Below are positions 1 to 64,000 of a stretch of DNA of 64,000 bases, in pieces. Positions within the stretch are counted from its first letter, which is position 1, and every line of letters starts with the position of its first letter. The stretch spans positions 7,316,001-7,380,000 of the forward strand of contig NZ_CP108488.1 of assembly GCF_035987325.1 (NCBI RefSeq), given 5' to 3'. The notes below the pieces were generated by a model, which saw only the letters and a program-made list of their open reading frames with translations, did not search any database and was not told the DNA's origin. The translations under genes and the position numbers were made by a program. Origin of the DNA: Streptomyces sp. NBC_01244 (GTDB taxonomy: Bacteria > Actinomycetota > Actinomycetes > Streptomycetales > Streptomycetaceae).

Positions 1-1
1 C

Positions 2-100
2 TGGCTCGACTGGCTCGGCGACCGGGGCGAGATCAAGAAGGGCCAGCTCAAGGCGGCCGACCTCTACACCAACGAGTTCAACGGACAAGGGAAGGGCTGA
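2..100 (+). CDS. C-terminal end of an ABC transporter substrate-binding protein (partial)
   Basis: Only the last 32 codons and the TGA stop lie in the window; the gene begins upstream. The readable tail (WLDWLGDRGEIKKGQLK, then ADLYTNEFN) looks like the C-terminus of nitrate/sulfonate/taurine-type (SsuA/TauA-like) binding proteins. It is followed 9 bases later by an ATPase and a permease of the same transporter class, so it is probably the periplasmic-type, lipid-anchored solute receptor of that system. The substrate cannot be read from this fragment. Confidence 0.7.
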   Translation, partial: WLDWLGDRGEIKKGQLKAADLYTNEFNGQGKG

Positions 101-109
101 CCGGCCGCC

Positions 110-925
110 ATGGCGAAGATCGTGTTCGACTCCGTGACGAAGACCTTCCCGACGAAGGACAAGAAGACCGAGTTCACCGCCCTCGACGGGATCGACCTGG
201 AGATCGGGTCCGGGGAGTTCGTGGTCGTCGTGGGCCCCAGCGGCTGCGGCAAGTCCACCCTCCTGGACCTGCTCGGCGGCCTGACCCCGCCCACCTCCGG
301 GCGGATCCTGCTCGACGGCAAGTCGGTCACCGGGCCGGGGCTCGACCGGGGCATCGTCTTCCAGCAGTACGCGCTGCTGCCGTGGCGCACCGCGCTGGGC
401 AACATCGAGTTCGGCCTGGAGGCCACCGGCGTCCCGCGCCGCCAACGAGCGTCGAGGGCCCGCGAGTTCCTGGATCTCGTCGGTCTCACCGGGTTCGAGG
501 ACCGGCACCCGCACGAACTGTCCGGCGGCATGCGCCAGCGGGTCGCCATCGCGCGCTCGCTCGCCTACGACCCGGACGTACTGCTGATGGACGAGCCGTT
601 CGCCGCGCTCGACGCGCAGACCCGCGAGTCCCTCCAGGACGAACTGCGCCGGATCTGGCAGAGCACCGGCAAGACGATCGTGTTCATCACGCACGGCATC
701 GAAGAGGCCGTGTACCTCGGGCAGCGGGTGGCCGTCATCACCTCCCGCCCCGGCCGGGTCAAGCAGGTCGTCCCGGTGTCGTTCGGCGACCGGGCCACCG
801 GGGCCACCGGTGAAGACCTGCGCTCCAGCCCGGAGTTCGCCCGCTACCGCCACGAGATCTGGACCCTGCTCCACGACGAGGTGGCCCGCGCCCAGCAACT
901 GGAGAAGGAGGAGGTCGCCGTATGA
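110..925 (+). CDS. ABC transporter ATP-binding protein, sulfonate/nitrate/taurine type
   Basis: A 271-residue cytoplasmic ATPase that powers import through the permease encoded next. Walker A is GPSGCGKST (about 42-50), the signature is LSGGMRQ (about 137-143), and Walker B is LLMDEPF (about 158-164), followed by the ALDAQTR D-loop and the switch His in FITHGIEEA. Length and motifs match the SsuB/TauB/NrtD family. ATG lies 9 bases after the binding-protein stop; the stop overlaps the permease start (ATGAG), indicating translational coupling. The downstream FMN monooxygenase suggests a sulfonate or similar organosulfur substrate, but that is inference. Confidence 0.93.
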   Translation: MAKIVFDSVTKTFPTKDKKTEFTALDGIDLEIGSGEFVVVVGPSGCGKSTLLDLLGGLTPPTSGRILLDGKSVTGPGLDRGIVFQQYALLPWRTALGNIEFGLEATGVPRRQRASRAREFLDLVGLTGFEDRHPHELSGGMRQRVAIARSLAYDPDVLLMDEPFAALDAQTRESLQDELRRIWQSTGKTIVFITHGIEEAVYLGQRVAVITSRPGRVKQVVPVSFGDRATGATGEDLRSSPEFARYRHEIWTLLHDEVARAQQLEKEEVAV

Positions 926-1842
926 GCACCACGGTGGAAGCGGCGGTGGAGGTAGAGGAGACAAGGGCGAAGGCGGAGGCCGAGGCCGAGGCCGAGGCCG
1001 TACGGGACCTCGCGCCCCCGGAGGTACGGACCCCCGCGCGGCCCCCCGTACGCCCGCCGGCCGCGGCCCTGGCGCGGCGCGTCCTGCGGGGGCTGCGGGC
1101 GGTCGCGCTGCGCTCCGCGGCGATCCTGGCCCTGCTGGCCCTGTGGGAGACGGCGCCGCGGCTGGGGCTGGTCGACGCGACGTTCCTGCCGCCGGTGAGC
1201 GAGGTGGCCAAGGCCTGGTGGGAGCTGCTGGGCAGCGGGCAGCTCGCCGAGCACAGCAAGGCCAGCCTGGCCCGCTCCTTCGGCGGATTCGGCATCGCGG
1301 TCGCCGTCGCGGTCCCGCTCGGGCTGCTGATCGGCTGGTACCGGCCGGTGGCGGCGCTGCTCGGGCCGCTGCTGGAGGTGTTCCGCAACACGGCGGCGCT
1401 CGCGCTGCTCCCGGTGTTCGTCCTGCTGCTGGGCATCGGGGAGACCTCGAAGGTCTCGATCGTCGTGTACGCCTGCGTCTGGCCGATCCTGCTGAACACC
1501 ATCAGCGCCGTGGGCAACGCCGATCCGACGCTGGTGAAACTGGCCCGCTCCATGGACCTGTCCACGCCGAAGCTGTTCCAGAAGGTGATCCTGCCGGCGT
1601 CGGTGCCGGTCATCTTCACCGGCATCCGGCTGGCGGGGGCCGTCTCCATCCTGGTCCTGGTCGCGGCCGAGATGATCGGCGCGAAGGCGGGCCTCGGCTA
1701 CCTGATCAACGCCTCGCAGTTCAACTTCGCGATCCCGCAGATGTACGCGGGCATCGTCACGATCTCCGCGATCGGCCTGGCCTTCAACCAGATCCTCGTC
1801 ACGATCGAACGCCGACTGAGCACGTGGCGCGTCCCGTCCTGA
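922..1842 (+). CDS. ABC transporter permease, sulfonate/nitrate/taurine type
   Basis: A 306-residue BPD_transp_1 permease (SsuC/TauC-like). An acidic and proline-rich N-terminal stretch (about 1-50) precedes about six hydrophobic segments. The EAA-like coupling segment is near the region reading LARSMDLSTPKLFQKVILPA (about 207-226), which docks on the ATPase. ATG overlaps the ATPase stop by 4 bases. The Ala/Glu-repeat tail (AKAEAEAEAEAV) is low complexity and probably not structured. The start could lie further in, but no better ribosome site is visible. Confidence 0.92.
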   Translation: MSTTVEAAVEVEETRAKAEAEAEAEAVRDLAPPEVRTPARPPVRPPAAALARRVLRGLRAVALRSAAILALLALWETAPRLGLVDATFLPPVSEVAKAWWELLGSGQLAEHSKASLARSFGGFGIAVAVAVPLGLLIGWYRPVAALLGPLLEVFRNTAALALLPVFVLLLGIGETSKVSIVVYACVWPILLNTISAVGNADPTLVKLARSMDLSTPKLFQKVILPASVPVIFTGIRLAGAVSILVLVAAEMIGAKAGLGYLINASQFNFAIPQMYAGIVTISAIGLAFNQILVTIERRLSTWRVPS

Positions 1843-1865
1843 GGCCCTGATCCACCGCCCGGCGG

Positions 1866-1934
1866 CCCCTGCGGCCGTCCGGCCCGCCACGACCACCCCT
1901 GCGGCCGTCCGGCCCGCCACGACCACCCCTGCGG
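1866..1934. repeat. 30-bp tandem direct repeat, 2.3 copies
   Basis: Two perfect 30-bp copies (1866-1895 and 1896-1925) and the first 9 bases of a third fill most of the gap between the permease stop and the monooxygenase ribosome site. Nothing suggests it is coding. It may be simple slippage or duplication in a spacer. Confidence 0.9.
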
Positions 1935-1969
1935 GCGCCGCGCGCCCGGATCCCAACCGAGGACACGAC

Positions 1970-3319
1970 ATGACCGCACCCCGGACCCTCCACCTCAACG
2001 CCTTCCTCATGAACGCCGGGCACCACGACGCCGCCTGGCGCCACCCGGCCAGCAGCCCCGAGCGGATCACCGATCTGCGCTACTTCCAGGAACTGGCCCG
2101 CACCGCCGAGCGCGGACGGCTCGACTCGATCTTCTTCGCCGACGGGGTCGCCCTCTGGGGCAAGGCCCGCTACAACGCCGTCGGCGGCTTCGAGCCGCTC
2201 ACCCTGCTCTCCGCGATCGCCGCCGTGACCGAGCACGTCGGGCTCATCGCCACCGTCTCCACCACCTTCAACGAGCCCTTCAACACCGCCCGGAAGTTCG
2301 CCTCCCTGGACCACATCAGCGGCGGCCGCGCCGGCTGGAACATCGTCACCTCCGGCAGCGTCGACGAGGCCCGCAACTTCAACCGGGACGAGCACCTGGA
2401 GCACAACCTCCGCTACGACCGCGCTCGCGAGTTCCTCGACGTGGCCACCAAACTCTGGGACAGCTGGGAGGACGACGCGATCGTTCTCGACAAGGAGAAC
2501 GGCATCTACGCCGACACCGACAAGCTCCACCCCGCCGCGCACCGCGGCGATTACTTCGGGGTCGCCGGACCGCTCAACGTGCCCCGCTCCCCGCAGGGCC
2601 ACCCGCTGCTCGTGCAGGCCGGATCCTCCGAGGACGGCAAGGAGTTCGCCGCCCAGTACGCGGAGGCCGTCTTCACCGCCCAGCAGACCCTCGCCGACGG
2701 GCAGACCTTCTACAAGGACCTCAAGTCCCGCCTCGCCAAGTACGGCCGCTCCGAGGACGAGCTGCTCGTCCTGCCCGGCATCGCCCCCGTCATCGGTTCC
2801 ACCGAGGCCGAGGCCAGGGCCCTGGAGCAGGAGCTCACCGAGCTCCAGATCCCCGAGTACGGCCTCGCCCAGCTCTCCAACATGCTGGGCGTGGACCTCA
2901 GCGGGCTGCCGCTGGACGGCGGGCTGCCCGAGCTGCCCGAGGAGCGGGACATCAACGGCAACAAGAGCCGCTTCACGCTCGTCGCCGAGCTCGCCCGCCG
3001 CGAGGGCCTCACCCTGCGCGAGCTGATCGCCCGCCTGGGCGCGGGCCGCGGCCACCGCGTCTTCGCGGGGACGCCCGAGCAGATCGCCGACCAGCTGGAG
3101 GAGTGGTTCACCCAGGGGGCCGCCGACGGCTTCAACATCATGGCTCCCGTACTCCCCACCGGGCTGACCGACTTCGTGGACCAGGTCGTGCCGATCCTCC
3201 AGCGCCGCGGGCTCTTCCGCACCGAGTACACCGGCCGCACCCTGCGCGAGAACTACGGGCTGGCCCGCCCCGCCAACCGCTACGCGTCAGCCGGAGCGGC
3301 TCCCGGGACCGGAGCGTGA
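1970..3319 (+). CDS. NtaA/DmoA-family FMN-dependent monooxygenase
   Basis: A 449-residue bacterial-luciferase-fold monooxygenase of the NtaA/SnaA/DmoA class, which uses FMNH2 from a partner reductase to oxidise small organosulfur or aminopolycarboxylate compounds. Family hallmarks are the N-terminal LNAFLMNAGHHDAAWRHP block, GGRAGWNIVTSGS (about 120) and the HRGDYFGVAGPLNVPRSPQG block (about 191-210). ATG is preceded by a GAGGA ribosome site. It sits after a sulfonate-type transporter, so desulfonation or thioether oxidation of the imported compound is the likely job; the substrate is not readable. The stop overlaps a decayed flavoprotein gene (GTGA). Confidence 0.9.
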   Translation: MTAPRTLHLNAFLMNAGHHDAAWRHPASSPERITDLRYFQELARTAERGRLDSIFFADGVALWGKARYNAVGGFEPLTLLSAIAAVTEHVGLIATVSTTFNEPFNTARKFASLDHISGGRAGWNIVTSGSVDEARNFNRDEHLEHNLRYDRAREFLDVATKLWDSWEDDAIVLDKENGIYADTDKLHPAAHRGDYFGVAGPLNVPRSPQGHPLLVQAGSSEDGKEFAAQYAEAVFTAQQTLADGQTFYKDLKSRLAKYGRSEDELLVLPGIAPVIGSTEAEARALEQELTELQIPEYGLAQLSNMLGVDLSGLPLDGGLPELPEERDINGNKSRFTLVAELARREGLTLRELIARLGAGRGHRVFAGTPEQIADQLEEWFTQGAADGFNIMAPVLPTGLTDFVDQVVPILQRRGLFRTEYTGRTLRENYGLARPANRYASAGAAPGTGA

Positions 3320-3918
3320 GCGAGCACGTCGCCGATGTGCTCGTCGTCGGCGGGGGCCCCGCCGCCGCCTGGGCCGCCCTCAAGGCGGCCGGGGCCGGGC
3401 TTCACCGGAGGCGGCAGCCACAACGCCGCCTGGGCGATGTCCTCCGGCAGCTGGGCGGGGGCCGGCGCGGCCCGGTACGCCCGCTCCCTCGGCTCGGGCC
3501 GGGCCGGGTCACCGGGGCCGGCGGGGCGGGCCTGCGGCCCACCGGGGGCGCCGGGTCCGCGGCCGGGCCCGGAGAGGCACGGGAACTCGTACGCCTCGTC
3601 CAGGAGCAAGTGCTGCCGTACGACAAGAACCACCTGCGGCGCGGCTCCGTGCTCACCGGCTCGCTCGGCGCCCTCGACGAGGTCTGGGCGCAGCTGCGCT
3701 CCCTCCGCGGGGAGGACGCCGGGCTCGTCAAGGTCCGCCAGGCGGCGGCCATGACGGCGCACGCCCGCTGGATGTACGCCTCCGCGCTGGCCCGCACCGA
3801 GAGCCGCGGAATGGCCCGCCGGCTCGACCACCCGGGGCAGGACCCGGCACAGCACCACCGGATCGTGACCGGCGGGCTCGACCGGGTGTGGACGCGGCCG
3901 GCGGAGCTGGTCGCATGA
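3316..3918 (+). pseudogene. Decayed FAD-binding flavoprotein (fumarate reductase/APS-reductase-like), internal deletion and frameshifts
   Basis: The GTG start overlaps the monooxygenase stop. The first 26 or so codons encode a clean FAD-binding Rossmann start (DVLVVGGGPAAAWAALKAA). At about 3393-3400 the reading jumps one frame into FTGGGSHNAAWAMSSGSWAG, a block that in full-length homologues lies far downstream near the end of the FAD domain. The frame then returns within about 3480-3570, giving LVQEQVLPYDKNHLRRGSV and the normal helical C-terminus ending in WTRPAELVA. Full-length relatives are around 550-600 residues, so roughly 400 codons are missing. An assembly collapse is the main alternative. 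The stop overlaps the next gene by ATGA, preserving the original operon layout. Confidence 0.8.
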
Positions 3919-4156
3919 TCGAACTGGTCTCGGCCGAGCGGTGCATCGCCCCCTCGGCCTCCGGCCTGGGGGGACCCCCGGCGACAAGTGCGTGGAGGTG
4001 TGCCCGACCGACGTCTTCGAGCGGGAACCGGAGGGGATCCCGCTGCTCGCCCGGCAGGAGGACTGCCAGACCTGCTTCCTGTGCGAGGCCAACTGCCCGG
4101 TGGACGCGCTGTTCGTGTCCCCGCTGACCCGTCCGGTCCCGGAGGACCCGGCCCGG
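3915..4156 (+). pseudogene. Broken 2x[4Fe-4S] ferredoxin partner of the flavoprotein
   Basis: Starts MIELVSAERCI, then a 32-base stretch (3951-3982) replaces the expected second cysteine codon and shifts the frame. The protein then continues in another frame as DKCVEVCPTDVFE and later CQTCFLCEANCPVDALF, the expected two [4Fe-4S] cysteine clusters. The tail ends abruptly at PVPEDPA, exactly where the oppositely oriented oxidoreductase begins, so the 3' end is probably lost as well. With the preceding pseudogene it forms a decayed flavoprotein/ferredoxin electron-transfer pair. Confidence 0.8.
3951..3982. repeat. Small GC-palindromic insertion inside the ferredoxin gene
   Basis: Thirty-two bases lie where three (one Cys codon) are expected, a net gain of 29. 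The stretch contains GGCCTCCGGCC and GGGGGGACCCCC, which form small hairpins. Similar short C-rich, GGGGGACCCCC-bearing segments are, as far as I recall, scattered in Streptomyces genomes, so this may be a dispersed miniature element. That origin is inference; the length and frame effect are read directly. Confidence 0.55.
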
Positions 4157-5077
4157 TCAGACGGTCAGGACGATCTTGCCGCGGGTGCGGCCCGTGGCGC
4201 TCAGTTCCCAGGCCCTCGCCGCTTCGGCGAGCGGCAGCGCGTGCGCGACGTCGACCGTGAGCCGGCCCTCGTCCGCGAGCTCGGCGAGGTAGGTCAGGTC
4301 GGCGGTGTCCGGGCGGACCCACAGCTGGTGCGCGCCCTGGGCGGCCGCGGTGTAGTCGGCGATGGACACCACCCGGTGCCGCTCCTTGACCAGGGACTGG
4401 AGCGCCGGGACGACGGCGTCGCCGAAGAAGTCCAGGGCGGCGTCCACCCCTTCGGGCGCCAGCTCGCGGACCCGGTCGGCGAAGCCCTCGCCGTACAGGA
4501 CCGGTTCAGCGCCCAGGGAGCGCAGGTAGTCGTGGTTGTGCGCGCCGGCCGTGCCGATGACGCGCAGGCCGAGCGCGACGGCGATCTGCACGCCGAGGGA
4601 ACCGGTGCCGCCGGCGGCGGAGTGGATGAGCACGGTCTCGCCGGCCTTGAGCCCCACGCGGGTCAGCGACTGGTAGGCGGTGAGCCCGGCCAGCGGGACG
4701 CCGGCGGCCTGCTCGAAGGTCAGCTCGCGCGGCTTGCGGGCGAGGGTGCGGACGGGCGCGGAGACCAGCTCGGCGTAAGTGCCCAGCTCCACCCACTCCT
4801 TGCGGACGTAGCCGTACACCTCGTCGCCGACGGCGTAGTCGAAGGTGTCCTCGCCGACCGCCTCGACGACGCCCGCGACGTCCCAGCCGGGTATGACCGG
4901 GTAGCGGACCTCGAGGATCGCGTCGAGGTATCCGGCGGCGAGCTTCCAGTCCACCGGATTCACCCCGGCGGCCCTGACGCGGACGAGGACCTCGCCCGGA
5001 CCGACCTTGGGCTCCGGAACCTCGGTGAGGGCGAGGACGTCAGGCGTTCCGTATGCGGTGTATGTGATTGCCTTCAT
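4157..5077 (-). CDS. NADP-dependent zinc-less alcohol dehydrogenase / quinone oxidoreductase family (MDR)
   Basis: A 306-residue medium-chain reductase. It has the GroES-like N-domain (MKAITYTAYGTPDVLAL, then GVNPVDWKLAAGYL) and the cofactor-binding block VLIHSAAGGTGSLGVQIA (about 144-161). No zinc-binding cysteines are seen, so it belongs to the quinone-oxidoreductase branch that reduces quinones or activated enones with NADPH. The start at 5077 is chosen because GGGAAG lies 6 bases upstream and MKAITYT is the family start; longer in-frame starts would add an unlikely proline/arginine leader. Physiological substrate unknown. Confidence 0.9.
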   Translation of the reverse strand: MKAITYTAYGTPDVLALTEVPEPKVGPGEVLVRVRAAGVNPVDWKLAAGYLDAILEVRYPVIPGWDVAGVVEAVGEDTFDYAVGDEVYGYVRKEWVELGTYAELVSAPVRTLARKPRELTFEQAAGVPLAGLTAYQSLTRVGLKAGETVLIHSAAGGTGSLGVQIAVALGLRVIGTAGAHNHDYLRSLGAEPVLYGEGFADRVRELAPEGVDAALDFFGDAVVPALQSLVKERHRVVSIADYTAAAQGAHQLWVRPDTADLTYLAELADEGRLTVDVAHALPLAEAARAWELSATGRTRGKIVLTV

Positions 5078-5188
5078 GATCTTCCCAACGGGCCGCCGGG
5101 GGAGCGTTGTTCCGGGGTTCGGTGCTCCTTCCCCGGAATGGCCGGTTCTCGGCGGAGGCCGCGGGCGGGGACGCTCAGGCAGGAACAC

Positions 5189-5917
5189 TCAGGCGGGCAG
5201 GGTGTTGCGGTGCGAGCTGCGCCGGGCCGCGCTGAACAGGGCCTGGATCTGCGCCCCGGACTGCTCCACGTCGTCGAGCGGGGAGGGGAAGGGGATCCGC
5301 ACGTCGCGGTGGCCGCGCCGTTCCTCCAGCCGCAGGGTGATGCCGTACCGGTCCATCGCGAGCGGCAGCGCGCGCAGGACGGCGGACCCGGCCGCCGGGT
5401 CCGCGGCCGGCTGCGGCCGGACCAGGCGCAGCAGGAGGGTGACCAGTTCGGCGTGGTCGTCGAGGAGGTGGGTGAGCATCCCGGCCTCGTAGAACGCGAG
5501 CGGGTCGGGGCGGGCCGCGTCGAGTTCGTCGAGCCCGACGTACGAGCGGGCGCCGTCGGGGGTCTCGAGGACGGCCCGGCCGAACTCCACACAGGTGGAG
5601 TCGGAGCCCCCGTCGGCCCCGTCGCCCCCGTCGGTGTAAGGGGTGAGCAGGCGGCCGACGAGGGTGACCCGGGCGCGCACGCGATCCCGTACGGGGGTGG
5701 GCGCGATGTCCGTGAACTCCATCCGGATCGCGGGGCGGTGCTCGGCGCAGCCGCCCGGCTCGGCGGGGTGCAGGTGCAGCCGGCCGAGGGGGTCGGTGCC
5801 GTCGAGGTGGCGGATCTCCGTGCGCCGGCCGTCGGTGACGACGGTCATGGAGTGGGCGGCGGCCAGGACGGACCGGACCCGCTCGGCGTCGGTGGGCAGC
5901 GGCAGGGGCAGGTGCAT
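5189..5917 (-). CDS. DUF2470 domain-containing protein, iron-box controlled
   Basis: A 242-residue soluble protein. The N-terminus (about 1-75) resembles the split-barrel leader of haem-utilisation proteins, and the C-terminal part (about 143-235) matches DUF2470 (LAFYEAGMLTHLLDDHAELV, then YGITLRLEERRGHRDVRIPF). DUF2470 proteins often accompany haem or iron handling. A near-perfect DmdR/IdeR-type iron box lies 40 bases upstream of the ATG, so it should be repressed when iron is plentiful. The gene stands alone. Exact biochemistry unknown. Confidence 0.85.
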   Translation of the reverse strand: MHLPLPLPTDAERVRSVLAAAHSMTVVTDGRRTEIRHLDGTDPLGRLHLHPAEPGGCAEHRPAIRMEFTDIAPTPVRDRVRARVTLVGRLLTPYTDGGDGADGGSDSTCVEFGRAVLETPDGARSYVGLDELDAARPDPLAFYEAGMLTHLLDDHAELVTLLLRLVRPQPAADPAAGSAVLRALPLAMDRYGITLRLEERRGHRDVRIPFPSPLDDVEQSGAQIQALFSAARRSSHRNTLPA

Positions 5918-5956
5918 GTGGATCTCCGTCGTCCCGAGTGGCGAGATGGCGCGTAC

Positions 5957-5975
5957 TTAGGTATGCCTAACCTAA
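5957..5975 (-). promoter_or_regulatory. DmdR/IdeR-type iron box
   Basis: On the minus strand the 19 bases read TTAGGTTAGGCATACCTAA, differing from the classical actinobacterial iron box (TTAGGTTAGGCTAACCTAA) only at positions 12-14. It sits 40 bases upstream of the DUF2470 gene start, where a promoter is expected. Confidence 0.85.
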
Positions 5976-6109
5976 CCTACTCGACGGGTGGGGGGTAGAC
6001 GGGGGCGGTCGGCGGGGTGACTCAGCTGCCTCGTGTCGGTGTTGGGCTGAACGGGTGAAACGCGAGAGGATGGGGGGATGCACATGAAGCGCAAGGCCGA
6101 GGCGGCCTG

Positions 6110-6505
6110 GTGAGCAGGTACGACGTCACCGACGAACAGTGGGAGGGGCTCGCGCAGGTGGTCCCCCTGCGGAGTCGCAACGAGTGGCCCTCCCGGGTGG
6201 ATCACCGCACGATCCCCACGGTTCCGGGGGCGTCCGCGGCGGAGCAGCGGCGCTTCGTGGTGATCCGGGTCCAGGTCTTCGCGGACGCGCGGGAGGTGGC
6301 GGAGTACCTGATCGCGCAGATCCCGGTGCTGCTGGACCTCACGGGCGCGGACGGCGAAGTGGCCAAGCGGATCCTGGACTTCAGCAGCGGCGTGGTCTTC
6401 GGGCTGGGCAGCGGCATGCACCGGGTCGACCGGAACGTCTTCCTGCTGGCGCCCGTCGGGACCGAGGTGGAGGGGATCGCGGCCGCGGCCGTCCCCCGAT
6501 CGTAG
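6110..6505 (+). CDS. SepF-like cell-division protein paralog
   Basis: A 131-residue protein of the SepF/DUF552 family, cytoplasmic proteins that bind FtsZ and membranes. The core reads FVVIRVQVFADAREVAEYLI, IPVLLDLTGADGEVAKRILDFSSGVVFGLGSGMHRVDRNVFLL, the usual dimeric SepF fold. It lacks the long N-terminal linker of the main SepF, so it is one of the short accessory paralogs Streptomyces carries. The GTG start overlaps the stop of a possible 11-codon leader ORF (MHMKRKAEAAW, 6078-6113), which could couple translation. A strong hairpin follows. Confidence 0.85.
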   Translation: MSRYDVTDEQWEGLAQVVPLRSRNEWPSRVDHRTIPTVPGASAAEQRRFVVIRVQVFADAREVAEYLIAQIPVLLDLTGADGEVAKRILDFSSGVVFGLGSGMHRVDRNVFLLAPVGTEVEGIAAAAVPRS

Positions 6506-6529
6506 GAAGGTCCCGAGGGCGGAACGGTT

Positions 6530-6554
6530 CGCCGGACCCACGGGGGGTCCGGCG
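6530..6554 (+). terminator. Rho-independent-like hairpin after the SepF-like gene
   Basis: Perfect 10-bp stem CGCCGGACCC / GGGTCCGGCG with a 5-base loop, 25 bases after the SepF-like stop and 18 bases before the next gene's ATG. There is no U-tract, as is usual in Streptomyces. Confidence 0.65.
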
Positions 6555-6572
6555 GGCCGTACCGTCCCGCGC

Positions 6573-8435
6573 ATGACCTCGCGCCTCGCCGTTCCCGCGG
6601 CCCCTCCCACGGTGCCCGCAGCCACCCCCGCGGCCCCCGCCGCACCCCCGGCCGCCCGGACCGCGCCCGCGGCCTCTGCGGCTTCCGCCGTGGCGGTGGC
6701 GGCCGTGCCCGCCGCGTCTGCGGCTACGGCTGTGCCCGCGGCCGTGCGGGCCGCACCTGCCGCTTCTGCGGCTTCCGCCGTACCCGCGGCCGTGCGGGCC
6801 GCGCCCGCCGCTTCCGCCGTACCCGCGACCGTGCAGGCCGCACCTGCCACTCCTGCGGCTTCTGCTGTGCCTGCGGCCGTGGCGGCCGCGCCCACCGCCT
6901 CTGCGGCTTCTGCCGTGGTTGCTGGTCCGGGGTTAGCCGTGGGCCGGGATCCGGCTCCTGCCGCAGCTCCGGACTCGGCCTCGGCGCCTGCGCCGGCCCA
7001 AGTTCCGGCCCCGGTCCCCCTCCCGGGGCGGGTTCCCGCTCAAGCTCTGGCCCCGGGTCAGGCTCAGGCCCCGACCCCGACCCCGACCCTGGCCCTGGCC
7101 GAGGCCCCGGTTCCGGCTCAGGGGTTGGCCCCCGTTCCTGCCGCAGCTCCGGTCTCGGCCTCGGCGCCTGCGCCGGCCCAAGTTCCGGCCCCGGCCCAAG
7201 TCCCGGCCCCGGGTCAGACCCCGGCCCTGGGGCGGGTTCCCGCTCAAGCCCCGGCCCCGGGCCAGGCTCCGGCCCCGGCCGCGGGTCAGGTTCCGCCCGC
7301 CGCAGGCGCCACGCATTTGCGGCCGGCCGTCACCGAGTTGCGGCTCTCCGCCTACGGGGCGCACCGCGGGGCCCGGTTCGCCCTCGGTCCCGTCACCCTC
7401 TTCGCCGGGCCGAGCGGGAGCGGCAAGTCCCAGGTGCTGGAGGCCTACGGAGCGCTGGCCGCCCTGGGCGCCGGGGCCACCCTCGACGAGGTGTTCCCCG
7501 ACCCGCGGGCGCGGATCCCCGACCGGGCGGTGCCCGACGCCGAGCGGCGCCGGGGGTTCCGGATCGGCTGTACGGTGGACGGCCCCGCCGGGCCGGTCCG
7601 GCTCGACCTCGCCGTCCAGGCGGAGCCCGCGCTGCGGATCGTCGGCGAACGGCTCTCGGCGGGCGGACAGGTCCTCCTCGCCACCGCGCTGCGCGACCCC
7701 GGGCGACGGTCCGTCCAGGCGGCCTGGCTGACCGGCGGAGCCACCGGGGTCACCCGGGCCCCGCTGCCCGACGACCGGCTCGGGACCGCGCTGCTCCCGC
7801 TGCGCGTGGCCGGGGCCACGGAGGGGCAGCGGCAGGTGCTGGCCGCCGCCGAGCAAGTGGTGGTCGCACTGCGCTCGGTGTTCCCCTGCGACCCCCGCCC
7901 GGAGCGGATGCGGGAGCCGGTCGTGCCGGGGGAGGGGCGGCTCCTGGGCGACTGCGCCAACCTGGCCGACGTGCTGCGCCGGACCCGCCTGGAGTGCGGC
8001 ACCCGGTACGGGCTGCTGACCGGGGCCGCCCGTACCGGCTGCGCGGGGTGGGTGGCCGGGCTGGACGTACGGGCCCCCGAGGGCGGCCCGGTCACCGGCC
8101 TGCTGGACCGCGGGCCGGGCAGGCCCGCCACCGAGCTGGCCCGGCTGGGCGCGGGCGAGCTGCGCTTCCTGGCCCTCGCGCTGGTGCTGTTGACGGGGCC
8201 GGGGGTCCTGGACGTGGATCCGGCGGCCGAACTGCCGTCCGCACGCCAGGTGCTGACGGTGCTCGCGGACGGCTTCGACCGGGACCTGGACGGCCGGCAG
8301 ACCGCCGAACTGCTGCGGTTGGCCGTACTGGCCTGCGGGCGCGGGCAGGTCAGGCTGGCGGCCTCGGCGGGCGAGGCCTGCGCGACGGCCGCCCGGGGGG
8401 TCGCGGGGATCTCGGTGGTAGACCTGGGTGCATGA
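6573..8435 (+). CDS. RecF/SMC-like AAA family ATPase with a very long Ala/Pro/Val-rich N-terminal tail
   Basis: 620 residues. About residues 1-250 are almost only Ala, Pro, Val, Ser and Gln in repeating blocks (for example SASAPAPAQVPAP twice). From about 251 a compact ATPase begins: TELRLSAYGAHRGARFALG, P-loop AGPSGSGKS, and a LARLGAGELRFLALALVLL segment that resembles the signature of RecF/SMC-type ABC ATPases. Homologues I recall start near this point, and no ATG/GTG is available there, so the tail is either a real repeat expansion or the ATPase uses an undetected start. The tail has more T-ending codons than its neighbours. It overlaps the MazG-like gene by ATGA, so the two are co-translated. 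Function unknown. Confidence 0.7.
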   Translation: MTSRLAVPAAPPTVPAATPAAPAAPPAARTAPAASAASAVAVAAVPAASAATAVPAAVRAAPAASAASAVPAAVRAAPAASAVPATVQAAPATPAASAVPAAVAAAPTASAASAVVAGPGLAVGRDPAPAAAPDSASAPAPAQVPAPVPLPGRVPAQALAPGQAQAPTPTPTLALAEAPVPAQGLAPVPAAAPVSASAPAPAQVPAPAQVPAPGQTPALGRVPAQAPAPGQAPAPAAGQVPPAAGATHLRPAVTELRLSAYGAHRGARFALGPVTLFAGPSGSGKSQVLEAYGALAALGAGATLDEVFPDPRARIPDRAVPDAERRRGFRIGCTVDGPAGPVRLDLAVQAEPALRIVGERLSAGGQVLLATALRDPGRRSVQAAWLTGGATGVTRAPLPDDRLGTALLPLRVAGATEGQRQVLAAAEQVVVALRSVFPCDPRPERMREPVVPGEGRLLGDCANLADVLRRTRLECGTRYGLLTGAARTGCAGWVAGLDVRAPEGGPVTGLLDRGPGRPATELARLGAGELRFLALALVLLTGPGVLDVDPAAELPSARQVLTVLADGFDRDLDGRQTAELLRLAVLACGRGQVRLAASAGEACATAARGVAGISVVDLGA

Positions 8436-8824
8436 CTGAAGAGCGTGGAGTGACCGAGGACGACAGGGGAGCCGACGAGCGGATCGACCGGCTCCAGCGG
8501 CGGCTCGCCGAGTTCGCGGCGGCGCGCGGGTGGGAGCCCTTCCACACGCCCAAGAACCTGGCGGTGGCGCTGAGCGTCGAGGCGGCCGAACTGGTGGAAA
8601 TCTTCCAGTGGCTGACGCCGGAACAGTCCGCCGCGGTCATGGAGGAGCCGGACACCGCACACAGAGTGGCCGATGAGGTGGCCGACGTGCTCGCCTACCT
8701 GCTGCAGTTCTGTGAGGTCCTCGGGGTCGATGTGCTGGATGCGCTCGCCGCGAAGATCGAGCGGAACGAGCTGAGGTTCCCCGTCCCGGGCGCTCCGGGG
8801 GCAGATCGTCACTCTTCGGAGTGA
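8432..8824 (+). CDS. MazG-like nucleotide pyrophosphohydrolase
   Basis: A 130-residue all-alpha NTP-PPase. The motif set is WEPFHTPKNLAVALSVEAAELVEIFQW (residues about 34-60, giving the ExxE metal site EAAELVE) and DEVADVLAYLLQFCEVLGVD (the ExxD site). Such enzymes hydrolyse (d)NTPs or modified nucleotides to monophosphate and PPi. The ATG overlaps the ATPase stop (ATGA), so it is expected to be expressed with that ATPase. Confidence 0.9.
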   Translation: MTEERGVTEDDRGADERIDRLQRRLAEFAAARGWEPFHTPKNLAVALSVEAAELVEIFQWLTPEQSAAVMEEPDTAHRVADEVADVLAYLLQFCEVLGVDVLDALAAKIERNELRFPVPGAPGADRHSSE

Positions 8825-8948
8825 TGGCGATATCCACAACCATCTTCGGTGTCCACAATTTCCGAATACCCCTGGCTTTACCGGCCCGTTGCCCTCACTC
8901 TGGGTAGTGGAGAGAACGGCAAGATGTCGTGCGGACGGGGGACGGCAT

Positions 8949-9434
8949 ATGGACGCGGTACGGCTCATCGCAGCCGGCCGGCACGCGCTGGCGCAGAGCG
9001 GGGCTGCATGGGACATCGTGGGCGAGGCCTGGCAGGCGCAGGCCCTCGCGCAGGGGATAGGGAGCTGGCTGGCGGTCACCGGACCGCCGGAGCTGAGATC
9101 GGAGGCACGGGGGCTGGGTGAAGCGGGGGGAAGAGGCTGCGGGGTACTCGACCGGGCGGCCCTGCGCGGAGAGGGCTATGCGCCCGATCTCCCGCCGCGC
9201 GCGGCGCAGTTGACCGAGGTGACGGACGCCCGGCAGGCGTTGCTCGGGCTCCAGGCGCTGCTCGGCGAGGTGGGCATAGCGCTGGTCGGAGTGGCCTGCG
9301 GGACGGACGACGAGGGTCTGTACTGGCAGTGCATAGAGTCGATAGACGCGGCCGACGAGTCGAGCGACCGGGTCCGGGCGATCCTGCGGCGGATGGCCGT
9401 GCGCGAGCGGGGATCCGCCTCCGGCGTGGCCTGA
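8949..9434 (+). CDS. DUF6099-family hypothetical protein
   Basis: A 161-residue, mostly helical cytoplasmic protein of a Streptomyces-specific conserved family (start MDAVRLIAAGRHALAQS; C-terminal half GLYWQCIESIDAADESSDRV). The ATG at 8949 has GACGGGGGA upstream; in-frame starts further upstream would run into the promoter region. No catalytic motif seen and no known function. The preceding 124 bases hold only weak promoter-like sequence. Confidence 0.7.
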   Translation: MDAVRLIAAGRHALAQSGAAWDIVGEAWQAQALAQGIGSWLAVTGPPELRSEARGLGEAGGRGCGVLDRAALRGEGYAPDLPPRAAQLTEVTDARQALLGLQALLGEVGIALVGVACGTDDEGLYWQCIESIDAADESSDRVRAILRRMAVRERGSASGVA

Positions 9435-9451
9435 GCCGGGGTGTTTCGGTG

Positions 9452-9477
9452 GGGTCCCGCCGCGCGCGACGGGACCC
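9452..9477. terminator. Bidirectional hairpin between convergent genes
   Basis: GGGTCCCG / CGGGACCC 8-bp perfect stem with a 10-base loop lies between the stop of the DUF6099-family gene and the stop of the minus-strand small gene, the expected place for a shared terminator. Confidence 0.6.
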
Positions 9478-9483
9478 GGGCGG

Positions 9484-9771
9484 TCAGGAGGGCCGGCAGG
9501 ACGGGCGGTCTTCGCTCTCCGGGGTACGGCGCCCCTGGGACAGCGCAGCGCCGGGGCTGCGGTCGGTCGAGGACTGGAGGTCGGCGTCGAGCTGCGAGAG
9601 GTCGGCGTTCAGCGCTGCCATCAGCTCTTCCATCTGCTGCAGCAGGCCCTTCGGCGCGCCACCCTGTGCGGGTACCGCGGGCTCCTGGCGTGCGTGGTCG
9701 TGCGCTGCCTGCCCGGTCTCACAGTCCTGACGGGATTGCCGGTGGGTCTCCGGCGCGGACTCCTGGGACAT
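9484..9771 (-). CDS. Small hypothetical protein with a C-terminal coiled-coil-like helix
   Basis: 95 residues, starting MSQESAPETHRQSRQ. The ATG at 9771 is chosen because GAGGAG lies 6 bases upstream. The first half is polar and probably disordered; residues about 47-70 (GLLQQMEELMAALNADLSQL) form an amphipathic helix with heptad leucines. No signal peptide or known domain. Low-complexity ends mean it could be rapidly evolving. Function unknown. Confidence 0.55.
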   Translation of the reverse strand: MSQESAPETHRQSRQDCETGQAAHDHARQEPAVPAQGGAPKGLLQQMEELMAALNADLSQLDADLQSSTDRSPGAALSQGRRTPESEDRPSCRPS

Positions 9772-9973
9772 GGCGGCCTCCTCGGCCCTGGCCCTTCCGG
9801 GAGGTGGAAGGGGGCGGTGGACGCACCGGCGAAGGCCGCCGGCGCGCGGGCCGGGCGGTCCGGCTCCGTCCGAGCCAACGATCCCCATCCGGGCTGGTCA
9901 CTGGCGCGGGCAGCGGGGAGTGCCCGGTGGACTCAGATTCACCCGGCCGGGGCCGAAAGGGCAGGATGGAGAC

Positions 9974-10897
9974 ATGGATCTCCGTATCTTCACCGAGCCC
10001 CAGCAGGGCGCGAGCTACGACACCCTCCTGAGCGTCGCCAAGGCCACCGAGGACCTGGGCTTCGGAGCCTTCTTCCGCTCGGACCACTACTTGAGCATGG
10101 GCGCGGCCGACGGTCTGCCCGGTCCCACCGACGCCTGGATCACCCTGGCGGGCCTGGCCCGCGAGACCAAGCGGATCCGGCTGGGCACGCTGATGACGGC
10201 CGGCACCTTCCGGCTCCCCGGCGTGCTCGCCATCCAGGTCGCGCAGGTCGACCAGATGTCGGGTGGCCGGATCGAACTCGGCCTGGGTGCGGGCTGGTTC
10301 GAGGAGGAGCACAAGGCGTACGGCATTCCCTTCCCGGCCGAGCGCCTCGCCCGGCTGGAGGAGCAGCTGGAGATCGTCACCGGCCTGTGGGCCACCGAGC
10401 CCGGCGCGACCTTCGACTTCAGGGGCGTCCACTACCAGGTGGAGAACTCCCCGGCGCTGCCCAAGCCGGCCCAGGACAAGATCCCGGTCCTGATCGGCGG
10501 CCACGGCGCGAAGCGCACCCCGCGCCTCGCCGCCCGGTACGCGGACGAGTTCAACATGCCCTTCGCATCGATCGCGGACAGCCAGCGGCAGTTCGGCCGG
10601 GTTCGCGCGGCCGCCGAGCAGGCCGGCCGCAAGCCCGCCGACCTCGTCTACTCCAACGCCCTCGTCGTGTGCGTGGGCAAGGACGACGCCGAGGTGGCGC
10701 GGCGGGCCGCCGCGATCGGCCGCGACGTGGCGGAGCTCAAGGCCAACGGCCTGGCGGGCTCCCCGGCCGAGGTCGTCGACCGGATCGGAGCCTACGAGGC
10801 GGTCGGCTCCTCCCGCCTCTACCTCCAGCTGCTCGACCTCGGCGATCTGGACCACCTGGAGCTGATCTCCTCCCGGGTCCAGTCCCAGCTCGGCTGA
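9974..10897 (+). CDS. LLM-class F420-dependent oxidoreductase
   Basis: A 307-residue luciferase-like TIM-barrel protein. Features typical of the F420 branch are MDLRIFTEPQQGASYD, FGAFFRSDHYL, GTLMTAGTFRLPGVLAIQVAQVD and SGGRIELGLGAGWFEEEH. These enzymes transfer hydride from F420H2 to small molecules. The ATG at 9974 lies after GGATGGAGAC; longer in-frame starts would add a proline/arginine leader. It is followed 14 bases later by homocysteine S-methyltransferase, probably only co-transcribed. Substrate unknown. Confidence 0.9.
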   Translation: MDLRIFTEPQQGASYDTLLSVAKATEDLGFGAFFRSDHYLSMGAADGLPGPTDAWITLAGLARETKRIRLGTLMTAGTFRLPGVLAIQVAQVDQMSGGRIELGLGAGWFEEEHKAYGIPFPAERLARLEEQLEIVTGLWATEPGATFDFRGVHYQVENSPALPKPAQDKIPVLIGGHGAKRTPRLAARYADEFNMPFASIADSQRQFGRVRAAAEQAGRKPADLVYSNALVVCVGKDDAEVARRAAAIGRDVAELKANGLAGSPAEVVDRIGAYEAVGSSRLYLQLLDLGDLDHLELISSRVQSQLG

Positions 10898-10911
10898 CGG
10901 GAGAGACGACC

Positions 10912-11823
10912 GTGCCCCGCGCCTCCCGTCCGCTCGCCGAGGCCCTGGCCGGCCCCGGCGGGCGGACCGTGCTCCTGGACGGCGGGCTGAGCAACCAGCT
11001 CGCCGACCAGGGCTGCGACCTGTCCGGAGGCCTCTGGACGGGCCGGGTCCTCGCCGAGCGGCCGGAGCAGGTGACGGCCGCCCACACCGCCTACGCGCGG
11101 GCCGGCGCCGAGGTGCTGATCACCGCGAGCTACCAGGTGGGGTACGCCGCCTTCGCCCGGCGCGGCTACGGCCCGGCCCGTACGACGGCCCTGCTGCGGC
11201 GCAGCGTCCGGCTGGCCGACGCGGCGGCCCGGGCCGCCGAGCACGAGGTGTGGGTCGCCGCGTCCGTGGGCCCGTACGGGGCGGTGCTGGCGGACGGCTC
11301 CGAGTACCGGGGCCGGTACGGCCTGAGCGTGCGCGAGCTGGCCGGCTTCCACCGGCCCCGGATCGCGGCGCTGCTGGCCGAGGGCCCCGACGTCCTGGCG
11401 CTGGAGACCGTCCCGGACACCATCGAGGCCGAAGCCCTGCTCACCGTCCTCGCGGAGACCGGCGCCCGGGCCTGGCTGAGCTACACGGTGGAGGGCGGCC
11501 GCACCCGGGCGGGCCAGCCCCTGACCGAGGCCTTCGCCCTCGCCGCCGGGTCCCCGCAGGTCATCGCCGTCGGCGTGAACTGCTGCGACCCGGCGGAGGT
11601 CCTGCCCGCCCTGGAAGCGGCCGCCGCCGTCACCGCCGAACCGCTGCTGGCGTACCCCAACGACGGCTCGGTCTGGGACGCGGCGACCCAGACCTGGCAG
11701 GCCCCGGCCACCCCGGCCCCCTGGCCCACGGCCGCCTGGCACCGCACCGGCGCCCGCCTCATCGGCGGCTGCTGCCGCATCGGCCCCGACCGCATCGCGG
11801 AACTGGCCGTTACGCTCCGCTGA
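10912..11823 (+). CDS. mmuM: Homocysteine S-methyltransferase
   Basis: A 303-residue MmuM-type enzyme that methylates homocysteine to methionine using S-methylmethionine or SAM. Seen: the N-terminal LLDGGLSNQL, and zinc ligands Cys in VGVNCCDP (about 223) and the C-terminal GGCCRIGPDRI pair. The GTG start follows CGGGAGAGACGAC, 14 bases after the oxidoreductase stop. The 3' end overlaps the convergent small gene by 14 bases. Confidence 0.92.
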   Translation: MPRASRPLAEALAGPGGRTVLLDGGLSNQLADQGCDLSGGLWTGRVLAERPEQVTAAHTAYARAGAEVLITASYQVGYAAFARRGYGPARTTALLRRSVRLADAAARAAEHEVWVAASVGPYGAVLADGSEYRGRYGLSVRELAGFHRPRIAALLAEGPDVLALETVPDTIEAEALLTVLAETGARAWLSYTVEGGRTRAGQPLTEAFALAAGSPQVIAVGVNCCDPAEVLPALEAAAAVTAEPLLAYPNDGSVWDAATQTWQAPATPAPWPTAAWHRTGARLIGGCCRIGPDRIAELAVTLR

Positions 11824-12232
11824 GGTCCCAGCGCACGCCCGGCGATCCGCCGCCCGAGGCCACGAGCGTGCCCATCTCCGCCTCCACGGCGGCCAGTTCC
11901 TCCGGACGCTCCATCAGGAGCAGCTGTTCGCGGTAGTGCACCAGCGCGGTGAGGAGGAGCTGGGTCTCCTCGGGTTCCAGCGCGCACATCCGGCGTGCGG
12001 CGGCGACGGACTCGGCGCGCAGGCTGAGTGCTATCCCGGGCCGGTGGGCGAACTCCTGACGGCTGTACGCGAACAACGCGGCCGCCAGCAGCGGCAGATA
12101 GGCCAACGGACTCACCCGGACGAGGACGCGATAGGCGGCCACCCGCTCCCGGACGGGCAGCGTGCCCGATCCGAGGAGCGCCACCCGGGCTCGCAGCACG
12201 GCGTCGTGATTGATGTTCTCCGTGGGATTCAT
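11810..12232 (-). CDS. Hypothetical protein, helical
   Basis: 140 residues with long amphipathic helices (ERVAAYRVLVRVSPLAYLPLLAAALFAYSRQ is split here only for length; later LLLTALVHYREQLLLMERPEEL). Leucine/alanine richness suggests a helical-repeat or TPR-like fold, but no motif is decisive. No signal peptide. It converges on and overlaps mmuM by 14 bases. I do not recognise the family. Confidence 0.55.
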   Translation of the reverse strand: MNPTENINHDAVLRARVALLGSGTLPVRERVAAYRVLVRVSPLAYLPLLAAALFAYSRQEFAHRPGIALSLRAESVAAARRMCALEPEETQLLLTALVHYREQLLLMERPEELAAVEAEMGTLVASGGGSPGVRWDLSGA

Positions 12233-12342
12233 AGGGGAGATTTTGTGATCCGCGCGGGGCCCCGGACAAGGCTGATCGGCTGTGCCGTCCGTCCTACGAA
12301 AACGGCCTCTGACCTGTCATGATGGAGACGTCATCACCCTGA

Positions 12343-12385
12343 GGACCCGACACGGGACCCGGCACGGGACCCGATGAGGGACCCG
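12343..12385. repeat. Four spaced GGACCCG repeats upstream region
   Basis: The heptamer GGACCCG occurs four times at roughly 12-bp intervals (12343, 12355, 12367, 12379) between two minus-strand genes. It may be a slipped tandem duplication; no coding or promoter role is evident. Confidence 0.6.
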
Positions 12386-12408
12386 ATCGCGGAGTTTGAC
12401 GACAGGCT

Positions 12409-12654
12409 CTAGTCCTCGCTCATCACCGCCTCGCAGCCGGGGCACACCGAGTCGGCGTACTCCGGCGGGCACCAGGCGTCCGGATGGTCGGACGGCTTCC
12501 AGTCGGCCGTTTCCATGGCGAAGGTGTCCTTGCCGCACATGGTCCGCGGGCCGCGCGCGGAGCCGCCTCCCGGGGCGGTGGGCGCGGCGTGCACCCGGTG
12601 GACGGACCCCGCCACCGGCTGGTCGAGCTCGTACACAACGACGATGCCACTCAT
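12409..12654 (-). CDS. Small hypothetical protein with a Cys-rich zinc-ribbon-like end
   Basis: 81 residues starting MSGIVVVYELDQPVAG. Four cysteines (MCGKDTF, WCPPEYADSVCPGC) are spaced like a zinc ribbon. ATG 12654 is divergent from hen1, 68 bases apart. A short conserved actinobacterial family is likely, but I cannot name it. An RNA-repair link is only suggested by position. Confidence 0.6.
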   Translation of the reverse strand: MSGIVVVYELDQPVAGSVHRVHAAPTAPGGGSARGPRTMCGKDTFAMETADWKPSDHPDAWCPPEYADSVCPGCEAVMSED

Positions 12655-12722
12655 GATTCGACGGTAGGCGCCGCCGGAAAATAGGGCGCGGGCAACACCG
12701 CTGACCAGCAACAATCGCTCGC

Positions 12723-14219
12723 ATGTTCCTGACGATTTCCACGACCGGCACGGCCGAGCGACCCGCCACCGACCTGGGCTTCCTGCTGCACAAGCATCCC
12801 GGCAAGGCGCAGGCGTTCTCCACCTCCCACGGCACCGCCCACGTCTTCTACCCCGAAGCCACGGACGAGCGGTGCACGGCGGGCCTGCTGCTGGAAGTGG
12901 ACCCGGTCGCGCTCGTGCGACGTGGTCAGGGCAAGGGCCAGGGCGGCACGCCGGACGCCGCGCTCGCGCAGTACGTCAACGACCGCCCCTACGCCGCCTC
13001 CTCGCTGCTGGCCGTCGCGCTGAGCGGTGTGTTCCGCAGCGCGCTGAAGGGGCAGTGCGCGGCCCGCCCCGAGCTGCCCGACGAGGTGCGCCCCCTGCGC
13101 ATCGAGATCCCGGTGCTGCCCGCCCGGGGCGGCGCCGAGCTCGTGCGCCGGCTGTTCGGCCCGCTCGGCTGGGATTCGGTCACGGCCACCCCGGTCGCGC
13201 TCGACGAGACCTTCCCGGAGTGGGGCGACTCCCGGTACGTACGCCTGGTCCTGGAGGGCGAGCTGCGGCTGTCCGACGCGCTGCGCGGCCTGTACGTCCT
13301 GCTGCCCGTCCTCGACGACTCCAAGCACTACTGGATCGCCCCCGACGAGGTGGACAAGCTGCTGCGCGCCGGGGACGGCTGGCTCGCCGAACACCCGGAG
13401 AGCGAGCTGATCACCTCCCGCTACCTGGCACGCCACAAGCGGCTGACCCAGGACGCCCTGGAGCGGCTGGAACTGGTCCGCCTCGCCGAGGCCGACGGCA
13501 GTGAGGTGGAGGAGCTCGACAACGCGGTCGACGAGGCGAGCGACACGGAGGACAAGCCCGTACCGCTCGCCGTGCTGCGACGCGAGGCGATCCTCGCCGC
13601 GCTGGGAGCGGCCGGTGCGGCCCGCGTCCTCGACCTGGGCTGCGGCCAGGGCCAGTTGGTGCAGGCGCTGCTCAAGGACCCGACGTACACCGAGATCGTC
13701 GGCGTGGACGTGTCCGTCCGGGCGCTGAACATCGCCGCGAAGCGGCTGCGGCTGGAGCGGATGGGGGAGCGGCAGAGCTCCCGCGTCCGCCTGACGCAGG
13801 GCTCGCTCGCGTACACCGACAAGCGGCTCGTGGGCTACGACGCGGCCGTGCTCAGCGAGGTCATCGAGCACCTGGACCTGGAGCGGCTGCCCGCCCTGGA
13901 GTACGCGGTGTTCGGCTCGGCCCGCCCCCGCACGGTCCTGGTGACCACCCCGAACGTCGAGTACAACGTCCGCTGGGAGACGCTGCCCGCCGGGCACGTC
14001 CGGCACGGCGACCACCGCTTCGAGTGGACCCGCGAGGAGTTCCGGGCCTGGGCCGGGGACGTCGCCTCCCGGCACGGCTACCGCGTCGAGTACGTCCCCG
14101 TCGGGGACGACGACCCCGAGGTGGGGCCGCCGACCCAGATGGCCGTCTTCACCCTCAACGCCGGCACCACCGGCACCACCGGCACCACCGGCACCCCGAA
14201 GGAGGGCGAGGCAGCATGA
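12723..14219 (+). CDS. hen1: 3'-terminal RNA ribose 2'-O-methyltransferase Hen1
   Basis: 498 residues. The N-terminal module (about 1-240, MFLTISTTGT, then DLGFLLHKHPGKAQAFSTSHG) is the Pnkp-ligase-activating domain. The C-terminal methyltransferase has the SAM motif VLDLGCGQGQ (about 303) and the Hen1 metal triad in SEVIEHL (E, E, H) with a later His in RHGDHRFEW. It methylates the 2'-OH of the broken RNA end before Pnkp seals it, protecting against re-cutting by ribotoxins. The C-terminus ends in GTTGTTGTTGT encoded by a 9-base repeat. Stop overlaps the pnkp start (ATGA). No Shine-Dalgarno is visible at the ATG. Confidence 0.95.
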   Translation: MFLTISTTGTAERPATDLGFLLHKHPGKAQAFSTSHGTAHVFYPEATDERCTAGLLLEVDPVALVRRGQGKGQGGTPDAALAQYVNDRPYAASSLLAVALSGVFRSALKGQCAARPELPDEVRPLRIEIPVLPARGGAELVRRLFGPLGWDSVTATPVALDETFPEWGDSRYVRLVLEGELRLSDALRGLYVLLPVLDDSKHYWIAPDEVDKLLRAGDGWLAEHPESELITSRYLARHKRLTQDALERLELVRLAEADGSEVEELDNAVDEASDTEDKPVPLAVLRREAILAALGAAGAARVLDLGCGQGQLVQALLKDPTYTEIVGVDVSVRALNIAAKRLRLERMGERQSSRVRLTQGSLAYTDKRLVGYDAAVLSEVIEHLDLERLPALEYAVFGSARPRTVLVTTPNVEYNVRWETLPAGHVRHGDHRFEWTREEFRAWAGDVASRHGYRVEYVPVGDDDPEVGPPTQMAVFTLNAGTTGTTGTTGTPKEGEAA

Positions 14220-16786
14220 CCACCGACACCGACACCAGCGCCACCACCGACCGCAAGCGCGTACTTCCCGTCACCGACCTGTCCCTCGTCGTCCTGATCG
14301 GGGCCACCGGCTCGGGCAAGTCCACCTTCGCCCGCACGCACTTCAAGCCCACCGAGGTCATCTCCTCCGACTACTGCCGGGGCCTGGTCGCCGACGACGA
14401 GAACGACCAGAGCGCCAGCAAGGACGCCTTCGAGGTCCTGCACTACATCGCGGGCAAGCGGCTCGCCGCCGGCCGCCTCACCGTGGTCGACGCCACCAGC
14501 GTCCAGGCCGAGTCCCGCCGGCAGCTGGTCCAGCTCGCCCGCGAGTACGACGTCCTGCCCATCGCGATCGTCCTCGACCTGCCCGAAGAGGTCTGCGCGG
14601 AGCGCAACGCCGCCCGCCCCGAGCGGGCCAAGCTGCCGCGCGCCGTCATCCAGCGCCACCGCCGCGACCTGCGGCGCTCGCTGCGCGGCCTGGAGCGCGA
14701 GGGCTTCCGCAAGGTCCACGTGCTGCGCACGCCCGAGGAGGTCGACTCGGCCGAGGTGGTCCTGGAGAAGCGCTTCAACGACCTCACCCACCTCACCGGC
14801 CCCTTCGACATCATCGGCGACATCCACGGCTGCGCCTCCGAGCTGGAGACCCTGCTCGCCAAGCTCGGCTACCAGGACGGCGCCCACCCGGACGGCCGTA
14901 CCGCCGTGTTCGTCGGCGACCTCGTCGACCGCGGCCCGGACAGTCCGGGCGTGCTGCGCCGGGTGATGGGCATGGTCGGCTCCGGCAACGCCCTGTGCGT
15001 GCCCGGGAACCACGAGAACAAGCTCGCCCGTCACCTCAAGGGGTCCAAGGTCCAGCGGACCCACGGCCTCGCCGAGACGATCGAGCAGCTCGAAGGGGAG
15101 CCGGAGGAGTTCGTCCAGGAGGTCCGCACCTTCATCCAGGGCCTGGTCAGCCACTACGTCCTCGACGGCGGCAGGCTCGTGGTCGCTCACGCCGGGCTGC
15201 CCGAGAAGTACCACGGCCGCACCTCCGGCCGGGTGCGCTCGCACGCCCTGTACGGGGAGACCACGGGCGAGACCGACGAGTTCGGGCTGCCCGTGCGCTA
15301 CCCGTGGGCCGAGGACTACCGGGGCAAGGCCGTCGTGGTCTACGGCCACACACCGGTCCCGAACACCGCCTGGATCAACAACACCATCTGCCTCGACACC
15401 GGAGCCGTCTTCGGCGGGAAGATGACCGCACTGCGCTGGCCCGAGCGCGAACTGGTCGACGTACCGGCCGAGAAGGTCTGGTACGAGCCGGTCAAGCCGC
15501 TCGTCACCGAGGTGCCCGGCGGCCACGATGGCCGTCCGCTCGACCTGGCCGACGTCCACGGCCGCCGGATCGTCGAGACCCGGCACCTGGGCAACGTCAA
15601 CGTCCGCGAGGAGAACGCGGCCGCCGCCCTGGAGGTGATGAGCCGCTTCGCCGTGGACCCGCGCCTGGTGCCGTACCTCCCGCCGACCATGGCGCCGACC
15701 GCCACCTCCTCGGAGGACGGCTACCTGGAGCACCCCGCCGAGGCCTTCGCCCAGTACCGCAAGGACGGCATCGCCCAGGTGGTCTGCGAGGAGAAGCACA
15801 TGGGCTCCCGCGCCACCGTGCTGCTCTGCAAGGACGCCGCCGCGGCCCGCGAGCAGTTCGGGGTCGACGGCCCCACCGGGTCCGTCTACACCCGTACCGG
15901 ACGGCCCTTCTTCAAGGACCCCGAGGTCACCGAGGAGGTCCTCGCCCGGCTCCGCTCGGCGGTCACCGACGCCGGGCTGTGGGAGGAGCTCGCCACGGAC
16001 TGGCTGCTCGTCGACGGCGAACTGCTGCCCTGGTCGCTGAAGTCCGGCGGCCTGCTGCGCAACCAGTACGCCGCCGTCGGCGCGGCCTCCGGCGCCGTGT
16101 TCCCCGGCGCCATCGCCGCCCTGGAGGCGGCCTCGGCCCGGGGCGTCGACACCGGGGAGCTCCTGGAGCGCCAGCATGGGCGGGCCGCCGACGCGGCGAA
16201 GTTCACCGAGGCGTACCGGCGCTACTGCTGGAGCACCGACGGGCTGGACGGCGTACGGTTCGCCCCGTTCCAGCTGCTGGCGGCGGCCGGCCGCTCGCTG
16301 GCGGCCGTACCCCACGACGAGCAGTTGTTCTGGCTGGACCGGCTCGTCGCCGCCGACGAGGCCGCCGGGACCGGACTGCTGCGCCGCACCGGCCGGATCC
16401 TGGTGGACACCGCGGACGAGGCCTCGGTACGGGCGGGCACCGACTGGTGGCTGGAGCTGACGGCCGCCGGTGGCGAGGGCATGGTCGTCAAACCGCTCCA
16501 GGCGTACGCCAAGGACGGCAAGGGCCGGCTCGTGCAGCCGGGGGTGAAGGTGCGCGGACGCGAGTACCTGCGGATCATCTACGGTCCCGAGTACACGCGT
16601 CCGGACCACCTGGAGCGGCTGCGCGGGCGCCACCTCGGGCACAAGCGCTCGCTCGCCCTGCGCGAGTACGCGCTCGGCCTGGAGGCCGTGGACCGGCTGG
16701 CGGCCGGGGAGCCGCTGTGGCGGGTCCACGAGGCGGTCTTCGCCGTCCTCGCGCTGGAGTCGGAGCCGGTGGACCCGCGGCTCTGA
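14216..16786 (+). CDS. pnkp: Polynucleotide kinase-phosphatase-ligase Pnkp
   Basis: An 856-residue three-domain RNA end-healing and sealing enzyme. Domain 1: 5' kinase with P-loop GATGSGKST (29-37). Domain 2: calcineurin-like 2',3' phosphatase from about 197, with GDIHGC, GDLVDRG and PGNHENK. Domain 3: nucleotidyltransferase/ligase with the lysine in EEKHMGSRA (about 525) and VDGELLPWSLK. The length matches bacterial Pnkp. It works as a complex with Hen1, whose gene it overlaps by 4 bases. The final region VKVRGREYLRIIYGPEY contributes the ligase C-terminal motif. Confidence 0.95.
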   Translation: MTTDTDTSATTDRKRVLPVTDLSLVVLIGATGSGKSTFARTHFKPTEVISSDYCRGLVADDENDQSASKDAFEVLHYIAGKRLAAGRLTVVDATSVQAESRRQLVQLAREYDVLPIAIVLDLPEEVCAERNAARPERAKLPRAVIQRHRRDLRRSLRGLEREGFRKVHVLRTPEEVDSAEVVLEKRFNDLTHLTGPFDIIGDIHGCASELETLLAKLGYQDGAHPDGRTAVFVGDLVDRGPDSPGVLRRVMGMVGSGNALCVPGNHENKLARHLKGSKVQRTHGLAETIEQLEGEPEEFVQEVRTFIQGLVSHYVLDGGRLVVAHAGLPEKYHGRTSGRVRSHALYGETTGETDEFGLPVRYPWAEDYRGKAVVVYGHTPVPNTAWINNTICLDTGAVFGGKMTALRWPERELVDVPAEKVWYEPVKPLVTEVPGGHDGRPLDLADVHGRRIVETRHLGNVNVREENAAAALEVMSRFAVDPRLVPYLPPTMAPTATSSEDGYLEHPAEAFAQYRKDGIAQVVCEEKHMGSRATVLLCKDAAAAREQFGVDGPTGSVYTRTGRPFFKDPEVTEEVLARLRSAVTDAGLWEELATDWLLVDGELLPWSLKSGGLLRNQYAAVGAASGAVFPGAIAALEAASARGVDTGELLERQHGRAADAAKFTEAYRRYCWSTDGLDGVRFAPFQLLAAAGRSLAAVPHDEQLFWLDRLVAADEAAGTGLLRRTGRILVDTADEASVRAGTDWWLELTAAGGEGMVVKPLQAYAKDGKGRLVQPGVKVRGREYLRIIYGPEYTRPDHLERLRGRHLGHKRSLALREYALGLEAVDRLAAGEPLWRVHEAVFAVLALESEPVDPRL

Positions 16787-16902
16787 CTGCGCCCGGCCGG
16801 ACCACCCGGCGTCAAGGGAGGACCCCCGTACGGCCGCTCATTAGGTCGTATGGGGGAACTTTCGCGGAGAACTCCGGGAAAACCACCGGCGGGATCGTTC
16901 AT

Positions 16903-16931
16903 CCAGGGCAGCGGAATGTCCGCGACCCTGG
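16903..16931 (+). promoter_or_regulatory. Nested hairpin in the leader of a secreted-protein gene
   Basis: CCAGGG / CCCTGG outer stem with a CGGA / TCCG inner stem, 19 bases before the ATG at 16950. It could be a terminator for pnkp or an mRNA leader structure. Confidence 0.4.
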
Positions 16932-16949
16932 AAGGACGGAACGTCACCT

Positions 16950-17453
16950 ATGAAGATGACCGCGCGCGGAAGCATTGCGGCACTCCTGACCTGTATGGCG
17001 GCGGCCGGCGCGGCCACCCCGGCCGTGGCCGACGCGGTCCCGGTGGGTGTCCCCCTGGAGGCGGCGGGGGACACGCTCGGCGTGAAGCTCCCGCACCTGG
17101 CCACCGGAGTCCCGTTGCCCGTGGTCGGAGCGCCCGAGGCGCCCCGCTTCCACAAGGGCGACATGCTGCCGACCCCGCTGCTGCCGGCGGTGCCGATCGG
17201 CACCGAGCTCGGGAACACCCTCCTCACCTCCCCGGTGCCGAACCTGGCCGGAAAGCCCGAGACGGACGGCGAGGGCTCGCTGGACGCCCCCGCGACCACG
17301 ATGCGCACCCGGACCCCGGGACTGCTCGTCGGCTCCCCGCTGACCATGCCCGACGCGTCCAACCACGGGCTGCCGAACGTGACCGCCCCCGCGCTGGGCG
17401 TCATCGCCCCGGACCTCACCGGTACCCCGGAGGCGCTGCTCGGCCTGCGCTGA
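16950..17453 (+). CDS. Secreted hypothetical protein, Pro/Leu/Val-rich
   Basis: 167 residues. Signal peptide: MKMTARGSIAALLTCMAAAG with an AxA-type site near ATPAVADA (about 28). The mature part has recurring motifs of the form PxxxLGxxLxxxPVPxL, for example VPIGTELGNTLLTSPVP, with no cysteine. It looks like an extracellular, loosely repetitive cell-surface protein, as is common in Streptomyces. Ribosome site GAAGGACGGAACG lies upstream. Function unknown. Confidence 0.7.
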   Translation: MKMTARGSIAALLTCMAAAGAATPAVADAVPVGVPLEAAGDTLGVKLPHLATGVPLPVVGAPEAPRFHKGDMLPTPLLPAVPIGTELGNTLLTSPVPNLAGKPETDGEGSLDAPATTMRTRTPGLLVGSPLTMPDASNHGLPNVTAPALGVIAPDLTGTPEALLGLR

Positions 17454-17472
17454 ACCGGCGGGCCCCCGCCCG

Positions 17473-17488
17473 CCGCCGGATCCGGCGG
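17473..17488 (+). terminator. GC palindrome after the secreted protein gene
   Basis: The perfect 16-bp palindrome CCGCCGGATCCGGCGG lies 20 bases after the stop in a GC-rich flank. It is a plausible factor-dependent terminator. Confidence 0.45.
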
Positions 17489-17549
17489 GGCCGAAGCCGC
17501 TGGGCCGACGCCACGTCAAAAAGCCGCCCGGTCTGCGAACGTGTACGGC

Positions 17550-18779
17550 ATGGGATTCCATGTCGATTCCGAGACCGGGCGGCTTCGCCGCGTCATCCTC
17601 CACCGGCCCGACCTGGAGCTGAAGCGGCTCACACCGAGCAACAAGGACGCGTTGCTCTTCGACGACGTGCTGTGGGTGCGCAGGGCCCGCCAGGAGCACG
17701 ACGGCTTCGCCGACGTACTGCGCGACCGGGGCGTGGAGGTCCACCTCTTCGGTGACCTGCTGGTCGAGTCCCTGGACATCCCGGAGGCGAGACACCTCGT
17801 CCTGGACCGGGTCTTCGACGAGAAGGAGTACGGTCCGCTCGCCACCGACCACCTGCGCGCCGTCTTCGGCGGACTGCCTTCGGCGGACCTGGCCGAGGCG
17901 CTGATCGGCGGGATGACCAAGCGGGAGTTCCTGGAGCGGCACGCGGAGCCGGTGTCGGTCCGCTTCCACGCCCTGGAGCTGGACGGTTTCCTGCTGGGCC
18001 CGCTGCCCAACCACCTCTTCACCCGGGACACCTCCGCCTGGATCTACGACGGGGTGTCCATCAACGCGATGCGCTGGCCGGCCCGGCAGCGCGAGACCGT
18101 GCACTTCGAGGCCATCTACAAGCACCACCCGCTCTTCACCGGCTCCGGCCCCTTCCACACCTGGTCCCAGGGGCAGGCCGACTACCCCTCCACCATCGAG
18201 GGCGGCGACGTCCTGGTCATCGGCAACGGCGCCGTGCTGATCGGGATGAGCGAGCGGACCACCCCGCAGGCGGTGGAGATGCTGGCGCGCGGGCTGTTCG
18301 CCGCCGGGTCGGCGACCACGATCGTGGCGCTCGACATGCCCAAGAGCCGGGCGTTCATGCACCTGGACACGGTGATGACGATGGTCGACGCGGACACGTT
18401 CACCCAGTACGCGGGCCTGGGCATGCTGCGTTCCTACACGATCGAGCCCGGCGCCGGGGCGAGCGAGCTGAAGGTGACCGACCACCCGCCGGAGCACATG
18501 CACCGGGCCATCGCCGCGGCCCTCGGGCTGGACGCGATCCGGGTGCTCACGGCGACCCAGGACGTGCACGCCGCCGAGCGCGAGCAGTGGGACGACGGCT
18601 GCAACGTGCTCGCCGTGGAGCCGGGCGTGGTCGTCGCGTACGAGCGGAACGTCACGACCAACACCCACCTGCGCAAGCAAGGCATCGAGGTGATCGAGAT
18701 CCCGGGCAGCGAGCTGGGGCGGGGGCGGGGCGGGCCGCGCTGCATGAGCTGTCCGGTGGAGCGGGACGCGGTGGCCTAG
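17550..18779 (+). CDS. arcA: Arginine deiminase
   Basis: A 409-residue enzyme that converts arginine to citrulline and ammonia. Family signatures: [41 protein letters not shown], the catalytic His in [13 protein letters not shown], and the nucleophilic Cys in [13 protein letters not shown] at the C-terminus. Start at ATG 17550 (MGFHVDSE) as in homologues; a GTG three codons earlier is the alternative. Neither has a clear Shine-Dalgarno. Ornithine carbamoyltransferase follows after 196 bases. No carbamate kinase gene is present in the window, so only two steps of the ADI route are here. Confidence 0.93.
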
Positions 18780-18784
18780 CCGGC

Positions 18785-18890
18785 CGGGGACGGGGCGGGG
18801 CAGGGCAGGGCAGGGCGGGGCGGGGAGGGTGGGGGAGGCCAGGGGGGCCGGGGCAGGGGAGGCCGGGACAAGGGGCAGGCCGGGGCCGGG
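18785..18890 (+). repeat. G-run tract with G-quadruplex potential
   Basis: About 105 bases with more than ten runs of three to six G (GGGGCGGGGCAGGGCAGGGC and similar) immediately after the arginine deiminase stop. The purine-rich strand is the mRNA sense strand, so a G-quadruplex could form in the transcript or DNA and might act as a terminator or regulator. Untested. Confidence 0.6.
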
Positions 18891-18906
18891 TTCGTACGCG
18901 AGGGCT

Positions 18907-18922
18907 CTGTATATCAATACAG
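18907..18922. promoter_or_regulatory. Inverted repeat and promoter-like region before ornithine carbamoyltransferase
   Basis: CTGTATATCAATACAG has 6-bp arms around ATCA in an AT-rich island within very GC-rich DNA. TATAGA at 18930-18935 could be a -10 box. The repeat would then cover the -35 area, a good place for a repressor or activator. The AT-rich half-sites would suit ArgR, but the classical ARG-box consensus is not clearly matched. Confidence 0.5.
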
Positions 18923-18975
18923 GCCGTCGTATAGACTTCCAGCATCCCCTGTCACCATGACTCTGGAGCGCCCCC

Positions 18976-19986
18976 ATGGCCACCGATCTTGTCGGCCGCA
19001 GTTTCCTCAAGGAGCTCGACTTCACCGCCGCCGAGTTCCGCGGCCTGGTCGAGCTCGCCGCCGAACTCAAGGCGGCCAAGAAGGCCGGGACCGAGCGGCG
19101 CCGCCTCCAGGGCAAGAACATCGCCCTGATCTTCGAGAAGACCTCCACGCGCACCCGCTGCGCCTTCGAGGTCGCCGCCGCCGACCAGGGCGCCCACACC
19201 ACGTACCTCGACCCCTCCGGCTCCCAGATGGGCCACAAGGAATCGGTCAAGGACACCGCGCGGGTGCTGGGCCGGATGTTCGACGGCATCCAGTACCGGG
19301 GTGACGCGCAGGACGCCGTCGAGCAGCTCGCCGCCCACGCCGGCGTGCCCGTCTTCAACGGCCTCACCGACGACTGGCACCCCACCCAGATGCTGGCCGA
19401 CGTGCTCACGATGACCGAGCACTGCGCCAAGCCGCTGGAGCGGATCGCCTTCGCCTACCTCGGCGACGCCCGCTTCAACATGGGCAATTCCTACCTGGTG
19501 ACCGGCGCCCTGCTGGGCATGGACGTACGGATCGTCGCGCCGAGGCACTACTGGCCGGCAGAGCCCGTGGTGGCCGCGGCGCGCGAGCTGGCGGCCGCCA
19601 GCGGCGCCCGGATCACGCTCACCGAGGACCTCGCGGAGGGTGTCGCGCAGGCCGATTTCGTGGTGACCGACATCTGGGTGTCCATGGGGGAGCCCAAGGA
19701 GGTCTGGGACGAGCGGATCGAGGCGCTGAGCCCGTACGCCGTCACCATGGACGTGCTGCGCGCCACCGGGAACCCGGACGTGAAGTTCATGCACTGCCTG
19801 CCGGCGTTCCACGACCTCGGCACCAAGGTGGCCCGGGAGATCCACGAGCGGCACGGGCTGGAGTCGCTGGAGGTGACGAACGAGGTGTTCGAATCGGCGC
19901 ACTCCGTCGTCTTCGACGAGGCCGAGAACCGGCTGCACACCATCAAGGCCGTGCTCGTCGCGACCCTGGAGGGGCGGGCCGCATAG
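18976..19986 (+). CDS. argF: Ornithine carbamoyltransferase
   Basis: A 336-residue OTCase interconverting ornithine plus carbamoyl phosphate and citrulline. Carbamoyl-phosphate motif [11 protein letters not shown] (about 56), [12 protein letters not shown] (about 135), ornithine-binding [16 protein letters not shown], and HCLPAFHD with the catalytic Cys (about 276). Length and extra C-terminal helices fit both biosynthetic ArgF and catabolic ArcB. Adjacency to arginine deiminase suggests a role with it, but the main arg cluster is not visible here, so the assignment between argF and arcB is open. Confidence 0.93.
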
Positions 19987-20049
19987 TCATGCGCCGGGCC
20001 GGCGGGGCCGCCGGGGCCGGCGGGCCGGAAGGCCGGAAGGCCAGAGGAG

Positions 20050-20475
20050 CTAGAGGGCCGGCCGGGACGGCAGCGTGAACCACACGGCCTTGCCGTGCGG
20101 GGTGGCGCGGTGGCCGCAGGCCGAGCTCAGGGTCCGGATCAGCAGCAGGCCGCGGCCGTGCTCCTGCCAGGGGTCGGGATGGGCGTCGTCCGGAGCGGGG
20201 GCGGGGGTGGACAGGTCGGCGGGGGGCAGTGGATCCCCGTCGTGGACCTCGACCTGGCAGCCGTTCGCCAGCAGTTCCACGACGAGCTCGATGGGGGCGT
20301 CGCCGGGGGTGTGTTCCACGGCGTTGGCGACCAGTTCGGCGGTGAGCAGTTCGGCGGTGTCGCTGTCGGCGGGTGCGTCGATGTCGGCGAGGGCCGTACG
20401 GACGAGGGCGCGGGCGATGGGTACGGCCGCTGTCGTGTGCGGCAGGGCTATCCGCCAGGCGGAGGCGTCGGGCAA
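20050..20475 (-). CDS. RsbW-like ATP-binding regulator (HATPase_c_2)
   Basis: 141 residues. A GHKL ATPase fold without a histidine-kinase dimerisation domain: N-box ELVANAVEHT (about 46-55), G1-like EVHDGDPLPP, and G2-like HGRGLLLIRTLSS. Streptomyces has many of these small anti-sigma/serine-kinase-like proteins. The start is TTG (MPDASAWR); no better start is seen. Divergent from the catabolic cluster by 260 bases. Its partner sigma factor or anti-anti-sigma is not in the window. Confidence 0.8.
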   Translation of the reverse strand: MPDASAWRIALPHTTAAVPIARALVRTALADIDAPADSDTAELLTAELVANAVEHTPGDAPIELVVELLANGCQVEVHDGDPLPPADLSTPAPAPDDAHPDPWQEHGRGLLLIRTLSSACGHRATPHGKAVWFTLPSRPAL

Positions 20476-20735
20476 GGCAGGACCATCCGTTCCGTCGGGT
20501 CGTGGGGCCGTGGAGTCGTGGGGGCGTGGTTCGTGCGGGGTGCGGCGTAAGAAATCCTGCTTTCAACGATACGAAGTGAAAATGTCCCGCCGTAGGGCAC
20601 CCCGACGTGATCGCAAGGGACGTCGGGCACACCGGCTCGGGACCTTCGGTGCGTGTGGCGCCCCGGCCCGGACGCGGACCCCCGGTTATCGCGCTTCCCT
20701 GACGACAGTCATGGACCGGTGATACCTTCGGGAGG
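20476..20735. promoter_or_regulatory. Divergent intergenic region with a leaderless-type promoter for the hydratase gene
   Basis: On the plus strand CTGACG (20699-20704), an 18-base spacer and TACCTT (20723-20728) form a sigma70-like promoter. The start would fall at about 20736, which is the G of the GTG codon, so the mRNA is probably leaderless. GTCATGG in the spacer also appears in the palindrome of the ligase promoter at 28301. An AT-richer block near 20550-20585 could drive the minus-strand RsbW-like gene. Confidence 0.45.
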
Positions 20736-21563
20736 GTGAGTCCCTTCCTCGGTTCCACACCCGCGACCGAACGCTGGAACCACCTCCGGGTGGACCGGCG
20801 GGACGGCGTCGCCACCGTCACCCTCGACCGCCCCGAGAAGCTCAACGCGCTCACCTTCGGTGCCTACGCCGACCTGCGCGACCTGCTCGCCGAACTGTCC
20901 CGGGAGCGGTCCGTACGCGCCCTCGTGCTCGGCGGCGAAGGGCGCGGCTTCTGCTCCGGAGGTGACGTCGACGAGATCATCGGCGCCACCCTCGCGATGG
21001 ACACCGCCCAGCTCCTCGACTTCAACCGGATGACCGGGCAGGTCGTGCGCGCCCTGCGCGAATGCCCCTTCCCGGTCATCGCCGCCGTCCACGGCGTGGC
21101 CGCGGGCGCCGGGGCCGTCATCGCGCTGGCCGCCGACTTCCGCATCGCCGACCCCACCGCCCGCTTCGCATTCCTCTTCACCCGGGTCGGCCTCTCCGGC
21201 GGGGACATGGGCGCCGCGTACCTGCTGCCCCGCGTCGTCGGGCTCGGCCACGCCACCCGGCTGCTGATGCTGGGCGAGCAGGTCAGGGCCCCGGAGGCCG
21301 AGCGGATCGGGCTGCTCAGCGAGGTCACCGAGGAGGGCAAGGCCTCCGTGCGCGCAGCGGAGCTCGCCGCGCACCTCGCCGCCGGTCCGGCCCTCGCGTA
21401 CGCGCAGACCAAGGCACTGCTGACCGCCGAGCTGGACATGCCGCTCGCCGCCTCGGTGGAACTCGACGCGAACACCCAGGCGCTGCTGATGAACGGCGAG
21501 GACTACCGGGAGTTCCACGCGGCCTTCACCGGGAAGCGGCCGCCCCAGTGGAAGGGCAGGTAG
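20736..21563 (+). CDS. Enoyl-CoA hydratase/isomerase family protein
   Basis: A 275-residue crotonase-fold enzyme. The CoA-oxyanion hole is formed by EGRGFCSGGDVDEI (about 68-81) and VAAGAGAVIALAADFRIAD (about 122-140). In the aryl-CoA cluster it probably hydrates or opens the ring product after dearomatisation. A glutamate is missing where the first catalytic Glu of classical hydratases is expected (region around AGAGAVIALA), so hydrolase or isomerase chemistry is possible. The stop is 3 bases from the monooxygenase start, so the two genes form an operon. Confidence 0.88.
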   Translation: MSPFLGSTPATERWNHLRVDRRDGVATVTLDRPEKLNALTFGAYADLRDLLAELSRERSVRALVLGGEGRGFCSGGDVDEIIGATLAMDTAQLLDFNRMTGQVVRALRECPFPVIAAVHGVAAGAGAVIALAADFRIADPTARFAFLFTRVGLSGGDMGAAYLLPRVVGLGHATRLLMLGEQVRAPEAERIGLLSEVTEEGKASVRAAELAAHLAAGPALAYAQTKALLTAELDMPLAASVELDANTQALLMNGEDYREFHAAFTGKRPPQWKGR

Positions 21564-21566
21564 TCG

Positions 21567-23897
21567 ATGAGCACCGGCGCGATGAGCACCGGCCGGACAC
21601 CCGCCGCCCTGCGGGTCGCCGTGGTCGGCGGGGGCCCGGGCGGGCTGTACGCCGCCGCACTGCTGGCCCGGCAGGGACACGCGGTGGACGTGTGGGAGAA
21701 GAACGCCCCCGACGACACCTTCGGCTTCGGGGTGGTCCTCTCCGACGAGACCCTCGGCGGCATCGAAGCGGCCGACGCCGTGGTCTACGCGGCCCTGAGC
21801 GCCGAGTTCGTCCGCTGGGACGACATCGACATCGTGCACCGGGGCCGGCTGCTGACCTCCGGCGGCCACGGGTTCGCCGCGCTGGGGCGGCGCCGGCTCC
21901 TGGAGGTCCTGCACGAGCGCTGCGCCGGCCTCGGGGTCCGGCTGCGCTTCCGCACCCGGGCGCCCGGCCCCGAGGCGCTCGCGGCCTCGTACGACCTGGT
22001 CGTGGCGGCCGACGGGGTGCACAGCCCGACCCGGGAAGCCGCCGCGGAGCACTACGGGCCCACGCTGACGGGCGGGCGGTGCCGGTACATCTGGCTGGCC
22101 GCCGACTTCCCCTTCGAGTCCTTCCGCTTCGAGATCGCGGAGACCGAGCACGGGGTCATGCAGCTGCACGCCTATCCCTATGCGGCGGACTCCTCGACCG
22201 TGATCGTCGAGATGCGCGAGGAGGTCTGGCACAGCGCAGGCTTCGACCTCTGCGACGAGGCGGAATCGGCGGCGCGCTGCGCGAAGATCTTCGGCGAGGC
22301 CCTGCGGGGACGGCCGCTGCGCGGCAACGGCTCCACCTGGACGCAGTTCCGTACGGTGGTCAACGCGCACTGGTCGCACGGCAATACGGTGCTGATCGGC
22401 GACGCCGCGCACACCGCCCACTTCTCGATCGGCTCGGGCACCAAACTGGCGGTGGAGGACGCGCTCGCCCTGGCGCGGGCGGTGGAGACCGAGCCGGACG
22501 TCCCGGCGGCGCTGGCCGCGTACGAGGCCGCGCGGCGGCCGGCCGTGGCCTCCACCCAGCGGGCGGCGGCCGCCAGCATGCGGTGGTTCGAGGAGCTCGC
22601 CGGGTACGTGGACCAGCCCGCCCGGCAGTTCGCCTTCAACCTCCTCACCCGCAGCCTGCGCGTCACCCACGGCAACCTGCGGCTGCGCGATCCGCGCTTC
22701 ACCGGCGCCGTGGAGCGTGACTTCGGCTGCCCCCAGGCCCCCGAGGGCGGCCCGGACGACGCGGGAACCCCGGCGATGTTCACGCCGTTCACGCTGCGGG
22801 GGCTGACCCTGCGCAACCGCGTGGTGGTGTCCCCGATGGACATGTACTCGGCGCAGGGGGGAGACCCGGACGGCTCCGCCTGTGGCGACGGGGTGCCGGG
22901 CGACTTCCACCTGGTGCACCTCGGTGCCCGCGCGCTGGGCGGGGCCGCCCTGGTGATGACGGAGATGGTCTGCGTCAGCGCCGAGGGCCGGATCACCCCG
23001 GGCTGCACGGGTCTCTACACCGCCGGGCAGGCGGCCGCCTGGGCCCGGATCGCCGACTTCGTGCACACCTCGGCGCCCGGCGCCGCCCTCGGGGTCCAGC
23101 TCGGCCACTCGGGCCGCAAGGGCTCGACCCGGGTGATGTGGGAGGGCATGGACGCCCCGCTGCCCGAGGGGAACTGGCCCCTGATGGCCGCCTCCGCACT
23201 GCCCTACCGCCCCGGCGTCTCGGCCGTGCCCCGGGCCATGGGCGCCGCCGACCTGGCCGCCGTCCGCTCCGAGTTCGCCGCCGCCGCCGTCCGGGCCGCC
23301 CACAGCGGCTTCGACCTGCTGGAGCTGCACTGCGCGCACGGTTACCTGCTCTCCGGCTTCCTCTCCCCGCTGACCAACCACCGCACCGACGCCTACGGCG
23401 GCCCGCTGGAGAACCGGCTCCGCTTCCCGCTCGAGGTCTTCGACGAGGTCCGCGCCGTCTGGCCCGCCGACCGGCCGATGACGGTCCGCCTCTCGGCCAC
23501 CGACTGGGCGCCCGGCGGCACCTCGCCCGAGGAGGCGGTGGCCATCGCCGGAGCCTTCGCCGCCCACGGCGCGGACGCCATCGACGTCTCGACGGGCCAG
23601 GTGGTGGCGGAGGAGACCCCCGAGTACGGACGCGCGTACCAGACCCCGTACGCCGACCGGATCCGCAACGCCCTGAACGTCCCCGTGATCGCCGTCGGGG
23701 CGATCTCCTCCTGGGACGACGTCAACTCCCTGCTCCTGGCGGGCCGGGCGGACCTTTGCGCGCTCGGCCGCCCCCATCTCTACGACCCGCACTGGACCCT
23801 GCACGCGGCCGCCGACCAGTCCTACGCCGGTCCCGCCGCACCCTGGCCCGTCCCCTACCTCGCCGGCAGCCGCAAGCCGCCGACGGGGCGGGGGTAG
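21567..23897 (+). CDS. Bifunctional aryl-CoA monooxygenase/OYE-type reductase (salicylyl-CoA or 2-aminobenzoyl-CoA)
   Basis: 776 residues, two enzymes fused. Residues about 10-395 are a class A FAD monooxygenase: GGGPGGLYAAALLARQGH, and the GD motif in VLIGDAAHTAHFSIGSGTKL. Residues about 403-770 are an old-yellow-enzyme barrel: FTPFTLRGLTLRNRVVVSPM, the LGHSGRKGS segment, and the ELHCAHGYLLSGFLSPLTN active-site block. This architecture is that of 2-aminobenzoyl-CoA monooxygenase/reductase, which hydroxylates and then reduces the ring; databases often label it salicylyl-CoA 5-hydroxylase/oxidoreductase. The CoA ligase, acyl-CoA dehydrogenase and Rid protein nearby support an aryl-CoA route. 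The exact aryl substrate is inference. Confidence 0.9.
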   Translation: MSTGAMSTGRTPAALRVAVVGGGPGGLYAAALLARQGHAVDVWEKNAPDDTFGFGVVLSDETLGGIEAADAVVYAALSAEFVRWDDIDIVHRGRLLTSGGHGFAALGRRRLLEVLHERCAGLGVRLRFRTRAPGPEALAASYDLVVAADGVHSPTREAAAEHYGPTLTGGRCRYIWLAADFPFESFRFEIAETEHGVMQLHAYPYAADSSTVIVEMREEVWHSAGFDLCDEAESAARCAKIFGEALRGRPLRGNGSTWTQFRTVVNAHWSHGNTVLIGDAAHTAHFSIGSGTKLAVEDALALARAVETEPDVPAALAAYEAARRPAVASTQRAAAASMRWFEELAGYVDQPARQFAFNLLTRSLRVTHGNLRLRDPRFTGAVERDFGCPQAPEGGPDDAGTPAMFTPFTLRGLTLRNRVVVSPMDMYSAQGGDPDGSACGDGVPGDFHLVHLGARALGGAALVMTEMVCVSAEGRITPGCTGLYTAGQAAAWARIADFVHTSAPGAALGVQLGHSGRKGSTRVMWEGMDAPLPEGNWPLMAASALPYRPGVSAVPRAMGAADLAAVRSEFAAAAVRAAHSGFDLLELHCAHGYLLSGFLSPLTNHRTDAYGGPLENRLRFPLEVFDEVRAVWPADRPMTVRLSATDWAPGGTSPEEAVAIAGAFAAHGADAIDVSTGQVVAEETPEYGRAYQTPYADRIRNALNVPVIAVGAISSWDDVNSLLLAGRADLCALGRPHLYDPHWTLHAAADQSYAGPAAPWPVPYLAGSRKPPTGRG

Positions 23898-23911
23898 CCG
23901 TAGCCCCCCGC

Positions 23912-24370
23912 CTATCGGTGTGGCCGCAGGGTCAGGCACTCGTGGCAGTGGCAGGGCTCCGGGTGCGGCCAGTACGGCCAGGCTCCGGAGCGGAGTTCCC
24001 AGGCGCGGCGCTCCAGGAGCACCGCGAGGTCCTGGGCGTACGCCTCGTCCAGGTAGCCCGACTCGGCGATCCGCAGTAGGGCAGGAGAGCGCACGAGCAC
24101 GGGGCGGAAGCTGTGCAGATGCCGCGTGGCCACGTAGGACCACTGGTACCCGCGACCGTGTCGCGGCCGCCCGGCGACCTCGCAGTCCGTGAGGCCGCCC
24201 CGCGTGGTGCCGACGTACACCTTGGACCCGCCCTTGAACATCTTCGTGCCCGGGCGCTGGCCCTGGCCGCCCTCGCCGTAGCGGCGCCACAGGACCACGT
24301 TCGCGGCGAGCATCCAGAAGGGTTCGACCGGTTCGACCGGTTCTTCGCCGTCCGTTTCGGGGGTGCTCAT
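23912..24370 (-). CDS. Hypothetical protein, 152 aa
   Basis: Start MSTPETDGEEPVEPVEPFWML; the ATG overlaps the upstream acetyltransferase stop (ATGA), so it is translated with it. The body contains WRRYGEGGQGQRPGTKMFKGGSKVYV and ends in the Cys/His cluster PEPCHCHECLTLRPHR, which could bind zinc. The N-terminal EPVEPVEP comes from a short DNA repeat. Family not recognised. It breaks the strand continuity of the aryl-CoA cluster. Confidence 0.65.
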   Translation of the reverse strand: MSTPETDGEEPVEPVEPFWMLAANVVLWRRYGEGGQGQRPGTKMFKGGSKVYVGTTRGGLTDCEVAGRPRHGRGYQWSYVATRHLHSFRPVLVRSPALLRIAESGYLDEAYAQDLAVLLERRAWELRSGAWPYWPHPEPCHCHECLTLRPHR

Positions 24371-25206
24371 GCCAGGGCCACCTCCACCCGGTCCTCGACC
24401 GGCGTGTAGCCCAGCCGCTGGTAGACACGGTTGCTGGTGGGGTTCGCCAGATCGGTGAAGAGCAGCACCTCCGAGGCCCCGGCCGCGTGCGCCGCCTCGG
24501 TCGCGGCGTGGGTGGCCCCGGCGGCGTACCCGCGGCCGCGCAGCTCCGGCGGGGTGTAGACCGGGCCGATCCGGGTCACCGCGTCGATCGGGCGGAAGAA
24601 CCCGGCCAGCGAGACCGGGGTCCCGGCGTCCTCCCAGAGCAGCATGCCCCCGTACGAGAGCCGGTCGCGCAGGGCCGCCTCGGAGGCGCCGCCGCCCTCG
24701 CCGGACTCCTGCTTGAAGGCGGTGACCCACTCCAGGAGCAGCGGGAGGTCGGCCTCTCCGGCGGGGCGGGCCCTCCCCGCCGGGGCGGGGTCGGGGGCGA
24801 TGAGCCCGGCGAGCCGGTAGAGACGGTTCTCCTCCACGACCTCGCTCGGCTTCCCCCAGGAGACGGCCAGCACCCTCGCGTCCTCGCGTCGGGCGTTGAG
24901 CGCGTCGACCCCGGCGAGCAGCGGCTCGGAGGCGAGGGCGGCTCCCAGCTCCCGGACCGCCTCGGCGGGCAGCGTGCCGATCAGCAGCGGGTGCGGCGGG
25001 CACTGGACGACGGCGCCCGCGACCCGTCCGTCGGCCCCGGTCCACCAGCCGAAGAGGGGCGGCTCGGACCCGAAGACGTCCAGGCCCTGCCGCTCCAGCG
25101 CGTCGATGACCGTGACCAGCTGGGTGTGGGGCACGGGCTGCGCCGCCACGGCGGGGCGCGCGGCGGCCGCCCAGGCCGCCAGATCAGGGGTGAAGGTCCA
25201 CGTCAT
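24367..25206 (-). CDS. GNAT-family N-acetyltransferase
   Basis: A 279-residue protein whose C-terminal part (about 160-279) is a GNAT fold: acetyl-CoA loop PPELRGRGYAAGATHAATEA and the terminal ANPTSNRVYQRLGYTPVEDRV strand. The N-terminal half (about 1-150) is a second, degenerate GNAT-like domain, as in tandem GNATs. ATG 25206 lies at the start of MTWTFTPDL. Substrate unknown. Overlaps the downstream small gene by 4 bases. Confidence 0.85.
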   Translation of the reverse strand: MTWTFTPDLAAWAAAARPAVAAQPVPHTQLVTVIDALERQGLDVFGSEPPLFGWWTGADGRVAGAVVQCPPHPLLIGTLPAEAVRELGAALASEPLLAGVDALNARREDARVLAVSWGKPSEVVEENRLYRLAGLIAPDPAPAGRARPAGEADLPLLLEWVTAFKQESGEGGGASEAALRDRLSYGGMLLWEDAGTPVSLAGFFRPIDAVTRIGPVYTPPELRGRGYAAGATHAATEAAHAAGASEVLLFTDLANPTSNRVYQRLGYTPVEDRVEVALA

Positions 25207-25280
25207 GGCACATGATCGCCCGTGCCCGGCGTGCGGTACAGCCCTTTTCCCGCCCGCCGGAAGCAGGCCGCCCCGCCGGG

Positions 25281-25715
25281 TCAGCTCGGCAGCCACCCCG
25301 GCCACCACGGCGGCACGTTGTCCGGCCCGCACCGGCCCGGGTACCCCGGATAGCCGTCCAGGGTGCCCCTGACGGCGAAGAACCAGAGCACCAGGGTCCC
25401 CAGCGCGAGCACCACCGGCACCATCCGCAGCAGCGGGTGCCGGCGCGGCGTGAGCATCGCGACCAGCACCCCGCAGAATGCGAAGCCCACCACCAGGACC
25501 GGGAGCAGGAGGGTCAGCTCGGTCCTGCCGCCCGCGTCCGCCCCGGCGTCGCAGTAGGCGCGCGCGTGGGAGGCGAGGGAGATCGCCAGGCAGCCTGCGG
25601 CCGCGCCCAGCAGCCCGGAAGCGGCCAGCGAGAGGACGTGGGGCCACGTGCGGGGCCTGGCCGGGGGCGAGGGTTCGGCTCCGGCTCCTCGCGGGGGCTG
25701 TTCGGTTCCTGTCAC
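25281..25715 (-). CDS. Small integral membrane protein, hypothetical
   Basis: 144 residues from GTG 25715 (MTGTEQPPRG). A proline-rich cytoplasmic leader is followed by three hydrophobic segments: LSLAASGLLGAAAGCLAISLA, ELTLLLPVLVVGFAFCGVLV and MVPVVLALGTLVLWFFAV. The tail (GYPGYPGRCGPDNVPPWWPGW) is rich in Pro, Gly and Trp. No known domain. It stands between the acetyltransferase and the PaaX gene in the same direction. Confidence 0.65.
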   Translation of the reverse strand: MTGTEQPPRGAGAEPSPPARPRTWPHVLSLAASGLLGAAAGCLAISLASHARAYCDAGADAGGRTELTLLLPVLVVGFAFCGVLVAMLTPRRHPLLRMVPVVLALGTLVLWFFAVRGTLDGYPGYPGRCGPDNVPPWWPGWLPS

Positions 25716-25741
25716 GAGACCAGGTGACGCCCCCGTCCCCG

Positions 25742-26551
25742 CTACGGTTCCACGAAGCCCGCCCCGAGGTCCCGCAGCCGCTCGTGCAGTTCCGCGAAGA
25801 CCGCCGCCGAGCGGTCTCCCGGCCAGTCCGCGGGGAGCAGCTCGCGCGGCAGGCCCGGGTCGGCGTAGGGGAGCCTGCGCCAGGTGTCCAGGGCGAGGAG
25901 GTAGCCGCGGTAGGCGGCCTCCGGTGTGGGGACGGCCGCGCCCGTCTGCAGGGCGCGCAGGGCGGGCTCGTGGAGGTCGAGGAACTCCTCGTGCTGCTTG
26001 GCCAGCGCCGCCAGGTCCCACCAGCGGGCCACCGACTCCGCAGTCGGGGCGAAGCCCAGGTGGGCGCCCCGGAAGAGCTCCACGTACGGCGTCAGGTGCA
26101 GCCGCTCCAGGGTGCGGCGGCTCTCCCCGTCCCACTGCGCCGGGGCGATCCACACGCCGGGCGCCACCGAGCCGAAGCCGAGCCCGGCGAGCCGGGAGCG
26201 CAGCAGGTGCCGCTTCGCCCGCTCCTGCTCCGGGACGGAGAAGACGGCCAGCAGCCACTCCTGGGACTCCGCCGGGCGGGCGGCCCCGTAGATCCGCCGG
26301 TCGCCGTCCTCCAGGAGCCGGTGCGCCTCCTCGGAGAGCTCGTACCCCGCCGCGCGGTCCCCGGTCCGCGCGGGCAGCAGGAAGCCGCGCCGCTTCAGCC
26401 GGGACACCGACGAGCGGACGGACGGCGCGTCCACGCCGGCCGCGCCCAGCAGGCGGACCAGCGCGGACACCGGGACCGGGCCGGGGAAGGCCCGCCCGTA
26501 GGCGCCGTAGAACGTGACGATCAGAGATCGCGGGGTGTGCTGCTCGACCAC
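25742..26551 (-). CDS. PaaX-family transcriptional regulator
   Basis: 269 residues. An N-terminal winged HTH (PRSLIVTFYGAYGRAFPGPV, then SVRSSVSRLKRRGFLLP) is followed by the PaaX central and C-terminal domains (RIYGAARPAESQEWLLAVFSVPE; LALDTWRRLPYADPGLPRELL). PaaX proteins repress aryl-CoA catabolic genes and are released by the aryl-CoA ligand. It lies 4 bases downstream of the CoA ligase gene, in the same operon, so the ligase product may be its inducer. Confidence 0.9.
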   Translation of the reverse strand: MVEQHTPRSLIVTFYGAYGRAFPGPVPVSALVRLLGAAGVDAPSVRSSVSRLKRRGFLLPARTGDRAAGYELSEEAHRLLEDGDRRIYGAARPAESQEWLLAVFSVPEQERAKRHLLRSRLAGLGFGSVAPGVWIAPAQWDGESRRTLERLHLTPYVELFRGAHLGFAPTAESVARWWDLAALAKQHEEFLDLHEPALRALQTGAAVPTPEAAYRGYLLALDTWRRLPYADPGLPRELLPADWPGDRSAAVFAELHERLRDLGAGFVEP

Positions 26552-26555
26552 GGCT

Positions 26556-28187
26556 TCACTCTAAATGCTCTCCTTGATCGCGCAGCCGGAAGCGTTGCAG
26601 CTTCCCCGTCGCCGTACGCGGCAGGGCGGGCAGGAAGACGAAGGTGCGCGGGCACTTGTGCGGGGCGAGCTCGGTCCGCATGAAGGTGCGCAGGGCGTCC
26701 TCGGTGAGGACCGCGCCCTCCCGGGGGACCGCGTACGCGACCACGATCTGCCCGCGCCGCTCGTCCGGGCGGCCGACCACGGCCGCCTCCAGTACGTCGG
26801 GATGGCGCAGCAGGGCCTCCTCGACCTCCGGGCCCGCGATGTTGTAACCCGCCGAGATGATCATGTCGTCGGCCCGGGCCACGTAGCGGAAGTAGCCCTC
26901 CGCGTCCCGGACGTAGGTGTCGCCCGTGAGGTTCCAGCCGTCCCGTACGTACTCGCCCTGCCGCGGGTCCGCCAGGTAGCGGCAGCCCACCGGCCCGCGT
27001 ACGGCCAGCAGCCCCGGCACCTCGTCCGCCACCGGCAGCCCCGCCCCGTCCACCACCCGGGCCTCCCAGCCCGGCACCACGCGGCCCGTCGTACCGGGCC
27101 GGATGTCCTCGTCAGCCGCCGAGATGAAGATGTGCAGCAGCTCGGTGGCACCGATCCCGTTGATGATCCGCAGGCCCGTGCGCTCGTACCAGGCCTGCCA
27201 GGTGGCGGCCGGCAGGTTCTCGCCCGCCGAGACGCAGCGGCGCAGCGCGGAGAGGTCGTAGGCGCCCGTGTCGTACGGGCCCAGCGTGTCCAGCATCGAC
27301 CGGTACGCGGTGGGCGCGGTGAACAGCACCGACACCCGGTGCTCGGCCAGCGCGGGCAGCAGCCGGCGCGGGGAGCCGTCCGCGAGCAGCAGCGCCGAGG
27401 CGCCGGCCCGCAGCGGGAAGACCACCAGACCGCCGAGGCCGAAGGTGAAGCCGAGCGGCGGACTGCCCGCGAAGACGTCCTCCGGGCGGGGGCGCAGCAC
27501 CTCCCGCGAGAAGGTGTCGGCCACCGCGAGCAGATCGCGGTGGAAGTGCATGCAGCCCTTGGGGCGCCCGGTGGTGCCCGAGGTGAAGGCGATCAGCGCC
27601 ACGTCGTCGGCGGAGGTCTCCACCGCCGGGAAGGGGTCCGGATGCCGCTCCGCCAGACGCAGCAGATCGTCCGGTTCCGCGCCGCCGTACGCGGTGATCC
27701 GCAGACCCGGCACCGCCGCCTTCACCAGGTCGTCCACCACCTCCGCCTGGCACAGGGCGTGGCTCACCCGGGCCATCGAGCACACCGTGGCCAGCTCCTG
27801 CGCACGCTGCTGGGCCAGGACGGTGACGGCCACCGCGCCCGCCTTCATCACCGCCAGCCAGCACGCGGCGAGCCAGGGGCCGGTCGGGCCGCGCAGGAGC
27901 ACCCGGTTGCCCGGGACCACGCCGAGGTCGGAGGTGAGGACGTGCGCGAGCCGGTCCACGCGGGCGTGCAGTTCCCCGTACGTCCACACCGTGCCGTCCG
28001 CGCCGCGGAAGGCGGGCCGGCCGGGGCCCAGCCGGGCGATGGTGGCGTCGAGCAGCTCCACACCGCAGTTGAGCCGGTCGGGGTACTCCAGAGCGGGGAG
28101 TTCGAAGAGCAGCCGCGGCCAGGCGTGCGCGGGCGGCAGGTGATCGCGCGCGAAGGTGTCTCGGTGAGCGGAAGGCTTGAGCTCCAA
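26556..28187 (-). CDS. Benzoate/2-aminobenzoate-CoA ligase family (AMP-binding)
   Basis: A 543-residue ANL-superfamily ligase making an aryl-CoA thioester with ATP. P-loop-like FTSGTTGRPKGCMHFH (about 169-184), A5-type INGIGATELLHIF, the GDTYVRDAEGYFRYVARADD hinge region, and the catalytic Lys in PRTATGKLQRFRL near the C-terminus. It matches the 2-aminobenzoate/benzoate-CoA ligase group. It opens the minus-strand operon with paaX and is divergent from the acyl-CoA dehydrogenase gene across a shared promoter region. Confidence 0.9.
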   Translation of the reverse strand: MELKPSAHRDTFARDHLPPAHAWPRLLFELPALEYPDRLNCGVELLDATIARLGPGRPAFRGADGTVWTYGELHARVDRLAHVLTSDLGVVPGNRVLLRGPTGPWLAACWLAVMKAGAVAVTVLAQQRAQELATVCSMARVSHALCQAEVVDDLVKAAVPGLRITAYGGAEPDDLLRLAERHPDPFPAVETSADDVALIAFTSGTTGRPKGCMHFHRDLLAVADTFSREVLRPRPEDVFAGSPPLGFTFGLGGLVVFPLRAGASALLLADGSPRRLLPALAEHRVSVLFTAPTAYRSMLDTLGPYDTGAYDLSALRRCVSAGENLPAATWQAWYERTGLRIINGIGATELLHIFISAADEDIRPGTTGRVVPGWEARVVDGAGLPVADEVPGLLAVRGPVGCRYLADPRQGEYVRDGWNLTGDTYVRDAEGYFRYVARADDMIISAGYNIAGPEVEEALLRHPDVLEAAVVGRPDERRGQIVVAYAVPREGAVLTEDALRTFMRTELAPHKCPRTFVFLPALPRTATGKLQRFRLRDQGEHLE

Positions 28188-28292
28188 GGCGGGTTCGCCC
28201 CCTTGCGACGGCCCGCGCCCCGGGTGGGGGCCGGACCCTGCGTATGGACTGTGGACCGAAGTGGAAGAGCCGGGCCGTGCGAACGCAGCACG

Positions 28293-28320
28293 AGCGTATC
28301 GTCATGGTGACGGGAGTCAA
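28293..28320 (-). promoter_or_regulatory. Promoter of the CoA ligase-paaX operon with an operator-like palindrome in the spacer
   Basis: Minus strand: -35 TTGACT (28320-28315), 16-base spacer, -10 TACGCT (28298-28293). The perfect inverted repeat CGTCATGGTGACG (28300-28312) lies wholly inside the spacer, an ideal repressor position. The obvious candidate is the PaaX protein encoded in the same operon. It may also affect the divergent acyl-CoA dehydrogenase gene. Confidence 0.6.
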
Positions 28321-28349
28321 CAGGACGCGATAGAGGCTGGGGCATACGG

Positions 28350-29582
28350 ATGACCCGATTCACGGGATTCGCGCTCGGGGTGGACCAGGAGGAGTGGTGC
28401 GCGCGGCTGCGCGCACTGGCGGCGGAGCGGCTGCGGCCGCTGGCGGAGAAGGGAGAACCGGGCCGGGTCAACCGGCCGCTGCTCGCCGCACTCGGCGAAG
28501 AGGGGCTGCTGGGGCGGGTGTTCACCTCGGGCGCGCTGGAACTGTGCCTGCTGCGCGAATCCCTCGCCTACGGCTGCACGGAGGCGGAGACGGCCCTCGC
28601 CCTCCAGGGACTGGGCGCCTACCCGGTGCTGCGCTCGGGCAGCGACGCACAGCGCGAGCGCTGGCTGCCCGGGGTACGGGCCGGGCGCACGGTGGCGGCC
28701 TTCGCGCTGAGCGAGCCGGGGGCCGGGTCGGACGCGGGGGCGCTGGCGCTCGAAGCGGTGCCCGGGGGCGGGGGGCGGGGAGGGCGCGGAGGCCGGGGTC
28801 GGGGCTGGCGGCTCAGCGGGGAGAAGTGCTGGATCTCCAACGCCCCCGAGGCCGACTTCTACACCGTCTTCGCCCGCACCGGCGAGGGCCCGGGCGCCAA
28901 GGGGGTCAGCGCCTTCCTGGTCCCGGCGGACCGGCCGGGGCTCTCGGGGGAGCCCCTCGACATGCTCTCCCCGCACCCGATCGGTGCGCTCGCCTTCGAC
29001 GGGGTCCCGGTCGGCCCGGACGACCTGCTGGGGGAGCCGGGCCGGGGCTTCAAGGTGGCCATGGACACCCTGAACCTGTTCCGCCCCAGCGTGGGCGCCT
29101 TCGCCGTCGGGATGGCCAGGGCCGCCTTGGACGCCACGGTGGCGCACACGGCGGCCCGTACCGCCTTCGGCGGGGTGCTGGGCGACCTGCAGGCCGTGGC
29201 GCACCGGGTGGCCGAGATGGCCACCCGGACCGAGGCGGCCCGGCTGCTCGTGTACGCGGCGGCGGAGGCCTACGACGCGGACGCGCGCTCCCCACAGGTG
29301 CCGAGGCGGGCGGCCATGGCGAAGCTGCTGGCCACCGAGACGGCCCAGTACGTCGTCGACCACGCGGTACAGCTGCACGGGGCGGCCGCCCTGCGCCGGG
29401 GGCACCTGCTGGAACACCTGTACCGGGAGGTGCGGGCGCCGAGGATCTACGAGGGGGCGAGCGAGGTGCAGCGCACGATCATCGCCAAGGAGCTCTACCG
29501 GGAGGCGAGGGACACGGCTGCGATGCGGGAAGCACTGGAGGCGCGGCAGACGCCGGAGATGCCGGGGGTGGGGGAAGCGTGA
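28350..29582 (+). CDS. Acyl-CoA dehydrogenase
   Basis: A 410-residue FAD flavoenzyme. Typical motifs are FALSEPGAGSDAGAL (about 117-131), EKCWISNAPEADFY and the C-terminal VQLHGAAALRRGHLLEHLYREVRAPRIYEGASEVQ. The catalytic Glu should lie in YEGASEVQ. A Gly/Arg-rich insertion (GGGGRGGRGGRGRGW, about 138-152) interrupts the mid-domain. It probably oxidises a ring-reduced or alicyclic CoA intermediate of the aryl-CoA pathway. Overlaps the Rid gene start (GTGA). Confidence 0.88.
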   Translation: MTRFTGFALGVDQEEWCARLRALAAERLRPLAEKGEPGRVNRPLLAALGEEGLLGRVFTSGALELCLLRESLAYGCTEAETALALQGLGAYPVLRSGSDAQRERWLPGVRAGRTVAAFALSEPGAGSDAGALALEAVPGGGGRGGRGGRGRGWRLSGEKCWISNAPEADFYTVFARTGEGPGAKGVSAFLVPADRPGLSGEPLDMLSPHPIGALAFDGVPVGPDDLLGEPGRGFKVAMDTLNLFRPSVGAFAVGMARAALDATVAHTAARTAFGGVLGDLQAVAHRVAEMATRTEAARLLVYAAAEAYDADARSPQVPRRAAMAKLLATETAQYVVDHAVQLHGAAALRRGHLLEHLYREVRAPRIYEGASEVQRTIIAKELYREARDTAAMREALEARQTPEMPGVGEA

Positions 29583-29977
29583 GCCTGGAGCGGATCAACC
29601 CGCGGGAGCTGTCGCCGGCGACGGGTTTCTCGCACGCCGTCGTCGCGAGCGGGAGCCGGCTGGTGTTCCTGGCCGGGCAGACGGCGCTCGACGGAGCGGG
29701 GAAGGTGGTGGGAGAGGCGCTGCCGCAGCAGTTCGAGCGGGCGCTGGCCAACCTGCTGGCCGCACTGGCGGAGGCGGGCGGCTCGCCGTCCGACCTGGCG
29801 CGGGTCACCGTCTATGCCGTGGACGTGGCCGATTACCGGACCTGCGCCGCCGAACTGGGCCGGATCTGGCGCCGGTTGGCGGGCCGGGAGTATCCGGCGA
29901 TGGCGGTCGTGGGCGTGGTCCGGCTGTGGGACGAGGCGGCGCTGGTCGAGCTGGACGGGCTGGCGGTGCTCCCGTAG
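29579..29977 (+). CDS. Rid-family protein (YjgF/YER057c/UK114)
   Basis: A 132-residue trimer-forming Rid fold: VFLAGQTALDGAGKVVGE, PSDLARVTVYAVDVADY and YPAMAVVGVVRLWDEAALVEL. Archetypal RidA imine deaminases carry an Arg in the segment after the Pro-Ala of the last block; here that residue is Met (PAM), so this is a divergent Rid subgroup. Acyl-CoA dehydrogenase overlap and the aryl-CoA context suggest it releases ammonia from an enamine CoA intermediate, which would fit an aminobenzoyl-CoA substrate. Confidence 0.87.
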   Translation: MSLERINPRELSPATGFSHAVVASGSRLVFLAGQTALDGAGKVVGEALPQQFERALANLLAALAEAGGSPSDLARVTVYAVDVADYRTCAAELGRIWRRLAGREYPAMAVVGVVRLWDEAALVELDGLAVLP

Positions 29978-30108
29978 GCCTTTCCGCTGGTGAGCGTGGG
30001 TGCCCTTGCGGTGCCTTTGACAGTGGGCAGGGGAGGGGGGAGGGTGGAAGCGGCTCATAACGGAGTAATCCGGACCATTCAACCCTTCATTCTCGGAGGT
30101 GTATGACT

Positions 30109-30531
30109 ATGCGCCGTGGGTTCGTTGCGGCAGCCGTGGCAGGGGCCGCCGGGATCACGCTCGGCCTGATGCCGGTCAGCAGTGCCTTTGCCTCGGGCTT
30201 GCCGCAGACATACGACCGGTGTTCCAACTGGCGCGGCAGTGACTGGCGCGGGGACGACTGGTGGCGCAACTGCTGCGACACCTCACGCGCGGACCGCCCC
30301 AGTTGGTGCTGGGACAACAACGACTGGGACAACAACAGTTGGAACAGCAACTGGGACAACGACAACTGGGGCAACGACAACTGGAATCACGACAACTGGA
30401 ACGACAACGACAGCTGGAACCACGACCGCGACAACGGCAACTGGAACCACGACAACGGCAACAACTGGCGTGATGGCAACGGCGGATGGAACGACGGCGG
30501 CTACCGCAACGGGAACAACTGGAACGACTGA
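30109..30531 (+). CDS. Secreted Asn/Trp/Asp-rich repeat protein
   Basis: 140 residues from ATG 30109 (MRRGFVAAAVAGAAG), chosen because GGAGGT lies 8 bases upstream; the ATG two codons earlier would be only 2 bases from it. The signal peptide ends near SSAFA. The mature part has four Cys (RCSNW, NCCDTS, SWCWDN), then about 75 residues of repeats in which Trp recurs every 4-6 residues: DNDNW, GNDNW, NHDNW, DNGNW. Such a composition suits calcium or carbohydrate binding, or self-assembly at the cell surface. No family recognised. Confidence 0.7.
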   Translation: MRRGFVAAAVAGAAGITLGLMPVSSAFASGLPQTYDRCSNWRGSDWRGDDWWRNCCDTSRADRPSWCWDNNDWDNNSWNSNWDNDNWGNDNWNHDNWNDNDSWNHDRDNGNWNHDNGNNWRDGNGGWNDGGYRNGNNWND

Positions 30532-30562
30532 CCGGCTGACCGGCTGACCCGCTGGCTGGCTC

Positions 30563-30586
30563 ACCGACCGACCGACCGACCGACCG
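30563..30586. repeat. ACCG tetranucleotide repeat (6 copies)
   Basis: Six perfect ACCG units follow two CTGACCGG units just after the repeat-protein stop. A simple-sequence tract, possibly slippage-prone. Confidence 0.85.
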
Positions 30587-30597
30587 GCTTGGCGCGA

Positions 30598-30630
30598 GGC
30601 CCGGGCGCGGTGAACCGCGCGCCCCGGGCC
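30598..30630. terminator. Bidirectional terminator between convergent genes
   Basis: GGCCCGGG / CCCGGGCC arms with an inner CGCGG / CCGCG stem around TGAA. Lies between the Trp/Asn-rich gene and the aminopeptidase stop at 30650. Confidence 0.65.
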
Positions 30631-30649
30631 CGCCCCGCTCGGCGGCCGG

Positions 30650-32041
30650 CTAGCGGCCGCCGCCCTCCAGCAGGTTCCCCATCCACTCCTCGATGCCCGC
30701 CACCGTGCGCGGCAGGGCGCCCGACATCAGTCGGGCGCCCTCGGCCGTGATCACAAGGTCGTCCTCGATGCGGACGCCGATGCCGCGCAGCTCCGGCGGG
30801 AGGGTCTCGTCGTCGGGCTGGAGGTAGAGCCCCGGCTCCACGGTGAGGACCTGGCCCTCCTCCAGGACCCCGTCCAGGTACGTGTCCGCGCGCGCCTGCG
30901 CGCAGTCGTGCACGTCCAGCCCCAGCATGTGCCCGCTGCTGCACAGGGTGTAGCGCCGGTGCAGATCGCCCTCGGCGTGCTTGAGCACCCCCCACTCCGT
31001 GAGCCCCTCCGCGATCACCCGCATCCCGGCCCGGTGGAAGTCGCGGAAGCTCGCGCCCGGCCGCAGCGCCGCCATGCCCGCGTCCTGCGCGGCCAGGACC
31101 AGTTCGTACACCTGGCGCTGGACGGGGGAGAACCGGCCCGACAGCGGGAGGGTGCGGGTGACGTCCGCCGTGTAGAGGCCGTCGGTCTCCACGCCCGCGT
31201 CCATCAGGAGCAGATCGCTCGCGTTCAGCCGGCCGTCGTTGCGGATCCAGTGCAGCACGCAGGCGTGCGCGCCCGACGCGGCGATCGTCTCGTAGCCGGT
31301 GCCGTTGCCCTCGGCGCGGGCGCGGCGGTTGAAGACCCCCTCGATCCACCGCTCGCCGCGCGGGTGGGCCAGGGCGCGCGGGAGGTCCCGTACGACGTCC
31401 TCGAACCCGGCGGTGGTGTGGTCGACGGCGAGCTGCAGTTCGGCCACCTCCCAGGCGTCCTTGACCAGGCGCAGCTCGGAGAGGGCGACGGCCAGCTCCG
31501 GGTCCGCGGCGGCATTGCGTCCCGTCGGGGACCCCAGTGCGTCCAGGTGGGCGCAGCGGATGCCGGAGAGCCGCTCCGCCTCCGCGAGGTCGGGGCGGCG
31601 GCCGACCCAGAACTCCCCGTAGCGGCGGTCGCGGTAGAACTCCTCGTTGCCGCCGGTGCGCGGTGAGCGCGGGCGCAGGTAGAGGACGGCCTCGTGGCCG
31701 TGCGGGCCGGCCGGCTCCAGGACCAGGACGTGGCCGACTTGGTCCTCGCCGGTGAGCCCGGTCAGCCAGGCGTACGCGCTGTGCGGGCGGAAGCGGTAGT
31801 CGCAGTCGTGGCTGCGGACCTTCAGCTCGCCCGCGGGGATGATCAGCCGTTCCCCGGGGAAGCGCGCGGAGAGGCGTGCGCGGCGGGCCGGGGTGACGGC
31901 GTACGCGGGGACGCGTGCGGCGTCCGGCAGCGGTGAGGCCGCCCAGTCCGACGCCATGAAGCGTGACAACTCGGCTGATACCGGCAGGTCGTGACTGCCG
32001 ATGTTGAGCCCGGTGGTGGGGCGGGAGGGGGTGTCGGTCAC
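30650..32041 (-). CDS. pepP: Aminopeptidase P family protein (Xaa-Pro aminopeptidase, M24B)
   Basis: 463 residues. The N-terminal AMP_N domain (about 1-150, DYRFRPHSAYAWLTGLTGED) is followed by a pita-bread metallopeptidase: metal ligands in LLMDAGVETDGLYTADVTRT (two Asp), SSGHMLGLDVHD (His), LTVEPGLYL (Glu) and GIGVRIEDDLV (Glu). It removes residues N-terminal to proline or hydroxyproline. GTG start with GGGAG upstream. It is divergent from the collagenase gene and shares the 32-bp operator block with it, which ties it to collagen-peptide breakdown. Confidence 0.92.
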   Translation of the reverse strand: MTDTPSRPTTGLNIGSHDLPVSAELSRFMASDWAASPLPDAARVPAYAVTPARRARLSARFPGERLIIPAGELKVRSHDCDYRFRPHSAYAWLTGLTGEDQVGHVLVLEPAGPHGHEAVLYLRPRSPRTGGNEEFYRDRRYGEFWVGRRPDLAEAERLSGIRCAHLDALGSPTGRNAAADPELAVALSELRLVKDAWEVAELQLAVDHTTAGFEDVVRDLPRALAHPRGERWIEGVFNRRARAEGNGTGYETIAASGAHACVLHWIRNDGRLNASDLLLMDAGVETDGLYTADVTRTLPLSGRFSPVQRQVYELVLAAQDAGMAALRPGASFRDFHRAGMRVIAEGLTEWGVLKHAEGDLHRRYTLCSSGHMLGLDVHDCAQARADTYLDGVLEEGQVLTVEPGLYLQPDDETLPPELRGIGVRIEDDLVITAEGARLMSGALPRTVAGIEEWMGNLLEGGGR

Positions 32042-32083
32042 AGGGGCTCCCTCAAGAAGATGCGAACTGGTGGGCGCACAGGT

Positions 32084-32115
32084 CTTGTCAGTGCAATTTC
32101 ACATTACTATGTTAC
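32084..32115. promoter_or_regulatory. Shared operator site A (pepP / collagenase divergent promoter)
   Basis: The 18-mer AGTGCAATTTCACATTAC (32090-32107) plus its flanks form a 32-bp block that differs by one base from the block before the peptide transporter (43009-43040). The right part TTCACATTACTATGTTAC is an imperfect inverted repeat. It lies 43 bases upstream of pepP and 95 bases upstream of the collagenase start, so it can control both. Confidence 0.8.
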
Positions 32116-32210
32116 AGCTCACACCGCGCCCCGTTAATCCCCGCCAAACGCCGCGTGAAGCAGGGCAGTTCCGCACCTTTTCCTCACCGCCCCCCAGCCA
32201 GGAGTCCTTG

Positions 32211-34643
32211 GTGTCCCAGCACAGAGTCGTGCGCACGTCCCTCCTCTCCGCCGCCGTCGCGGTCACCCTCCTCGCCACGGCGGGCCAGGCCGTGACCCAG
32301 GCCGCGGAGACCGGTGCCCCGGCCGGCGCTCCGGCTGCCGCCGGGCCCGGCACCTTCGCCACCGGCACCTTCGCCACCGGCACCTTCGCCACCGGCGCCG
32401 CGGGCGCCGAGGCCGGTGCGAACCCGTTCGACGAGGTGGAGCACCTCGCCGACGCGCAGCAGGCCGCCCCCGCGGCTGCCCCGGCCCCGGGCGGCCAGAC
32501 GCCCGGCGGGCAGGCCGTCACCGAGGGCAAGGTACCCGGCGCCGCCACCGCGCCCGCCGCCGTGACCGCCACGAAGAGCGGCAGGCTCGCCGCCGCCGCC
32601 CAGGGCACCACCGCGGGCGTCCCCTGCACCCTCGACGGGATCACCGGGCTCACCCCGGAGCAGTTCGCCGACTTCCTCGCCGACCCGGCTGTCACCGCCG
32701 CCAAGGGCGGCTGTCTCTCCGGCCTCATCTGGACCTGGGACGCCCGCCTGGCCCCCGTCATGTCGGACGCCCACGTACAGGCCGTCTCCCGCCGGATATC
32801 CGGCCTGGCCGCCGCCCACGACGGCCTGAACTCCTCCCACCTGGAGGAGATGTTCACCTACCTGCACGCCGTGGCCTACCACGACCACTCCCGCGCCGAG
32901 ATCGACGTCACCGACGCCCCGACCGTCGAGGCCATGCGCCAGGCCATCGCCGCCTTCGCGGGCGCCGCCCGCAGCTTCGACGCCACCGCCTCCAACGCCC
33001 GCACCCTGCGCGAGGCCCTCTACGCCGGCAGCGCCCCGGGCCTGCGCCACCACCAGCTCGGCCTGATCAAGAACGTCCTGGCCACCATGGATCCGTCGCA
33101 CACCGCGACGCACCTGGACACCGCCTGGGCGGGCGCGGCGCTCGCCGCCCTCTCCGTCAACTACCTCGGCGTGTACAACAACGACACCGCGTTCCACTCG
33201 GCGGCCGCCGCCGACGCCCCGTACCGCGCCACCTTCAAGAACTTCGCGGCCTACGCCCACCTCAAGGGCACCGCGAACGCCTGGGTGGCCCGCGACGCCA
33301 TCGCCGAGTTCGGCCGCTTCGGCCAGATCGCGGGGCTGAAGGACGGGGTCACCGCCGACCTCGGCGCGCTCCTGGGCGCGGCCAGGGCCGCCTTCGGCGA
33401 CGGCAGCGAGCCGTGGGCGAAGGCCGTCTCCTGGCTCAACTTCTACCAGGCGTGCAAGCCGTACGGGGTGTGCAAGGAGGACATCGAGCGGGAGCTCTTC
33501 CCCCACACCTATACGTACGACAGCGGCGCCATCAAGGTCCGCACCGCCCTCGACCGGGCCACCGTCGACCAGCTCTACCACGCGAGCAAGCAGGTCAAGA
33601 CCCAGTACCACCGGGTCGTGGGCACCGACCAGCCGATCGCCGGGGACGCCAACGCCACCCTGAACATCGTGCTCTACGCCTCCCGCGCCGACTACGTGAA
33701 CTACCAGCCGCTCCTCACCGGCTACGGCACGAGCAACGGCGGCATGTACATCGAGAACGGCGCCACCTTCTACACCTACCAGCGCCGCGTCCCGCAGGAC
33801 TCCCAGCTCACCCTGGAAGAGCTCTTCCGCCACGAGTACACGCACTACCTCAACGGCCGCTTCGCCGTCCCCGGCACCTTCGGCCAGGGCGCCTGGTACC
33901 AGGGCGACCGTACGACCGCCATGGACGAGGGCACCGCCGAGTTCTTCGACGGCGCAACCCGCGACAACGGCATCGCCGTACGCAAGTCCCTGATCAAGAG
34001 CATCATCGCCGACACGGCCGGCGGCGGCCCGCGCATGTCCGTGGACCAGCTCCTGCACGCCACCTACGCCAACGACGGCTTCCGCTTCTACGGGTACTCC
34101 GGCGCGTTCTTCGAGTTCCTGTGGAACGAGCAGCCCTCGAAGCTGCGGGAGATGTACGGCTACCTGCGGGCCGACGACCCGGCGGGCTTCGACGCCTGGC
34201 GGAGCAGGATGGGCCGGGACGCGGCCGTCCAGACCGGCTACGACCGGTTCCTGGACGCCCAGATCGCCAAGGTCGACCAGCTGTTCGTGCCGAACACCTC
34301 CTTCACCCCGAACGCGCAACTGCGTGACGCGGCGCTCGCGGACGTGAAGTCCACGTTCGCGACGGCCACGTACAACACCCCGGACTGCGTGGAGAACGGC
34401 GAGCCGGGCAAGCGCCGGTTCACCTGCACCGGCAGGATCACGGCGAACCTGAAGGACTGGCGCAGCGAGGACCAGAACTTCAAGGACATGTCCGAGACGG
34501 TCGACTACTTCATCCTCGACCGGGCGGGCGCGGCCTCGAACAACCTGGCCGACATGAACTGCTCCTTCGGGGTGCTGGACATCTGGACCAACCGGGTGGC
34601 GGGAACGTCGAGTTACAGCTGTGAGGGTCCGCTGCGCGGCTGA
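32211..34643 (+). CDS. Secreted collagenase, peptidase family M9
   Basis: 810 residues from GTG 32211 (GGAG 6 bases upstream). Signal peptide MSQHRVVRTSLLSAAVAVTL. A low-complexity linker (GTFAT three times) is followed by the M9 activator domain (about 135-400, PCTLDGITGLTPEQFADFL) and the gluzincin peptidase: HEYTH at 541-545, then HYLNGRF, with the third zinc ligand Glu573 in MDEGTAEFFDG. It cuts triple-helical collagen. No PKD or typical collagen-binding domain is seen; the last 95 residues form a separate Cys-containing region (PDCVENG, FTCTGRI, MNCSFGVLDIW, YSCEG). Controlled from operator A. Confidence 0.92.
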   Translation: MSQHRVVRTSLLSAAVAVTLLATAGQAVTQAAETGAPAGAPAAAGPGTFATGTFATGTFATGAAGAEAGANPFDEVEHLADAQQAAPAAAPAPGGQTPGGQAVTEGKVPGAATAPAAVTATKSGRLAAAAQGTTAGVPCTLDGITGLTPEQFADFLADPAVTAAKGGCLSGLIWTWDARLAPVMSDAHVQAVSRRISGLAAAHDGLNSSHLEEMFTYLHAVAYHDHSRAEIDVTDAPTVEAMRQAIAAFAGAARSFDATASNARTLREALYAGSAPGLRHHQLGLIKNVLATMDPSHTATHLDTAWAGAALAALSVNYLGVYNNDTAFHSAAAADAPYRATFKNFAAYAHLKGTANAWVARDAIAEFGRFGQIAGLKDGVTADLGALLGAARAAFGDGSEPWAKAVSWLNFYQACKPYGVCKEDIERELFPHTYTYDSGAIKVRTALDRATVDQLYHASKQVKTQYHRVVGTDQPIAGDANATLNIVLYASRADYVNYQPLLTGYGTSNGGMYIENGATFYTYQRRVPQDSQLTLEELFRHEYTHYLNGRFAVPGTFGQGAWYQGDRTTAMDEGTAEFFDGATRDNGIAVRKSLIKSIIADTAGGGPRMSVDQLLHATYANDGFRFYGYSGAFFEFLWNEQPSKLREMYGYLRADDPAGFDAWRSRMGRDAAVQTGYDRFLDAQIAKVDQLFVPNTSFTPNAQLRDAALADVKSTFATATYNTPDCVENGEPGKRRFTCTGRITANLKDWRSEDQNFKDMSETVDYFILDRAGAASNNLADMNCSFGVLDIWTNRVAGTSSYSCEGPLRG

Positions 34644-34670
34644 CCTCGGCCGGTCCTGTTCCGTCTCAAA

Positions 34671-34688
34671 GAAATGTGACATATTACT
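34671..34688 (-). promoter_or_regulatory. Shared operator site C, overlapping the start region of the D-Hyp dehydrogenase gene
   Basis: Minus strand AGTAATATGTCACATTTC, matching the regulon consensus. It ends 3 bases before the GTG at 34692. TATTAC (34682-34687) within it could be a -10 element, which would make the mRNA leaderless and place the operator right on the promoter. Confidence 0.7.
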
Positions 34689-34691
34689 GTC

Positions 34692-35855
34692 GTGCCCAGA
34701 CAATCACCGGACCTCGTGATCATCGGCGCCGGCGTCGTCGGAGCCGCGTGCGCGTACTACGCGGCGCGCGCCGGACTCCGCGTGGCCGTCGTCGACCGCG
34801 GCCCGGTCGCCGGCGGCACCACCGGCGCCGGCGAAGGCAACCTGCTCGTCTCCGACAAGGAGGCCGGCCCCGAGCTCGAGCTCGCGCTGCTGTCGGCACG
34901 GCTCTGGCGCGAGCTCGCGCTCGAACTCCCGAGGGAGATCGAGTACGAGGCCAAGGGCGGCCTGGTCGTCGCCGCCGACGAGGCCACCGTGAAGGCCCTG
35001 CGGGGCTTCGCGGACGGCCAGCGCGCGGCCGGGGTCGACGCGGTCGAGGTGGGGCCGGGGGAGCTGCGCGAGCTGGAGCCCCACCTCGCTCCGGACCTGG
35101 CGGGCGGCTTCCTCTACCCGCAGGACGCACAGGTCCAGCCGGCTCAGGCGGCGGCGCGGCTGCTGGCCGCGGCGCCGGGTGTGGCGCCGGGTGTGGAGGT
35201 GTACCTCGGGGAGGAGGTCACGGAGCTCCTGCGGGGCCCCGCGGGCGAGCTGCGCGGCGTCCGTACGGCCCGCCGCGACCTCCTCGCCCCGGCGGTGCTC
35301 AACGCGGCCGGCACCTGGGGCGGAGCGGTGGCCGAACTGGCCGGAGTCGCCCTTCCGGTGCTGCCCCGGCGGGGGTTCGTCCTGGTGACGGAGCCGCTGT
35401 CGAGGGTGGTGCGGCACAAGGTCTACGCCGCGGACTACATCGCGGACGTGGCGAGCGGGTCGGCGTCGCTGCAGTCCTCGGCGGTGGTCGAGGGCACCCC
35501 GGCGGGGCCGGTCCTGATCGGCGCCACCCGCGAACGGGTCGGCTTCGACCGCTCGCTGTCGACGGAGGCGCTGCGCCGGCTGGCGGCGCAGGCGGCCGCC
35601 CTCTTCCCGGTCCTGGCGGACGTGCGCGTGCTGCGGACCTATCACGGCTTCCGCCCGTACCTGCCGGACCACCTCCCGGCGATCGGTCCGGACCCGCGGG
35701 TCCCGGGGTTGTTCCACGCCTGCGGCCACGAGGGCGCGGGCATCGGCCTGGCCCCGGGGACGGGTGCGCTGATCGCGGCGTTCCTGACGGGTGCGGCCCC
35801 CGCGCTGGACGCGGCTCCGTTCGCTCCGGCCCGCTTTGCGGGGGCCCCGCTGTGA
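34692..35855 (+). CDS. FAD-dependent D-amino acid (D-hydroxyproline) dehydrogenase, catalytic subunit (HcnC/LhpB-like)
   Basis: 387 residues, DAO superfamily. FAD site DLVIIGAGVVGAACAYYAARAG (about 7-28), GEGNLLVSDKEAGPEL, and the C-terminal RTYHGFRPYLPDHLPAIG then HACGHEGAGIGLAPGTG. Its electron-transfer partners are encoded at 36322 and 36638. I assign it to oxidation of cis-4-hydroxy-D-proline to pyrroline-4-hydroxy-2-carboxylate because of the epimerase and deaminase genes that follow; D-proline or other D-amino acids are alternatives. No Shine-Dalgarno upstream, so it is probably leaderless. Confidence 0.85.
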   Translation: MPRQSPDLVIIGAGVVGAACAYYAARAGLRVAVVDRGPVAGGTTGAGEGNLLVSDKEAGPELELALLSARLWRELALELPREIEYEAKGGLVVAADEATVKALRGFADGQRAAGVDAVEVGPGELRELEPHLAPDLAGGFLYPQDAQVQPAQAAARLLAAAPGVAPGVEVYLGEEVTELLRGPAGELRGVRTARRDLLAPAVLNAAGTWGGAVAELAGVALPVLPRRGFVLVTEPLSRVVRHKVYAADYIADVASGSASLQSSAVVEGTPAGPVLIGATRERVGFDRSLSTEALRRLAAQAAALFPVLADVRVLRTYHGFRPYLPDHLPAIGPDPRVPGLFHACGHEGAGIGLAPGTGALIAAFLTGAAPALDAAPFAPARFAGAPL

Positions 35856-36321
35856 CCGGGTGCGGCGCCGTTGCCGGGGACCGGTCCCCGGGCCCCTGCG
35901 CCTCAAACGCCGGCGGGGCTGGGGTGTGGCCGGCGGTCGGTCTGGCTGCGGGTGGGGGTCGGTGCCGGGGGCGGGGTGGGGTATCGGCCTGGACTGCATG
36001 ATTTAGGCGCCCTGTGTACTTCTTCGACAGTTGTGGGGTGTGCCTGCGCCACAAATCACGCTTTACGTCCCGGCCAACACCCCACCCCGCCCCCGTCCCC
36101 GACCGGGTATTTCAGCCGTCCGGCGTTTGAGGACCGGGGTCTGGGGCGGAGCCCCAGGGGGTCCGGGCGCAGCCCGGTGCCCCGGCTTTCAGCCCGTCCG
36201 GCGTTTGAGGACCGGGTCAGGGCCGGGCCCTGGGAACGGTGGAAGGGTGGGTAGGGGACTTCGCCCCGCAGGGGAACCGCAGTACGCGCACCGAGTCAGA
36301 GGAACGAGGAGGACGGAAGCG
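35856..36321. repeat. 466-bp intergenic region with three copies of a GTCCGGCGTTTGAGGAC-type element
   Basis: No gene is supported here. The core CCGGCGTTTGAGG occurs at 36120-36132 and 36198-36210 in longer near-identical contexts (TTCAGCC..GTCCGGCGTTTGAGGACCGGG), and inverted at 35901-35913. This resembles an intergenic repeat I recall from many Streptomyces genomes. No copy of the regulon operator was found here, so the two genes that follow may be read through or have another promoter. GAGGAGGACGGAAGC before 36322 is a ribosome site. Confidence 0.65.
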
Positions 36322-36657
36322 ATGAGCGAAGCCACGAGGGGCCGGCGAAGGTCGCCCCGCGACCTGGTGGGCGGGACCCCCGCCGAAACCTGGAGCCTCC
36401 GCTTCGACGGCCGTGAACTCCCGGCCCAGACCGGACAGAGCATCGCCGCCGTCCTCTGGTCCGCCGGCATCCTCGCCTGGCGCACCACCCGCGACACCGC
36501 CGCCCCCCGCGGAGCGTTCTGCGGGATCGGCAGCTGCTACGACTGCCTCGTCACCGTCAACGGCCGCCCGAACCAGCGTGCGTGCCTCGTCCCCGCCCGC
36601 CCGGGCGACCACGTCACCACCCAGGAAGGGACCGGCCATGACGACCTCGCCGTCTGA
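36322..36657 (+). CDS. (2Fe-2S)-binding subunit of the D-hydroxyproline dehydrogenase (HcnA-like)
   Basis: A 111-residue plant-type ferredoxin domain: FCGIGSCYDCLVTVNG then RAC gives the C-x5-C-x2-C-x11-C cluster ligands. It has the fold of the small HcnA/LhpE-type subunits that pass electrons from the DAO-type subunit. The 3' end overlaps the next gene by 20 bases, so the two are tightly coupled. It is separated from its presumed catalytic partner by the 466-bp repeat-bearing spacer. Confidence 0.85.
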   Translation: MSEATRGRRRSPRDLVGGTPAETWSLRFDGRELPAQTGQSIAAVLWSAGILAWRTTRDTAAPRGAFCGIGSCYDCLVTVNGRPNQRACLVPARPGDHVTTQEGTGHDDLAV

Positions 36658-38050
36658 CTCCCCGTCCGCCGCCGCCGACCTCGCCGTCGTCGGCGCCGGC
36701 CCGGCCGGCCTCGCCGCCGCGGTCACGGCCGCGGGCCTGGGCCTGCGGGTCATCCTGCTCGACGCGGGGGAGCGCCCCGGCGGGCAGTACTACCGCCACC
36801 CCGCGCCCGGACTCGGCGCGGCCCGCCCCGAGGCCCTGCACCACGGATGGTCCGCCTTCGCCTCGCGCGAAGCCGCCCTGCGCGCCCACGCATCGGCCGG
36901 CCGGATCACGTACCTGCCCTACCACCACGTCTGGACGGTCATCCCGGACCCCGATGGCGCTGCCTGGACCCTGCACGCCGTGGCGGGGGCCGACGAGGCC
37001 CCCGCCACGGTCCGGGCCCGTGCCGTCCTGCTCGCGACCGGTGCCTACGAGCGTCAGCTCCCCTTCCCCGGCTGGACCCTGCCCGGGGTCGTCGGGGCCG
37101 GCGGGGCGCAGGCCATGCTCAAGGGCGGGCTCGTGCTTCCGGGGAGCCGGGTCGTGGTCGCCGGGAGCGGGCCCCTGCTGCTCGCCGTGGCCGGCTCGCT
37201 CGCCTCCGCCGGAGCCCGGGTGCCTGTGGTCGTGGAGGCCGCCGCGTACAGCGGCTACGCGCACCACGTCCCCGCTCTGCTCCGCAATCCCGGGAAGCTC
37301 GCCGAAGGCGCCACGTACGGCGGGGCCCTGCTCCGCCACGGGGTGCGCCTGCTGACCCGGCACGCCGTCACCGAAGCCCACGGCACCGACCGGGTCGAGG
37401 CCGTCACGGTGGCCCGCCTCGACCGGGACTGGCGCCCGGTTCCCGGCACCGCCCGCCGCATCCCCTGCGACGCCGTGGCCGTGGGCCACGGGCTGGTGCC
37501 CCAGCTGGAGCTGGCCACCGGTCTGGGCTGCGCCACCCGTCCGAGCCCGGACGCCACCGTCGCCCTGGAACTGGACGCGGAGCAGCGCACCTCCGTCCCC
37601 GGGGTCTGGTCCGCCGGGGAGACCGGTGGCATCGGTGGCGCCCAACTGGCCCTGGCCGAGGGGGAGATCGCCGCCCATTCGGTTGCGGGCCGGCCGGTGC
37701 CGGCGCGCCTGGTCCGCACCCGTACGAGGCTGCGCGCGTTCGCCGCCGCGATGGCCGGTGCCCACCGCCCGGGCTCCGGCTGGACCGGCTGGCTGCGCGA
37801 GGACACCGACGTGTGCCGCTGCGAGGAGGTCCCGGCGGGCCGAATCCGGGAGGCCGTCGAAGACCTGGGGGCGCGGGACGCCCGTACGGTCAAGCTCCTC
37901 ACCCGGGCCGGGATGGGCTGGTGTCAGGGCCGGATGTGCGGCCCGGCCGTCGCCGCACTCGCCGGGACCGACCCGGCCCCCGACCGCAGGCCGCTGTCCT
38001 GCCCGGTTCCTCTCCGGCACCTCGCCGAACTTCCCGCCGAACTTCCCTGA
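36638..38050 (+). CDS. FAD/NAD(P)-dependent oxidoreductase subunit of the D-hydroxyproline dehydrogenase (HcnB-like)
   Basis: 470 residues. Two dinucleotide folds: DLAVVGAGPAGLAAAVTAAG (about 14-33) and VVVAGSGPLLLAVAGSLASA (about 170-189). GERPGGQYYRH and the ATGAYERQLPFPGWTLPGV block are shared with HcnB and opine-oxidase subunits. The C-terminus has a BFD-like [2Fe-2S] site: CRCEEV ... GMGWCQGRMCG. It completes the three-part dehydrogenase with the 36322 and 34692 products. Electron acceptor is probably the respiratory chain. Confidence 0.87.
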   Translation: MTTSPSDSPSAAADLAVVGAGPAGLAAAVTAAGLGLRVILLDAGERPGGQYYRHPAPGLGAARPEALHHGWSAFASREAALRAHASAGRITYLPYHHVWTVIPDPDGAAWTLHAVAGADEAPATVRARAVLLATGAYERQLPFPGWTLPGVVGAGGAQAMLKGGLVLPGSRVVVAGSGPLLLAVAGSLASAGARVPVVVEAAAYSGYAHHVPALLRNPGKLAEGATYGGALLRHGVRLLTRHAVTEAHGTDRVEAVTVARLDRDWRPVPGTARRIPCDAVAVGHGLVPQLELATGLGCATRPSPDATVALELDAEQRTSVPGVWSAGETGGIGGAQLALAEGEIAAHSVAGRPVPARLVRTRTRLRAFAAAMAGAHRPGSGWTGWLREDTDVCRCEEVPAGRIREAVEDLGARDARTVKLLTRAGMGWCQGRMCGPAVAALAGTDPAPDRRPLSCPVPLRHLAELPAELP

Positions 38051-38101
38051 CGGGTCCGCCGACAGGGCGGCCGCACCTCTTGTGGCCACGTCACACCCAC
38101 T

Positions 38102-38119
38102 AGTAAAATGTCACACATC
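38102..38119 (+). promoter_or_regulatory. Shared operator site D
   Basis: AGTAAAATGTCACACATC, 18 bases upstream of the deaminase start at 38138 and upstream of its ribosome site. Matches the consensus AGTAnAATGTCACATTnC at most positions. Confidence 0.7.
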
Positions 38120-38137
38120 ACCCTAGGGAGCTCTCTC

Positions 38138-39067
38138 ATGACCCACGCGCACACCCCCGCGCCCGCCGCTGCGGACACCCGCACCCGCCCCTGGCACGGC
38201 ATCATGGTCGCCACCACCCTGCCCCTGCGGGAAGACCTGAGCGTCGACCACGACGCCTACGCCGAACACGTGGCCTGGCTGATCGCCAACGGCTGCGACG
38301 GCGTCGTCCCCAACGGCTCCCTCGGCGAGTACCAGACCCTCACCGACGAGGAGCGCGCCGCCGTCGTCCGTACCGCCGTCGAGGCCGCCGGTGACGGCTC
38401 CCGCGTGATGCCCGGCGTCGCCGCCTACGGCAGCGCCGAATCCCGCCGCTGGGCGGAGCAGGCCGCCGAGGCCGGCTGTGGATCCGTCCTCCTGTTGCCG
38501 CCGAACGCCTTCCGGGCCGACGCGGACACCGTGCGCGCCCACTACGCCGATGTCGCCCGCGTCGGCGTGCCCGTGGTGGCGTACAACAACCCCATCGACA
38601 CCAAGGTGGACCTCGTCCCGGCCCTGCTGGCCCGGCTGCACGCCGACGGCTCCATCGTCGCCGTCAAGGAGTTCAGCGGGGACGTGCGGCGCGCCTACGA
38701 GATCGCCGAACTCGCCCCGGGCCTCGACCTGCTGATCGGCGCCGACGACGTCCTGCTCGAGCTGGCCCTCGCCGGCGCCGTCGGCTGGATCGCCGGCTAC
38801 CCCAACGCGCTCCCGCAGGCCTGCGCCACCCTCTACCGCGCCGCCGTCGCCGGAGACCTCGACACCGCCCTGCCGCTCTACAAGTCCCTGCACTCCCTGC
38901 TGCGCTGGGACTCCAAGACCGAGTTCGTCCAGGCCATCAAGCTCTCCATGGACCTGGCCGGCCGCCCCGGCGGCCCCACCCGCCCGCCCCGCTTCCCGCT
39001 CACCGGCGAGATCGAGGCCGGCGTCCGCGCCGCCACCGAGAAGGCGCTCGCCGAGGGCCTCAGCTAA
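38138..39067 (+). CDS. DapA-family pyrroline-4-hydroxy-2-carboxylate deaminase (predicted)
   Basis: 309-residue TIM barrel of the DHDPS/NAL family. GVVPNGSLGEYQTLTDEER (strand and loop), the tyrosine in VPVVAYNNPIDT, and the Schiff-base Lys in SIVAVKEFSGDVRRAYE. ATG 38138 chosen for AGGGAG 9 bases upstream; the earlier ATG at 38108 lies inside the operator. In hydroxyproline catabolism this enzyme converts the imino product to alpha-ketoglutarate semialdehyde and ammonia. The dehydrogenase that would finish the route to alpha-ketoglutarate is not in this window. Confidence 0.85.
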   Translation: MTHAHTPAPAAADTRTRPWHGIMVATTLPLREDLSVDHDAYAEHVAWLIANGCDGVVPNGSLGEYQTLTDEERAAVVRTAVEAAGDGSRVMPGVAAYGSAESRRWAEQAAEAGCGSVLLLPPNAFRADADTVRAHYADVARVGVPVVAYNNPIDTKVDLVPALLARLHADGSIVAVKEFSGDVRRAYEIAELAPGLDLLIGADDVLLELALAGAVGWIAGYPNALPQACATLYRAAVAGDLDTALPLYKSLHSLLRWDSKTEFVQAIKLSMDLAGRPGGPTRPPRFPLTGEIEAGVRAATEKALAEGLS

Positions 39068-39107
39068 CTCAGTCCGAAGTCCAAGTCCGAAGTCCGAGGG
39101 GGACTTG

Positions 39108-40112
39108 ATGCGCACCCGTAACGTCTACCACGCGGTGGACTCGCACACCGAGGGCATGCCCACCCGGGTGATCACCGGGGGAGTCGGGGTGATCCCCGGC
39201 GCCACCATGGCCGACAAGCGGCTCCACTTCATCGAGCACCTGGACCACCTCCGGACCCTGCTCATGTACGAGCCGCGCGGCCACTCCGCGATGAGCGGCG
39301 CCATCCTGCAGCCCCCGACCCGCCCCGACGCCGACTTCGGCGTCCTCTACATCGAGGTGTCGGGCCTGCTCCCCATGTGCGGGCACGGCACCATCGGAGT
39401 CGCCACCGTCCTGGTGGAGACCGGCATGGTGCCGGTCGTCGAGCCGGTCACCACCGTCCGGCTCGACACCCCGGCCGGGCTGGTCAGCGTCGACGTCCGC
39501 GTCGAGGACGGGGCGGCCACCGCCGCCACCTTCACCAACGTCCCGGCCTTCTGCGTCGGCCTGGACCTCAAGGCCGAGGTCCCCGGATACGGCACGGTCA
39601 CCTACGACCTCGCCTACGGCGGCAACTTCTACGCCTTCGTCGAACTCGACTCCCTCGGGCTCCCCTTCGACCGGGAGCGCGGGGACGACCTGCTCGCCGC
39701 GGGCCTGGCCGTCATGGAGGCGATCAACGCCTCCCCGGACCGGCCCGTCCACCCCGAGAACCCCTCCTTCGGCGGGGTCAAGCACGTCTACCTCGCCGCC
39801 CCCGGCTCCGATGCCCGCCGCTCCCGGCACGCGATGGCCATCCACCCGGGCTGGTTCGACCGCTCGCCGTGCGGTACGGGAACCAGCGCGCGCATGGCAC
39901 AGCTGCACGCCCGCGGACTCCTGCCCCTGGACACGGACTTCGTCAACGAGTCCTTCATCGGCACCGAGTTCACCGGCCGCCTCGTGGAGGAGACCACGGT
40001 CGGCGGGCGCCCGGCCTTCGTGCCCACCGTCACCGGACGGGCCTGGATCACCGGCACCGCCCAGTACTTCCTCGACCCGTCCGACCCGTTCCCCGGAGGG
40101 TTCCTGCTGTGA
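39108..40112 (+). CDS. 4-hydroxyproline 2-epimerase / proline racemase family (paralog 1)
   Basis: 334 residues. Two catalytic cysteines: Cys91 in LLPMCGHGTIG and Cys255 in DRSPCGTGTSARM, the pattern of genuine racemases and 4-hydroxyproline epimerases. It should convert trans-4-hydroxy-L-proline to the cis-D isomer, feeding the dehydrogenase. ATG 39108 with GAGGGGG upstream; a TTG one codon earlier is possible. GTGA overlap with the next gene. A short AGTCCGA direct repeat lies in the 40-bp leader. Confidence 0.92.
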   Translation: MRTRNVYHAVDSHTEGMPTRVITGGVGVIPGATMADKRLHFIEHLDHLRTLLMYEPRGHSAMSGAILQPPTRPDADFGVLYIEVSGLLPMCGHGTIGVATVLVETGMVPVVEPVTTVRLDTPAGLVSVDVRVEDGAATAATFTNVPAFCVGLDLKAEVPGYGTVTYDLAYGGNFYAFVELDSLGLPFDRERGDDLLAAGLAVMEAINASPDRPVHPENPSFGGVKHVYLAAPGSDARRSRHAMAIHPGWFDRSPCGTGTSARMAQLHARGLLPLDTDFVNESFIGTEFTGRLVEETTVGGRPAFVPTVTGRAWITGTAQYFLDPSDPFPGGFLL

Positions 40113-41140
40113 CCGTCGTACGAACCGTGGACTACCACACCGCGGGCGAGCCCTTCCGCATCGTCGATCTCACCACCGGCGGCGCCCCGCCCGTGCCCGG
40201 GGACACCGTTGCCGAGCGCTGCGCCACCGCCATCGGACCCGGGGGATCGGGCACGGCCCCCCGGCGCGGCGCCCTGGACGACGTACGGCGGCTCCTCGTG
40301 CAGGAGCCGCGCGGGCACGCCGGGATGTACGGGGGCTTCGTGGTCCCGCCCGACGACGACGGGGCCCATTTCGGGGTGCTGTTCTGGCACAAGGACGGCT
40401 ACTCCACCGCCTGTGGCCACGGCACCATGGCGCTGGGCGCCTGGGCCGTGGACACCGGACGGGTCGCCGCCCCGGACGACGGGGACGTCCAGGTGCGCAT
40501 CGACGTGCCCTCGGGGCGGGTCGGCGCGACCGTGCACCGCGCCCGGGGCCGCACCACCGGGGTCACCTTCCGCAACGTCCCGGCCCGCACCAGCGCCCGC
40601 AAGGTGCCCGTCGCCACCACCCTGGGCATGGCCGAGGTGGACATCGCCCACGCCGGGGCCTGCTACGCCTCCCTGTCCGCCCGGGACCTCGGCCTGGACG
40701 TGTCCTCGGCCTCCCTGCCCGAGCTCGTGCGCGCCGGGAAGGAGATCCGGGCGGCCCTCGCCACCCACCCCGGGACCTGGCACCCGGATGGGCCGCTGCT
40801 CTCCGGGGTGTACGGGGTGACCCTGTACGAGGAACTCCCCGACACCCCCTTCGGACCGCACCAGCGCAACGTCACCGTCTTCGCCGACGGCCAGATCGAC
40901 CGCTCGCCCTGCGGCTCCGGCACCTCGGCGCGGCTCGCACTGCTGGCCGAGGACGGGCGGCTGGGGGAGGGGGAGGACCTGCTGCACGAGTCGGTGGTGG
41001 GCACGGTGTTCACCGGCCGCGTCGCCGCGCGGGTGGCCGAAGGCGTGGTCACGGAGGTCACCGGTACGGCGTACCGCACCGGTGAACACCTTTTCAGCGT
41101 CGACCCGCAGGACGCGCTCGGCCCCGGATTCCTCCTGTGA
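40109..41140 (+). CDS. Proline racemase family protein (paralog 2)
   Basis: 343 residues, overlapping paralog 1 by GTGA. Cys102 in STACGHGTMALG and Cys268 in DRSPCGSGTSARL. It is clearly diverged from paralog 1 (extra insert HWKDGYS-like segment before the first Cys; different C-terminal third). The following Pyr2C-reductase-like gene would suit a trans-3-hydroxyproline dehydratase, but those enzymes usually have Thr at the second position, so racemase or epimerase chemistry remains possible. Confidence 0.88.
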   Translation: MTVVRTVDYHTAGEPFRIVDLTTGGAPPVPGDTVAERCATAIGPGGSGTAPRRGALDDVRRLLVQEPRGHAGMYGGFVVPPDDDGAHFGVLFWHKDGYSTACGHGTMALGAWAVDTGRVAAPDDGDVQVRIDVPSGRVGATVHRARGRTTGVTFRNVPARTSARKVPVATTLGMAEVDIAHAGACYASLSARDLGLDVSSASLPELVRAGKEIRAALATHPGTWHPDGPLLSGVYGVTLYEELPDTPFGPHQRNVTVFADGQIDRSPCGSGTSARLALLAEDGRLGEGEDLLHESVVGTVFTGRVAARVAEGVVTEVTGTAYRTGEHLFSVDPQDALGPGFLL

Positions 41141-42096
41141 TCCCCCAGCTGTCGGGCGCCGAGATGGCCGGCCTGCTGACCCCGGCCGCCGCCGCGGACG
41201 CGCTGGCCGGCGTCCTGCTGGCCGGGCTGGACCCGGAGACCTGTCCGCCGCGCAGCGCCCTGCCGGTGCCCGGAGGCGGCGAGCTGCTGCTGATGCCGGC
41301 CGCCACCGGGGCCTACGCCGGCGTGAAGATCGCCGGGGTGGCCCCGGGGAACCCGGCGCTCGGGCTGCCCCGGATCACCGGGTCCTACCTCCTCCTGGAC
41401 GGCCCCACCCTGCGCCCCCTGGCCCTGCTCGACGGGGCGGCGCTGACCACCCTGCGCACCCCGGCGGTCTCGGCGCTCGCGCTGCGCCACCTGGCCCCGG
41501 CGGGGCGGCCGCTGCGGCTGCTGATCTTCGGATCGGGACCGCAGGCGTACGGGCACCTCGAAGCGGTGCACGCGATGCGGCAGCTGGCGGAGGTGGTGGT
41601 CGTGGCCCGTGCGGGGTCACCGGGCAGCGCCGCCGGCGCGGAGAAGCTGGCGGCGCACGCGCGGGGGCTGGGCGTCCCCGCCCGGCCGGGGGCGGCGGCG
41701 GAAGTGGCCGACGCCGACCTGGTGATCTGCTGCACCACCTCCCGCGAGCCCCTCTTCGACGGGCGGCTGATCGGGCCGGGCGCCGCCGTGGTCGCGGTCG
41801 GCTCGCACGAGCCGGACGCCCGTGAGGTGGACACGGCGCTGGTCCGGCGGGCGGCCGTGTACGTGGAGTCGCGTGCGGCGGCTCTGCGGGAGGCGGGGGA
41901 CCTGCTGGTGCCGGAGGCGGAGGGGGCGATCGGCGCCGGTCACATCAGCGGCACCCTGGCCGACCTGGTCGCGGGACGGATGCCGGGCCCGGGGGCCGCG
42001 AGTTGTCCACAGCTCTTCAAGAGTGTGGGCATGGCCTGGGAAGATCTGGCTGTGGCGGTGGCCCTGTTCGAGGCCGCCGGGGGCGGCATCCGCTGA
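41137..42096 (+). CDS. Ornithine cyclodeaminase/mu-crystallin family, likely pyrroline-2-carboxylate reductase
   Basis: 319 residues. The dinucleotide site LLIFGSGPQAYGHLEAVHAM (about 128-147) and VICCTTSREPLF, then VVAVGSHEPDAREVD, are the family core. Members linked to proline racemase genes (LhpI type) reduce pyrroline-2-carboxylate to L-proline with NAD(P)H. GTGA overlap with paralog 2 argues for a joint step, which would salvage 3-hydroxyproline or D-proline. Direct ornithine deamination is the alternative. Confidence 0.85.
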   Translation: MIPQLSGAEMAGLLTPAAAADALAGVLLAGLDPETCPPRSALPVPGGGELLLMPAATGAYAGVKIAGVAPGNPALGLPRITGSYLLLDGPTLRPLALLDGAALTTLRTPAVSALALRHLAPAGRPLRLLIFGSGPQAYGHLEAVHAMRQLAEVVVVARAGSPGSAAGAEKLAAHARGLGVPARPGAAAEVADADLVICCTTSREPLFDGRLIGPGAAVVAVGSHEPDAREVDTALVRRAAVYVESRAAALREAGDLLVPEAEGAIGAGHISGTLADLVAGRMPGPGAASCPQLFKSVGMAWEDLAVAVALFEAAGGGIR

Positions 42097-42105
42097 GGAG
42101 CAAGC

Positions 42106-42123
42106 GCAACGTGACATTGTACG
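42106..42123 (-). promoter_or_regulatory. Shared operator site E, upstream of the GntR regulator
   Basis: Minus strand CGTACAATGTCACGTTGC, 14 of 18 identical to site B. It lies 47 bases before the regulator ATG and after the reductase stop, so it could give the regulator its own autoregulated promoter. Confidence 0.7.
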
Positions 42124-42170
42124 CTGTTCCTCCGCACGCCGGTGGTGTGAGCGGTCTCGGAGGAAATGCA

Positions 42171-42881
42171 ATGGGTGACCTGAAGCAGCACAGTCTCATC
42201 AAGGCTCAGGAACGGCTCCGCGACCAGGTCGGCCACGCCCTGCGGGCAGCCCTGATAGCGGGTGAACTGCGCCCCGGGAGCGTCTACTCCGCCCCCGGCC
42301 TCGCGGCCGAGCTCGGCGTCTCGGCCACCCCGGTGCGCGAGGCCATGCTGGACCTGGCCCGCGAGGGCCTGGTGGAACCGGTCCGCAACAAGGGCTTCCG
42401 GATCACGGAGGTCAGCGAGCGCGATCTGGACCAGTACACCGAGCTGCGCACGATGATCGAGGTCCCGACCATCGGCAAGATCACGAAGATCGCCACGCCC
42501 GAGGCCCTGGAGGCTCTGCGCCCCATCGCGCAGGAGATCGTCACCAGCGCGCGCGAGCACAACCTCATCGGCTACCTGGAGGCCGACCGCCGCTTCCACC
42601 TCACCCTCCTCGGCCTCTCGGGCAACGACCGCCTGGTGGAAACCGTCGGCGACCTGCGCAAGCGCTCCCGGCTGTACGGCCTGACGGGCCTGGACGAGGC
42701 CGGCAAGCTGGTCTCCTCCGCCGAGGAGCACATCGAGCTCCTGGACCTGATGCTCACCGGCGACGCGGAGGCGGCCGAAGCCTGCATGACCCGCCACCTG
42801 GGCCACGTCCGCTCCCTCTGGGCCCAGGGCCGCGACGAACCGGTGGGCCGCACCAAGGGCCGCCTGGGCTCGGGCCTCTAG
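42171..42881 (+). CDS. GntR-family (FadR/FCD subfamily) transcriptional regulator
   Basis: 236 residues. The winged HTH (about 8-75: LRDQVGHALRAALIAGELRP, YSAPGLAAELGVSATPVREA, LAREGLVEPVRNKGFRITEV) is followed by an all-helical FCD ligand domain with metal-site histidines (EADRRFHLTLLGLSGN, SSAEEHIELLDLM, MTRHLGHVRSL). GGAGGAAATGCA ribosome site. It lies in the middle of the hydroxyproline region with a copy of the shared motif in front, so it is the best candidate for the regulator of all six sites. Confidence 0.93.
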   Translation: MGDLKQHSLIKAQERLRDQVGHALRAALIAGELRPGSVYSAPGLAAELGVSATPVREAMLDLAREGLVEPVRNKGFRITEVSERDLDQYTELRTMIEVPTIGKITKIATPEALEALRPIAQEIVTSAREHNLIGYLEADRRFHLTLLGLSGNDRLVETVGDLRKRSRLYGLTGLDEAGKLVSSAEEHIELLDLMLTGDAEAAEACMTRHLGHVRSLWAQGRDEPVGRTKGRLGSGL

Positions 42882-42900
42882 CCCCCCGCCCCTCCCGCGA

Positions 42901-42929
42901 CGCCGGGCCGCGCAGCAGCGCGCCCGGCG
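42901..42929 (+). terminator. Terminator after the GntR gene
   Basis: CGCCGGGC / GCCCGGCG 8-bp outer stem with a GC-rich inner stem, 20 bases after the regulator stop. Confidence 0.65.
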
Positions 42930-43008
42930 TTCGGCATGCCCAACGCCCCTCCGTACCCGCTGATTTGGACACGGCTGGATAACGGTGGGTCCAACCTGGG
43001 TCCAACCC

Positions 43009-43040
43009 CTTGTCAGTACAATTTCACATTACTATGTTAC
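43009..43040 (+). promoter_or_regulatory. Shared operator site B, upstream of the peptide transporter
   Basis: The 18-mer AGTACAATTTCACATTAC (43015-43032) inside a 32-bp block identical at 31 positions to operator A. It ends 40 bases before the binding-protein ATG. A 10-bp direct repeat GGGTCCAACC (about 42988 and 42998) precedes it. Confidence 0.8.
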
Positions 43041-43080
43041 CGGTCACATCATAGAGCGCGGCCCTTCACTGGAGTGACCC

Positions 43081-44826
43081 ATGACCAAGCGCACCCAACT
43101 CGCCCTCGCCACCGCCCTGGTGGCCGCACTCGCACTCGGCGCCTCGGGCTGCTCCGACCCCAAGAAGGGCTCCGCCGCAGGTGCCGGGGCCTCCAACCCC
43201 GCCTCCGCCAACGACGGGAAGATCCTCGGCGGCGCGCCCGTCAAGGGCGGCACCCTCACCGTCCTGTCCAACCAGGACTTCGCCCACCTCGACCCCGCCC
43301 GCAACTGGGTCATGCCGACCATGGACTTCGGCACCCGCCTCCTCTACCGCACCCTGGTCACCTTCAAGGCCGAGCCGGGCAAGGCCGGCAGCGAGCTCGT
43401 CCCCGACCTCGCCACCGACCTCGGCACCTCCTCCAACGGCGGCCGCACCTGGACCTTCACCCTGAAGGAGGGCGTGAAGTACGAGGACGGCTCGCCCATC
43501 AAGGCGCAGGACATCAAGTACAACGTCGAGCGCTCGATGGCACCCGACCTCACGGGCGGCCCCGACTACGCCGCCCAGTACCTCGCCGGTACCGAGGGCT
43601 ACAAGGGCCCGCTCCAGGGCAAGCACCTCGACTCCGTCAAGACCCCCGACGACCGCACGATCGTCTTCGAACTGAAGCGTCCCGTCGCCGAGTTCTCCGC
43701 GACCGCGACCCTCCCCACCTTCGCCCCGGTCCCGGAGTCCCAGGAGAAGGGCACGCAGTACGACGCCCGCCCGTTCTCCTCCGGCCCGTACAAGATCGAG
43801 TCGTACGACCGCGACAAGAAGCTGGTCCTGGTCCGCAACGAGCACTGGGACGCCAAGACCGACACCGTCCGCAAGGCCTATCCCGACAAGTTCGTGGTCG
43901 TCATGGGTCTCAAGGGCGGCCAGATCGACGACCGGATCATCGCCGGGGAGGGCGCCGACGCCTCCTCCGTCCAGTGGTCCGACATGCGGCCCGAGAGCGC
44001 CCCCAAGGTGCTGCCCAAGCCGGAGATCAAGTCGCGGCTGCTGGCCGAGTCCCAGGGCTGTACCGAGATGCTCCACCTCAACAACTCGCGCGCCCCCTTC
44101 AACGACCCCAAGGTCCGCGATGCCATCCAGTACGCCGTGGACAAGGAGGCCGTGATCACCGCGGGCGGCGGACCGGCCCTCAACGAGATCGCCACCGCCT
44201 ACCTGCCCCCGGCCATGTCCGGCGGCAAGCAGGCCGACACCCTCAAGATCGCCCCGTCCGGGGACCCCGCCAAGGCCAAGGAACTCCTCAAGGCGGCCGG
44301 CAAGGAGACCCTGAAGGTCTCGCTCGCCGTCTCCACCGGCGACAAGGGCAAGGCGGAGGCCCTCCAGCAGGGCCTCGCCCGTGCCGGCGTCGAGGTCGTC
44401 ATCGACACGGTCGACCCGGGCGCCTACTACGACGTCATCGGCGACCTCTCCACCACCCCCGACATGTCGCTCGCCGGCTGGTGCCCCGACTACCCGTCCG
44501 GCTCCACCTGGATCCCCTTCGTCTTCGACGGGCGCACCATCAAGGACAAGGGCAACCAGGGCAACAACGCCCAGTTCCGCGACGACGCCACGATGAAGCG
44601 GATCGACGAGATCAACGCCATGGCCGACGCCAAGCAGGCCAACCAGGCCTGGATCGACCTCGACGCCGAGATCATGAAGAAGTCCCCGGCCATCCCCCTC
44701 CTGCTGGAGCGCAAGCCGCTGCTCGTCGGCACCAACATCGCCGGCGCCTTCGGCCACCCCGTCTGGGTCGGCCAGATCGACTACGCCACCGTCGGCCTCA
44801 AGGACCCTTCGAAGAGCCAGGGCTGA
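43081..44826 (+). CDS. Peptide/dipeptide ABC transporter substrate-binding lipoprotein
   Basis: 581 residues, SBP family 5. Lipoprotein signal MTKRTQLALATALVAALALG with Cys24 (GASGCSD). Family blocks: LVPDLATDLGTSSNGGRTWTF, TFTLKEGVKYEDGSPIKAQD, and NNSRAPFNDPKVRDAIQYAVDK. It captures oligopeptides at the membrane surface. It begins a five-gene operon and is controlled from operator B, suggesting that collagen-derived peptides are the cargo. Confidence 0.92.
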   Translation: MTKRTQLALATALVAALALGASGCSDPKKGSAAGAGASNPASANDGKILGGAPVKGGTLTVLSNQDFAHLDPARNWVMPTMDFGTRLLYRTLVTFKAEPGKAGSELVPDLATDLGTSSNGGRTWTFTLKEGVKYEDGSPIKAQDIKYNVERSMAPDLTGGPDYAAQYLAGTEGYKGPLQGKHLDSVKTPDDRTIVFELKRPVAEFSATATLPTFAPVPESQEKGTQYDARPFSSGPYKIESYDRDKKLVLVRNEHWDAKTDTVRKAYPDKFVVVMGLKGGQIDDRIIAGEGADASSVQWSDMRPESAPKVLPKPEIKSRLLAESQGCTEMLHLNNSRAPFNDPKVRDAIQYAVDKEAVITAGGGPALNEIATAYLPPAMSGGKQADTLKIAPSGDPAKAKELLKAAGKETLKVSLAVSTGDKGKAEALQQGLARAGVEVVIDTVDPGAYYDVIGDLSTTPDMSLAGWCPDYPSGSTWIPFVFDGRTIKDKGNQGNNAQFRDDATMKRIDEINAMADAKQANQAWIDLDAEIMKKSPAIPLLLERKPLLVGTNIAGAFGHPVWVGQIDYATVGLKDPSKSQG

Positions 44827-44848
44827 GGACGCGAGGGCCCCTGACACC

Positions 44849-45832
44849 ATGACCACCACCGCACCGGGCGCCGCCGGACCGGGCGCCGCCCGTCCGGCAG
44901 CCCCGGACGGCGCACCGGCCGGGGCCGTCCCCCCGGGCAGCAGCCCCTGGCAGCTCGCCCGGCGGGAACTCCGCCGCCGCCCCGCCGTCCGCGTCAGCCT
45001 CTGCGTCGTCCTGCTCTTCGTCCTGATGGCCGCCACCGCCCCCTGGCTGGGCGCGCTGGGCGGCTGGTCCCCGGACGAGTTCGACAAGTCCGCCATCGAC
45101 CCCTACCTCGGCGGCCAGCCGCTGGGCTCCTTCGGCGGGATCAGCCCCGAGCACTGGCTCGGCGTGGAACCCGTCAGCGGCCGCGACCTGTTCGCCCGCG
45201 TCGTCCACGGAGCCCAGGTCTCGCTCCTCATCGCCTTCGCGGCCACCGCCATCGTGGTCGTGACGGGCACCGCCGCCGGAATCGCCGCCGGCTACTTCGG
45301 TGGCCGCACCGACGCCGTCCTGTCCCGGCTGATGGACCTGACGATGTCCTTCCCGTCCCTCATCTTCATGATCGCGATGCTGTCGGTGGCCAAGGACGTC
45401 AACCGCATCGTCCTCATGACCGTCGTCATCGGCGTCTTCGGCTGGCCCGGTGTCGCCCGCGTCGTCCGCGGCCAGGCCCTCTCCCTCAAACACCGCGAGT
45501 ACGTGGACGCCGCCCGCGTCGGCGGGTCGAGCTCCTGGCGGATCCTGACCCGCGACATCCTCCCAGGGGTCTCCGGCCCGGTGATCGCCTACACCACCCT
45601 GCTCATCCCCGGCATGATCAGCACCGAGGCCGCGCTCAGCTACCTCGGCGTCGGCGTGCGCCCGCCGACCCCCTCCTGGGGCCAGATGATCGCCGAGTCC
45701 GTGGCCTTCTACGAGACCGACCCCATGTACTTCGTCATCCCCAGCCTCTTCCTCTTCCTCGCGGTCCTCGCCTTCACCCTGCTCGGCGACGCCCTGCGCG
45801 ACATCCTCGACCCGAGGGGCGGCCGGACGTGA
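44849..45832 (+). CDS. Peptide ABC transporter permease (DppC-like)
   Basis: 327 residues. An N-terminal cytoplasmic Pro/Ala leader and one TM segment, an extracellular loop with the OppC N-domain, then the permease core with EYVDAARVGGSSSWRILTRDILPG as the coupling segment and five TM helices. DppC-type order. The stop overlaps the next permease start (GTGA). No separate regulatory signal. Confidence 0.9.
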   Translation: MTTTAPGAAGPGAARPAAPDGAPAGAVPPGSSPWQLARRELRRRPAVRVSLCVVLLFVLMAATAPWLGALGGWSPDEFDKSAIDPYLGGQPLGSFGGISPEHWLGVEPVSGRDLFARVVHGAQVSLLIAFAATAIVVVTGTAAGIAAGYFGGRTDAVLSRLMDLTMSFPSLIFMIAMLSVAKDVNRIVLMTVVIGVFGWPGVARVVRGQALSLKHREYVDAARVGGSSSWRILTRDILPGVSGPVIAYTTLLIPGMISTEAALSYLGVGVRPPTPSWGQMIAESVAFYETDPMYFVIPSLFLFLAVLAFTLLGDALRDILDPRGGRT

Positions 45833-46815
45833 TCCTCTACCTCGCGCGCCGGCTGCTCGCCCTCGCCGGCGTCCTCCTGGCCATCGCCGCCGTCACCTTC
45901 CTCATCTTCTACGTGCTCCCCTCCGACCCGGCCGCGGCCGCCTGCGGCAAGACCTGCAGCGCCGAGCGGCTGGCCGACGTACGCGCGTACCTCGGCCTGG
46001 ACCGGCCGCTGTGGCGGCAGTTCGGCGAGTTCCTCACCGGGATCTTCACCGGACGCACCCTCGGCACCGGCCAGTACGCCGTCCAGTGCGACTTCCCCTG
46101 CCTGGGCTACTCCTACGAGAACTCCCTGCCGGTATGGGACCTGCTGATGGACCGGCTCCCGGTCTCCGCCTCCCTCGCGGTCGGCGCCGCCGCCCTCTGG
46201 CTCGTCCTGGGGCTCGGCGCGGGAGTCACCGCCGCCCTGCGCAAGGACACGGTCACGGACAAGGTCCTCATGGTCGGCGCGGTCGCCGCCGCCTCCCTGC
46301 CCGTGTACTTCACCTCCGTGATGCTCATCTACGGAGTCATCCGGATCGCCGGGCTCCTGCCCTACCCCGCCTACCAGGCCTTCACCGACAACCCCCTGGC
46401 CTGGGCGAGCAACCTGCTCCTGCCCTGGACCGCGCTCGCCCTGCTCTACGCCGCCATGTACGCCCGCCAGAGCCGCGGTTCGATGATCGAGGCGATGGCC
46501 GAGCCGTACATCCGTACCGCCCGCGCCAAGGGAATGCCCGAGCGCACCGTCGTGGTCAAACACGGACTGCGCTCCGGGATGACCCCGATCCTCACCATCT
46601 TCGGCATGGACCTCGGCGGCCTGCTCGCCGGAGCCGTCATCACCGAGTCCATCTTCGGACTCCCGGGCATCGGGCGGCTGTTCTACGGGGCCCTGGTCAG
46701 CTCGGACCAGCCCGTCGTGCTCGGGGTCACCCTGCTGGCCGCCTTCTTCATCGTCGTCGCGAACCTCGCCGTCGACCTCCTGTACGCCGTCATCGACCCG
46801 AGGGTGAGGTATTGA
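45829..46815 (+). CDS. Peptide ABC transporter permease (DppB-like)
   Basis: 328 residues, about six TM helices. Typical DppB start (LARRLLALAGVLLAIAAVTF), the coupling segment YIRTARAKGMPERTVVVKHG, and the DLGGLLAGAVITESIFGLPG block. A Cys pair in the extracellular loop (AACGKTCSAE and QCDFPCLGY) is unusual for the family and may form disulfides. Start GTG overlaps the previous gene; stop touches the next ATG by one base. Confidence 0.92.
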   Translation: MILYLARRLLALAGVLLAIAAVTFLIFYVLPSDPAAAACGKTCSAERLADVRAYLGLDRPLWRQFGEFLTGIFTGRTLGTGQYAVQCDFPCLGYSYENSLPVWDLLMDRLPVSASLAVGAAALWLVLGLGAGVTAALRKDTVTDKVLMVGAVAAASLPVYFTSVMLIYGVIRIAGLLPYPAYQAFTDNPLAWASNLLLPWTALALLYAAMYARQSRGSMIEAMAEPYIRTARAKGMPERTVVVKHGLRSGMTPILTIFGMDLGGLLAGAVITESIFGLPGIGRLFYGALVSSDQPVVLGVTLLAAFFIVVANLAVDLLYAVIDPRVRY

Positions 46816-47852
46816 TGGCTCCTCCTCCCGAAGCACCCGAAGCGCCCGAAGCCCCTTTGCTTCAAGTACGCGACCTGCAGGTCACGTTCAGCACGCCGCG
46901 CGGCACCGTGCGCGCCGTCGACTCCCTCGGCTTCACCGTCGAGGCCGGCCGCACGCTCGGCATCGTCGGCGAGTCCGGCTCGGGCAAGTCCGTCACCTCC
47001 CTCGCCGTCATGGGCCTGCACCGGGGCGCCGAGATCGGCGGCTCCATCGCCCTCGACGGGCAGGAGCTGACCACCAAGTCCGAGAAGGAGCTCTCCAAGC
47101 TGCGCGGCCGCAAGATGGCCATGATCTTCCAGGACCCGCTGTCCAGCCTGCACCCGTACTACACGGTCGGCGAGCAGATCGCCGAGCACTTCCGGGTCCA
47201 CTTCCGGGCCGGCCGGGCGGCCGCGAAACGGCGCGCCGTCGACATGCTCGGCGAGGTGGGCATCCCCGAACCCGCCCGCCGGGCGGGGGAGTACCCGCAC
47301 CAGTTCTCCGGCGGCATGCGCCAGCGCGCGATGATCGCCATGGCGCTGGCCTGCGAACCCGACCTGCTGATCGCCGACGAGCCCACCACCGCCCTCGACG
47401 TCACCGTGCAGGCGCAGATCCTGGAGCTGATCGCCGGGCTCCAGCAGGAGCGCGGACTCGGCGTCGTCATGATCACCCACGATCTGGGCGTGGTCGCCCG
47501 GGTCGCCCACGAGGTACTCGTCATGTACGGCGGCCGGGCCGCCGAACAGGCCCCGGTGGACGACCTGTTCGCCGACCCGGCGCACCCCTACACCCGGGGG
47601 CTCCTCGACTCCCTCCCTCGGCTGGACGACGCCGACGACGAGCCGCTGCGGGCCATCCCCGGCTCCCCGCCCTCCCTGCTCGCCCCGGCCCCGGGATGCG
47701 CCTTCGCCCCGCGCTGCCCCGTGGCCGCCGCGGCCGAGGACGCGGACCGCGAGCGCTGCGCCACGGTGCGGCCCGCACTGCGCCCCTACGGCGACGCCGG
47801 CCGCGAGTCCGCCTGCCACTTCGCGGGCGCCGTCCGGGAGGTGACCCGATGA
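46815..47852 (+). CDS. Peptide ABC transporter ATP-binding protein (DppD-like)
   Basis: 345 residues. Walker A GESGSGKS (about 54), signature [15 protein letters not shown], Walker [13 protein letters not shown], and the C-terminal oligo_HPY extension with the cysteine motif [15 protein letters not shown]. The N-terminal APEAPEAPL run comes from a short repeat. Pairs with the next ATPase; overlap ATGA with it. Confidence 0.93.
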
Positions 47853-48874
47853 CCACGACGAACCAGCCGGACACCGGCGCCGACCGGGTCCCGGCGGCCC
47901 GCGGCGGGACCCCTCCGCCGCTGCTGCGGGTGCGCGACCTGACGATGTCCTTCCCCGGCAAACGGACCGCGACCGGGCGCCGGGGGGCGCCCGTGCGCGC
48001 CGTCGACGGAGTCTCCTTCGACCTGGAGGCCGGCCGGACCCTGGGCCTCGTGGGCGAATCGGGCTGCGGCAAGTCCACCACCGGGCGGATGCTGGTCCGG
48101 CTGCTGGAACCGACCTCCGGAAGCGTCGAGTTCGACGGCAAGGACATCAGCCGGCTCTCCCAGGGCGCCCTGCGGCCCCTGCGGCGGAACCTCCAGATGG
48201 TCTTCCAGGACCCGCACTCCTCCCTCAACCCCCGCCAGACGGTGGCCCGGATCATCTCCGACCCACTGCTGGTGCAGGGTTCGAGCGCGGCGGACGCCCG
48301 CCGCCGGGCCGCCGAACTGATGGAGCTCGTCGGACTGATCCCGGAGCACATCGACCGCTATCCGCACGAGTTCTCCGGCGGTCAGGCGCAGCGCATCGGC
48401 ATCGCCCGGTCGCTCGCCACCAGCCCCCGGCTGATCATCGCCGACGAACCGGTCTCGGCGCTCGACGTCTCCGTACAGGCACAGATCGTCAACCTGATGG
48501 AGCGGCTGCGCGCCGAACTGGGCCTGGCCTACGTGTTCATCGCGCACGACCTCTCGGTCGTCAAACGGGTCAGCGACCGGGTCGCGGTCATGTACCTCGG
48601 CCGGATCGTGGAAATGGGCGACAAGAAGTCGCTCTACGAGAACCCCCAGCACCCTTACACCAGGGCGCTGTTGTCCGCCGTTCCGCTGCCCGACCCGGCG
48701 GCTGAGCGGCGGCGCGAGCGGATCGTGCTGCTCGGCGACCCGCCGAGTCCGGCCGCCCCGCCCCCCGGCTGCACCTTCCACCCCAGGTGCCCGGTGGCGC
48801 AGGAGATCTGCCGCACCGAACGGCCGCTGCTGCGGACGGTCGCCTCCCGTGAGGTGGCCTGCCACATGGCGTAG
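47849..48874 (+). CDS. Peptide ABC transporter ATP-binding protein (DppF-like)
   Basis: 341 residues. Walker A GESGCGKST, signature FSGGQAQRIGIARSL, Walker B LIIADEPVSALD, and the oligo_HPY tail CTFHPRCPVAQEICRTERP. Last gene of the operon; a 17-bp-stem terminator follows 36 bases after the stop. Confidence 0.93.
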   Translation: MTTTNQPDTGADRVPAARGGTPPPLLRVRDLTMSFPGKRTATGRRGAPVRAVDGVSFDLEAGRTLGLVGESGCGKSTTGRMLVRLLEPTSGSVEFDGKDISRLSQGALRPLRRNLQMVFQDPHSSLNPRQTVARIISDPLLVQGSSAADARRRAAELMELVGLIPEHIDRYPHEFSGGQAQRIGIARSLATSPRLIIADEPVSALDVSVQAQIVNLMERLRAELGLAYVFIAHDLSVVKRVSDRVAVMYLGRIVEMGDKKSLYENPQHPYTRALLSAVPLPDPAAERRRERIVLLGDPPSPAAPPPGCTFHPRCPVAQEICRTERPLLRTVASREVACHMA

Positions 48875-48910
48875 CCGCGGCCCGGGGGACCGGCGGGGAA
48901 CCCGGGCACG

Positions 48911-48951
48911 GGGAGGGCCCCGGAGCGATGATCTCGCTCCGGGGCCCTCCC
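48911..48951. terminator. Strong bidirectional terminator after the peptide transporter operon
   Basis: Perfect 17-bp stem GGGAGGGCCCCGGAGCG / CGCTCCGGGGCCCTCCC with a 7-base loop (48928-48934). It separates the operon from the convergent S9 peptidase gene. Confidence 0.85.
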
Positions 48952-48959
48952 GTCGTTCC

Positions 48960-48989
48960 GGTGGCGGTGGCGGTGGCGGTGGCGGTGGC
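48960..48989. repeat. GGTGGC hexanucleotide repeat, 5 copies
   Basis: Five perfect GGTGGC units between the terminator and the S9 peptidase stop, in non-coding DNA. Confidence 0.9.
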
Positions 48990-49032
48990 GGCCCGGCTCG
49001 GCCCGGCTCGGGGGCCGGGCCACCGCCACGCC

Positions 49033-51120
49033 TCAGACCAGGCCCAGCTCCTTGCGGAAGAACTCCAGCTCCAGCGCCATGACCTTCTCCCGTACCCCGC
49101 CCGGAGTCATGTGCGTGACGCCCGGCAGCGCGAGGAGCTGGTGGGGGCGGCCCGCGTCGGTCAGGGCCTGCGAGAGCCGCAGGGTGTGCGAGGGGTGGAC
49201 GTTGTCGTCGGCCAGCCCGGTGACCAGCAGCAGCGGCCGGCGCAGCCCCGCCGCGTCGGAGAGCAGGCTGTCCCGCTCGTACACCTCCGGGTGCGCCTGG
49301 GGCAGCCCCAGGTACCGCTCGGTGTACGCCGTGTCGTACTGCCGGAAGTCGGTCGGCGCGGCCCCGGCCGCCGCCGCGTGGAAGACGTCCGGGCGGCGCA
49401 GCACCGCGAGCGCGGACAGGTACCCGCCGTACGACCAGCCGCGGATGCCCACCCGGGTCAGGTCGAGGTCGGCGTGGCGCGCGCCGAGCGCCTGGAGGGC
49501 GGCGACCTGGTCCTCCAGGGTGACCTCGGAGAAGCCCCGGTACATGGCGTGGGTGAACCGCGGCGAGACGTGCGCGGTGCCGCGGTTGTCGACGGTGACC
49601 ACGGCGAAGCCCTGGTCGGCCCACCACTGCCGGTGCTGCCAGCGGCGCGGCTCGGCGCTGACGTCCTGCATGCCGGGGCCGCCGTAGCTGTCCATCAGGA
49701 CGGGCAGCCGCGTGCCGGGGACGTGCCCGCGCGGCAGCACCAGGGCGGTGGGCACCCCGTGCTCGGTGACCCGCTCCAGCACCGGGACCACCCGGTACGG
49801 CAGTGGCTGCGACAGGTCGCCGGGGACGAACTCTCTCCCGTCGGCGGTCCGCAGGACGCGCCGGATCCCGTCGGCGTCGGCGGAGGTCAGCAGCAGGATC
49901 CCGGCCGCGGCCTGGACGGTGTGCACCCCGGGCCCGTCCGCGAGCGGGGTCACCTCGCCCGTGTCCGGGTCCAGCAGGAGCACCTGCTGCTCGGCGGGGT
50001 CGCGCCGCCCGGCCTCGATCAGCAGCCGGTTCCCGTGGGTGCCGGCCACCCTGCGGACCTGGAGCCCGTCTCCGGTGAGCAGTACGCCGTCCAGCGCGAG
50101 CGCGCGGGCCGCCCCGCCGGGGGTGTCGGCCGAGGTGAGCATCCGGCCGTCGGCCAGGCGTGCCGGGGTGCCGGGGAGCATGGGGTCCACCCACTGGGGG
50201 TGCGTGGTGCGCGACAGCTCCCGGGTGCGCCCGGTGTCCGGGTCGGCGGAGAGCAGCAGGACGTTCTGCTGGAGCCGGTCCCGCACGGTGAGCAGGATCT
50301 CGGCGGGAGAGTCCCACTCCGCGTCGGAGACGTACGGGTAGGTCTCGGTGTCCCAGTCGAGCCGCACCGCGGCGTCCGGGCCCGGTCCGATCACCCAGAA
50401 CCGCACGTCGGCGTTGGGGCCGCCCGCCTCGGGGTAGGCGAAGTCCTGGGCCGGCAGTTCCGGGTGCGCCGGGTCGGCGAACCAGCGCCGCTGGAGGGCG
50501 GATTCGTCGACGCGGGCGGCCAGCAGGCGCTCCCCGTCGGGGGACCACCAGTGCCCCCGGTGCCGGTCGAGCTCCTCGGCGGCGGCGAACTCCGAGACGC
50601 CCCAGCGGGCTCCGTCGTCGGGGCTGATCCGGCCGCCGGGGACGGTGTGGAGGGCGTCGCCGGTGACGTAGGCGATGCGCGAGGCATCGGGGCTCGGGCG
50701 CGGGTCGAAGACGGGCCCGGCGGTGGGGAGTTCCTTGGGCTGCGCGGGCGTTCCGGCATCGGCCGCGCGGGTGACTTCGTAGAGGCGCCCGTAGAGGGCG
50801 AACACCGCGGTGAGCCCGTCGGCGGAGAGGGCGTAGGAGCCGATCCCGGCGGCGACGAGGCGCGAGCGCTCGCGCAGCCGGCGCTCGACGACGGGGAGGG
50901 GCGCGGGCTCCGGGGACAGTTCGCGGGGGTCGGCGAGCCGGGTTTCGGTGCCGGTGGCGGTGTCCAGGACCCAGAGGCTGTCGAAGGGATCGGTGGGGCC
51001 GGTGGAGCGGAGGAACCAGAGGAGCCTGCCTTCGTCGCCGAAGGAGAAGGCGCGCGGGGCGCCGTAGGTGAACCGGGCCGTGCTCGCGGAGAGCCTGAGG
51101 AAGTCATCCATGCGATCCAT
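49033..51120 (-). CDS. S9-family prolyl oligopeptidase, dipeptidyl peptidase IV-like
   Basis: 695 residues without a signal peptide, so intracellular. An N-terminal beta-propeller (about 1-430) precedes an alpha/beta-hydrolase domain: catalytic Ser in GIRGWSYGGYLSA (about 560), Asp in VTGLADDNVHPSHT, His in LPGVTHMTPGG. Glu-rich EFAAAEELDRHRGHWWSPDG resembles the DPP-IV N-terminal-binding segment. It would remove X-Pro dipeptides from imported collagen peptides. ATG 51120; a second ATG 9 bases later is possible. Operator F lies 12 bases upstream. Confidence 0.9.
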   Translation of the reverse strand: MDRMDDFLRLSASTARFTYGAPRAFSFGDEGRLLWFLRSTGPTDPFDSLWVLDTATGTETRLADPRELSPEPAPLPVVERRLRERSRLVAAGIGSYALSADGLTAVFALYGRLYEVTRAADAGTPAQPKELPTAGPVFDPRPSPDASRIAYVTGDALHTVPGGRISPDDGARWGVSEFAAAEELDRHRGHWWSPDGERLLAARVDESALQRRWFADPAHPELPAQDFAYPEAGGPNADVRFWVIGPGPDAAVRLDWDTETYPYVSDAEWDSPAEILLTVRDRLQQNVLLLSADPDTGRTRELSRTTHPQWVDPMLPGTPARLADGRMLTSADTPGGAARALALDGVLLTGDGLQVRRVAGTHGNRLLIEAGRRDPAEQQVLLLDPDTGEVTPLADGPGVHTVQAAAGILLLTSADADGIRRVLRTADGREFVPGDLSQPLPYRVVPVLERVTEHGVPTALVLPRGHVPGTRLPVLMDSYGGPGMQDVSAEPRRWQHRQWWADQGFAVVTVDNRGTAHVSPRFTHAMYRGFSEVTLEDQVAALQALGARHADLDLTRVGIRGWSYGGYLSALAVLRRPDVFHAAAAGAAPTDFRQYDTAYTERYLGLPQAHPEVYERDSLLSDAAGLRRPLLLVTGLADDNVHPSHTLRLSQALTDAGRPHQLLALPGVTHMTPGGVREKVMALELEFFRKELGLV

Positions 51121-51131
51121 GAAATCAGTGT

Positions 51132-51149
51132 GTCATGTGAAATACCACA
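51132..51149 (-). promoter_or_regulatory. Shared operator site F, upstream of the S9 peptidase
   Basis: Minus strand TGTGGTATTTCACATGAC, sharing TTTCACATnAC and 13 of 18 positions with site B. It is the weakest member of the set. It lies between the divergent S9 peptidase and MFS genes. Confidence 0.55.
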
Positions 51150-51217
51150 TGGCATATGTCGCATAGACTAGGCCGTTCGAGTGGTGACACCCCGGGTACA
51201 GGTTTAGCGTCGAAAAA

Positions 51218-52795
51218 GTGGACCCGAACGCTACGCCGAGCAGTACCAGCACCGGGACCGACGGCAAGGTCCAAGGCAAGGAAGGCCGTCACGGACTAGC
51301 CCTGCTCGTGCTCGCCTCCTGCCAGCTCATGGTCGTTCTCGACATCACCATCGTGAACATCGCGCTGCCGCACATCCAGACCGCACTCGACTTCTCCACC
51401 GAGAGCCTGTCCTGGGTCGTCAACGCCTACACCCTCACCTTCGGCGGCCTGCTGCTCCTCGGCGGCCGCACCGGCGACATCCTCGGTCGGCGGCGCGTCT
51501 TCATCTTCGGCGTCCTCCTCTTCGGCCTGGCCTCGCTGCTGGGCGGGTTCGCCCAGAACGCCGGCCAGTTGATGGCCGCACGCGCCCTCCAGGGCGTCGG
51601 CGGCGCCATCGCCTCGCCGACCGCCCTCGCGCTGATCACCACCACCTTCCGCGAAGGACCCGAACGCAACCGGGCCTTCGGGGTCTTCGCCGGCGTCTCC
51701 GCCGGCGGCGGCGCGATCGGGCTGCTGGCCGGCGGGGTGCTCGTGGAGTGGCTGAACTGGCGCTGGGTGCTCTTCGTCAATGTCCCGATCGCCCTGCTGA
51801 TCGCCCTGGTCACCCCGAAGGTGATCCGCGAATCCGCGCGCCGGCCCGGACACTTCGACCTCGCGGGCGCCCTGCTCTCCACCCTCGGCATGGTCGCCCT
51901 GGTCTACGGATTCATCCGCGCGTCCCAGGACGGCTGGCTGGACGGGCTGACGCTCGGCTCCTTCGCGGCGGCCGTGGTCCTGCTGACCCTCTTCGTCATC
52001 AACGAACGGCGCTCGCCCCAGCCCATCACCCCGCTGCACATGTTCGCCGACCGCAACCGGGCCGGCACCTACGCGATCATGCTCTTCTTCGCCTGCGCGA
52101 TCTTCGGCATGTTCTTCTTCCTGACCCTGTTCGTGCAGAACGTGCTGGGGTTCAGCCCGCTGCGGGCCGGGCTCGCCTTCCTGCCGGTCAGCGCGATGAT
52201 CGCGGTGACGGCGGGGATCACCTCCCAGGGGCTGCCCAAGTTCGGGCCCAAACCCTTCATGGTGGCCGGCTCGCTGTTCTCGGCCGCCGGACTGGCCTGG
52301 CTCACGCAGACCGACATCCACTCGACCTACCTGGGCAGCATCCTGGGCCCGATGCTGCTGTTCGCCGCCGGCATGGGCATGCAGTTCGTCTCCCTGACCC
52401 TGATGGCCCTCTCGAACGTCCCCGACCGGGAATCGGGTGCGGCCTCCGGACTGCTGAACGCGATGCAGCAGGTGGGCGGCTCGCTGGGCCTGTCCATCCT
52501 GGTCACGGTCTTCGGCACGGCCAGCCGCAACGAGGCCAGGGACCAGGCGGGCTCGTTCCTGCGCACCGCCACCCCCGAGCAGAAACTCTTCTTCGCCAAG
52601 ACCAAGCAGTACCCCAAGCCCTGGAGCGACCAGGTCCTCACCTCGGGCGTCAGCGCCGCCTTCGTGGCGGCGGCCGCGTTCACCCTGGTCACGGCACTCA
52701 TCGCACTCTTCGTCATCCAGGTGCGGCCCTCCGACCTCGCCCGCCTCCAGGGCAACCACACACCGGCGGCGGGCTCTGACCCCCGGGGCGCCTGA
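51218..52795 (+). CDS. MFS transporter, DHA2 (EmrB/QacA) drug-exporter type
   Basis: 525 residues, about 14 TM helices. Motif A-like GGRTGDILGRRRVFIFG and the DHA2 start LVLASCQLMVVLDITIVNIA are clear; motif C-like region AGVSAGGGAIGLLAGGVLVE. Such pumps export cationic or amphipathic drugs with proton antiport. GTG start without an obvious Shine-Dalgarno. No regulator of the TetR or MarR type is adjacent. Ends 3 bases from the P450 stop. Confidence 0.92.
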   Translation: MDPNATPSSTSTGTDGKVQGKEGRHGLALLVLASCQLMVVLDITIVNIALPHIQTALDFSTESLSWVVNAYTLTFGGLLLLGGRTGDILGRRRVFIFGVLLFGLASLLGGFAQNAGQLMAARALQGVGGAIASPTALALITTTFREGPERNRAFGVFAGVSAGGGAIGLLAGGVLVEWLNWRWVLFVNVPIALLIALVTPKVIRESARRPGHFDLAGALLSTLGMVALVYGFIRASQDGWLDGLTLGSFAAAVVLLTLFVINERRSPQPITPLHMFADRNRAGTYAIMLFFACAIFGMFFFLTLFVQNVLGFSPLRAGLAFLPVSAMIAVTAGITSQGLPKFGPKPFMVAGSLFSAAGLAWLTQTDIHSTYLGSILGPMLLFAAGMGMQFVSLTLMALSNVPDRESGAASGLLNAMQQVGGSLGLSILVTVFGTASRNEARDQAGSFLRTATPEQKLFFAKTKQYPKPWSDQVLTSGVSAAFVAAAAFTLVTALIALFVIQVRPSDLARLQGNHTPAAGSDPRGA

Positions 52796-52798
52796 TCC

Positions 52799-54235
52799 TC
52801 AGGTCTCCAGGCGACGGATCCGGCAGCGTGCCGGACTGGCGGTGAGCAGGGTGATCCCGGCGACGACGGAGATCTCGGTGTCCACCGCCTCGAACTCGTA
52901 GGCCCGCAGCAGCATCGCCAGCGCGATCACCGACTCCAGCATGGAGAAGTGCTGTCCGATGCAGGCGCGCGGACCGCCGCCGAAGGGCAGCCAGGCGTAA
53001 CGCGGCCGGGCCGCCTCCGCCTCCGGGGTGAACCGGTCGGGGTCGAAGCGCTCCGGGTCCGGCCAGTAGGCGGGGTGGCGGTGGGTCACCCAGGGCGCCA
53101 CGATCACATCGGCGCCGGCCGGGATGATGTGCCCGTCGACCTCGGCCGCGGCGACCGAGCGGCGGCCGAGGACGGGGGCCGCGGGGTAGAGCCGCATGGC
53201 CTCCTTGAGCACCTGGGCGAGGTACGGGAGCCGGTCGAGGTCGGCGGCCCCGGGCGTACGGTCGCCCAGGACCGCGGCGATCTCGGCGCGGGCCCGGTCC
53301 TGGAGATCGGGATGGCGGGCCAGCAGGTGGAGGGAGAAGGCGAGCGAGGTGGCGGTCGTCTCGTGCCCGGCGAGCAGGAAGATCAGGACCTGTTCGCGCA
53401 GCTCGGTGGCGTCGAACTCCCCGTCGTCCGCGCTGCTCGCGGCGGCGAGCAGCGACAGCAGATCCTGGCCGTCCCCCTCACTCGCCCCCTCACTCGCCCC
53501 CTCACTCGCTCCCGCGCTCGCTCCCGCTCTCCGGCGGCGCTCGGCGATGATCCCGTCGCACACCGCGTACAGCTCGTCCATCGCGGCGGCCGCCCGCTTG
53601 TTGCCCGGAGTGGGCCAGGTGCGGGGGAGGTTGACGGGAGAGTAGCCGCGGCGCATCACATAGGCGGTGATGACCGGAAAGCACCGGTCCACGACATCGG
53701 CGGTGGCGTCCACGTCGGTACCGAAGAGGATCCGGGCGACGGCGCGCAGCGCCAGCGTCATCATCTCGTCCGCGACGTCGACGACCCCGTCCGGGGCCGC
53801 GTCCCAGGTGGCGAGGGCGGAGGCGGTCTCGGTCGCCACCGCCTCGGCGTACCCGTCCACCCGGCGCTTGGTGAACAGCGGCTGGACCAGCCGCCGCTGG
53901 CGCAGGTAGTCCTCGTCCTGGCTGGTGAGCAGGCCGTTGCCGAGGGCGTCGCGGACCTCTTGGTACAGGGCGTTGTCCTTGCGGAAGTTGGCCGCCTGCG
54001 AGGCCAGGACCTGTTGCGCCCCCTCCGCCGAGAACACGCAGTGCAGCTCGGTGCGCAGCCCCGGCGGACCGGCCGTGATCCGCACGACGTCACCGTGCCG
54101 GTGCCGCGCCCGCTGATACGTACCGAGGGCGTCCGACTTCAGGTCGGCGAGCGACCCGAGCAGCGGGGCGCCCTCCAGCCGGGGTATCTCCGTACCGCCA
54201 CCGGTGCCCGTCCGTGCCGCTTGCGCTGATGCCAT
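52799..54235 (-). CDS. Cytochrome P450
   Basis: 478 residues. I-helix AGHETTATSLAF, ExxR in KEAMRLYP, PERF-type WPDPERFDPDRF, and the haem Cys (about 423) in FGGGPRACIGQHFS. ATG 54235 chosen as MASAQAARTG; an upstream in-frame GTG would add 19 residues. A GASEGASEGASEG repeat lies in a surface loop (about 240). The PRYAWLPFGGG sequence is typical of fatty-acid or terpene hydroxylating bacterial P450s. No ferredoxin gene nearby; substrate unknown. Confidence 0.92.
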   Translation of the reverse strand: MASAQAARTGTGGGTEIPRLEGAPLLGSLADLKSDALGTYQRARHRHGDVVRITAGPPGLRTELHCVFSAEGAQQVLASQAANFRKDNALYQEVRDALGNGLLTSQDEDYLRQRRLVQPLFTKRRVDGYAEAVATETASALATWDAAPDGVVDVADEMMTLALRAVARILFGTDVDATADVVDRCFPVITAYVMRRGYSPVNLPRTWPTPGNKRAAAAMDELYAVCDGIIAERRRRAGASAGASEGASEGASEGDGQDLLSLLAAASSADDGEFDATELREQVLIFLLAGHETTATSLAFSLHLLARHPDLQDRARAEIAAVLGDRTPGAADLDRLPYLAQVLKEAMRLYPAAPVLGRRSVAAAEVDGHIIPAGADVIVAPWVTHRHPAYWPDPERFDPDRFTPEAEAARPRYAWLPFGGGPRACIGQHFSMLESVIALAMLLRAYEFEAVDTEISVVAGITLLTASPARCRIRRLET

Positions 54236-54366
54236 GGCTCCGCCCGCCCTCAGAACTGTGCCGACCGGGCGATTCTGGGGGCGGACCCCCACCGGGGGCT
54301 AGGCTTGCGGGCGCATGGCCGAATTTCGCCGCAGCGCGGGGCGCCCCGGCCCCTCTCCCTCCCCTC

Positions 54367-55023
54367 CTACTTGTCGCATGCAATGCCGTCGCCGTCCCGG
54401 TCGAGGTGCTTGCCGTAGCCGGGTTCGCCGCGCCGGATCGGGGCGGCGCCGGCGGCCTTGGCCTCGGTGCAGTTCTTGTAGTGGACGTCCCGGGGGCCGG
54501 GGGCCGGGGTCGGGCTGGACTTCGGCTGCTTCGGCTTCGGATGGCCCGGGTCCGCGGAGGGGACCGGGGTCTTGGCGGGGCTCGACCCCTTGGGCGGATG
54601 CAGGGAGGCGCCGGCCGCGGCCGGGCACTGGATCCCGGGTGCGACGAGCGAGATCTCGACGGAGGTGTCGCCCGCCACGGGCGTGCCCGCAGCCGGGGTC
54701 TGGAAGCAGACCGTCCACTGGCCGTGATCGGCGGCGAGCGGGACGTCGTCGTAGGCGCTGCGCGCCTCGACCGGCTTGGGGAGCACCGGTGCGACGAGGG
54801 CCCCGGCTTCGGCGGAGGTCTTCCCGATGAGCCCCGGCATCGAGGGCCCGGACCCGGTCGGGGTGGGTGCGGATGCCGGTTTGCCGGAGTCCTTGCCCTT
54901 CGGGGTGGCCGGCTCCCCGCACCCGGCGAGGAGCAGGACGGCGGCCCCCACGGCGGCTGCCAGGGCAATGCCTCGATGAACGCCTCGATGAACGTCCCGA
55001 AGAACGCCTCGATGTACGGACAT
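54367..55023 (-). CDS. Lipoprotein with a PASTA-like domain and a C-terminal excalibur calcium-binding domain
   Basis: 218 residues from ATG 55023 (GGGGGG 8 bases upstream). Lipobox AVLLLAGC (Cys35). A PASTA-like domain (about 57-130, MPGLIGKTSAEAGALVAPVL ... PGIQCP), a Pro-rich linker, and an excalibur domain (NCTEAKAAGAAPIRRGEPGY then LDRDGDGIACDK), which binds Ca2+. The N-terminal HRGV/VHRG repeats are encoded by a short DNA repeat at 54972-55019. Divergent from the ADP-ribosyltransferase gene. Cell-surface role likely. Confidence 0.82.
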   Translation of the reverse strand: MSVHRGVLRDVHRGVHRGIALAAAVGAAVLLLAGCGEPATPKGKDSGKPASAPTPTGSGPSMPGLIGKTSAEAGALVAPVLPKPVEARSAYDDVPLAADHGQWTVCFQTPAAGTPVAGDTSVEISLVAPGIQCPAAAGASLHPPKGSSPAKTPVPSADPGHPKPKQPKSSPTPAPGPRDVHYKNCTEAKAAGAAPIRRGEPGYGKHLDRDGDGIACDK

Positions 55024-55223
55024 GAAATGACCCCCCAAGATCACGCGGCATGGAACCGCCGTGGTGCGCGAGCCTACCCAGAGCCCCCCGACGCGCTCCG
55101 GCCCAGCAGGATCGTTCCATCATCAACTCGCGCCCTGTGCAAGGCAGTCGAGGCGAAATTCGACACGCTCACCAACGGGTGAGGATGCCCCGGGGCGCAG
55201 CCCGACGGCACCAGGGTGGACCC

Positions 55224-55871
55224 ATGATCACCCTTCGTGCCCTGCGCCGTCGCGCCGCCGTGCTCGCGACCGCCCTCGCCGCCGCCCTGCTGCCCCCGGC
55301 TTCCGCCTCCGCGTCCGCACCCGCCGCCGCCCCGGCCTCCGCTCCCGGATCGCTCCACGCGGCAGCTCCCGCGAACTCCTGTCCCCGGGTCCGGGACCAC
55401 CTCTTCGCCGCCGCCGACGAACGCGTGGAGGTGGGGCGCATCACTCCCTCCCCGTCCTGGCGGATCAACTGCAAGCAGCTCTACCGCTCGGACGGCCGCC
55501 CGCCGTCGGTGGTCTTCGAGGAGGGCTTCCTGCCCAGGGACACCCTGAACGGCCAGTACGACATCGAGAGTTACGTCCTGGTCAACCAGGCCTCCCCGTA
55601 CGTCTCCACGACCTACAACCACGACCTGTACAAGTCCTGGAAGAGTGGCTGGAACTACTACATCGACGCCCCGGGCGGCGTGGACGTCAACCAGACCATC
55701 GGCGACACCCACAAGTACGCCTCTCAGGTCGAGGTGGCCTTCCCGGGCGGCATCGCACGCTCGTTCATCGTGGCCGTCTGCCCGGTGGACACGGTGAAGA
55801 AGGTGGAGATCATGGAACGCTGCGAGGACAACCCGTACTACGAGCCCTGGCGCACCAACTACCCGGGCTGA
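55224..55871 (+). CDS. Secreted Scabin/ScARP-type mono-ADP-ribosyltransferase (DNA-targeting, pierisin family)
   Basis: 215 residues. Signal peptide to about ASASA (30), then an Ala/Pro-rich stretch. The catalytic fold has the R-S-QxE set: Arg88 in LYRSDGRPP, Ser128 in PYVSTT, and Gln168-x-Glu170 in ASQVEVAFPGGI; the NAD-binding YIDAPGGVDVNQTIG segment is also present. This matches Scabin of S. scabies and ScARP of S. coelicolor, which ADP-ribosylate guanine bases. Two cysteine pairs probably form disulfides. The ATG follows GGTGGACCC. No immunity gene is seen nearby. Confidence 0.88.
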   Translation: MITLRALRRRAAVLATALAAALLPPASASASAPAAAPASAPGSLHAAAPANSCPRVRDHLFAAADERVEVGRITPSPSWRINCKQLYRSDGRPPSVVFEEGFLPRDTLNGQYDIESYVLVNQASPYVSTTYNHDLYKSWKSGWNYYIDAPGGVDVNQTIGDTHKYASQVEVAFPGGIARSFIVAVCPVDTVKKVEIMERCEDNPYYEPWRTNYPG

Positions 55872-55897
55872 AGCCGTCGTTCCACCCGGGCATCGGG

Positions 55898-56665
55898 CTA
55901 GTTCCGGTATCCCCAGCGTGCGTGGCCGTCCCTGCCCATGAAGCACTTCGCCGGGCGGCCGTCCGACGTCGTCGCGCTGGCGCCGACAGGAGAGCAGGAC
56001 TGGCCGAACTGGATGCCGCTCCTGCCTCCGCCGCCGCTTGTGCCTCCGCCGCTCGCGCCTCCGCTCGTGCTGCCGCCTCCGGAGGGCGTGCCGCCGCTGC
56101 TACTGCCCCCGGAGGACGACCCCTTGCCGTCCCCCGTCGGGGGCGCGGGGGCCGGTGCCGGGGGCGGAGTGGGGGTCGGTCGGGGCTCCGGGTGGAGTCG
56201 AGTCCCTTCCCCCTCCGGGCATGTCGCATCCGGCGCGGCCAGGGCAACCCGCTGTCCGCCGTTGGTGATCCCTTCGCCCGGGGCCGGTCCCTGGATGCAC
56301 ACCAGCCAGGCGCCGGTATCGGCGGGGAGGACGACGTCCGTATAGACGCTCCTGCGCTGCAGGGAGCCTCCGCCGAGGACTTCGATCTGCTTCGCGGCGT
56401 CCGCGTACGTGGATCCCACGATCTGGGGCATGGCACGGAGAGCAGGTGTGGGCTGTGCGGTGACGGTGACCGTGGCGGTGACCGTAGGCGCCGGCAGGGG
56501 CTTCGCCGGCGTCGTTTCGGAGCACGCCGCGACGACCAGGAGTAGCAGGAGGAAGACCGTCGCCATCCCGCCGCATCCCAGGAGGGTCCTCTGCGGGGAA
56601 CCGAACCGGCCCGGCGGCGGAGGCTGGTCCGGTAGGGGCGCGCCGTAGGTGGGCAGGCTGGGCAC
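55898..56665 (-). CDS. Membrane-anchored PASTA-like protein, paralog of the 54367 lipoprotein
   Basis: 255 residues from GTG 56665 (GAGGAG upstream). A Pro-rich cytoplasmic N-tail, then a hydrophobic segment (about 33-47) ending in VVAACS, so TM anchor or lipobox. The PASTA-like domain (MPQIVGSTYADAAKQIEVLG ... PDATCP) is similar to that of the lipoprotein at 54367. A Gly/Ser linker leads to a small Cys-containing C-domain (GQSCSPVGASATTSDGR, KCFMGRDGHARWGY). It converges on the ADP-ribosyltransferase gene, 26 bases apart. Confidence 0.8.
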   Translation of the reverse strand: MPSLPTYGAPLPDQPPPPGRFGSPQRTLLGCGGMATVFLLLLLVVAACSETTPAKPLPAPTVTATVTVTAQPTPALRAMPQIVGSTYADAAKQIEVLGGGSLQRRSVYTDVVLPADTGAWLVCIQGPAPGEGITNGGQRVALAAPDATCPEGEGTRLHPEPRPTPTPPPAPAPAPPTGDGKGSSSGGSSSGGTPSGGGSTSGGASGGGTSGGGGRSGIQFGQSCSPVGASATTSDGRPAKCFMGRDGHARWGYRN

Positions 56666-57088
56666 GGGGCTCCTCTGACACTTCGTCGAATTCCGGGGGA
56701 GCTTAGCGCCCGGCCGACGAAGCCGTGGGGACATCCCTGAACATGACGAAGGCACCCGCCCGAAGGCAGGGACCTCGCTCGACTTCCCAGACGTCGCGGT
56801 ACTGATCGGTGACCCTCATCCGCGAACGCCGCCCGACACCCCGAACACCGAAGCCGGCCGGCCCGCACGCCGCTGAAGCGTATGCGCGCTCACCGGCACA
56901 CCCACCGCTGCGGCTGCTGCCGCCAACGCCCGTGCTCGGTTCCCGCGATGATGCCGCCGTACCTGTCGCCCTCCGGGGGCCCGGGAGCGAACCCGTCAGG
57001 CTGTCCATGCCGTTCCTTCTGCCAGGCGCTGGGGCGGCGGCGGTGACGGGGCCGGGGAGGGTGCGCCGGGCCGGAAGCGCGGCTGATC
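56666..57088. other. 423-bp region without a confident gene; possible short ORF on the minus strand
   Basis: The minus strand 56703-56819 encodes MRVTDQYRDVWEVERGPC and 20 more residues, ending AGRstop. It has an ATG and looks partly gene-like (start and composition), but it has no clear ribosome site and could be a remnant of a larger gene that extends, out of frame, into the GC-rich stretch 56820-57070. Nothing else is supported here. Confidence 0.35.
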
Positions 57089-57790
57089 TCAGAACGACTC
57101 GGTGCGCTTCACACCCGATATCTTCACCGGCAGATCCTTGATCTTCTCCATCACGGCCTCCTCGGCGTAGACGTCCTGGTTCTTCTTCGTCGCCTGGGTC
57201 GGCCGCACGTTCTCGATGTACGCCGTCTCGTTGTGCACCCGCGTACCTTCCGCGTCGACCCACTCCAGCTCGACCGAGTAGTTCGACTTCTTCGAGCTGT
57301 GGTTCGTGACCGTGAGCGGGATCTTCATCTCGGTCATCGAGTACTTCGTCGTGATCTCCGGCTTGCCGAGTTCGACGTCCTGGGCCGCGTCGGGCGCAGC
57401 CTTCTCCGGATCGCCGGCCGCCGTGTTCGCGCACAGGTCCCGCTCGAAGGACTCCAGCAGCTTCACCCGCTGCTCCGGCGTCAACTTCGGATCGCGGTCG
57501 TTCTCGTCGACGAACTTCGCCCGCTGCTGCGCGTCGCTCATGCACTGGATCGCGTAATAGCGGGGCGAGGCCGCGATCTCCTGAGCCGTCGCCTTCTGGA
57601 GCGTGTCGCGGTTGCCGACCTCCCACATCACATCCATGAACCGCTTCTCTGCCGGAGTGAGGGCGCTGGAGTCGTACCGCGGCTTCGGAGGCTCGTTCCC
57701 GTCGCCCCCGGAGTCCTGGCAGCCCGTCGAGGCGAGCGCAAGAACGGCAGCCAGGGCGATGGTGGACAACGGTGTGCGGGTACGACTCAC
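57089..57790 (-). CDS. Hypothetical lipoprotein
   Basis: 233 residues from GTG 57790 (AGGAG upstream). Signal MSRTRTPLSTIALAAVLALA with Cys24 (STGCQDSG). The first half is helical (LTPAEKRFMDVMWEVGNRDT, RVKLLESFERDLCAN); the second half (about 160-225) is a beta-rich region (KIPLTVTNHSSKKSNYSVEL) resembling an Ig-like or FxLYD-type domain found in lipoproteins. Function unknown. Confidence 0.72.
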   Translation of the reverse strand: MSRTRTPLSTIALAAVLALASTGCQDSGGDGNEPPKPRYDSSALTPAEKRFMDVMWEVGNRDTLQKATAQEIAASPRYYAIQCMSDAQQRAKFVDENDRDPKLTPEQRVKLLESFERDLCANTAAGDPEKAAPDAAQDVELGKPEITTKYSMTEMKIPLTVTNHSSKKSNYSVELEWVDAEGTRVHNETAYIENVRPTQATKKNQDVYAEEAVMEKIKDLPVKISGVKRTESF

Positions 57791-57907
57791 AGAGGGCTCC
57801 TCGGGTGGCAAAGCGCGTCACTTCGCGCGGATCTTATACAAACTGTTGACGTTGCTCGGCGCCGTGCACGGCAGGTGAGACACGGCGTGAACGATCCTGA
57901 AATGACC

Positions 57908-57946
57908 GAGGCCCCGTCACCCTCCGTTGGGGGGTGACGGGGCCTC
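57908..57946 (-). terminator. Strong terminator downstream of the HTH-MurA gene
   Basis: Perfect 15-bp stem GAGGCCCCGTCACCC / GGGTGACGGGGCCTC with a 9-base loop, about 100 bases past the HTH-MurA stop on the minus strand. Confidence 0.8.
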
Positions 57947-58048
57947 GCGCCGCAGTACCGAGGGGCGGCGGAATGAATTACCGCAGGTCAGTGGCAACTT
58001 CCGAGGGGGTGTTGGCAACGCTCGCTTCGATGCGCCACGTCCGACTTC

Positions 58049-59578
58049 CTAGATGTCCCGGAAGATCTCGATCTGTGCGCCCACCGAGTTGAGGCGCTCC
58101 GCCAGTTCCTCGTAGCCGCGGTTGATGACGTAGACGTTGCGCAGGACCGAGGTGCCCTCGGCCGCCATCATCGCCAGGAGGACGACGACCGCCGGGCGCA
58201 GGGCCGGGGGGCACATCATTTCTGCCGCGCGCCAGCGGGTGGGGCCCTCGACCAGGACGCGGTGGGGGTCCAGGAGTTGGAGGCGGCCGCCGAGGCGGTT
58301 GAGGTCCGTGAGGTAGATGGCGCGGTTGTCGTACACCCAGTCGTGGATCAGGGTCTGGCCCTGGGCCACGGCCGCGATGGCGGCGAAGAAGGGGACGTTG
58401 TCGATGTTCAGCCCGGGGAAGGGCATCGGGTGGATCTTGTCGATCGGCGCTTCGAGCTTCGACGGGCGGACGGTGAGGTCCACCAGGCGGGTGCGGCCGT
58501 TGTCGGCCGTGTACTCGGGGGAGCGGTCGTGGTCGAGGCCCATCTCCTCCAGGACCGCGAGCTCGATCTCCATGAACTCGATCGGGACCCGGCGGATGGT
58601 GAGTTCGGACTCCGTGACGACCGCCGCGGCCAGCAGGCTCATCGCCTCGACCGGGTCCTCGGAGGGGGAGTAGTCCACGTCGACGTCGATGTTCGGGACG
58701 CCGTGGACCGTCAGGGTCGTGGTGCCCACGCCGTCGACCCGGACGCCGAGCGCCTCCAGGAAGAAGCACAGGTCCTGGACCATGTAGTTGGAGGAGGCGT
58801 TGCGGATGACGGTGGTGCCGTCGTGCCGGGCGGCGGCCAGCAGCGCGTTCTCGGTGACGGTGTCCCCGCGCTCGGTCAGTACGATCGGGCGGTCCGGGGA
58901 GATCCCGGCCTCGACCTGGGCGTGGTAGATGCCCTCGGTCGCGGTGATGTCCAGGCCGAAGCGGCGCAGGGCGATCATGTGCGGCTCGATGGTGCGGGTG
59001 CCGAGGTCGCAGCCGCCCGCGTAGGGCAGCTTGAAGTGGTCCATCCGGTGGAGGAGGGGACCGAGGAACATGATGATGCTGCGGGTGCGGCGGGCCGCGT
59101 CCGCGTCCATGGCGTCCATGTCGAGGCGGGCCGGCGGTACGAGTTCCAGGTCGACGCCGTCGTTGATCCAGCGGGTGCGGACGCCGATGGAGTTCAGGAC
59201 CTCGAGGAGGCGGTAGACCTCCTCGATGCGGGCGACCCGGCGAAGGACCGTACGGCCCTTGTTGAGCAGTGAGGCGCACAGCAGGGCCACGCACGCGTTC
59301 TTGCTCGTCTTGACGTCGATGGCGCCGGACAGGCGGCGGCCGCCGACCACACGCAGGTGCATCGGACCGGCGTAGCCGAGGGAGACGATTTCGCTGTCGA
59401 GGGCTTCCCCGATGCGCGCGATCATCTCAAGGCTGATGTTCTGGTTGCCGCGCTCGATCCGGTTCACGGCGCTCTGGCTGGTGCCGAGAGCGTCCGCGAG
59501 CTGACTCTGTGTCCAGCCCCGGTGCTGCCGGGCGTCACGGATGAGCTTGCCGATGCGTACGAGGTAGTCGTCTGCCAT
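58049..59578 (-). CDS. XRE-type HTH fused to a MurA-like UDP-GlcNAc enolpyruvyl transferase
   Basis: 509 residues. Residues 8-62 form a Cro/CI-type HTH (IRDARQHRGWTQSQLADALG, TSQSAVNRIERG). Residues about 73-509 form the two-domain EPT barrel of MurA. MurA's catalytic residues are kept: Lys93 and Asn94 in KTSKNACVALL, and Cys190 in YAGGCDLGTRTIEPH. It is thus probably an enzyme-regulator fusion, either sensing cell-wall precursor state or bound to DNA while active. An inverted repeat lies just upstream. ATG 59578 is used. The gene is a Streptomyces paralog next to acnA, not the main murA. Confidence 0.9.
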   Translation of the reverse strand: MADDYLVRIGKLIRDARQHRGWTQSQLADALGTSQSAVNRIERGNQNISLEMIARIGEALDSEIVSLGYAGPMHLRVVGGRRLSGAIDVKTSKNACVALLCASLLNKGRTVLRRVARIEEVYRLLEVLNSIGVRTRWINDGVDLELVPPARLDMDAMDADAARRTRSIIMFLGPLLHRMDHFKLPYAGGCDLGTRTIEPHMIALRRFGLDITATEGIYHAQVEAGISPDRPIVLTERGDTVTENALLAAARHDGTTVIRNASSNYMVQDLCFFLEALGVRVDGVGTTTLTVHGVPNIDVDVDYSPSEDPVEAMSLLAAAVVTESELTIRRVPIEFMEIELAVLEEMGLDHDRSPEYTADNGRTRLVDLTVRPSKLEAPIDKIHPMPFPGLNIDNVPFFAAIAAVAQGQTLIHDWVYDNRAIYLTDLNRLGGRLQLLDPHRVLVEGPTRWRAAEMMCPPALRPAVVVLLAMMAAEGTSVLRNVYVINRGYEELAERLNSVGAQIEIFRDI

Positions 59579-59589
59579 GGATGCACCGT

Positions 59590-59605
59590 ATCTCAGATAT
59601 GAGAT
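59590..59605. promoter_or_regulatory. Palindrome upstream of the HTH-MurA gene
   Basis: ATCTCAGATATGAGAT: 6-bp arms around GATA, starting 12 bases before the ATG on the opposite strand. Its position between promoter and start suits autoregulation by the HTH domain. It is AT-rich in a GC-rich background. Confidence 0.65.
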
Positions 59606-59645
59606 GTCGATCGCGTTGGGCGTGGCAGACGGGTGTCAGTGGGCA

Positions 59646-59960
59646 TCAACGGGCATCAACGGGCCCCAAAGGGGACTTACCGGTCGTCAGCTCCCATCGT
59701 GGGCCGGCGTGTGTGTGGGGCGCGACGAGGTGGCCGAGCAGCCCGACGAGTTGCTCGCGCTCCGCTGCGGACAAAGGGGACAGAAGCTCCTCCTGGGCCG
59801 CGGCGAGCAGTTGCTCCAGCTTGCGGGCAGGCGGCGCCGGCCGGCGGCCGCCGGCCGTGAGGGTGATGACGTTGCGCCGCCGGTCGGCGGGGTCGGGGGT
59901 CCTCTCGACCAGCCCGCGTTCGGCGAGTTCGTTGATGACGGCGACCAGGTCGCTGCGGTG
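59646..59960 (-). pseudogene. Truncated MarR-family regulator (C-terminal two thirds)
   Basis: Minus-strand reading CHRSDLVAVINELAERGLVE, RTPDPADRRRNVITLTAGGR and the C-terminal dimer helix (EREQLVGLLGHLVAPH) are the wing and helices of a MarR protein. The N-terminal 45 or so residues, including the first dimer helix and most of the HTH start, are missing: at about 59960 the sequence switches to a plus-strand haloalkane dehalogenase fragment. Confidence 0.75.
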
Positions 59961-60330
59961 GCACCTGTGGCGGGGCGTACTGCCCCGGATCGGGGGCCGG
60001 GTCCGCGTCCTCGCCCCCGACCCCATCGGGATGGGCCGCTCCGGGAAGCCCCGCGGCGCGTACCGCTTCGCCGACACGCCCGCCACCTCGACGCCTGGTT
60101 CGAGGCCCTCGGCCTCGACGAGTTCGTCCTCGTCGGACAGGACCGGGAGGAGATGATCCCGGAGCGGAACCTCTTCATCGAGGACAGCATCGGCAAGACG
60201 GTGCCGAGCACGCTGAGCGAGGCAGACCACGCCGTCTACGCCGTCCCCTACCCGACCCCCGAGAGCCGGCTCCCCCCGCTCCGGTTCGCCCGCTCCCCGC
60301 CGATCGGCGGCGAACCGGCGGACGTGGCCG
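59961..60330 (+). pseudogene. Haloalkane dehalogenase remnant, with 5' loss, frameshift and internal deletion
   Basis: Begins in mid-protein with HLWRGVLPRIGGRVRVLAPD and PIGMGRSGKP, RGAYRFAD. A single base seems lost at about 60075 (GACACG where GACCACG is expected), shifting to ARHLDAWFEALGLDEFVLVG. The sequence then jumps from the nucleophile-elbow start (VLVGQD) directly to EEMIPERNLFIEDSIGKT and YAVPYPTPESR, losing about 100 residues including the catalytic Asp region. The C-terminal end is also missing. Confidence 0.8.
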
Positions 60331-60331
60331 C

Positions 60332-60366
60332 CCGGGGCGGGGGATCGCAAGGAGTCCCCGCCCCGG
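60332..60366. terminator. Hairpin next to the amidohydrolase stop
   Basis: CCGGGGCGGGG / CCCCGCCCCGG, an 11-bp perfect stem with a 13-base loop, 8 bases past the amidohydrolase stop on the minus strand. Confidence 0.7.
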
Positions 60367-60373
60367 AGCATCC

Positions 60374-62332
60374 TCAGTGCCCGCAGGCGTGGTGCCGGCC
60401 CTTGCCGCCGCCGTGGACCGAGGCGTACGAGGCCGGGCGCGCGCCCGCCGCCGCGGCGCGGGCCAGCCGGGCCGAAGCCGCCCGGCCCGACGCGGAATCC
60501 GCCTCGTGCACCACGCGGCCGCCGACCAGGGTCATCCGTACGCCCGTCCCGCTGATGTCGGCCACCGGACAGCGCGTCACGTCCCGGTCCAGGACCACCA
60601 GGTCCGCCGCCTTGCCCGGCTCCAGCGTGCCGGTCAGCTCCTCCTGGCGGAGCTGCCAGGCCGTCCCGGAGGTGTGCATCCGCAAGGTGGTGTCCCGGCT
60701 CAGCGCCTCCTGCGCCCGGTACAGCTCACCCGCCCCTTCCGAGCCCTGCCGGTCGATCGCCGTCCGGAGCTGGTTCCACACCTGGAGGGCGTCCACCGGC
60801 CAGTCCGAACCGCCCGTCAGCCGTGCGCCCGCCTTCTCCAGGCTGCGCGCCGGGTACAGCCACCGGTGCCGCTCGGGCCCGATGTAGGGGAGCAGGGCCT
60901 CCACCGTCCAGGTGTCCCGCGCCGCCCACTGGAGCTGCATGCACGCCGCGACCCCGAGCCGCGCGAAGCGCCGCAGGTCCGCGGGGTTCACGATCTGCAG
61001 GTGCGCCACCGCGTTGCGGGCGTCCCGCTGCCCCGTCACCTTGCGGGCGTACTCGTACCCGTCCAGAGCGGTGCGTACCGCCCGGTCGCCCAGCCCGTGG
61101 GCGTGCATCTGCCAGCCCGCCCGGTTGAAGGCGGCGCTGAGCCGGCCGTAGTCCGCGGCCGAGGTGTAGAGCTCGCCCCGGTTCGCGGTCGGCTTGCCGT
61201 TCGCGTCGAGGTACGGCTCCAACAGGGCGGCGGTCTGCGCCGGGTACTCGATGACCCCGTCGAGGAAGACCTTGATCATCCCGAACCGGATCCCCGCAAC
61301 GCCCCCGAAGTCCTTGCGCAGGCCCCGTGCGTACGCCAGCGAGCCCGCCGGGTCCTTGGCCTGGTCCGCGTCCAGCCGGATCGCCGGGACGATCCGCTGC
61401 GGCAGCCTGCCCGCCGCGGAGAGAGCCTGGTACAGCTCCAGTTCGTGTCGCCCCACCAGGGCGTCCATCATCGTGGTGACCCCGGACGCGGCCGCCAGCC
61501 CCAGCACCTCGGCGCAGGCCGCCACCAGCTCGGCGCGGGTGTGCTCGGGTATCAGGCGCCTCACCAGCCCCTGTGCGTCGTCCTTGAGGACGCCCGTCGG
61601 CTTCCCGTCCGCGCCCTTGACCACCTTGCCGCCGACGGGGTCGGGCGTGGCCGCCGTGATCCCGGCGATGTCCAGGGCCCGCTGATTGGCCCACAGGTTG
61701 TGCCCGTCGCCGCCGATCAGGACGACGGGCCGCCGCGTCGGGAGCGCGTCCAGCACCGAGTGGTGCGGAGCGGTGCCCACGGGGAGGAGCCCGACCGGGT
61801 TCCAGTCCTCGACCACCAGCCAGCCGTCGGGCTCGGCGCCCGCGCCGCCGGTGTCGGCGAGGAAGCCGGTCAGGATCGCCAGGAGCTCGGCCGGGGTGGT
61901 CTCCGCGCTCTCCAGCGAGGGGGACAGCGAGCGTTCGCCGGCCCCGAGCGGGTGGACGTGGCCGTCGTGGATCCCGCTCATCACGGTGTTGCCGCGGGCG
62001 TCGACCACCTCGGTGTCCCGGCCCACGTACCGGCGCAGCGCCGCGTCGGTCCCGGTGGCCAGGATCTTCCCGTCCCGGCCGACCGCGACGGCCCGCACGG
62101 GCCCCCGGCGTTCGGTCCCGGTGACCCCCGTGAAAACCGAGGCGTTGCGGATCACCATCGCGGCCGAGTTGCGCCCGCCGGCGGGCGGGGCGGCGGGCGG
62201 GGCGGCCGCCGCGGCGGGCCCCGCGCCCAGCAGGCCCGCCGCGCCCGCGGCTCCGGCGGCCGCGAGGAGCCCCCGGCGGGACAGGGGGGAGCGGCCGGAC
62301 AGCGGGGACCGGGGGGAAGGGGAAGACTGCAT
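60374..62332 (-). CDS. Tat-exported amidohydrolase (YtcJ-like)
   Basis: 652 residues. Twin-arginine signal PLSRRGLLAAAGAAG (about 16-30). Metal site HDGHVHP (about 125), then DALVGRHELELYQ, QMHAHGLGDRAV (His ligands) and GSDWPVD (Asp). The YtcJ group hydrolyses amides of unknown identity. The C-terminus is His-rich (HGGGKGRHHACGH), which may bind metal. ATG 62332 chosen for GGAGTG 6 bases upstream; GTG 62338 is too close. Divergent from a LacI regulator across a palindrome. Confidence 0.9.
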   Translation of the reverse strand: MQSSPSPRSPLSGRSPLSRRGLLAAAGAAGAAGLLGAGPAAAAAPPAAPPAGGRNSAAMVIRNASVFTGVTGTERRGPVRAVAVGRDGKILATGTDAALRRYVGRDTEVVDARGNTVMSGIHDGHVHPLGAGERSLSPSLESAETTPAELLAILTGFLADTGGAGAEPDGWLVVEDWNPVGLLPVGTAPHHSVLDALPTRRPVVLIGGDGHNLWANQRALDIAGITAATPDPVGGKVVKGADGKPTGVLKDDAQGLVRRLIPEHTRAELVAACAEVLGLAAASGVTTMMDALVGRHELELYQALSAAGRLPQRIVPAIRLDADQAKDPAGSLAYARGLRKDFGGVAGIRFGMIKVFLDGVIEYPAQTAALLEPYLDANGKPTANRGELYTSAADYGRLSAAFNRAGWQMHAHGLGDRAVRTALDGYEYARKVTGQRDARNAVAHLQIVNPADLRRFARLGVAACMQLQWAARDTWTVEALLPYIGPERHRWLYPARSLEKAGARLTGGSDWPVDALQVWNQLRTAIDRQGSEGAGELYRAQEALSRDTTLRMHTSGTAWQLRQEELTGTLEPGKAADLVVLDRDVTRCPVADISGTGVRMTLVGGRVVHEADSASGRAASARLARAAAAGARPASYASVHGGGKGRHHACGH

Positions 62333-62370
62333 GCACACTCCAAAACGTTGGCGTGGCCAGGAGGCTGTTT

Positions 62371-62386
62371 GGTTAAGGGCTTAACC
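62371..62386. promoter_or_regulatory. Palindromic operator between the amidohydrolase and LacI genes
   Basis: GGTTAAGGGCTTAACC: perfect 6-bp arms around GGGC, 39 bases from the amidohydrolase start and in the divergent promoter. A LacI-family protein is encoded next door, so it is the probable ligand. Confidence 0.75.
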
Positions 62387-62464
62387 AGAAGCCGCCTCCG
62401 GCGACGAAATCCGTACGATGGCGCCGTGCCCGCCCCCCTTCTTCACGCATCAGGACATGTCCCG

Positions 62465-63538
62465 ATGCCTCCGCCCGCGCCGGTTCCCGGTCCGACCCTC
62501 GCCGACATCGCCCGCGCCGCCGAGGTCTCCACCGCGACCGTCTCCCACGCGCTCAACGGCACCGGCCGCCTCGGCGAGTCCACCCGCCGCCGGGTGCGCG
62601 AGGTCGCCGGGGCCCTCGGCTACGGAGCCCGGCGCGGCCCGCACAACCGCAGCCTGGGCATCGCGGTGACCACGTACGCGGGCTTCGCCTGGGACTTCGC
62701 CCGGATCGCCTACTACGCCCGGTTGCTCATCGCCGCCACCTCGGCGGCGCACGCCCACGGCTACGCCCTGACCACGCTGCCCGCCGACCGGGGCGCCGAG
62801 CCGCTGTGGCACACCCTGGCCGTGGACGGGATGCTGCTGCTCGACAGCCCGGCCGACGACCCGGTGCTGCGCGCACTGCGGGCGCGGGGGCTGCCGGTGG
62901 TCTTCGACGGGCCTCCGGCCGATCCGCGGCCGGGCGACGTATGGGTGGACAACGACCACACCGCCACCACCCGCGAGGTGCTGGACCACCTGGAGGCCTC
63001 CGGGGCCCGGCGGATCGCGCTGCACGCGGGCTACGGCCGCGAGTTCTACACCGGGGCCGTCACGTCAGCCTATGAACACTGGTGCGCCGAGCGGCGCCGG
63101 ACCCCGCTCGTGATCCCCTTCGACCCCAATGACGACGCCGGACACGCCTTCGACTCCGCCTTCGCGGGGCCGGACGGGCGGCACCGGCCGGACCGGCCCG
63201 ACGCCGTCTACTGCGTGTACGACCCGGGGGGCCGGCAGGTGCTGGCCGCAGCCGCGCGCCACGGCATCGCCATCCCCGGCGCCGCCCCCGGCGCCGGACC
63301 GGCCGCGGGTCCGGGGGAGAAGGGCCTGCTGCTGGTCTGTGCCAGTGAGGACCCGGCGTACGCCGAGAACGAACCTGCCGTGACCACCGTCACCTTCGAT
63401 CCCGAGCGGATTGCCGAAACGGCGGTTTCGTCCCTGGTCAAGCTCATCGAATCCGGACATGCGGAATCCACTGGTCGGCTGACGGTACCGGCGGGCCTGA
63501 GGGTGCGTGCCTCGTCCCGCGCCCCCGGCATGTACTAG
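62465..63538 (+). CDS. LacI-family transcriptional regulator
   Basis: 357 residues. HTH at about 10-55 (PTLADIARAAEVSTATVSHA, LNGTGRLGESTRRRVREVAG) followed by a periplasmic-binding-protein-like domain (VDGMLLLDSPADDPVLRALR, GARRIALHAGYGREFYTGAV). ATG 62465 taken with AGGA upstream; a GTG at 62426 preceded by TACGAT could be a leaderless start giving 13 more residues. Probably represses the divergent amidohydrolase. Confidence 0.9.
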   Translation: MPPPAPVPGPTLADIARAAEVSTATVSHALNGTGRLGESTRRRVREVAGALGYGARRGPHNRSLGIAVTTYAGFAWDFARIAYYARLLIAATSAAHAHGYALTTLPADRGAEPLWHTLAVDGMLLLDSPADDPVLRALRARGLPVVFDGPPADPRPGDVWVDNDHTATTREVLDHLEASGARRIALHAGYGREFYTGAVTSAYEHWCAERRRTPLVIPFDPNDDAGHAFDSAFAGPDGRHRPDRPDAVYCVYDPGGRQVLAAAARHGIAIPGAAPGAGPAAGPGEKGLLLVCASEDPAYAENEPAVTTVTFDPERIAETAVSSLVKLIESGHAESTGRLTVPAGLRVRASSRAPGMY

Positions 63539-63541
63539 AGT

Positions 63542-63559
63542 TATCTCGACATCGAGATA
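63542..63559. promoter_or_regulatory. TamR-like palindrome upstream of aconitase
   Basis: TATCTCGACATCGAGATA: perfect 8-bp arms around CA. It has the form of a MarR-family operator. In S. coelicolor the MarR protein TamR is reported to bind the aconitase promoter region, so this is likely its site; the identification is by analogy. Confidence 0.65.
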
Positions 63560-63602
63560 TCTGCCCCGGACGTGCCGCAGCCGCCCCGTTGGTAAGGGTT
63601 AC

Positions 63603-63621
63603 CTAACTTAGCCTCACCTTA
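63603..63621 (-). promoter_or_regulatory. Iron-box-like site upstream of aconitase
   Basis: Minus strand TAAGGTGAGGCTAAGTTAG, 14 of 19 positions like the iron-box consensus. It lies 70 bases before the acnA start, where a repressor could block transcription. Weaker than the site at 5957. Confidence 0.55.
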
Positions 63622-63692
63622 GCGGAAAGGCCAGAGTGCCTCGCGGCAGGATTGCGGCAATACGCGCGAATTCATGCATGAAGGAGACTGTC

Positions 63693-64000
63693 GTGTCGGC
63701 GAACAGCTTCGACGCCCGCAGCACGCTGCAGGTGGGCGACGAGTCGTACGAGATCTTCAAGCTGGACAAGGTCGAGGGCTCCGCCCGCCTTCCCTACAGC
63801 CTGAAGGTCCTGCTGGAGAACCTGCTCCGTACCGAGGACGGCGCGAACATCACCGCCGACCACATCCGGTCGCTCGGAAGCTGGGACTCGCAGGCCCAGC
63901 CCAGCGAGGAGATCCAGTTCACGCCGGCCCGCGTGATCATGCAGGACTTCACCGGCGTCCCCTGCGTCGTGGACCTCGCCACCATGCGCGAGGCCGTGAA
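63693..64000 (+). CDS. acnA: Aconitate hydratase, N-terminal part (partial)
   Basis: The first 102 codons of the TCA-cycle [4Fe-4S] enzyme run off the window. [61 protein letters not shown] are diagnostic. GTG 63693 with AAGGAG 6 bases upstream is preferred over ATG 63678. The iron-sulfur cysteines are beyond the end. Confidence 0.96.

Follow-up and report, generated by a model that had tools for sequence, protein, structure and literature searches.

A consolidated gene block for collagen peptide and hydroxyproline use in Streptomyces sp. NBC_01244, predicted to be an enlarged HypR regulon

A block of genes in the genome of Streptomyces sp. NBC_01244 (positions 30650 to 51120 of the window, the 64,000-nucleotide stretch analyzed here) is very probably the Streptomyces HypR regulon in a physically consolidated and enlarged form, as judged from its gene families and predicted regulatory sites. 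EMSA, promoter reporter and knockout data from Streptomyces coelicolor show that HypR acts as a repressor of the hydroxyproline operon and of an M9 collagenase gene (Kotowska et al. 2019, PMC6608401). Both binding and repression were demonstrated there for the lhp operon, the M9 collagenase promoter, and hypR; other bound sites lie at SCO5911, 5315, 7176/7177, and 7273, and kgd is also a HypR target. At three of the EMSA-bound sites, deleting hypR left promoter activity unchanged or the promoter was inactive. Relief of repression by hydroxyproline (Hyp) and binding of zinc are among the traits expected of a HypR of this type.

Gene content of the block

Pfam and NCBIfam searches placed every gene family named in the preliminary description at or very near the following positions.

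30650..32041, minus strand, aminopeptidase P-like protein (M24 and AMP_N; PF00557 160 bits, PF05195 59 bits)
32211..34643, plus strand, M9 peptidase of the collagenase family, ColA (PF01752 161 bits, PF08453 34 bits)
34692..35855, plus strand, LhpB-like FAD subunit of D-hydroxyproline dehydrogenase (DAO; PF01266 235 bits)
36322..36657, plus strand, LhpF-like [2Fe-2S] subunit (Fer2_4; PF13510 85 bits)
36638..38050, plus strand, LhpE-like FAD/BFD subunit (Pyr_redox_2 and Fer2_BFD; PF07992 93 bits, PF04324 42 bits)
38138..39067, plus strand, DHDPS-superfamily protein, predicted Pyr4H2C deaminase (LhpC-like; PF00701 156 bits)
39108..40112, plus strand, proline racemase family protein, predicted 4-hydroxyproline 2-epimerase (Rac1; PRK13971 343.0 bits)
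40109..41140, plus strand, second proline racemase family protein, overall dehydratase-like (Rac2)
41137..42096, plus strand, ornithine cyclodeaminase (OCD) family protein, Pyr2C-reductase-like (PRK06141 211 bits, cut-off 322)
42171..42881, plus strand, HypR (GntR, FadR subfamily, FCD; PF00392 53 bits, PF07729 86 bits)
43081..48874, plus strand, five-gene oligopeptide ABC importer: binding protein SBP_bac_5 (43081..44826), two permeases (44849..45832 and 45829..46815), and two ATPases (46815..47852 and 47849..48874)
49033..51120, minus strand, S9 prolyl-oligopeptidase/DPP-IV-like peptidase (PF00326 156 bits, PF00930 90 bits)

The path from collagen to alpha-ketoglutarate semialdehyde (KGSA) thus appears to be covered, as had been claimed, with functions assigned by protein family. 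The aminopeptidase P-like protein is predicted to cut X-Pro and X-Hyp peptides. The M9 open reading frame opens at 32001 and ends at 34643 (plus strand); by eye, translation probably begins at GTG 32211, after which comes a stretch resembling a signal peptide. The protein contains a Peptidase_M9 domain with HEYTH at 33831 and a downstream E, and HExxH was found in 51/51 of its orthologues.

The LhpBEF-type subunits are encoded in tandem and comprise DAO (PF01266), [2Fe-2S] (PF13510), and FAD/BFD (PF07992 and PF04324) proteins. At 146, the score of the DHDPS-type protein falls short of the dapA equivalog cut-off (206). Rac1 carries the motifs MCGHGT and DRSPCGTGT, which provide a Cys/Cys pair and are both present in 68/68 orthologues, and its score is below the equivalog cut-off of PRK13971 (343.0 vs 376). 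No KGSA dehydrogenase was found among the proteins of the block in the Pfam and NCBIfam families. The genome has 29 aldehyde dehydrogenase matches; none of the 18 scanned exceeded the KGSA-dehydrogenase cut-offs of NF042993 or NF052305, a search that in one part covered matches under E 1e-135, and only two of the 29 loci (L130 and L148) hold a HypR-like site scoring at least 12, neither just upstream of the aldehyde dehydrogenase start. A Pannonibacter plasmid region sought as a source of a reference enzyme had none annotated. Neither family cut-offs nor boxes singled out a KGSA dehydrogenase gene.

The second racemase paralog and the Pyr2C-reductase-like gene are both present, as the preliminary description stated. 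Together they might form a trans-3-Hyp branch (dehydratase and Pyr2C reductase), enabling the block to handle both Hyp isomers. The best NCBIfam match of Rac2 is NF045511 (3-Hyp dehydratase, 258 bits), its best PDB matches are 6r76, whose aligned second position is Thr, and the 3-Hyp dehydratase 7qpo, and the OCD-like protein scores best with Pyr2C reductases. However, 258 bits is far below the NF045511 cut-off of 540, and the second catalytic position of Rac2 is Cys (DRSPCGSGT in 45/45 orthologues and DRSPCGSG in 3/3 distant ones), where dehydratases have Thr according to PMC4113996; the first-Cys motif was matched in 41/45 orthologues. The same paper shows that, in the proline racemase family, judging by catalytic residues only may be misleading. 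The dehydratase role is thus doubtful, and a trans-3-Hyp branch appears to be a possible but minority interpretation.

HypR and its predicted binding sites

The GntR protein of the window consists of a GntR HTH and an FCD domain (PF00392, PF07729). It retains 14/14 of the residues named for HypR in PMC6608401 (listed DNA-contact, metal-site, and ligand-site positions), with a +1 shift, its closest PDB relatives are 3fms and 3sxy, and the site upstream of its gene, TACAATGTCAC, is identical to that in the S. coelicolor hypR promoter (PMC6608401). On these grounds we identify it as HypR.

A box matrix was built from seven published EMSA-positive HypR sites. Its seven best matches in the window are all located at promoters of the block. 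The predicted promoters and boxes are as follows.

32085..32115, plus strand, predicted collagenase promoter TTGTCA-N17-TATGTT, also in the divergent upstream region of the aminopeptidase P gene
32092..32102, box TGCAATTTCAC in the collagenase promoter, score 17.1
32105..32115, second box TACTATGTTAC in the collagenase promoter, score 12.3
34670..34686, box TAATATGTCAC (minus strand, at 34676) upstream of lhpB, score 12.1
38104..38114, plus strand, box TAAAATGTCAC preceding the dapA-type gene and overlapping a possible -10 element, score 16.1
42111..42121, minus strand, box TACAATGTCAC upstream of the GntR gene, score 19.5, the best in the window
43010..43040, plus strand, predicted importer promoter TTGTCA-N17-TATGTT
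43017..43027, box TACAATTTCAC in the importer promoter, score 16.1
43030..43040, box TACTATGTTAC in the importer promoter, score 12.3
51131..51147, no strand assigned, weak HypR-like boxes in the region from which the DPP-IV-like gene and an MFS gene diverge, scores 10.1 and 9.7

The score summed over six promoters was 91.1, whereas none of 200 column-permuted matrices exceeded 54.6. For the weak DPP-IV/MFS boxes, 17/200 permuted matrices scored equally well. The single regulon proposed earlier is therefore supported as a prediction by boxes at the block promoters and their retention in relatives, except that the box of the DPP-IV-like gene is weak in the window.

The alternative is that the genes are neighbors physically, with only the lhp operon and hypR under HypR and other control acting on the protease, importer, and peptidases. 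With the same matrix, the seven EMSA-positive S. coelicolor sites score at least 18.5, while two EMSA-negative sites score 14.8 and 17.1, so a matrix score is no proof of binding. Apart from that of hypR (19.5), the boxes of the block score 12.1 to 17.1, and those of the DPP-IV-like gene about 10, values that EMSA-negative sites also reach; the collagenase and importer boxes fall in the range of these sites, and neither the predicted box before the lhp operon (12.1) nor that before the M9 gene (17.1) outscores the EMSA-negative site at 17.1. These two sites count against the regulon interpretation and its genus-wide extension, and in favor of the rival. Counts of plain motif matches are also at chance: with up to two mismatches, 13 were found in the window vs 16.1 expected, and such counting was replaced by the score-ranked matrix. 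On the other hand, a 32-bp element of the collagenase promoter recurs with one mismatch at the importer promoter, in both of which a box lies between the predicted -35 and -10, this box is kept in 45/46 and 35/36 relatives, respectively, and M9 genes far from lhp also bear boxes. Restriction of HypR control to lhp and hypR is thus improbable.

A loosened motif had 19 exact matches in the genome: 3 belong to the block, 7 fall in identical repeated sequence, and 9 lie elsewhere, 6 of them inside predicted coding frames. The pattern AATKTSACATT occurs at 20 distinct places in the genome, 4 of them in the block and 1 upstream of the second M9 gene; having been derived from sites of the block, it is no independent evidence for those sites, and the case does not rest on it.

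Conservation in relatives

Conservation of the block, for which the preliminary description had proposed a comparison in other Streptomyces, was evident in relatives. The full set of 15 genes, ColA through DPP, is present in 25/80 relative loci, and ColA with LhpE in 47/80, which argues against clustering by chance; the GntR gene alone was found in 7/80. These loci belong to close, non-independent relatives, and some are truncated by contig ends.

Boxes scoring at least 12, a threshold set after the lhpB score had been seen, were present in the upstream regions of GntR (80/80), AmpP (26/26), ColA (45/46), DapA (63/64), LhpB (52/55), the importer binding protein (35/36), DPP (17/18), and MFS (17/23). 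The AmpP and ColA regions overlap, so that one region is counted under both, and the DPP region is common to the MFS gene. The 11-mer TACAATGTCAC itself precedes the GntR gene in 79/80 relatives. Internal genes had almost no such boxes: Rac1 0/67, Rac2 0/45, OCD 0/51, LhpE 1/53, LhpF 1/53, and, within the importer, OppC 0/35, OppB 0/35, OppD 0/34, and OppF 0/33. ACAD upstream regions had none (0/8).

M9 genes and hydroxyproline catabolism across the genus

In 121 Streptomyces genomes, 32/94 M9 genes have an lhpE-type gene within 20 kb, while about 0.5 would be expected. The LhpE-type matches in this count have identities as low as 46%, and most linked cases come from the closer tier (26/35 at ≥66% identity, 6/57 below). 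Three M9 entries below the family cut-off were excluded, and pairs on different contigs received no distance, so fragmented assemblies may hide linkage. M9 genes of both score classes, which are our own division (~140–180 and >330 bits), recur beside lhpE.

Upstream regions of other M9 genes contained a box of at least 12 in 22/22 cases, vs 2/22 for the reversed matrix and a mean of 0.7 (maximum 4) for 40 permuted matrices. The scan included all 9 linked genes of the high-score class, leaving out the other 22 linked low-score ones, and 11 unlinked regions hand-picked, not drawn at random, from 56 unlinked in lhpE-bearing genomes.

The M9 family of the collagenase named in the preliminary description was confirmed and its catalytic motif is present, but it is doubtful that this enzyme leads the attack on native collagen. 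A domain search found only M9 and M9_N in this protein and none of the PKD/PPC C-terminal domains present in SCO5912, and its identity to the genome's two other M9 proteins, one with PKD and PPC and one with PPC only, is about 24%. These features would fit a block that serves to scavenge gelatin, proline, or protein in general and not native collagen, with Hyp perhaps derived partly from plant cell-wall proteins; Hyp also occurs in plant and algal walls, as noted in PMC6608401. Such a role is unlikely, since M9 genes of the two score classes recur beside lhpE and the boxed 22/22 M9 regions include that of the domain-bearing M9 at C1:9130868.

We consider it moderately probable that HypR is a genus-wide switch of collagen use in Streptomyces, a single repressor relieved by a Hyp catabolite and controlling essentially every M9 gene, near or far from lhp and of either score class, together with aminopeptidase P, the oligopeptide importer, and the DPP-IV-like peptidase, its targets having clustered more than once in different gene orders. 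A one-species regulon would then become a testable genus-wide rule, in which collagenase secretion is switched by the cell's own hydroxyproline breakdown. It would also name a candidate importer for collagen peptides and offer a regulatory handle for collagenase production.

Proposed operation of the block

For strain NBC_01244 we infer HypR binding, co-induction, the ligand, enzyme activities, and transport specificity as follows. Without collagen breakdown products, HypR bound to the boxes at the collagenase/aminopeptidase P, lhpB, dapA, hypR, and importer promoters would keep these genes off, perhaps along with the DPP-IV-like gene. The secreted M9 enzyme would produce peptides to be taken up by the importer, and aminopeptidase P and the DPP-IV-like enzyme could help to free Pro and Hyp from them. 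The epimerase would form cis-4-D-Hyp, LhpBEF would oxidize it, and the DapA-type enzyme would yield KGSA, which could be converted to 2-oxoglutarate by an aldehyde dehydrogenase encoded outside the block. Release of HypR by a Hyp-derived metabolite would constitute feedback from the product to the protease.

Comparison with known systems

The linkage of collagenolysis and Hyp catabolism had been presented as undescribed in an actinomycete, which is incorrect, as the regulatory link was shown in S. coelicolor (PMC6608401); novelty in that form is ruled out by this study together with PMC7883544 and PMC5343134. The block shares with the S. coelicolor A3(2) regulon a GntR/FadR-type regulator, recognized here by its residues, the site before hypR, the order of the lhp genes (B, F, E, dapA, epimerase), and, as the predicted boxes would suggest, an M9 collagenase gene under the repressor (PMC6608401). 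In S. coelicolor, however, the locus numbers of the collagenase gene (SCO5912) and of the operon (SCO6289-6293) lie far apart, whereas here the collagenase, importer, and peptidase genes adjoin. The annotated regulon in Table 2 of that paper includes no aminopeptidase P, DPP-IV, or peptide importer, all of which the block has, and one site is listed for the operon, whereas dapA has its own predicted box here (PMC6608401).

A cluster of about 21 kb in Colwellia BB5 likewise contains genes for an M9 collagenase, an aminopeptidase, a Hyp epimerase, a dehydrogenase, a deaminase, and an OCD-like protein, but this organism is a gammaproteobacterium, and the cluster features TonB and MFS uptake, a cyclophilin, and a PutR regulator (PMC7883544). 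Proteobacterial HypR regulons are similarly predicted to control collagenases, proline peptidases including AmpP, and a peptide permease; they differ in being from Alteromonadales (mostly Shewanella) and Aeromonas, in having other genes and another transporter, and in being predicted only (PMC5343134). Literature searches found no actinomycete physical cluster including aminopeptidase P, a peptide importer, and a DPP-IV-like gene. The side-by-side clustering and the wider gene set under predicted HypR control thus look new, and would provide an example of a regulon with members dispersed in some species and clustered in others. Neighborhoods of the proline racemase superfamily likewise contain 4HypE, an FAD dehydrogenase, a DHDPS-type deaminase, and an OCD-type reductase; the word "collagen" does not occur in the main text of that paper, which reports that Streptomyces lividans grows on t4Hyp (PMC4113996).

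Gene content of the block

Scans of the reading frames with Pfam and NCBIfam models bore out the gene list of the preliminary description, and every listed family was present. The block, at about 30650-51120 of the window (C1:7316001-7380000 in a genome of 10.0 Mb), encodes aminopeptidase P (AmpP), an M9 peptidase (the collagenase ColA), three D-hydroxyproline dehydrogenase-like subunits (LhpB, LhpF and LhpE), a DHDPS-type protein (DapA), two proline-racemase-family proteins (Rac1 and Rac2), an OCD/Pyr2C-reductase-like protein, a GntR/FCD regulator, an oligopeptide ABC importer of five genes and an S9/DPP-IV-like peptidase. Among the block-protein matches listed, a curated NCBIfam cut-off was passed once (PRK11308 subfamily, second ATPase), so the specific activities are predicted ones, resting on family, gene order and S. 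coelicolor genetics. The lhpB-lhpF gap contains CCGGCGTTTGAGGA twice (36120-36133 and 36198-36211); genome-wide this repeat has 51 forward and 70 reverse copies, 121 in all, against 0 for the sequence read backwards.

The regulator and the known regulon

The solved structures closest to the window GntR protein (42171-42881) are 3fms and 3sxy, which we take to be the TM0439-type proteins of the HypR paper. Upstream of its gene lies TACAATGTCAC, the site in the S. coelicolor hypR promoter. The protein carries, with a shift of one residue, 14/14 of the HypR residues named for DNA contact, metal site and ligand site in the accessible text of PMC6608401.

According to that text (Kotowska et al. 2019), the genes that HypR of S. 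coelicolor (SCO6294) binds and represses are hypR itself, the operon SCO6289-6293, SCO5912, which encodes an M9 collagenase, and kgd SCO5281; L-Hyp is an inducer of HypR-target reporters, and deletion of the epimerase gene SCO6293 abolished growth on L-Hyp (PMC6608401). As candidates for the ligand that releases HypR, L-Hyp, D-Hyp and Pro were without effect in that species. Since HypR there represses both an M9 collagenase gene and the Hyp operon, regulatory linkage of the two in an actinomycete is already published, and the initial view that it was undescribed fails. In the available portions of further sources, physical clusters of M9 collagenase and Hyp genes are reported for Colwellia (PMC7883544), and HypR regulons with collagenases, AmpP and peptide permease are predicted for proteobacteria (PMC5343134). 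The literature searched, in which subscription literature was poorly covered, yielded no description of such a physical cluster from an actinomycete. The block is very probably an enlarged, physically consolidated new variant of a known regulon and not a new kind of system.

HypR-like boxes in the window

Both strands of the window were scored with a matrix that drew solely on the seven S. coelicolor sites positive in EMSA. Its top seven matches were at hypR (42111), collagenase/AmpP (32092), the importer (43017), dapA (38104), two second boxes (43030 and 32105) and lhpB (34676). The best scores of six block promoters summed to 91.1, above all 200 column-permuted matrices (maximum 54.6). TTGTCA and TATGTT flank the box at both the collagenase and the importer promoter, and the box belongs to a 32-bp stretch that the two promoters share with one mismatch. 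The DPP-IV box in the window was not convincing, 17/200 permuted matrices being equally good. Counting matches by mismatches over the window gave no excess (13 vs 16.1 expected), and a loosened motif had 19 exact matches genome-wide, nine of them outside the block and the repeats, six of these nine within predicted coding frames.

Block boxes other than that of hypR scored 12.1-17.1, below every EMSA-positive site (at least 18.5), and two EMSA-negative S. coelicolor sites scored 14.8 and 17.1 on the same matrix. At three HypR-bound sites described in the accessible text of PMC6608401, hypR deletion had no effect on the promoter or the promoter was inactive. Therefore, most weight was placed on conservation rather than on score.

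Conservation in relatives

A HypR protein scan of the genome collection gave 330 loci, of which the best 80 were kept, several ending at contig ends. Among these 80, a window-type M9 gene was present in 51, LhpE in 57, both in 47, all 15 genes of the ColA-to-DPP set in 25, and the GntR gene alone in 7. Gene order varies among the loci; in a Streptomyces fildesensis locus (L091) it runs lhp operon, hypR, AmpP, importer, collagenase. The cluster is real and conserved and very probably a HypR regulon. Boxes are common before some of its genes and absent or rare before others.

Boxes scoring at least 12 in 280-bp upstream regions at the best 80 of 330 loci. The threshold was picked once the lhpB score was known; the loci are mutually non-independent, and AmpP/ColA and DPP/MFS regions overlap if divergent.
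GntR: 80/80
AmpP: 26/26
ColA: 45/46
DapA: 63/64
LhpB: 52/55
SBP (importer): 35/36
DPP: 17/18
Divergent MFS gene: 17/23
LhpE: 1/53
LhpF: 1/53
Rac1: 0/67
Rac2: 0/45
OCD: 0/51
Acyl-CoA dehydrogenase: 0/8
OppC: 0/35
OppB: 0/35
OppD: 0/34
OppF: 0/33

M9 genes inside and outside the cluster

Of 121 Streptomyces genomes, 91 gave a match to an lhpE-type gene and 73 to M9. Among the 94 M9 genes that passed the cut-off, 32 have an lhpE-type gene at a distance of 20 kb or less, for which the chance expectation is about 0.5% per gene. By our own division into score classes, linkage was seen for 23/38 genes of the window's class (about 140-180 bits) vs 9/56 of the other class (>330 bits). Those nine regions, 11 hand-picked unlinked ones and those of the two remaining M9 genes of the window's own genome were scored, taking as upstream region the 420 or 350 nt that precede the first codon, aligned or predicted. 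All 22 contained a site scoring at least 12; the reversed matrix gave 2/22, and 40 permuted matrices averaged 0.7, with at most 4.

Two of these genomes (L163 and L164) combine the lhp operon, Rac2, OCD, hypR, AmpP and importer with an M9 gene of the other class in a differing order, AmpP of L163 being a short match only. In 3/11 unlinked regions (L165, L169 and L170), a HypR-like GntR gene (66-81% identity) adjoins M9, and the lhpE-type gene is far off. The comparison suggests that HypR control is the constant feature and clustering the variable one.

The further M9 genes of this genome (C1:9130868-9131734 and C1:505475-506356) have HypR-like boxes upstream, scoring 15.7 and 12.7/12.3. One product carries PKD and PPC domains and the other PPC; neither domain was found in the local M9 enzyme, which is about 24% identical to both across the aligned part. 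These two enzymes may do much of the native-collagen work.

Limits of the predicted pathway

Rac2 (40109-41140) has an overall likeness to 3-Hyp dehydratases, but its second catalytic residue is a conserved Cys where those have Thr; judging by sequence, an as yet unassigned activity in the proline racemase family is possible.

A dehydrogenase for alpha-ketoglutarate semialdehyde (KGSA) is absent from the block. The genome has 29 ALDH matches, and the 18 scanned all fell short of the cut-offs for KGSA and dioxovalerate dehydrogenases, three of them with about 350 bits vs 770. Two of the 29 loci have a site scoring at least 12. The one at L130 scores 12.3 and precedes an ExaC-type gene by about 600 nt, the one at L148 scores 12.5, and neither is at a promoter-like place as far as could be judged. 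P5C dehydrogenase of the proline branch is encoded elsewhere in the genome (TIGR01236, 789 bits vs a cut-off of 613.6).

Outside the block, a Scabin-like domain protein (55050-55871; PF22596, 137 bits) adjoins an Excalibur-domain protein. At 25742-29582, a PaaX-type regulator adjoins a benzoate-CoA-ligase-like AMP-binding enzyme, with a divergent acyl-CoA dehydrogenase.
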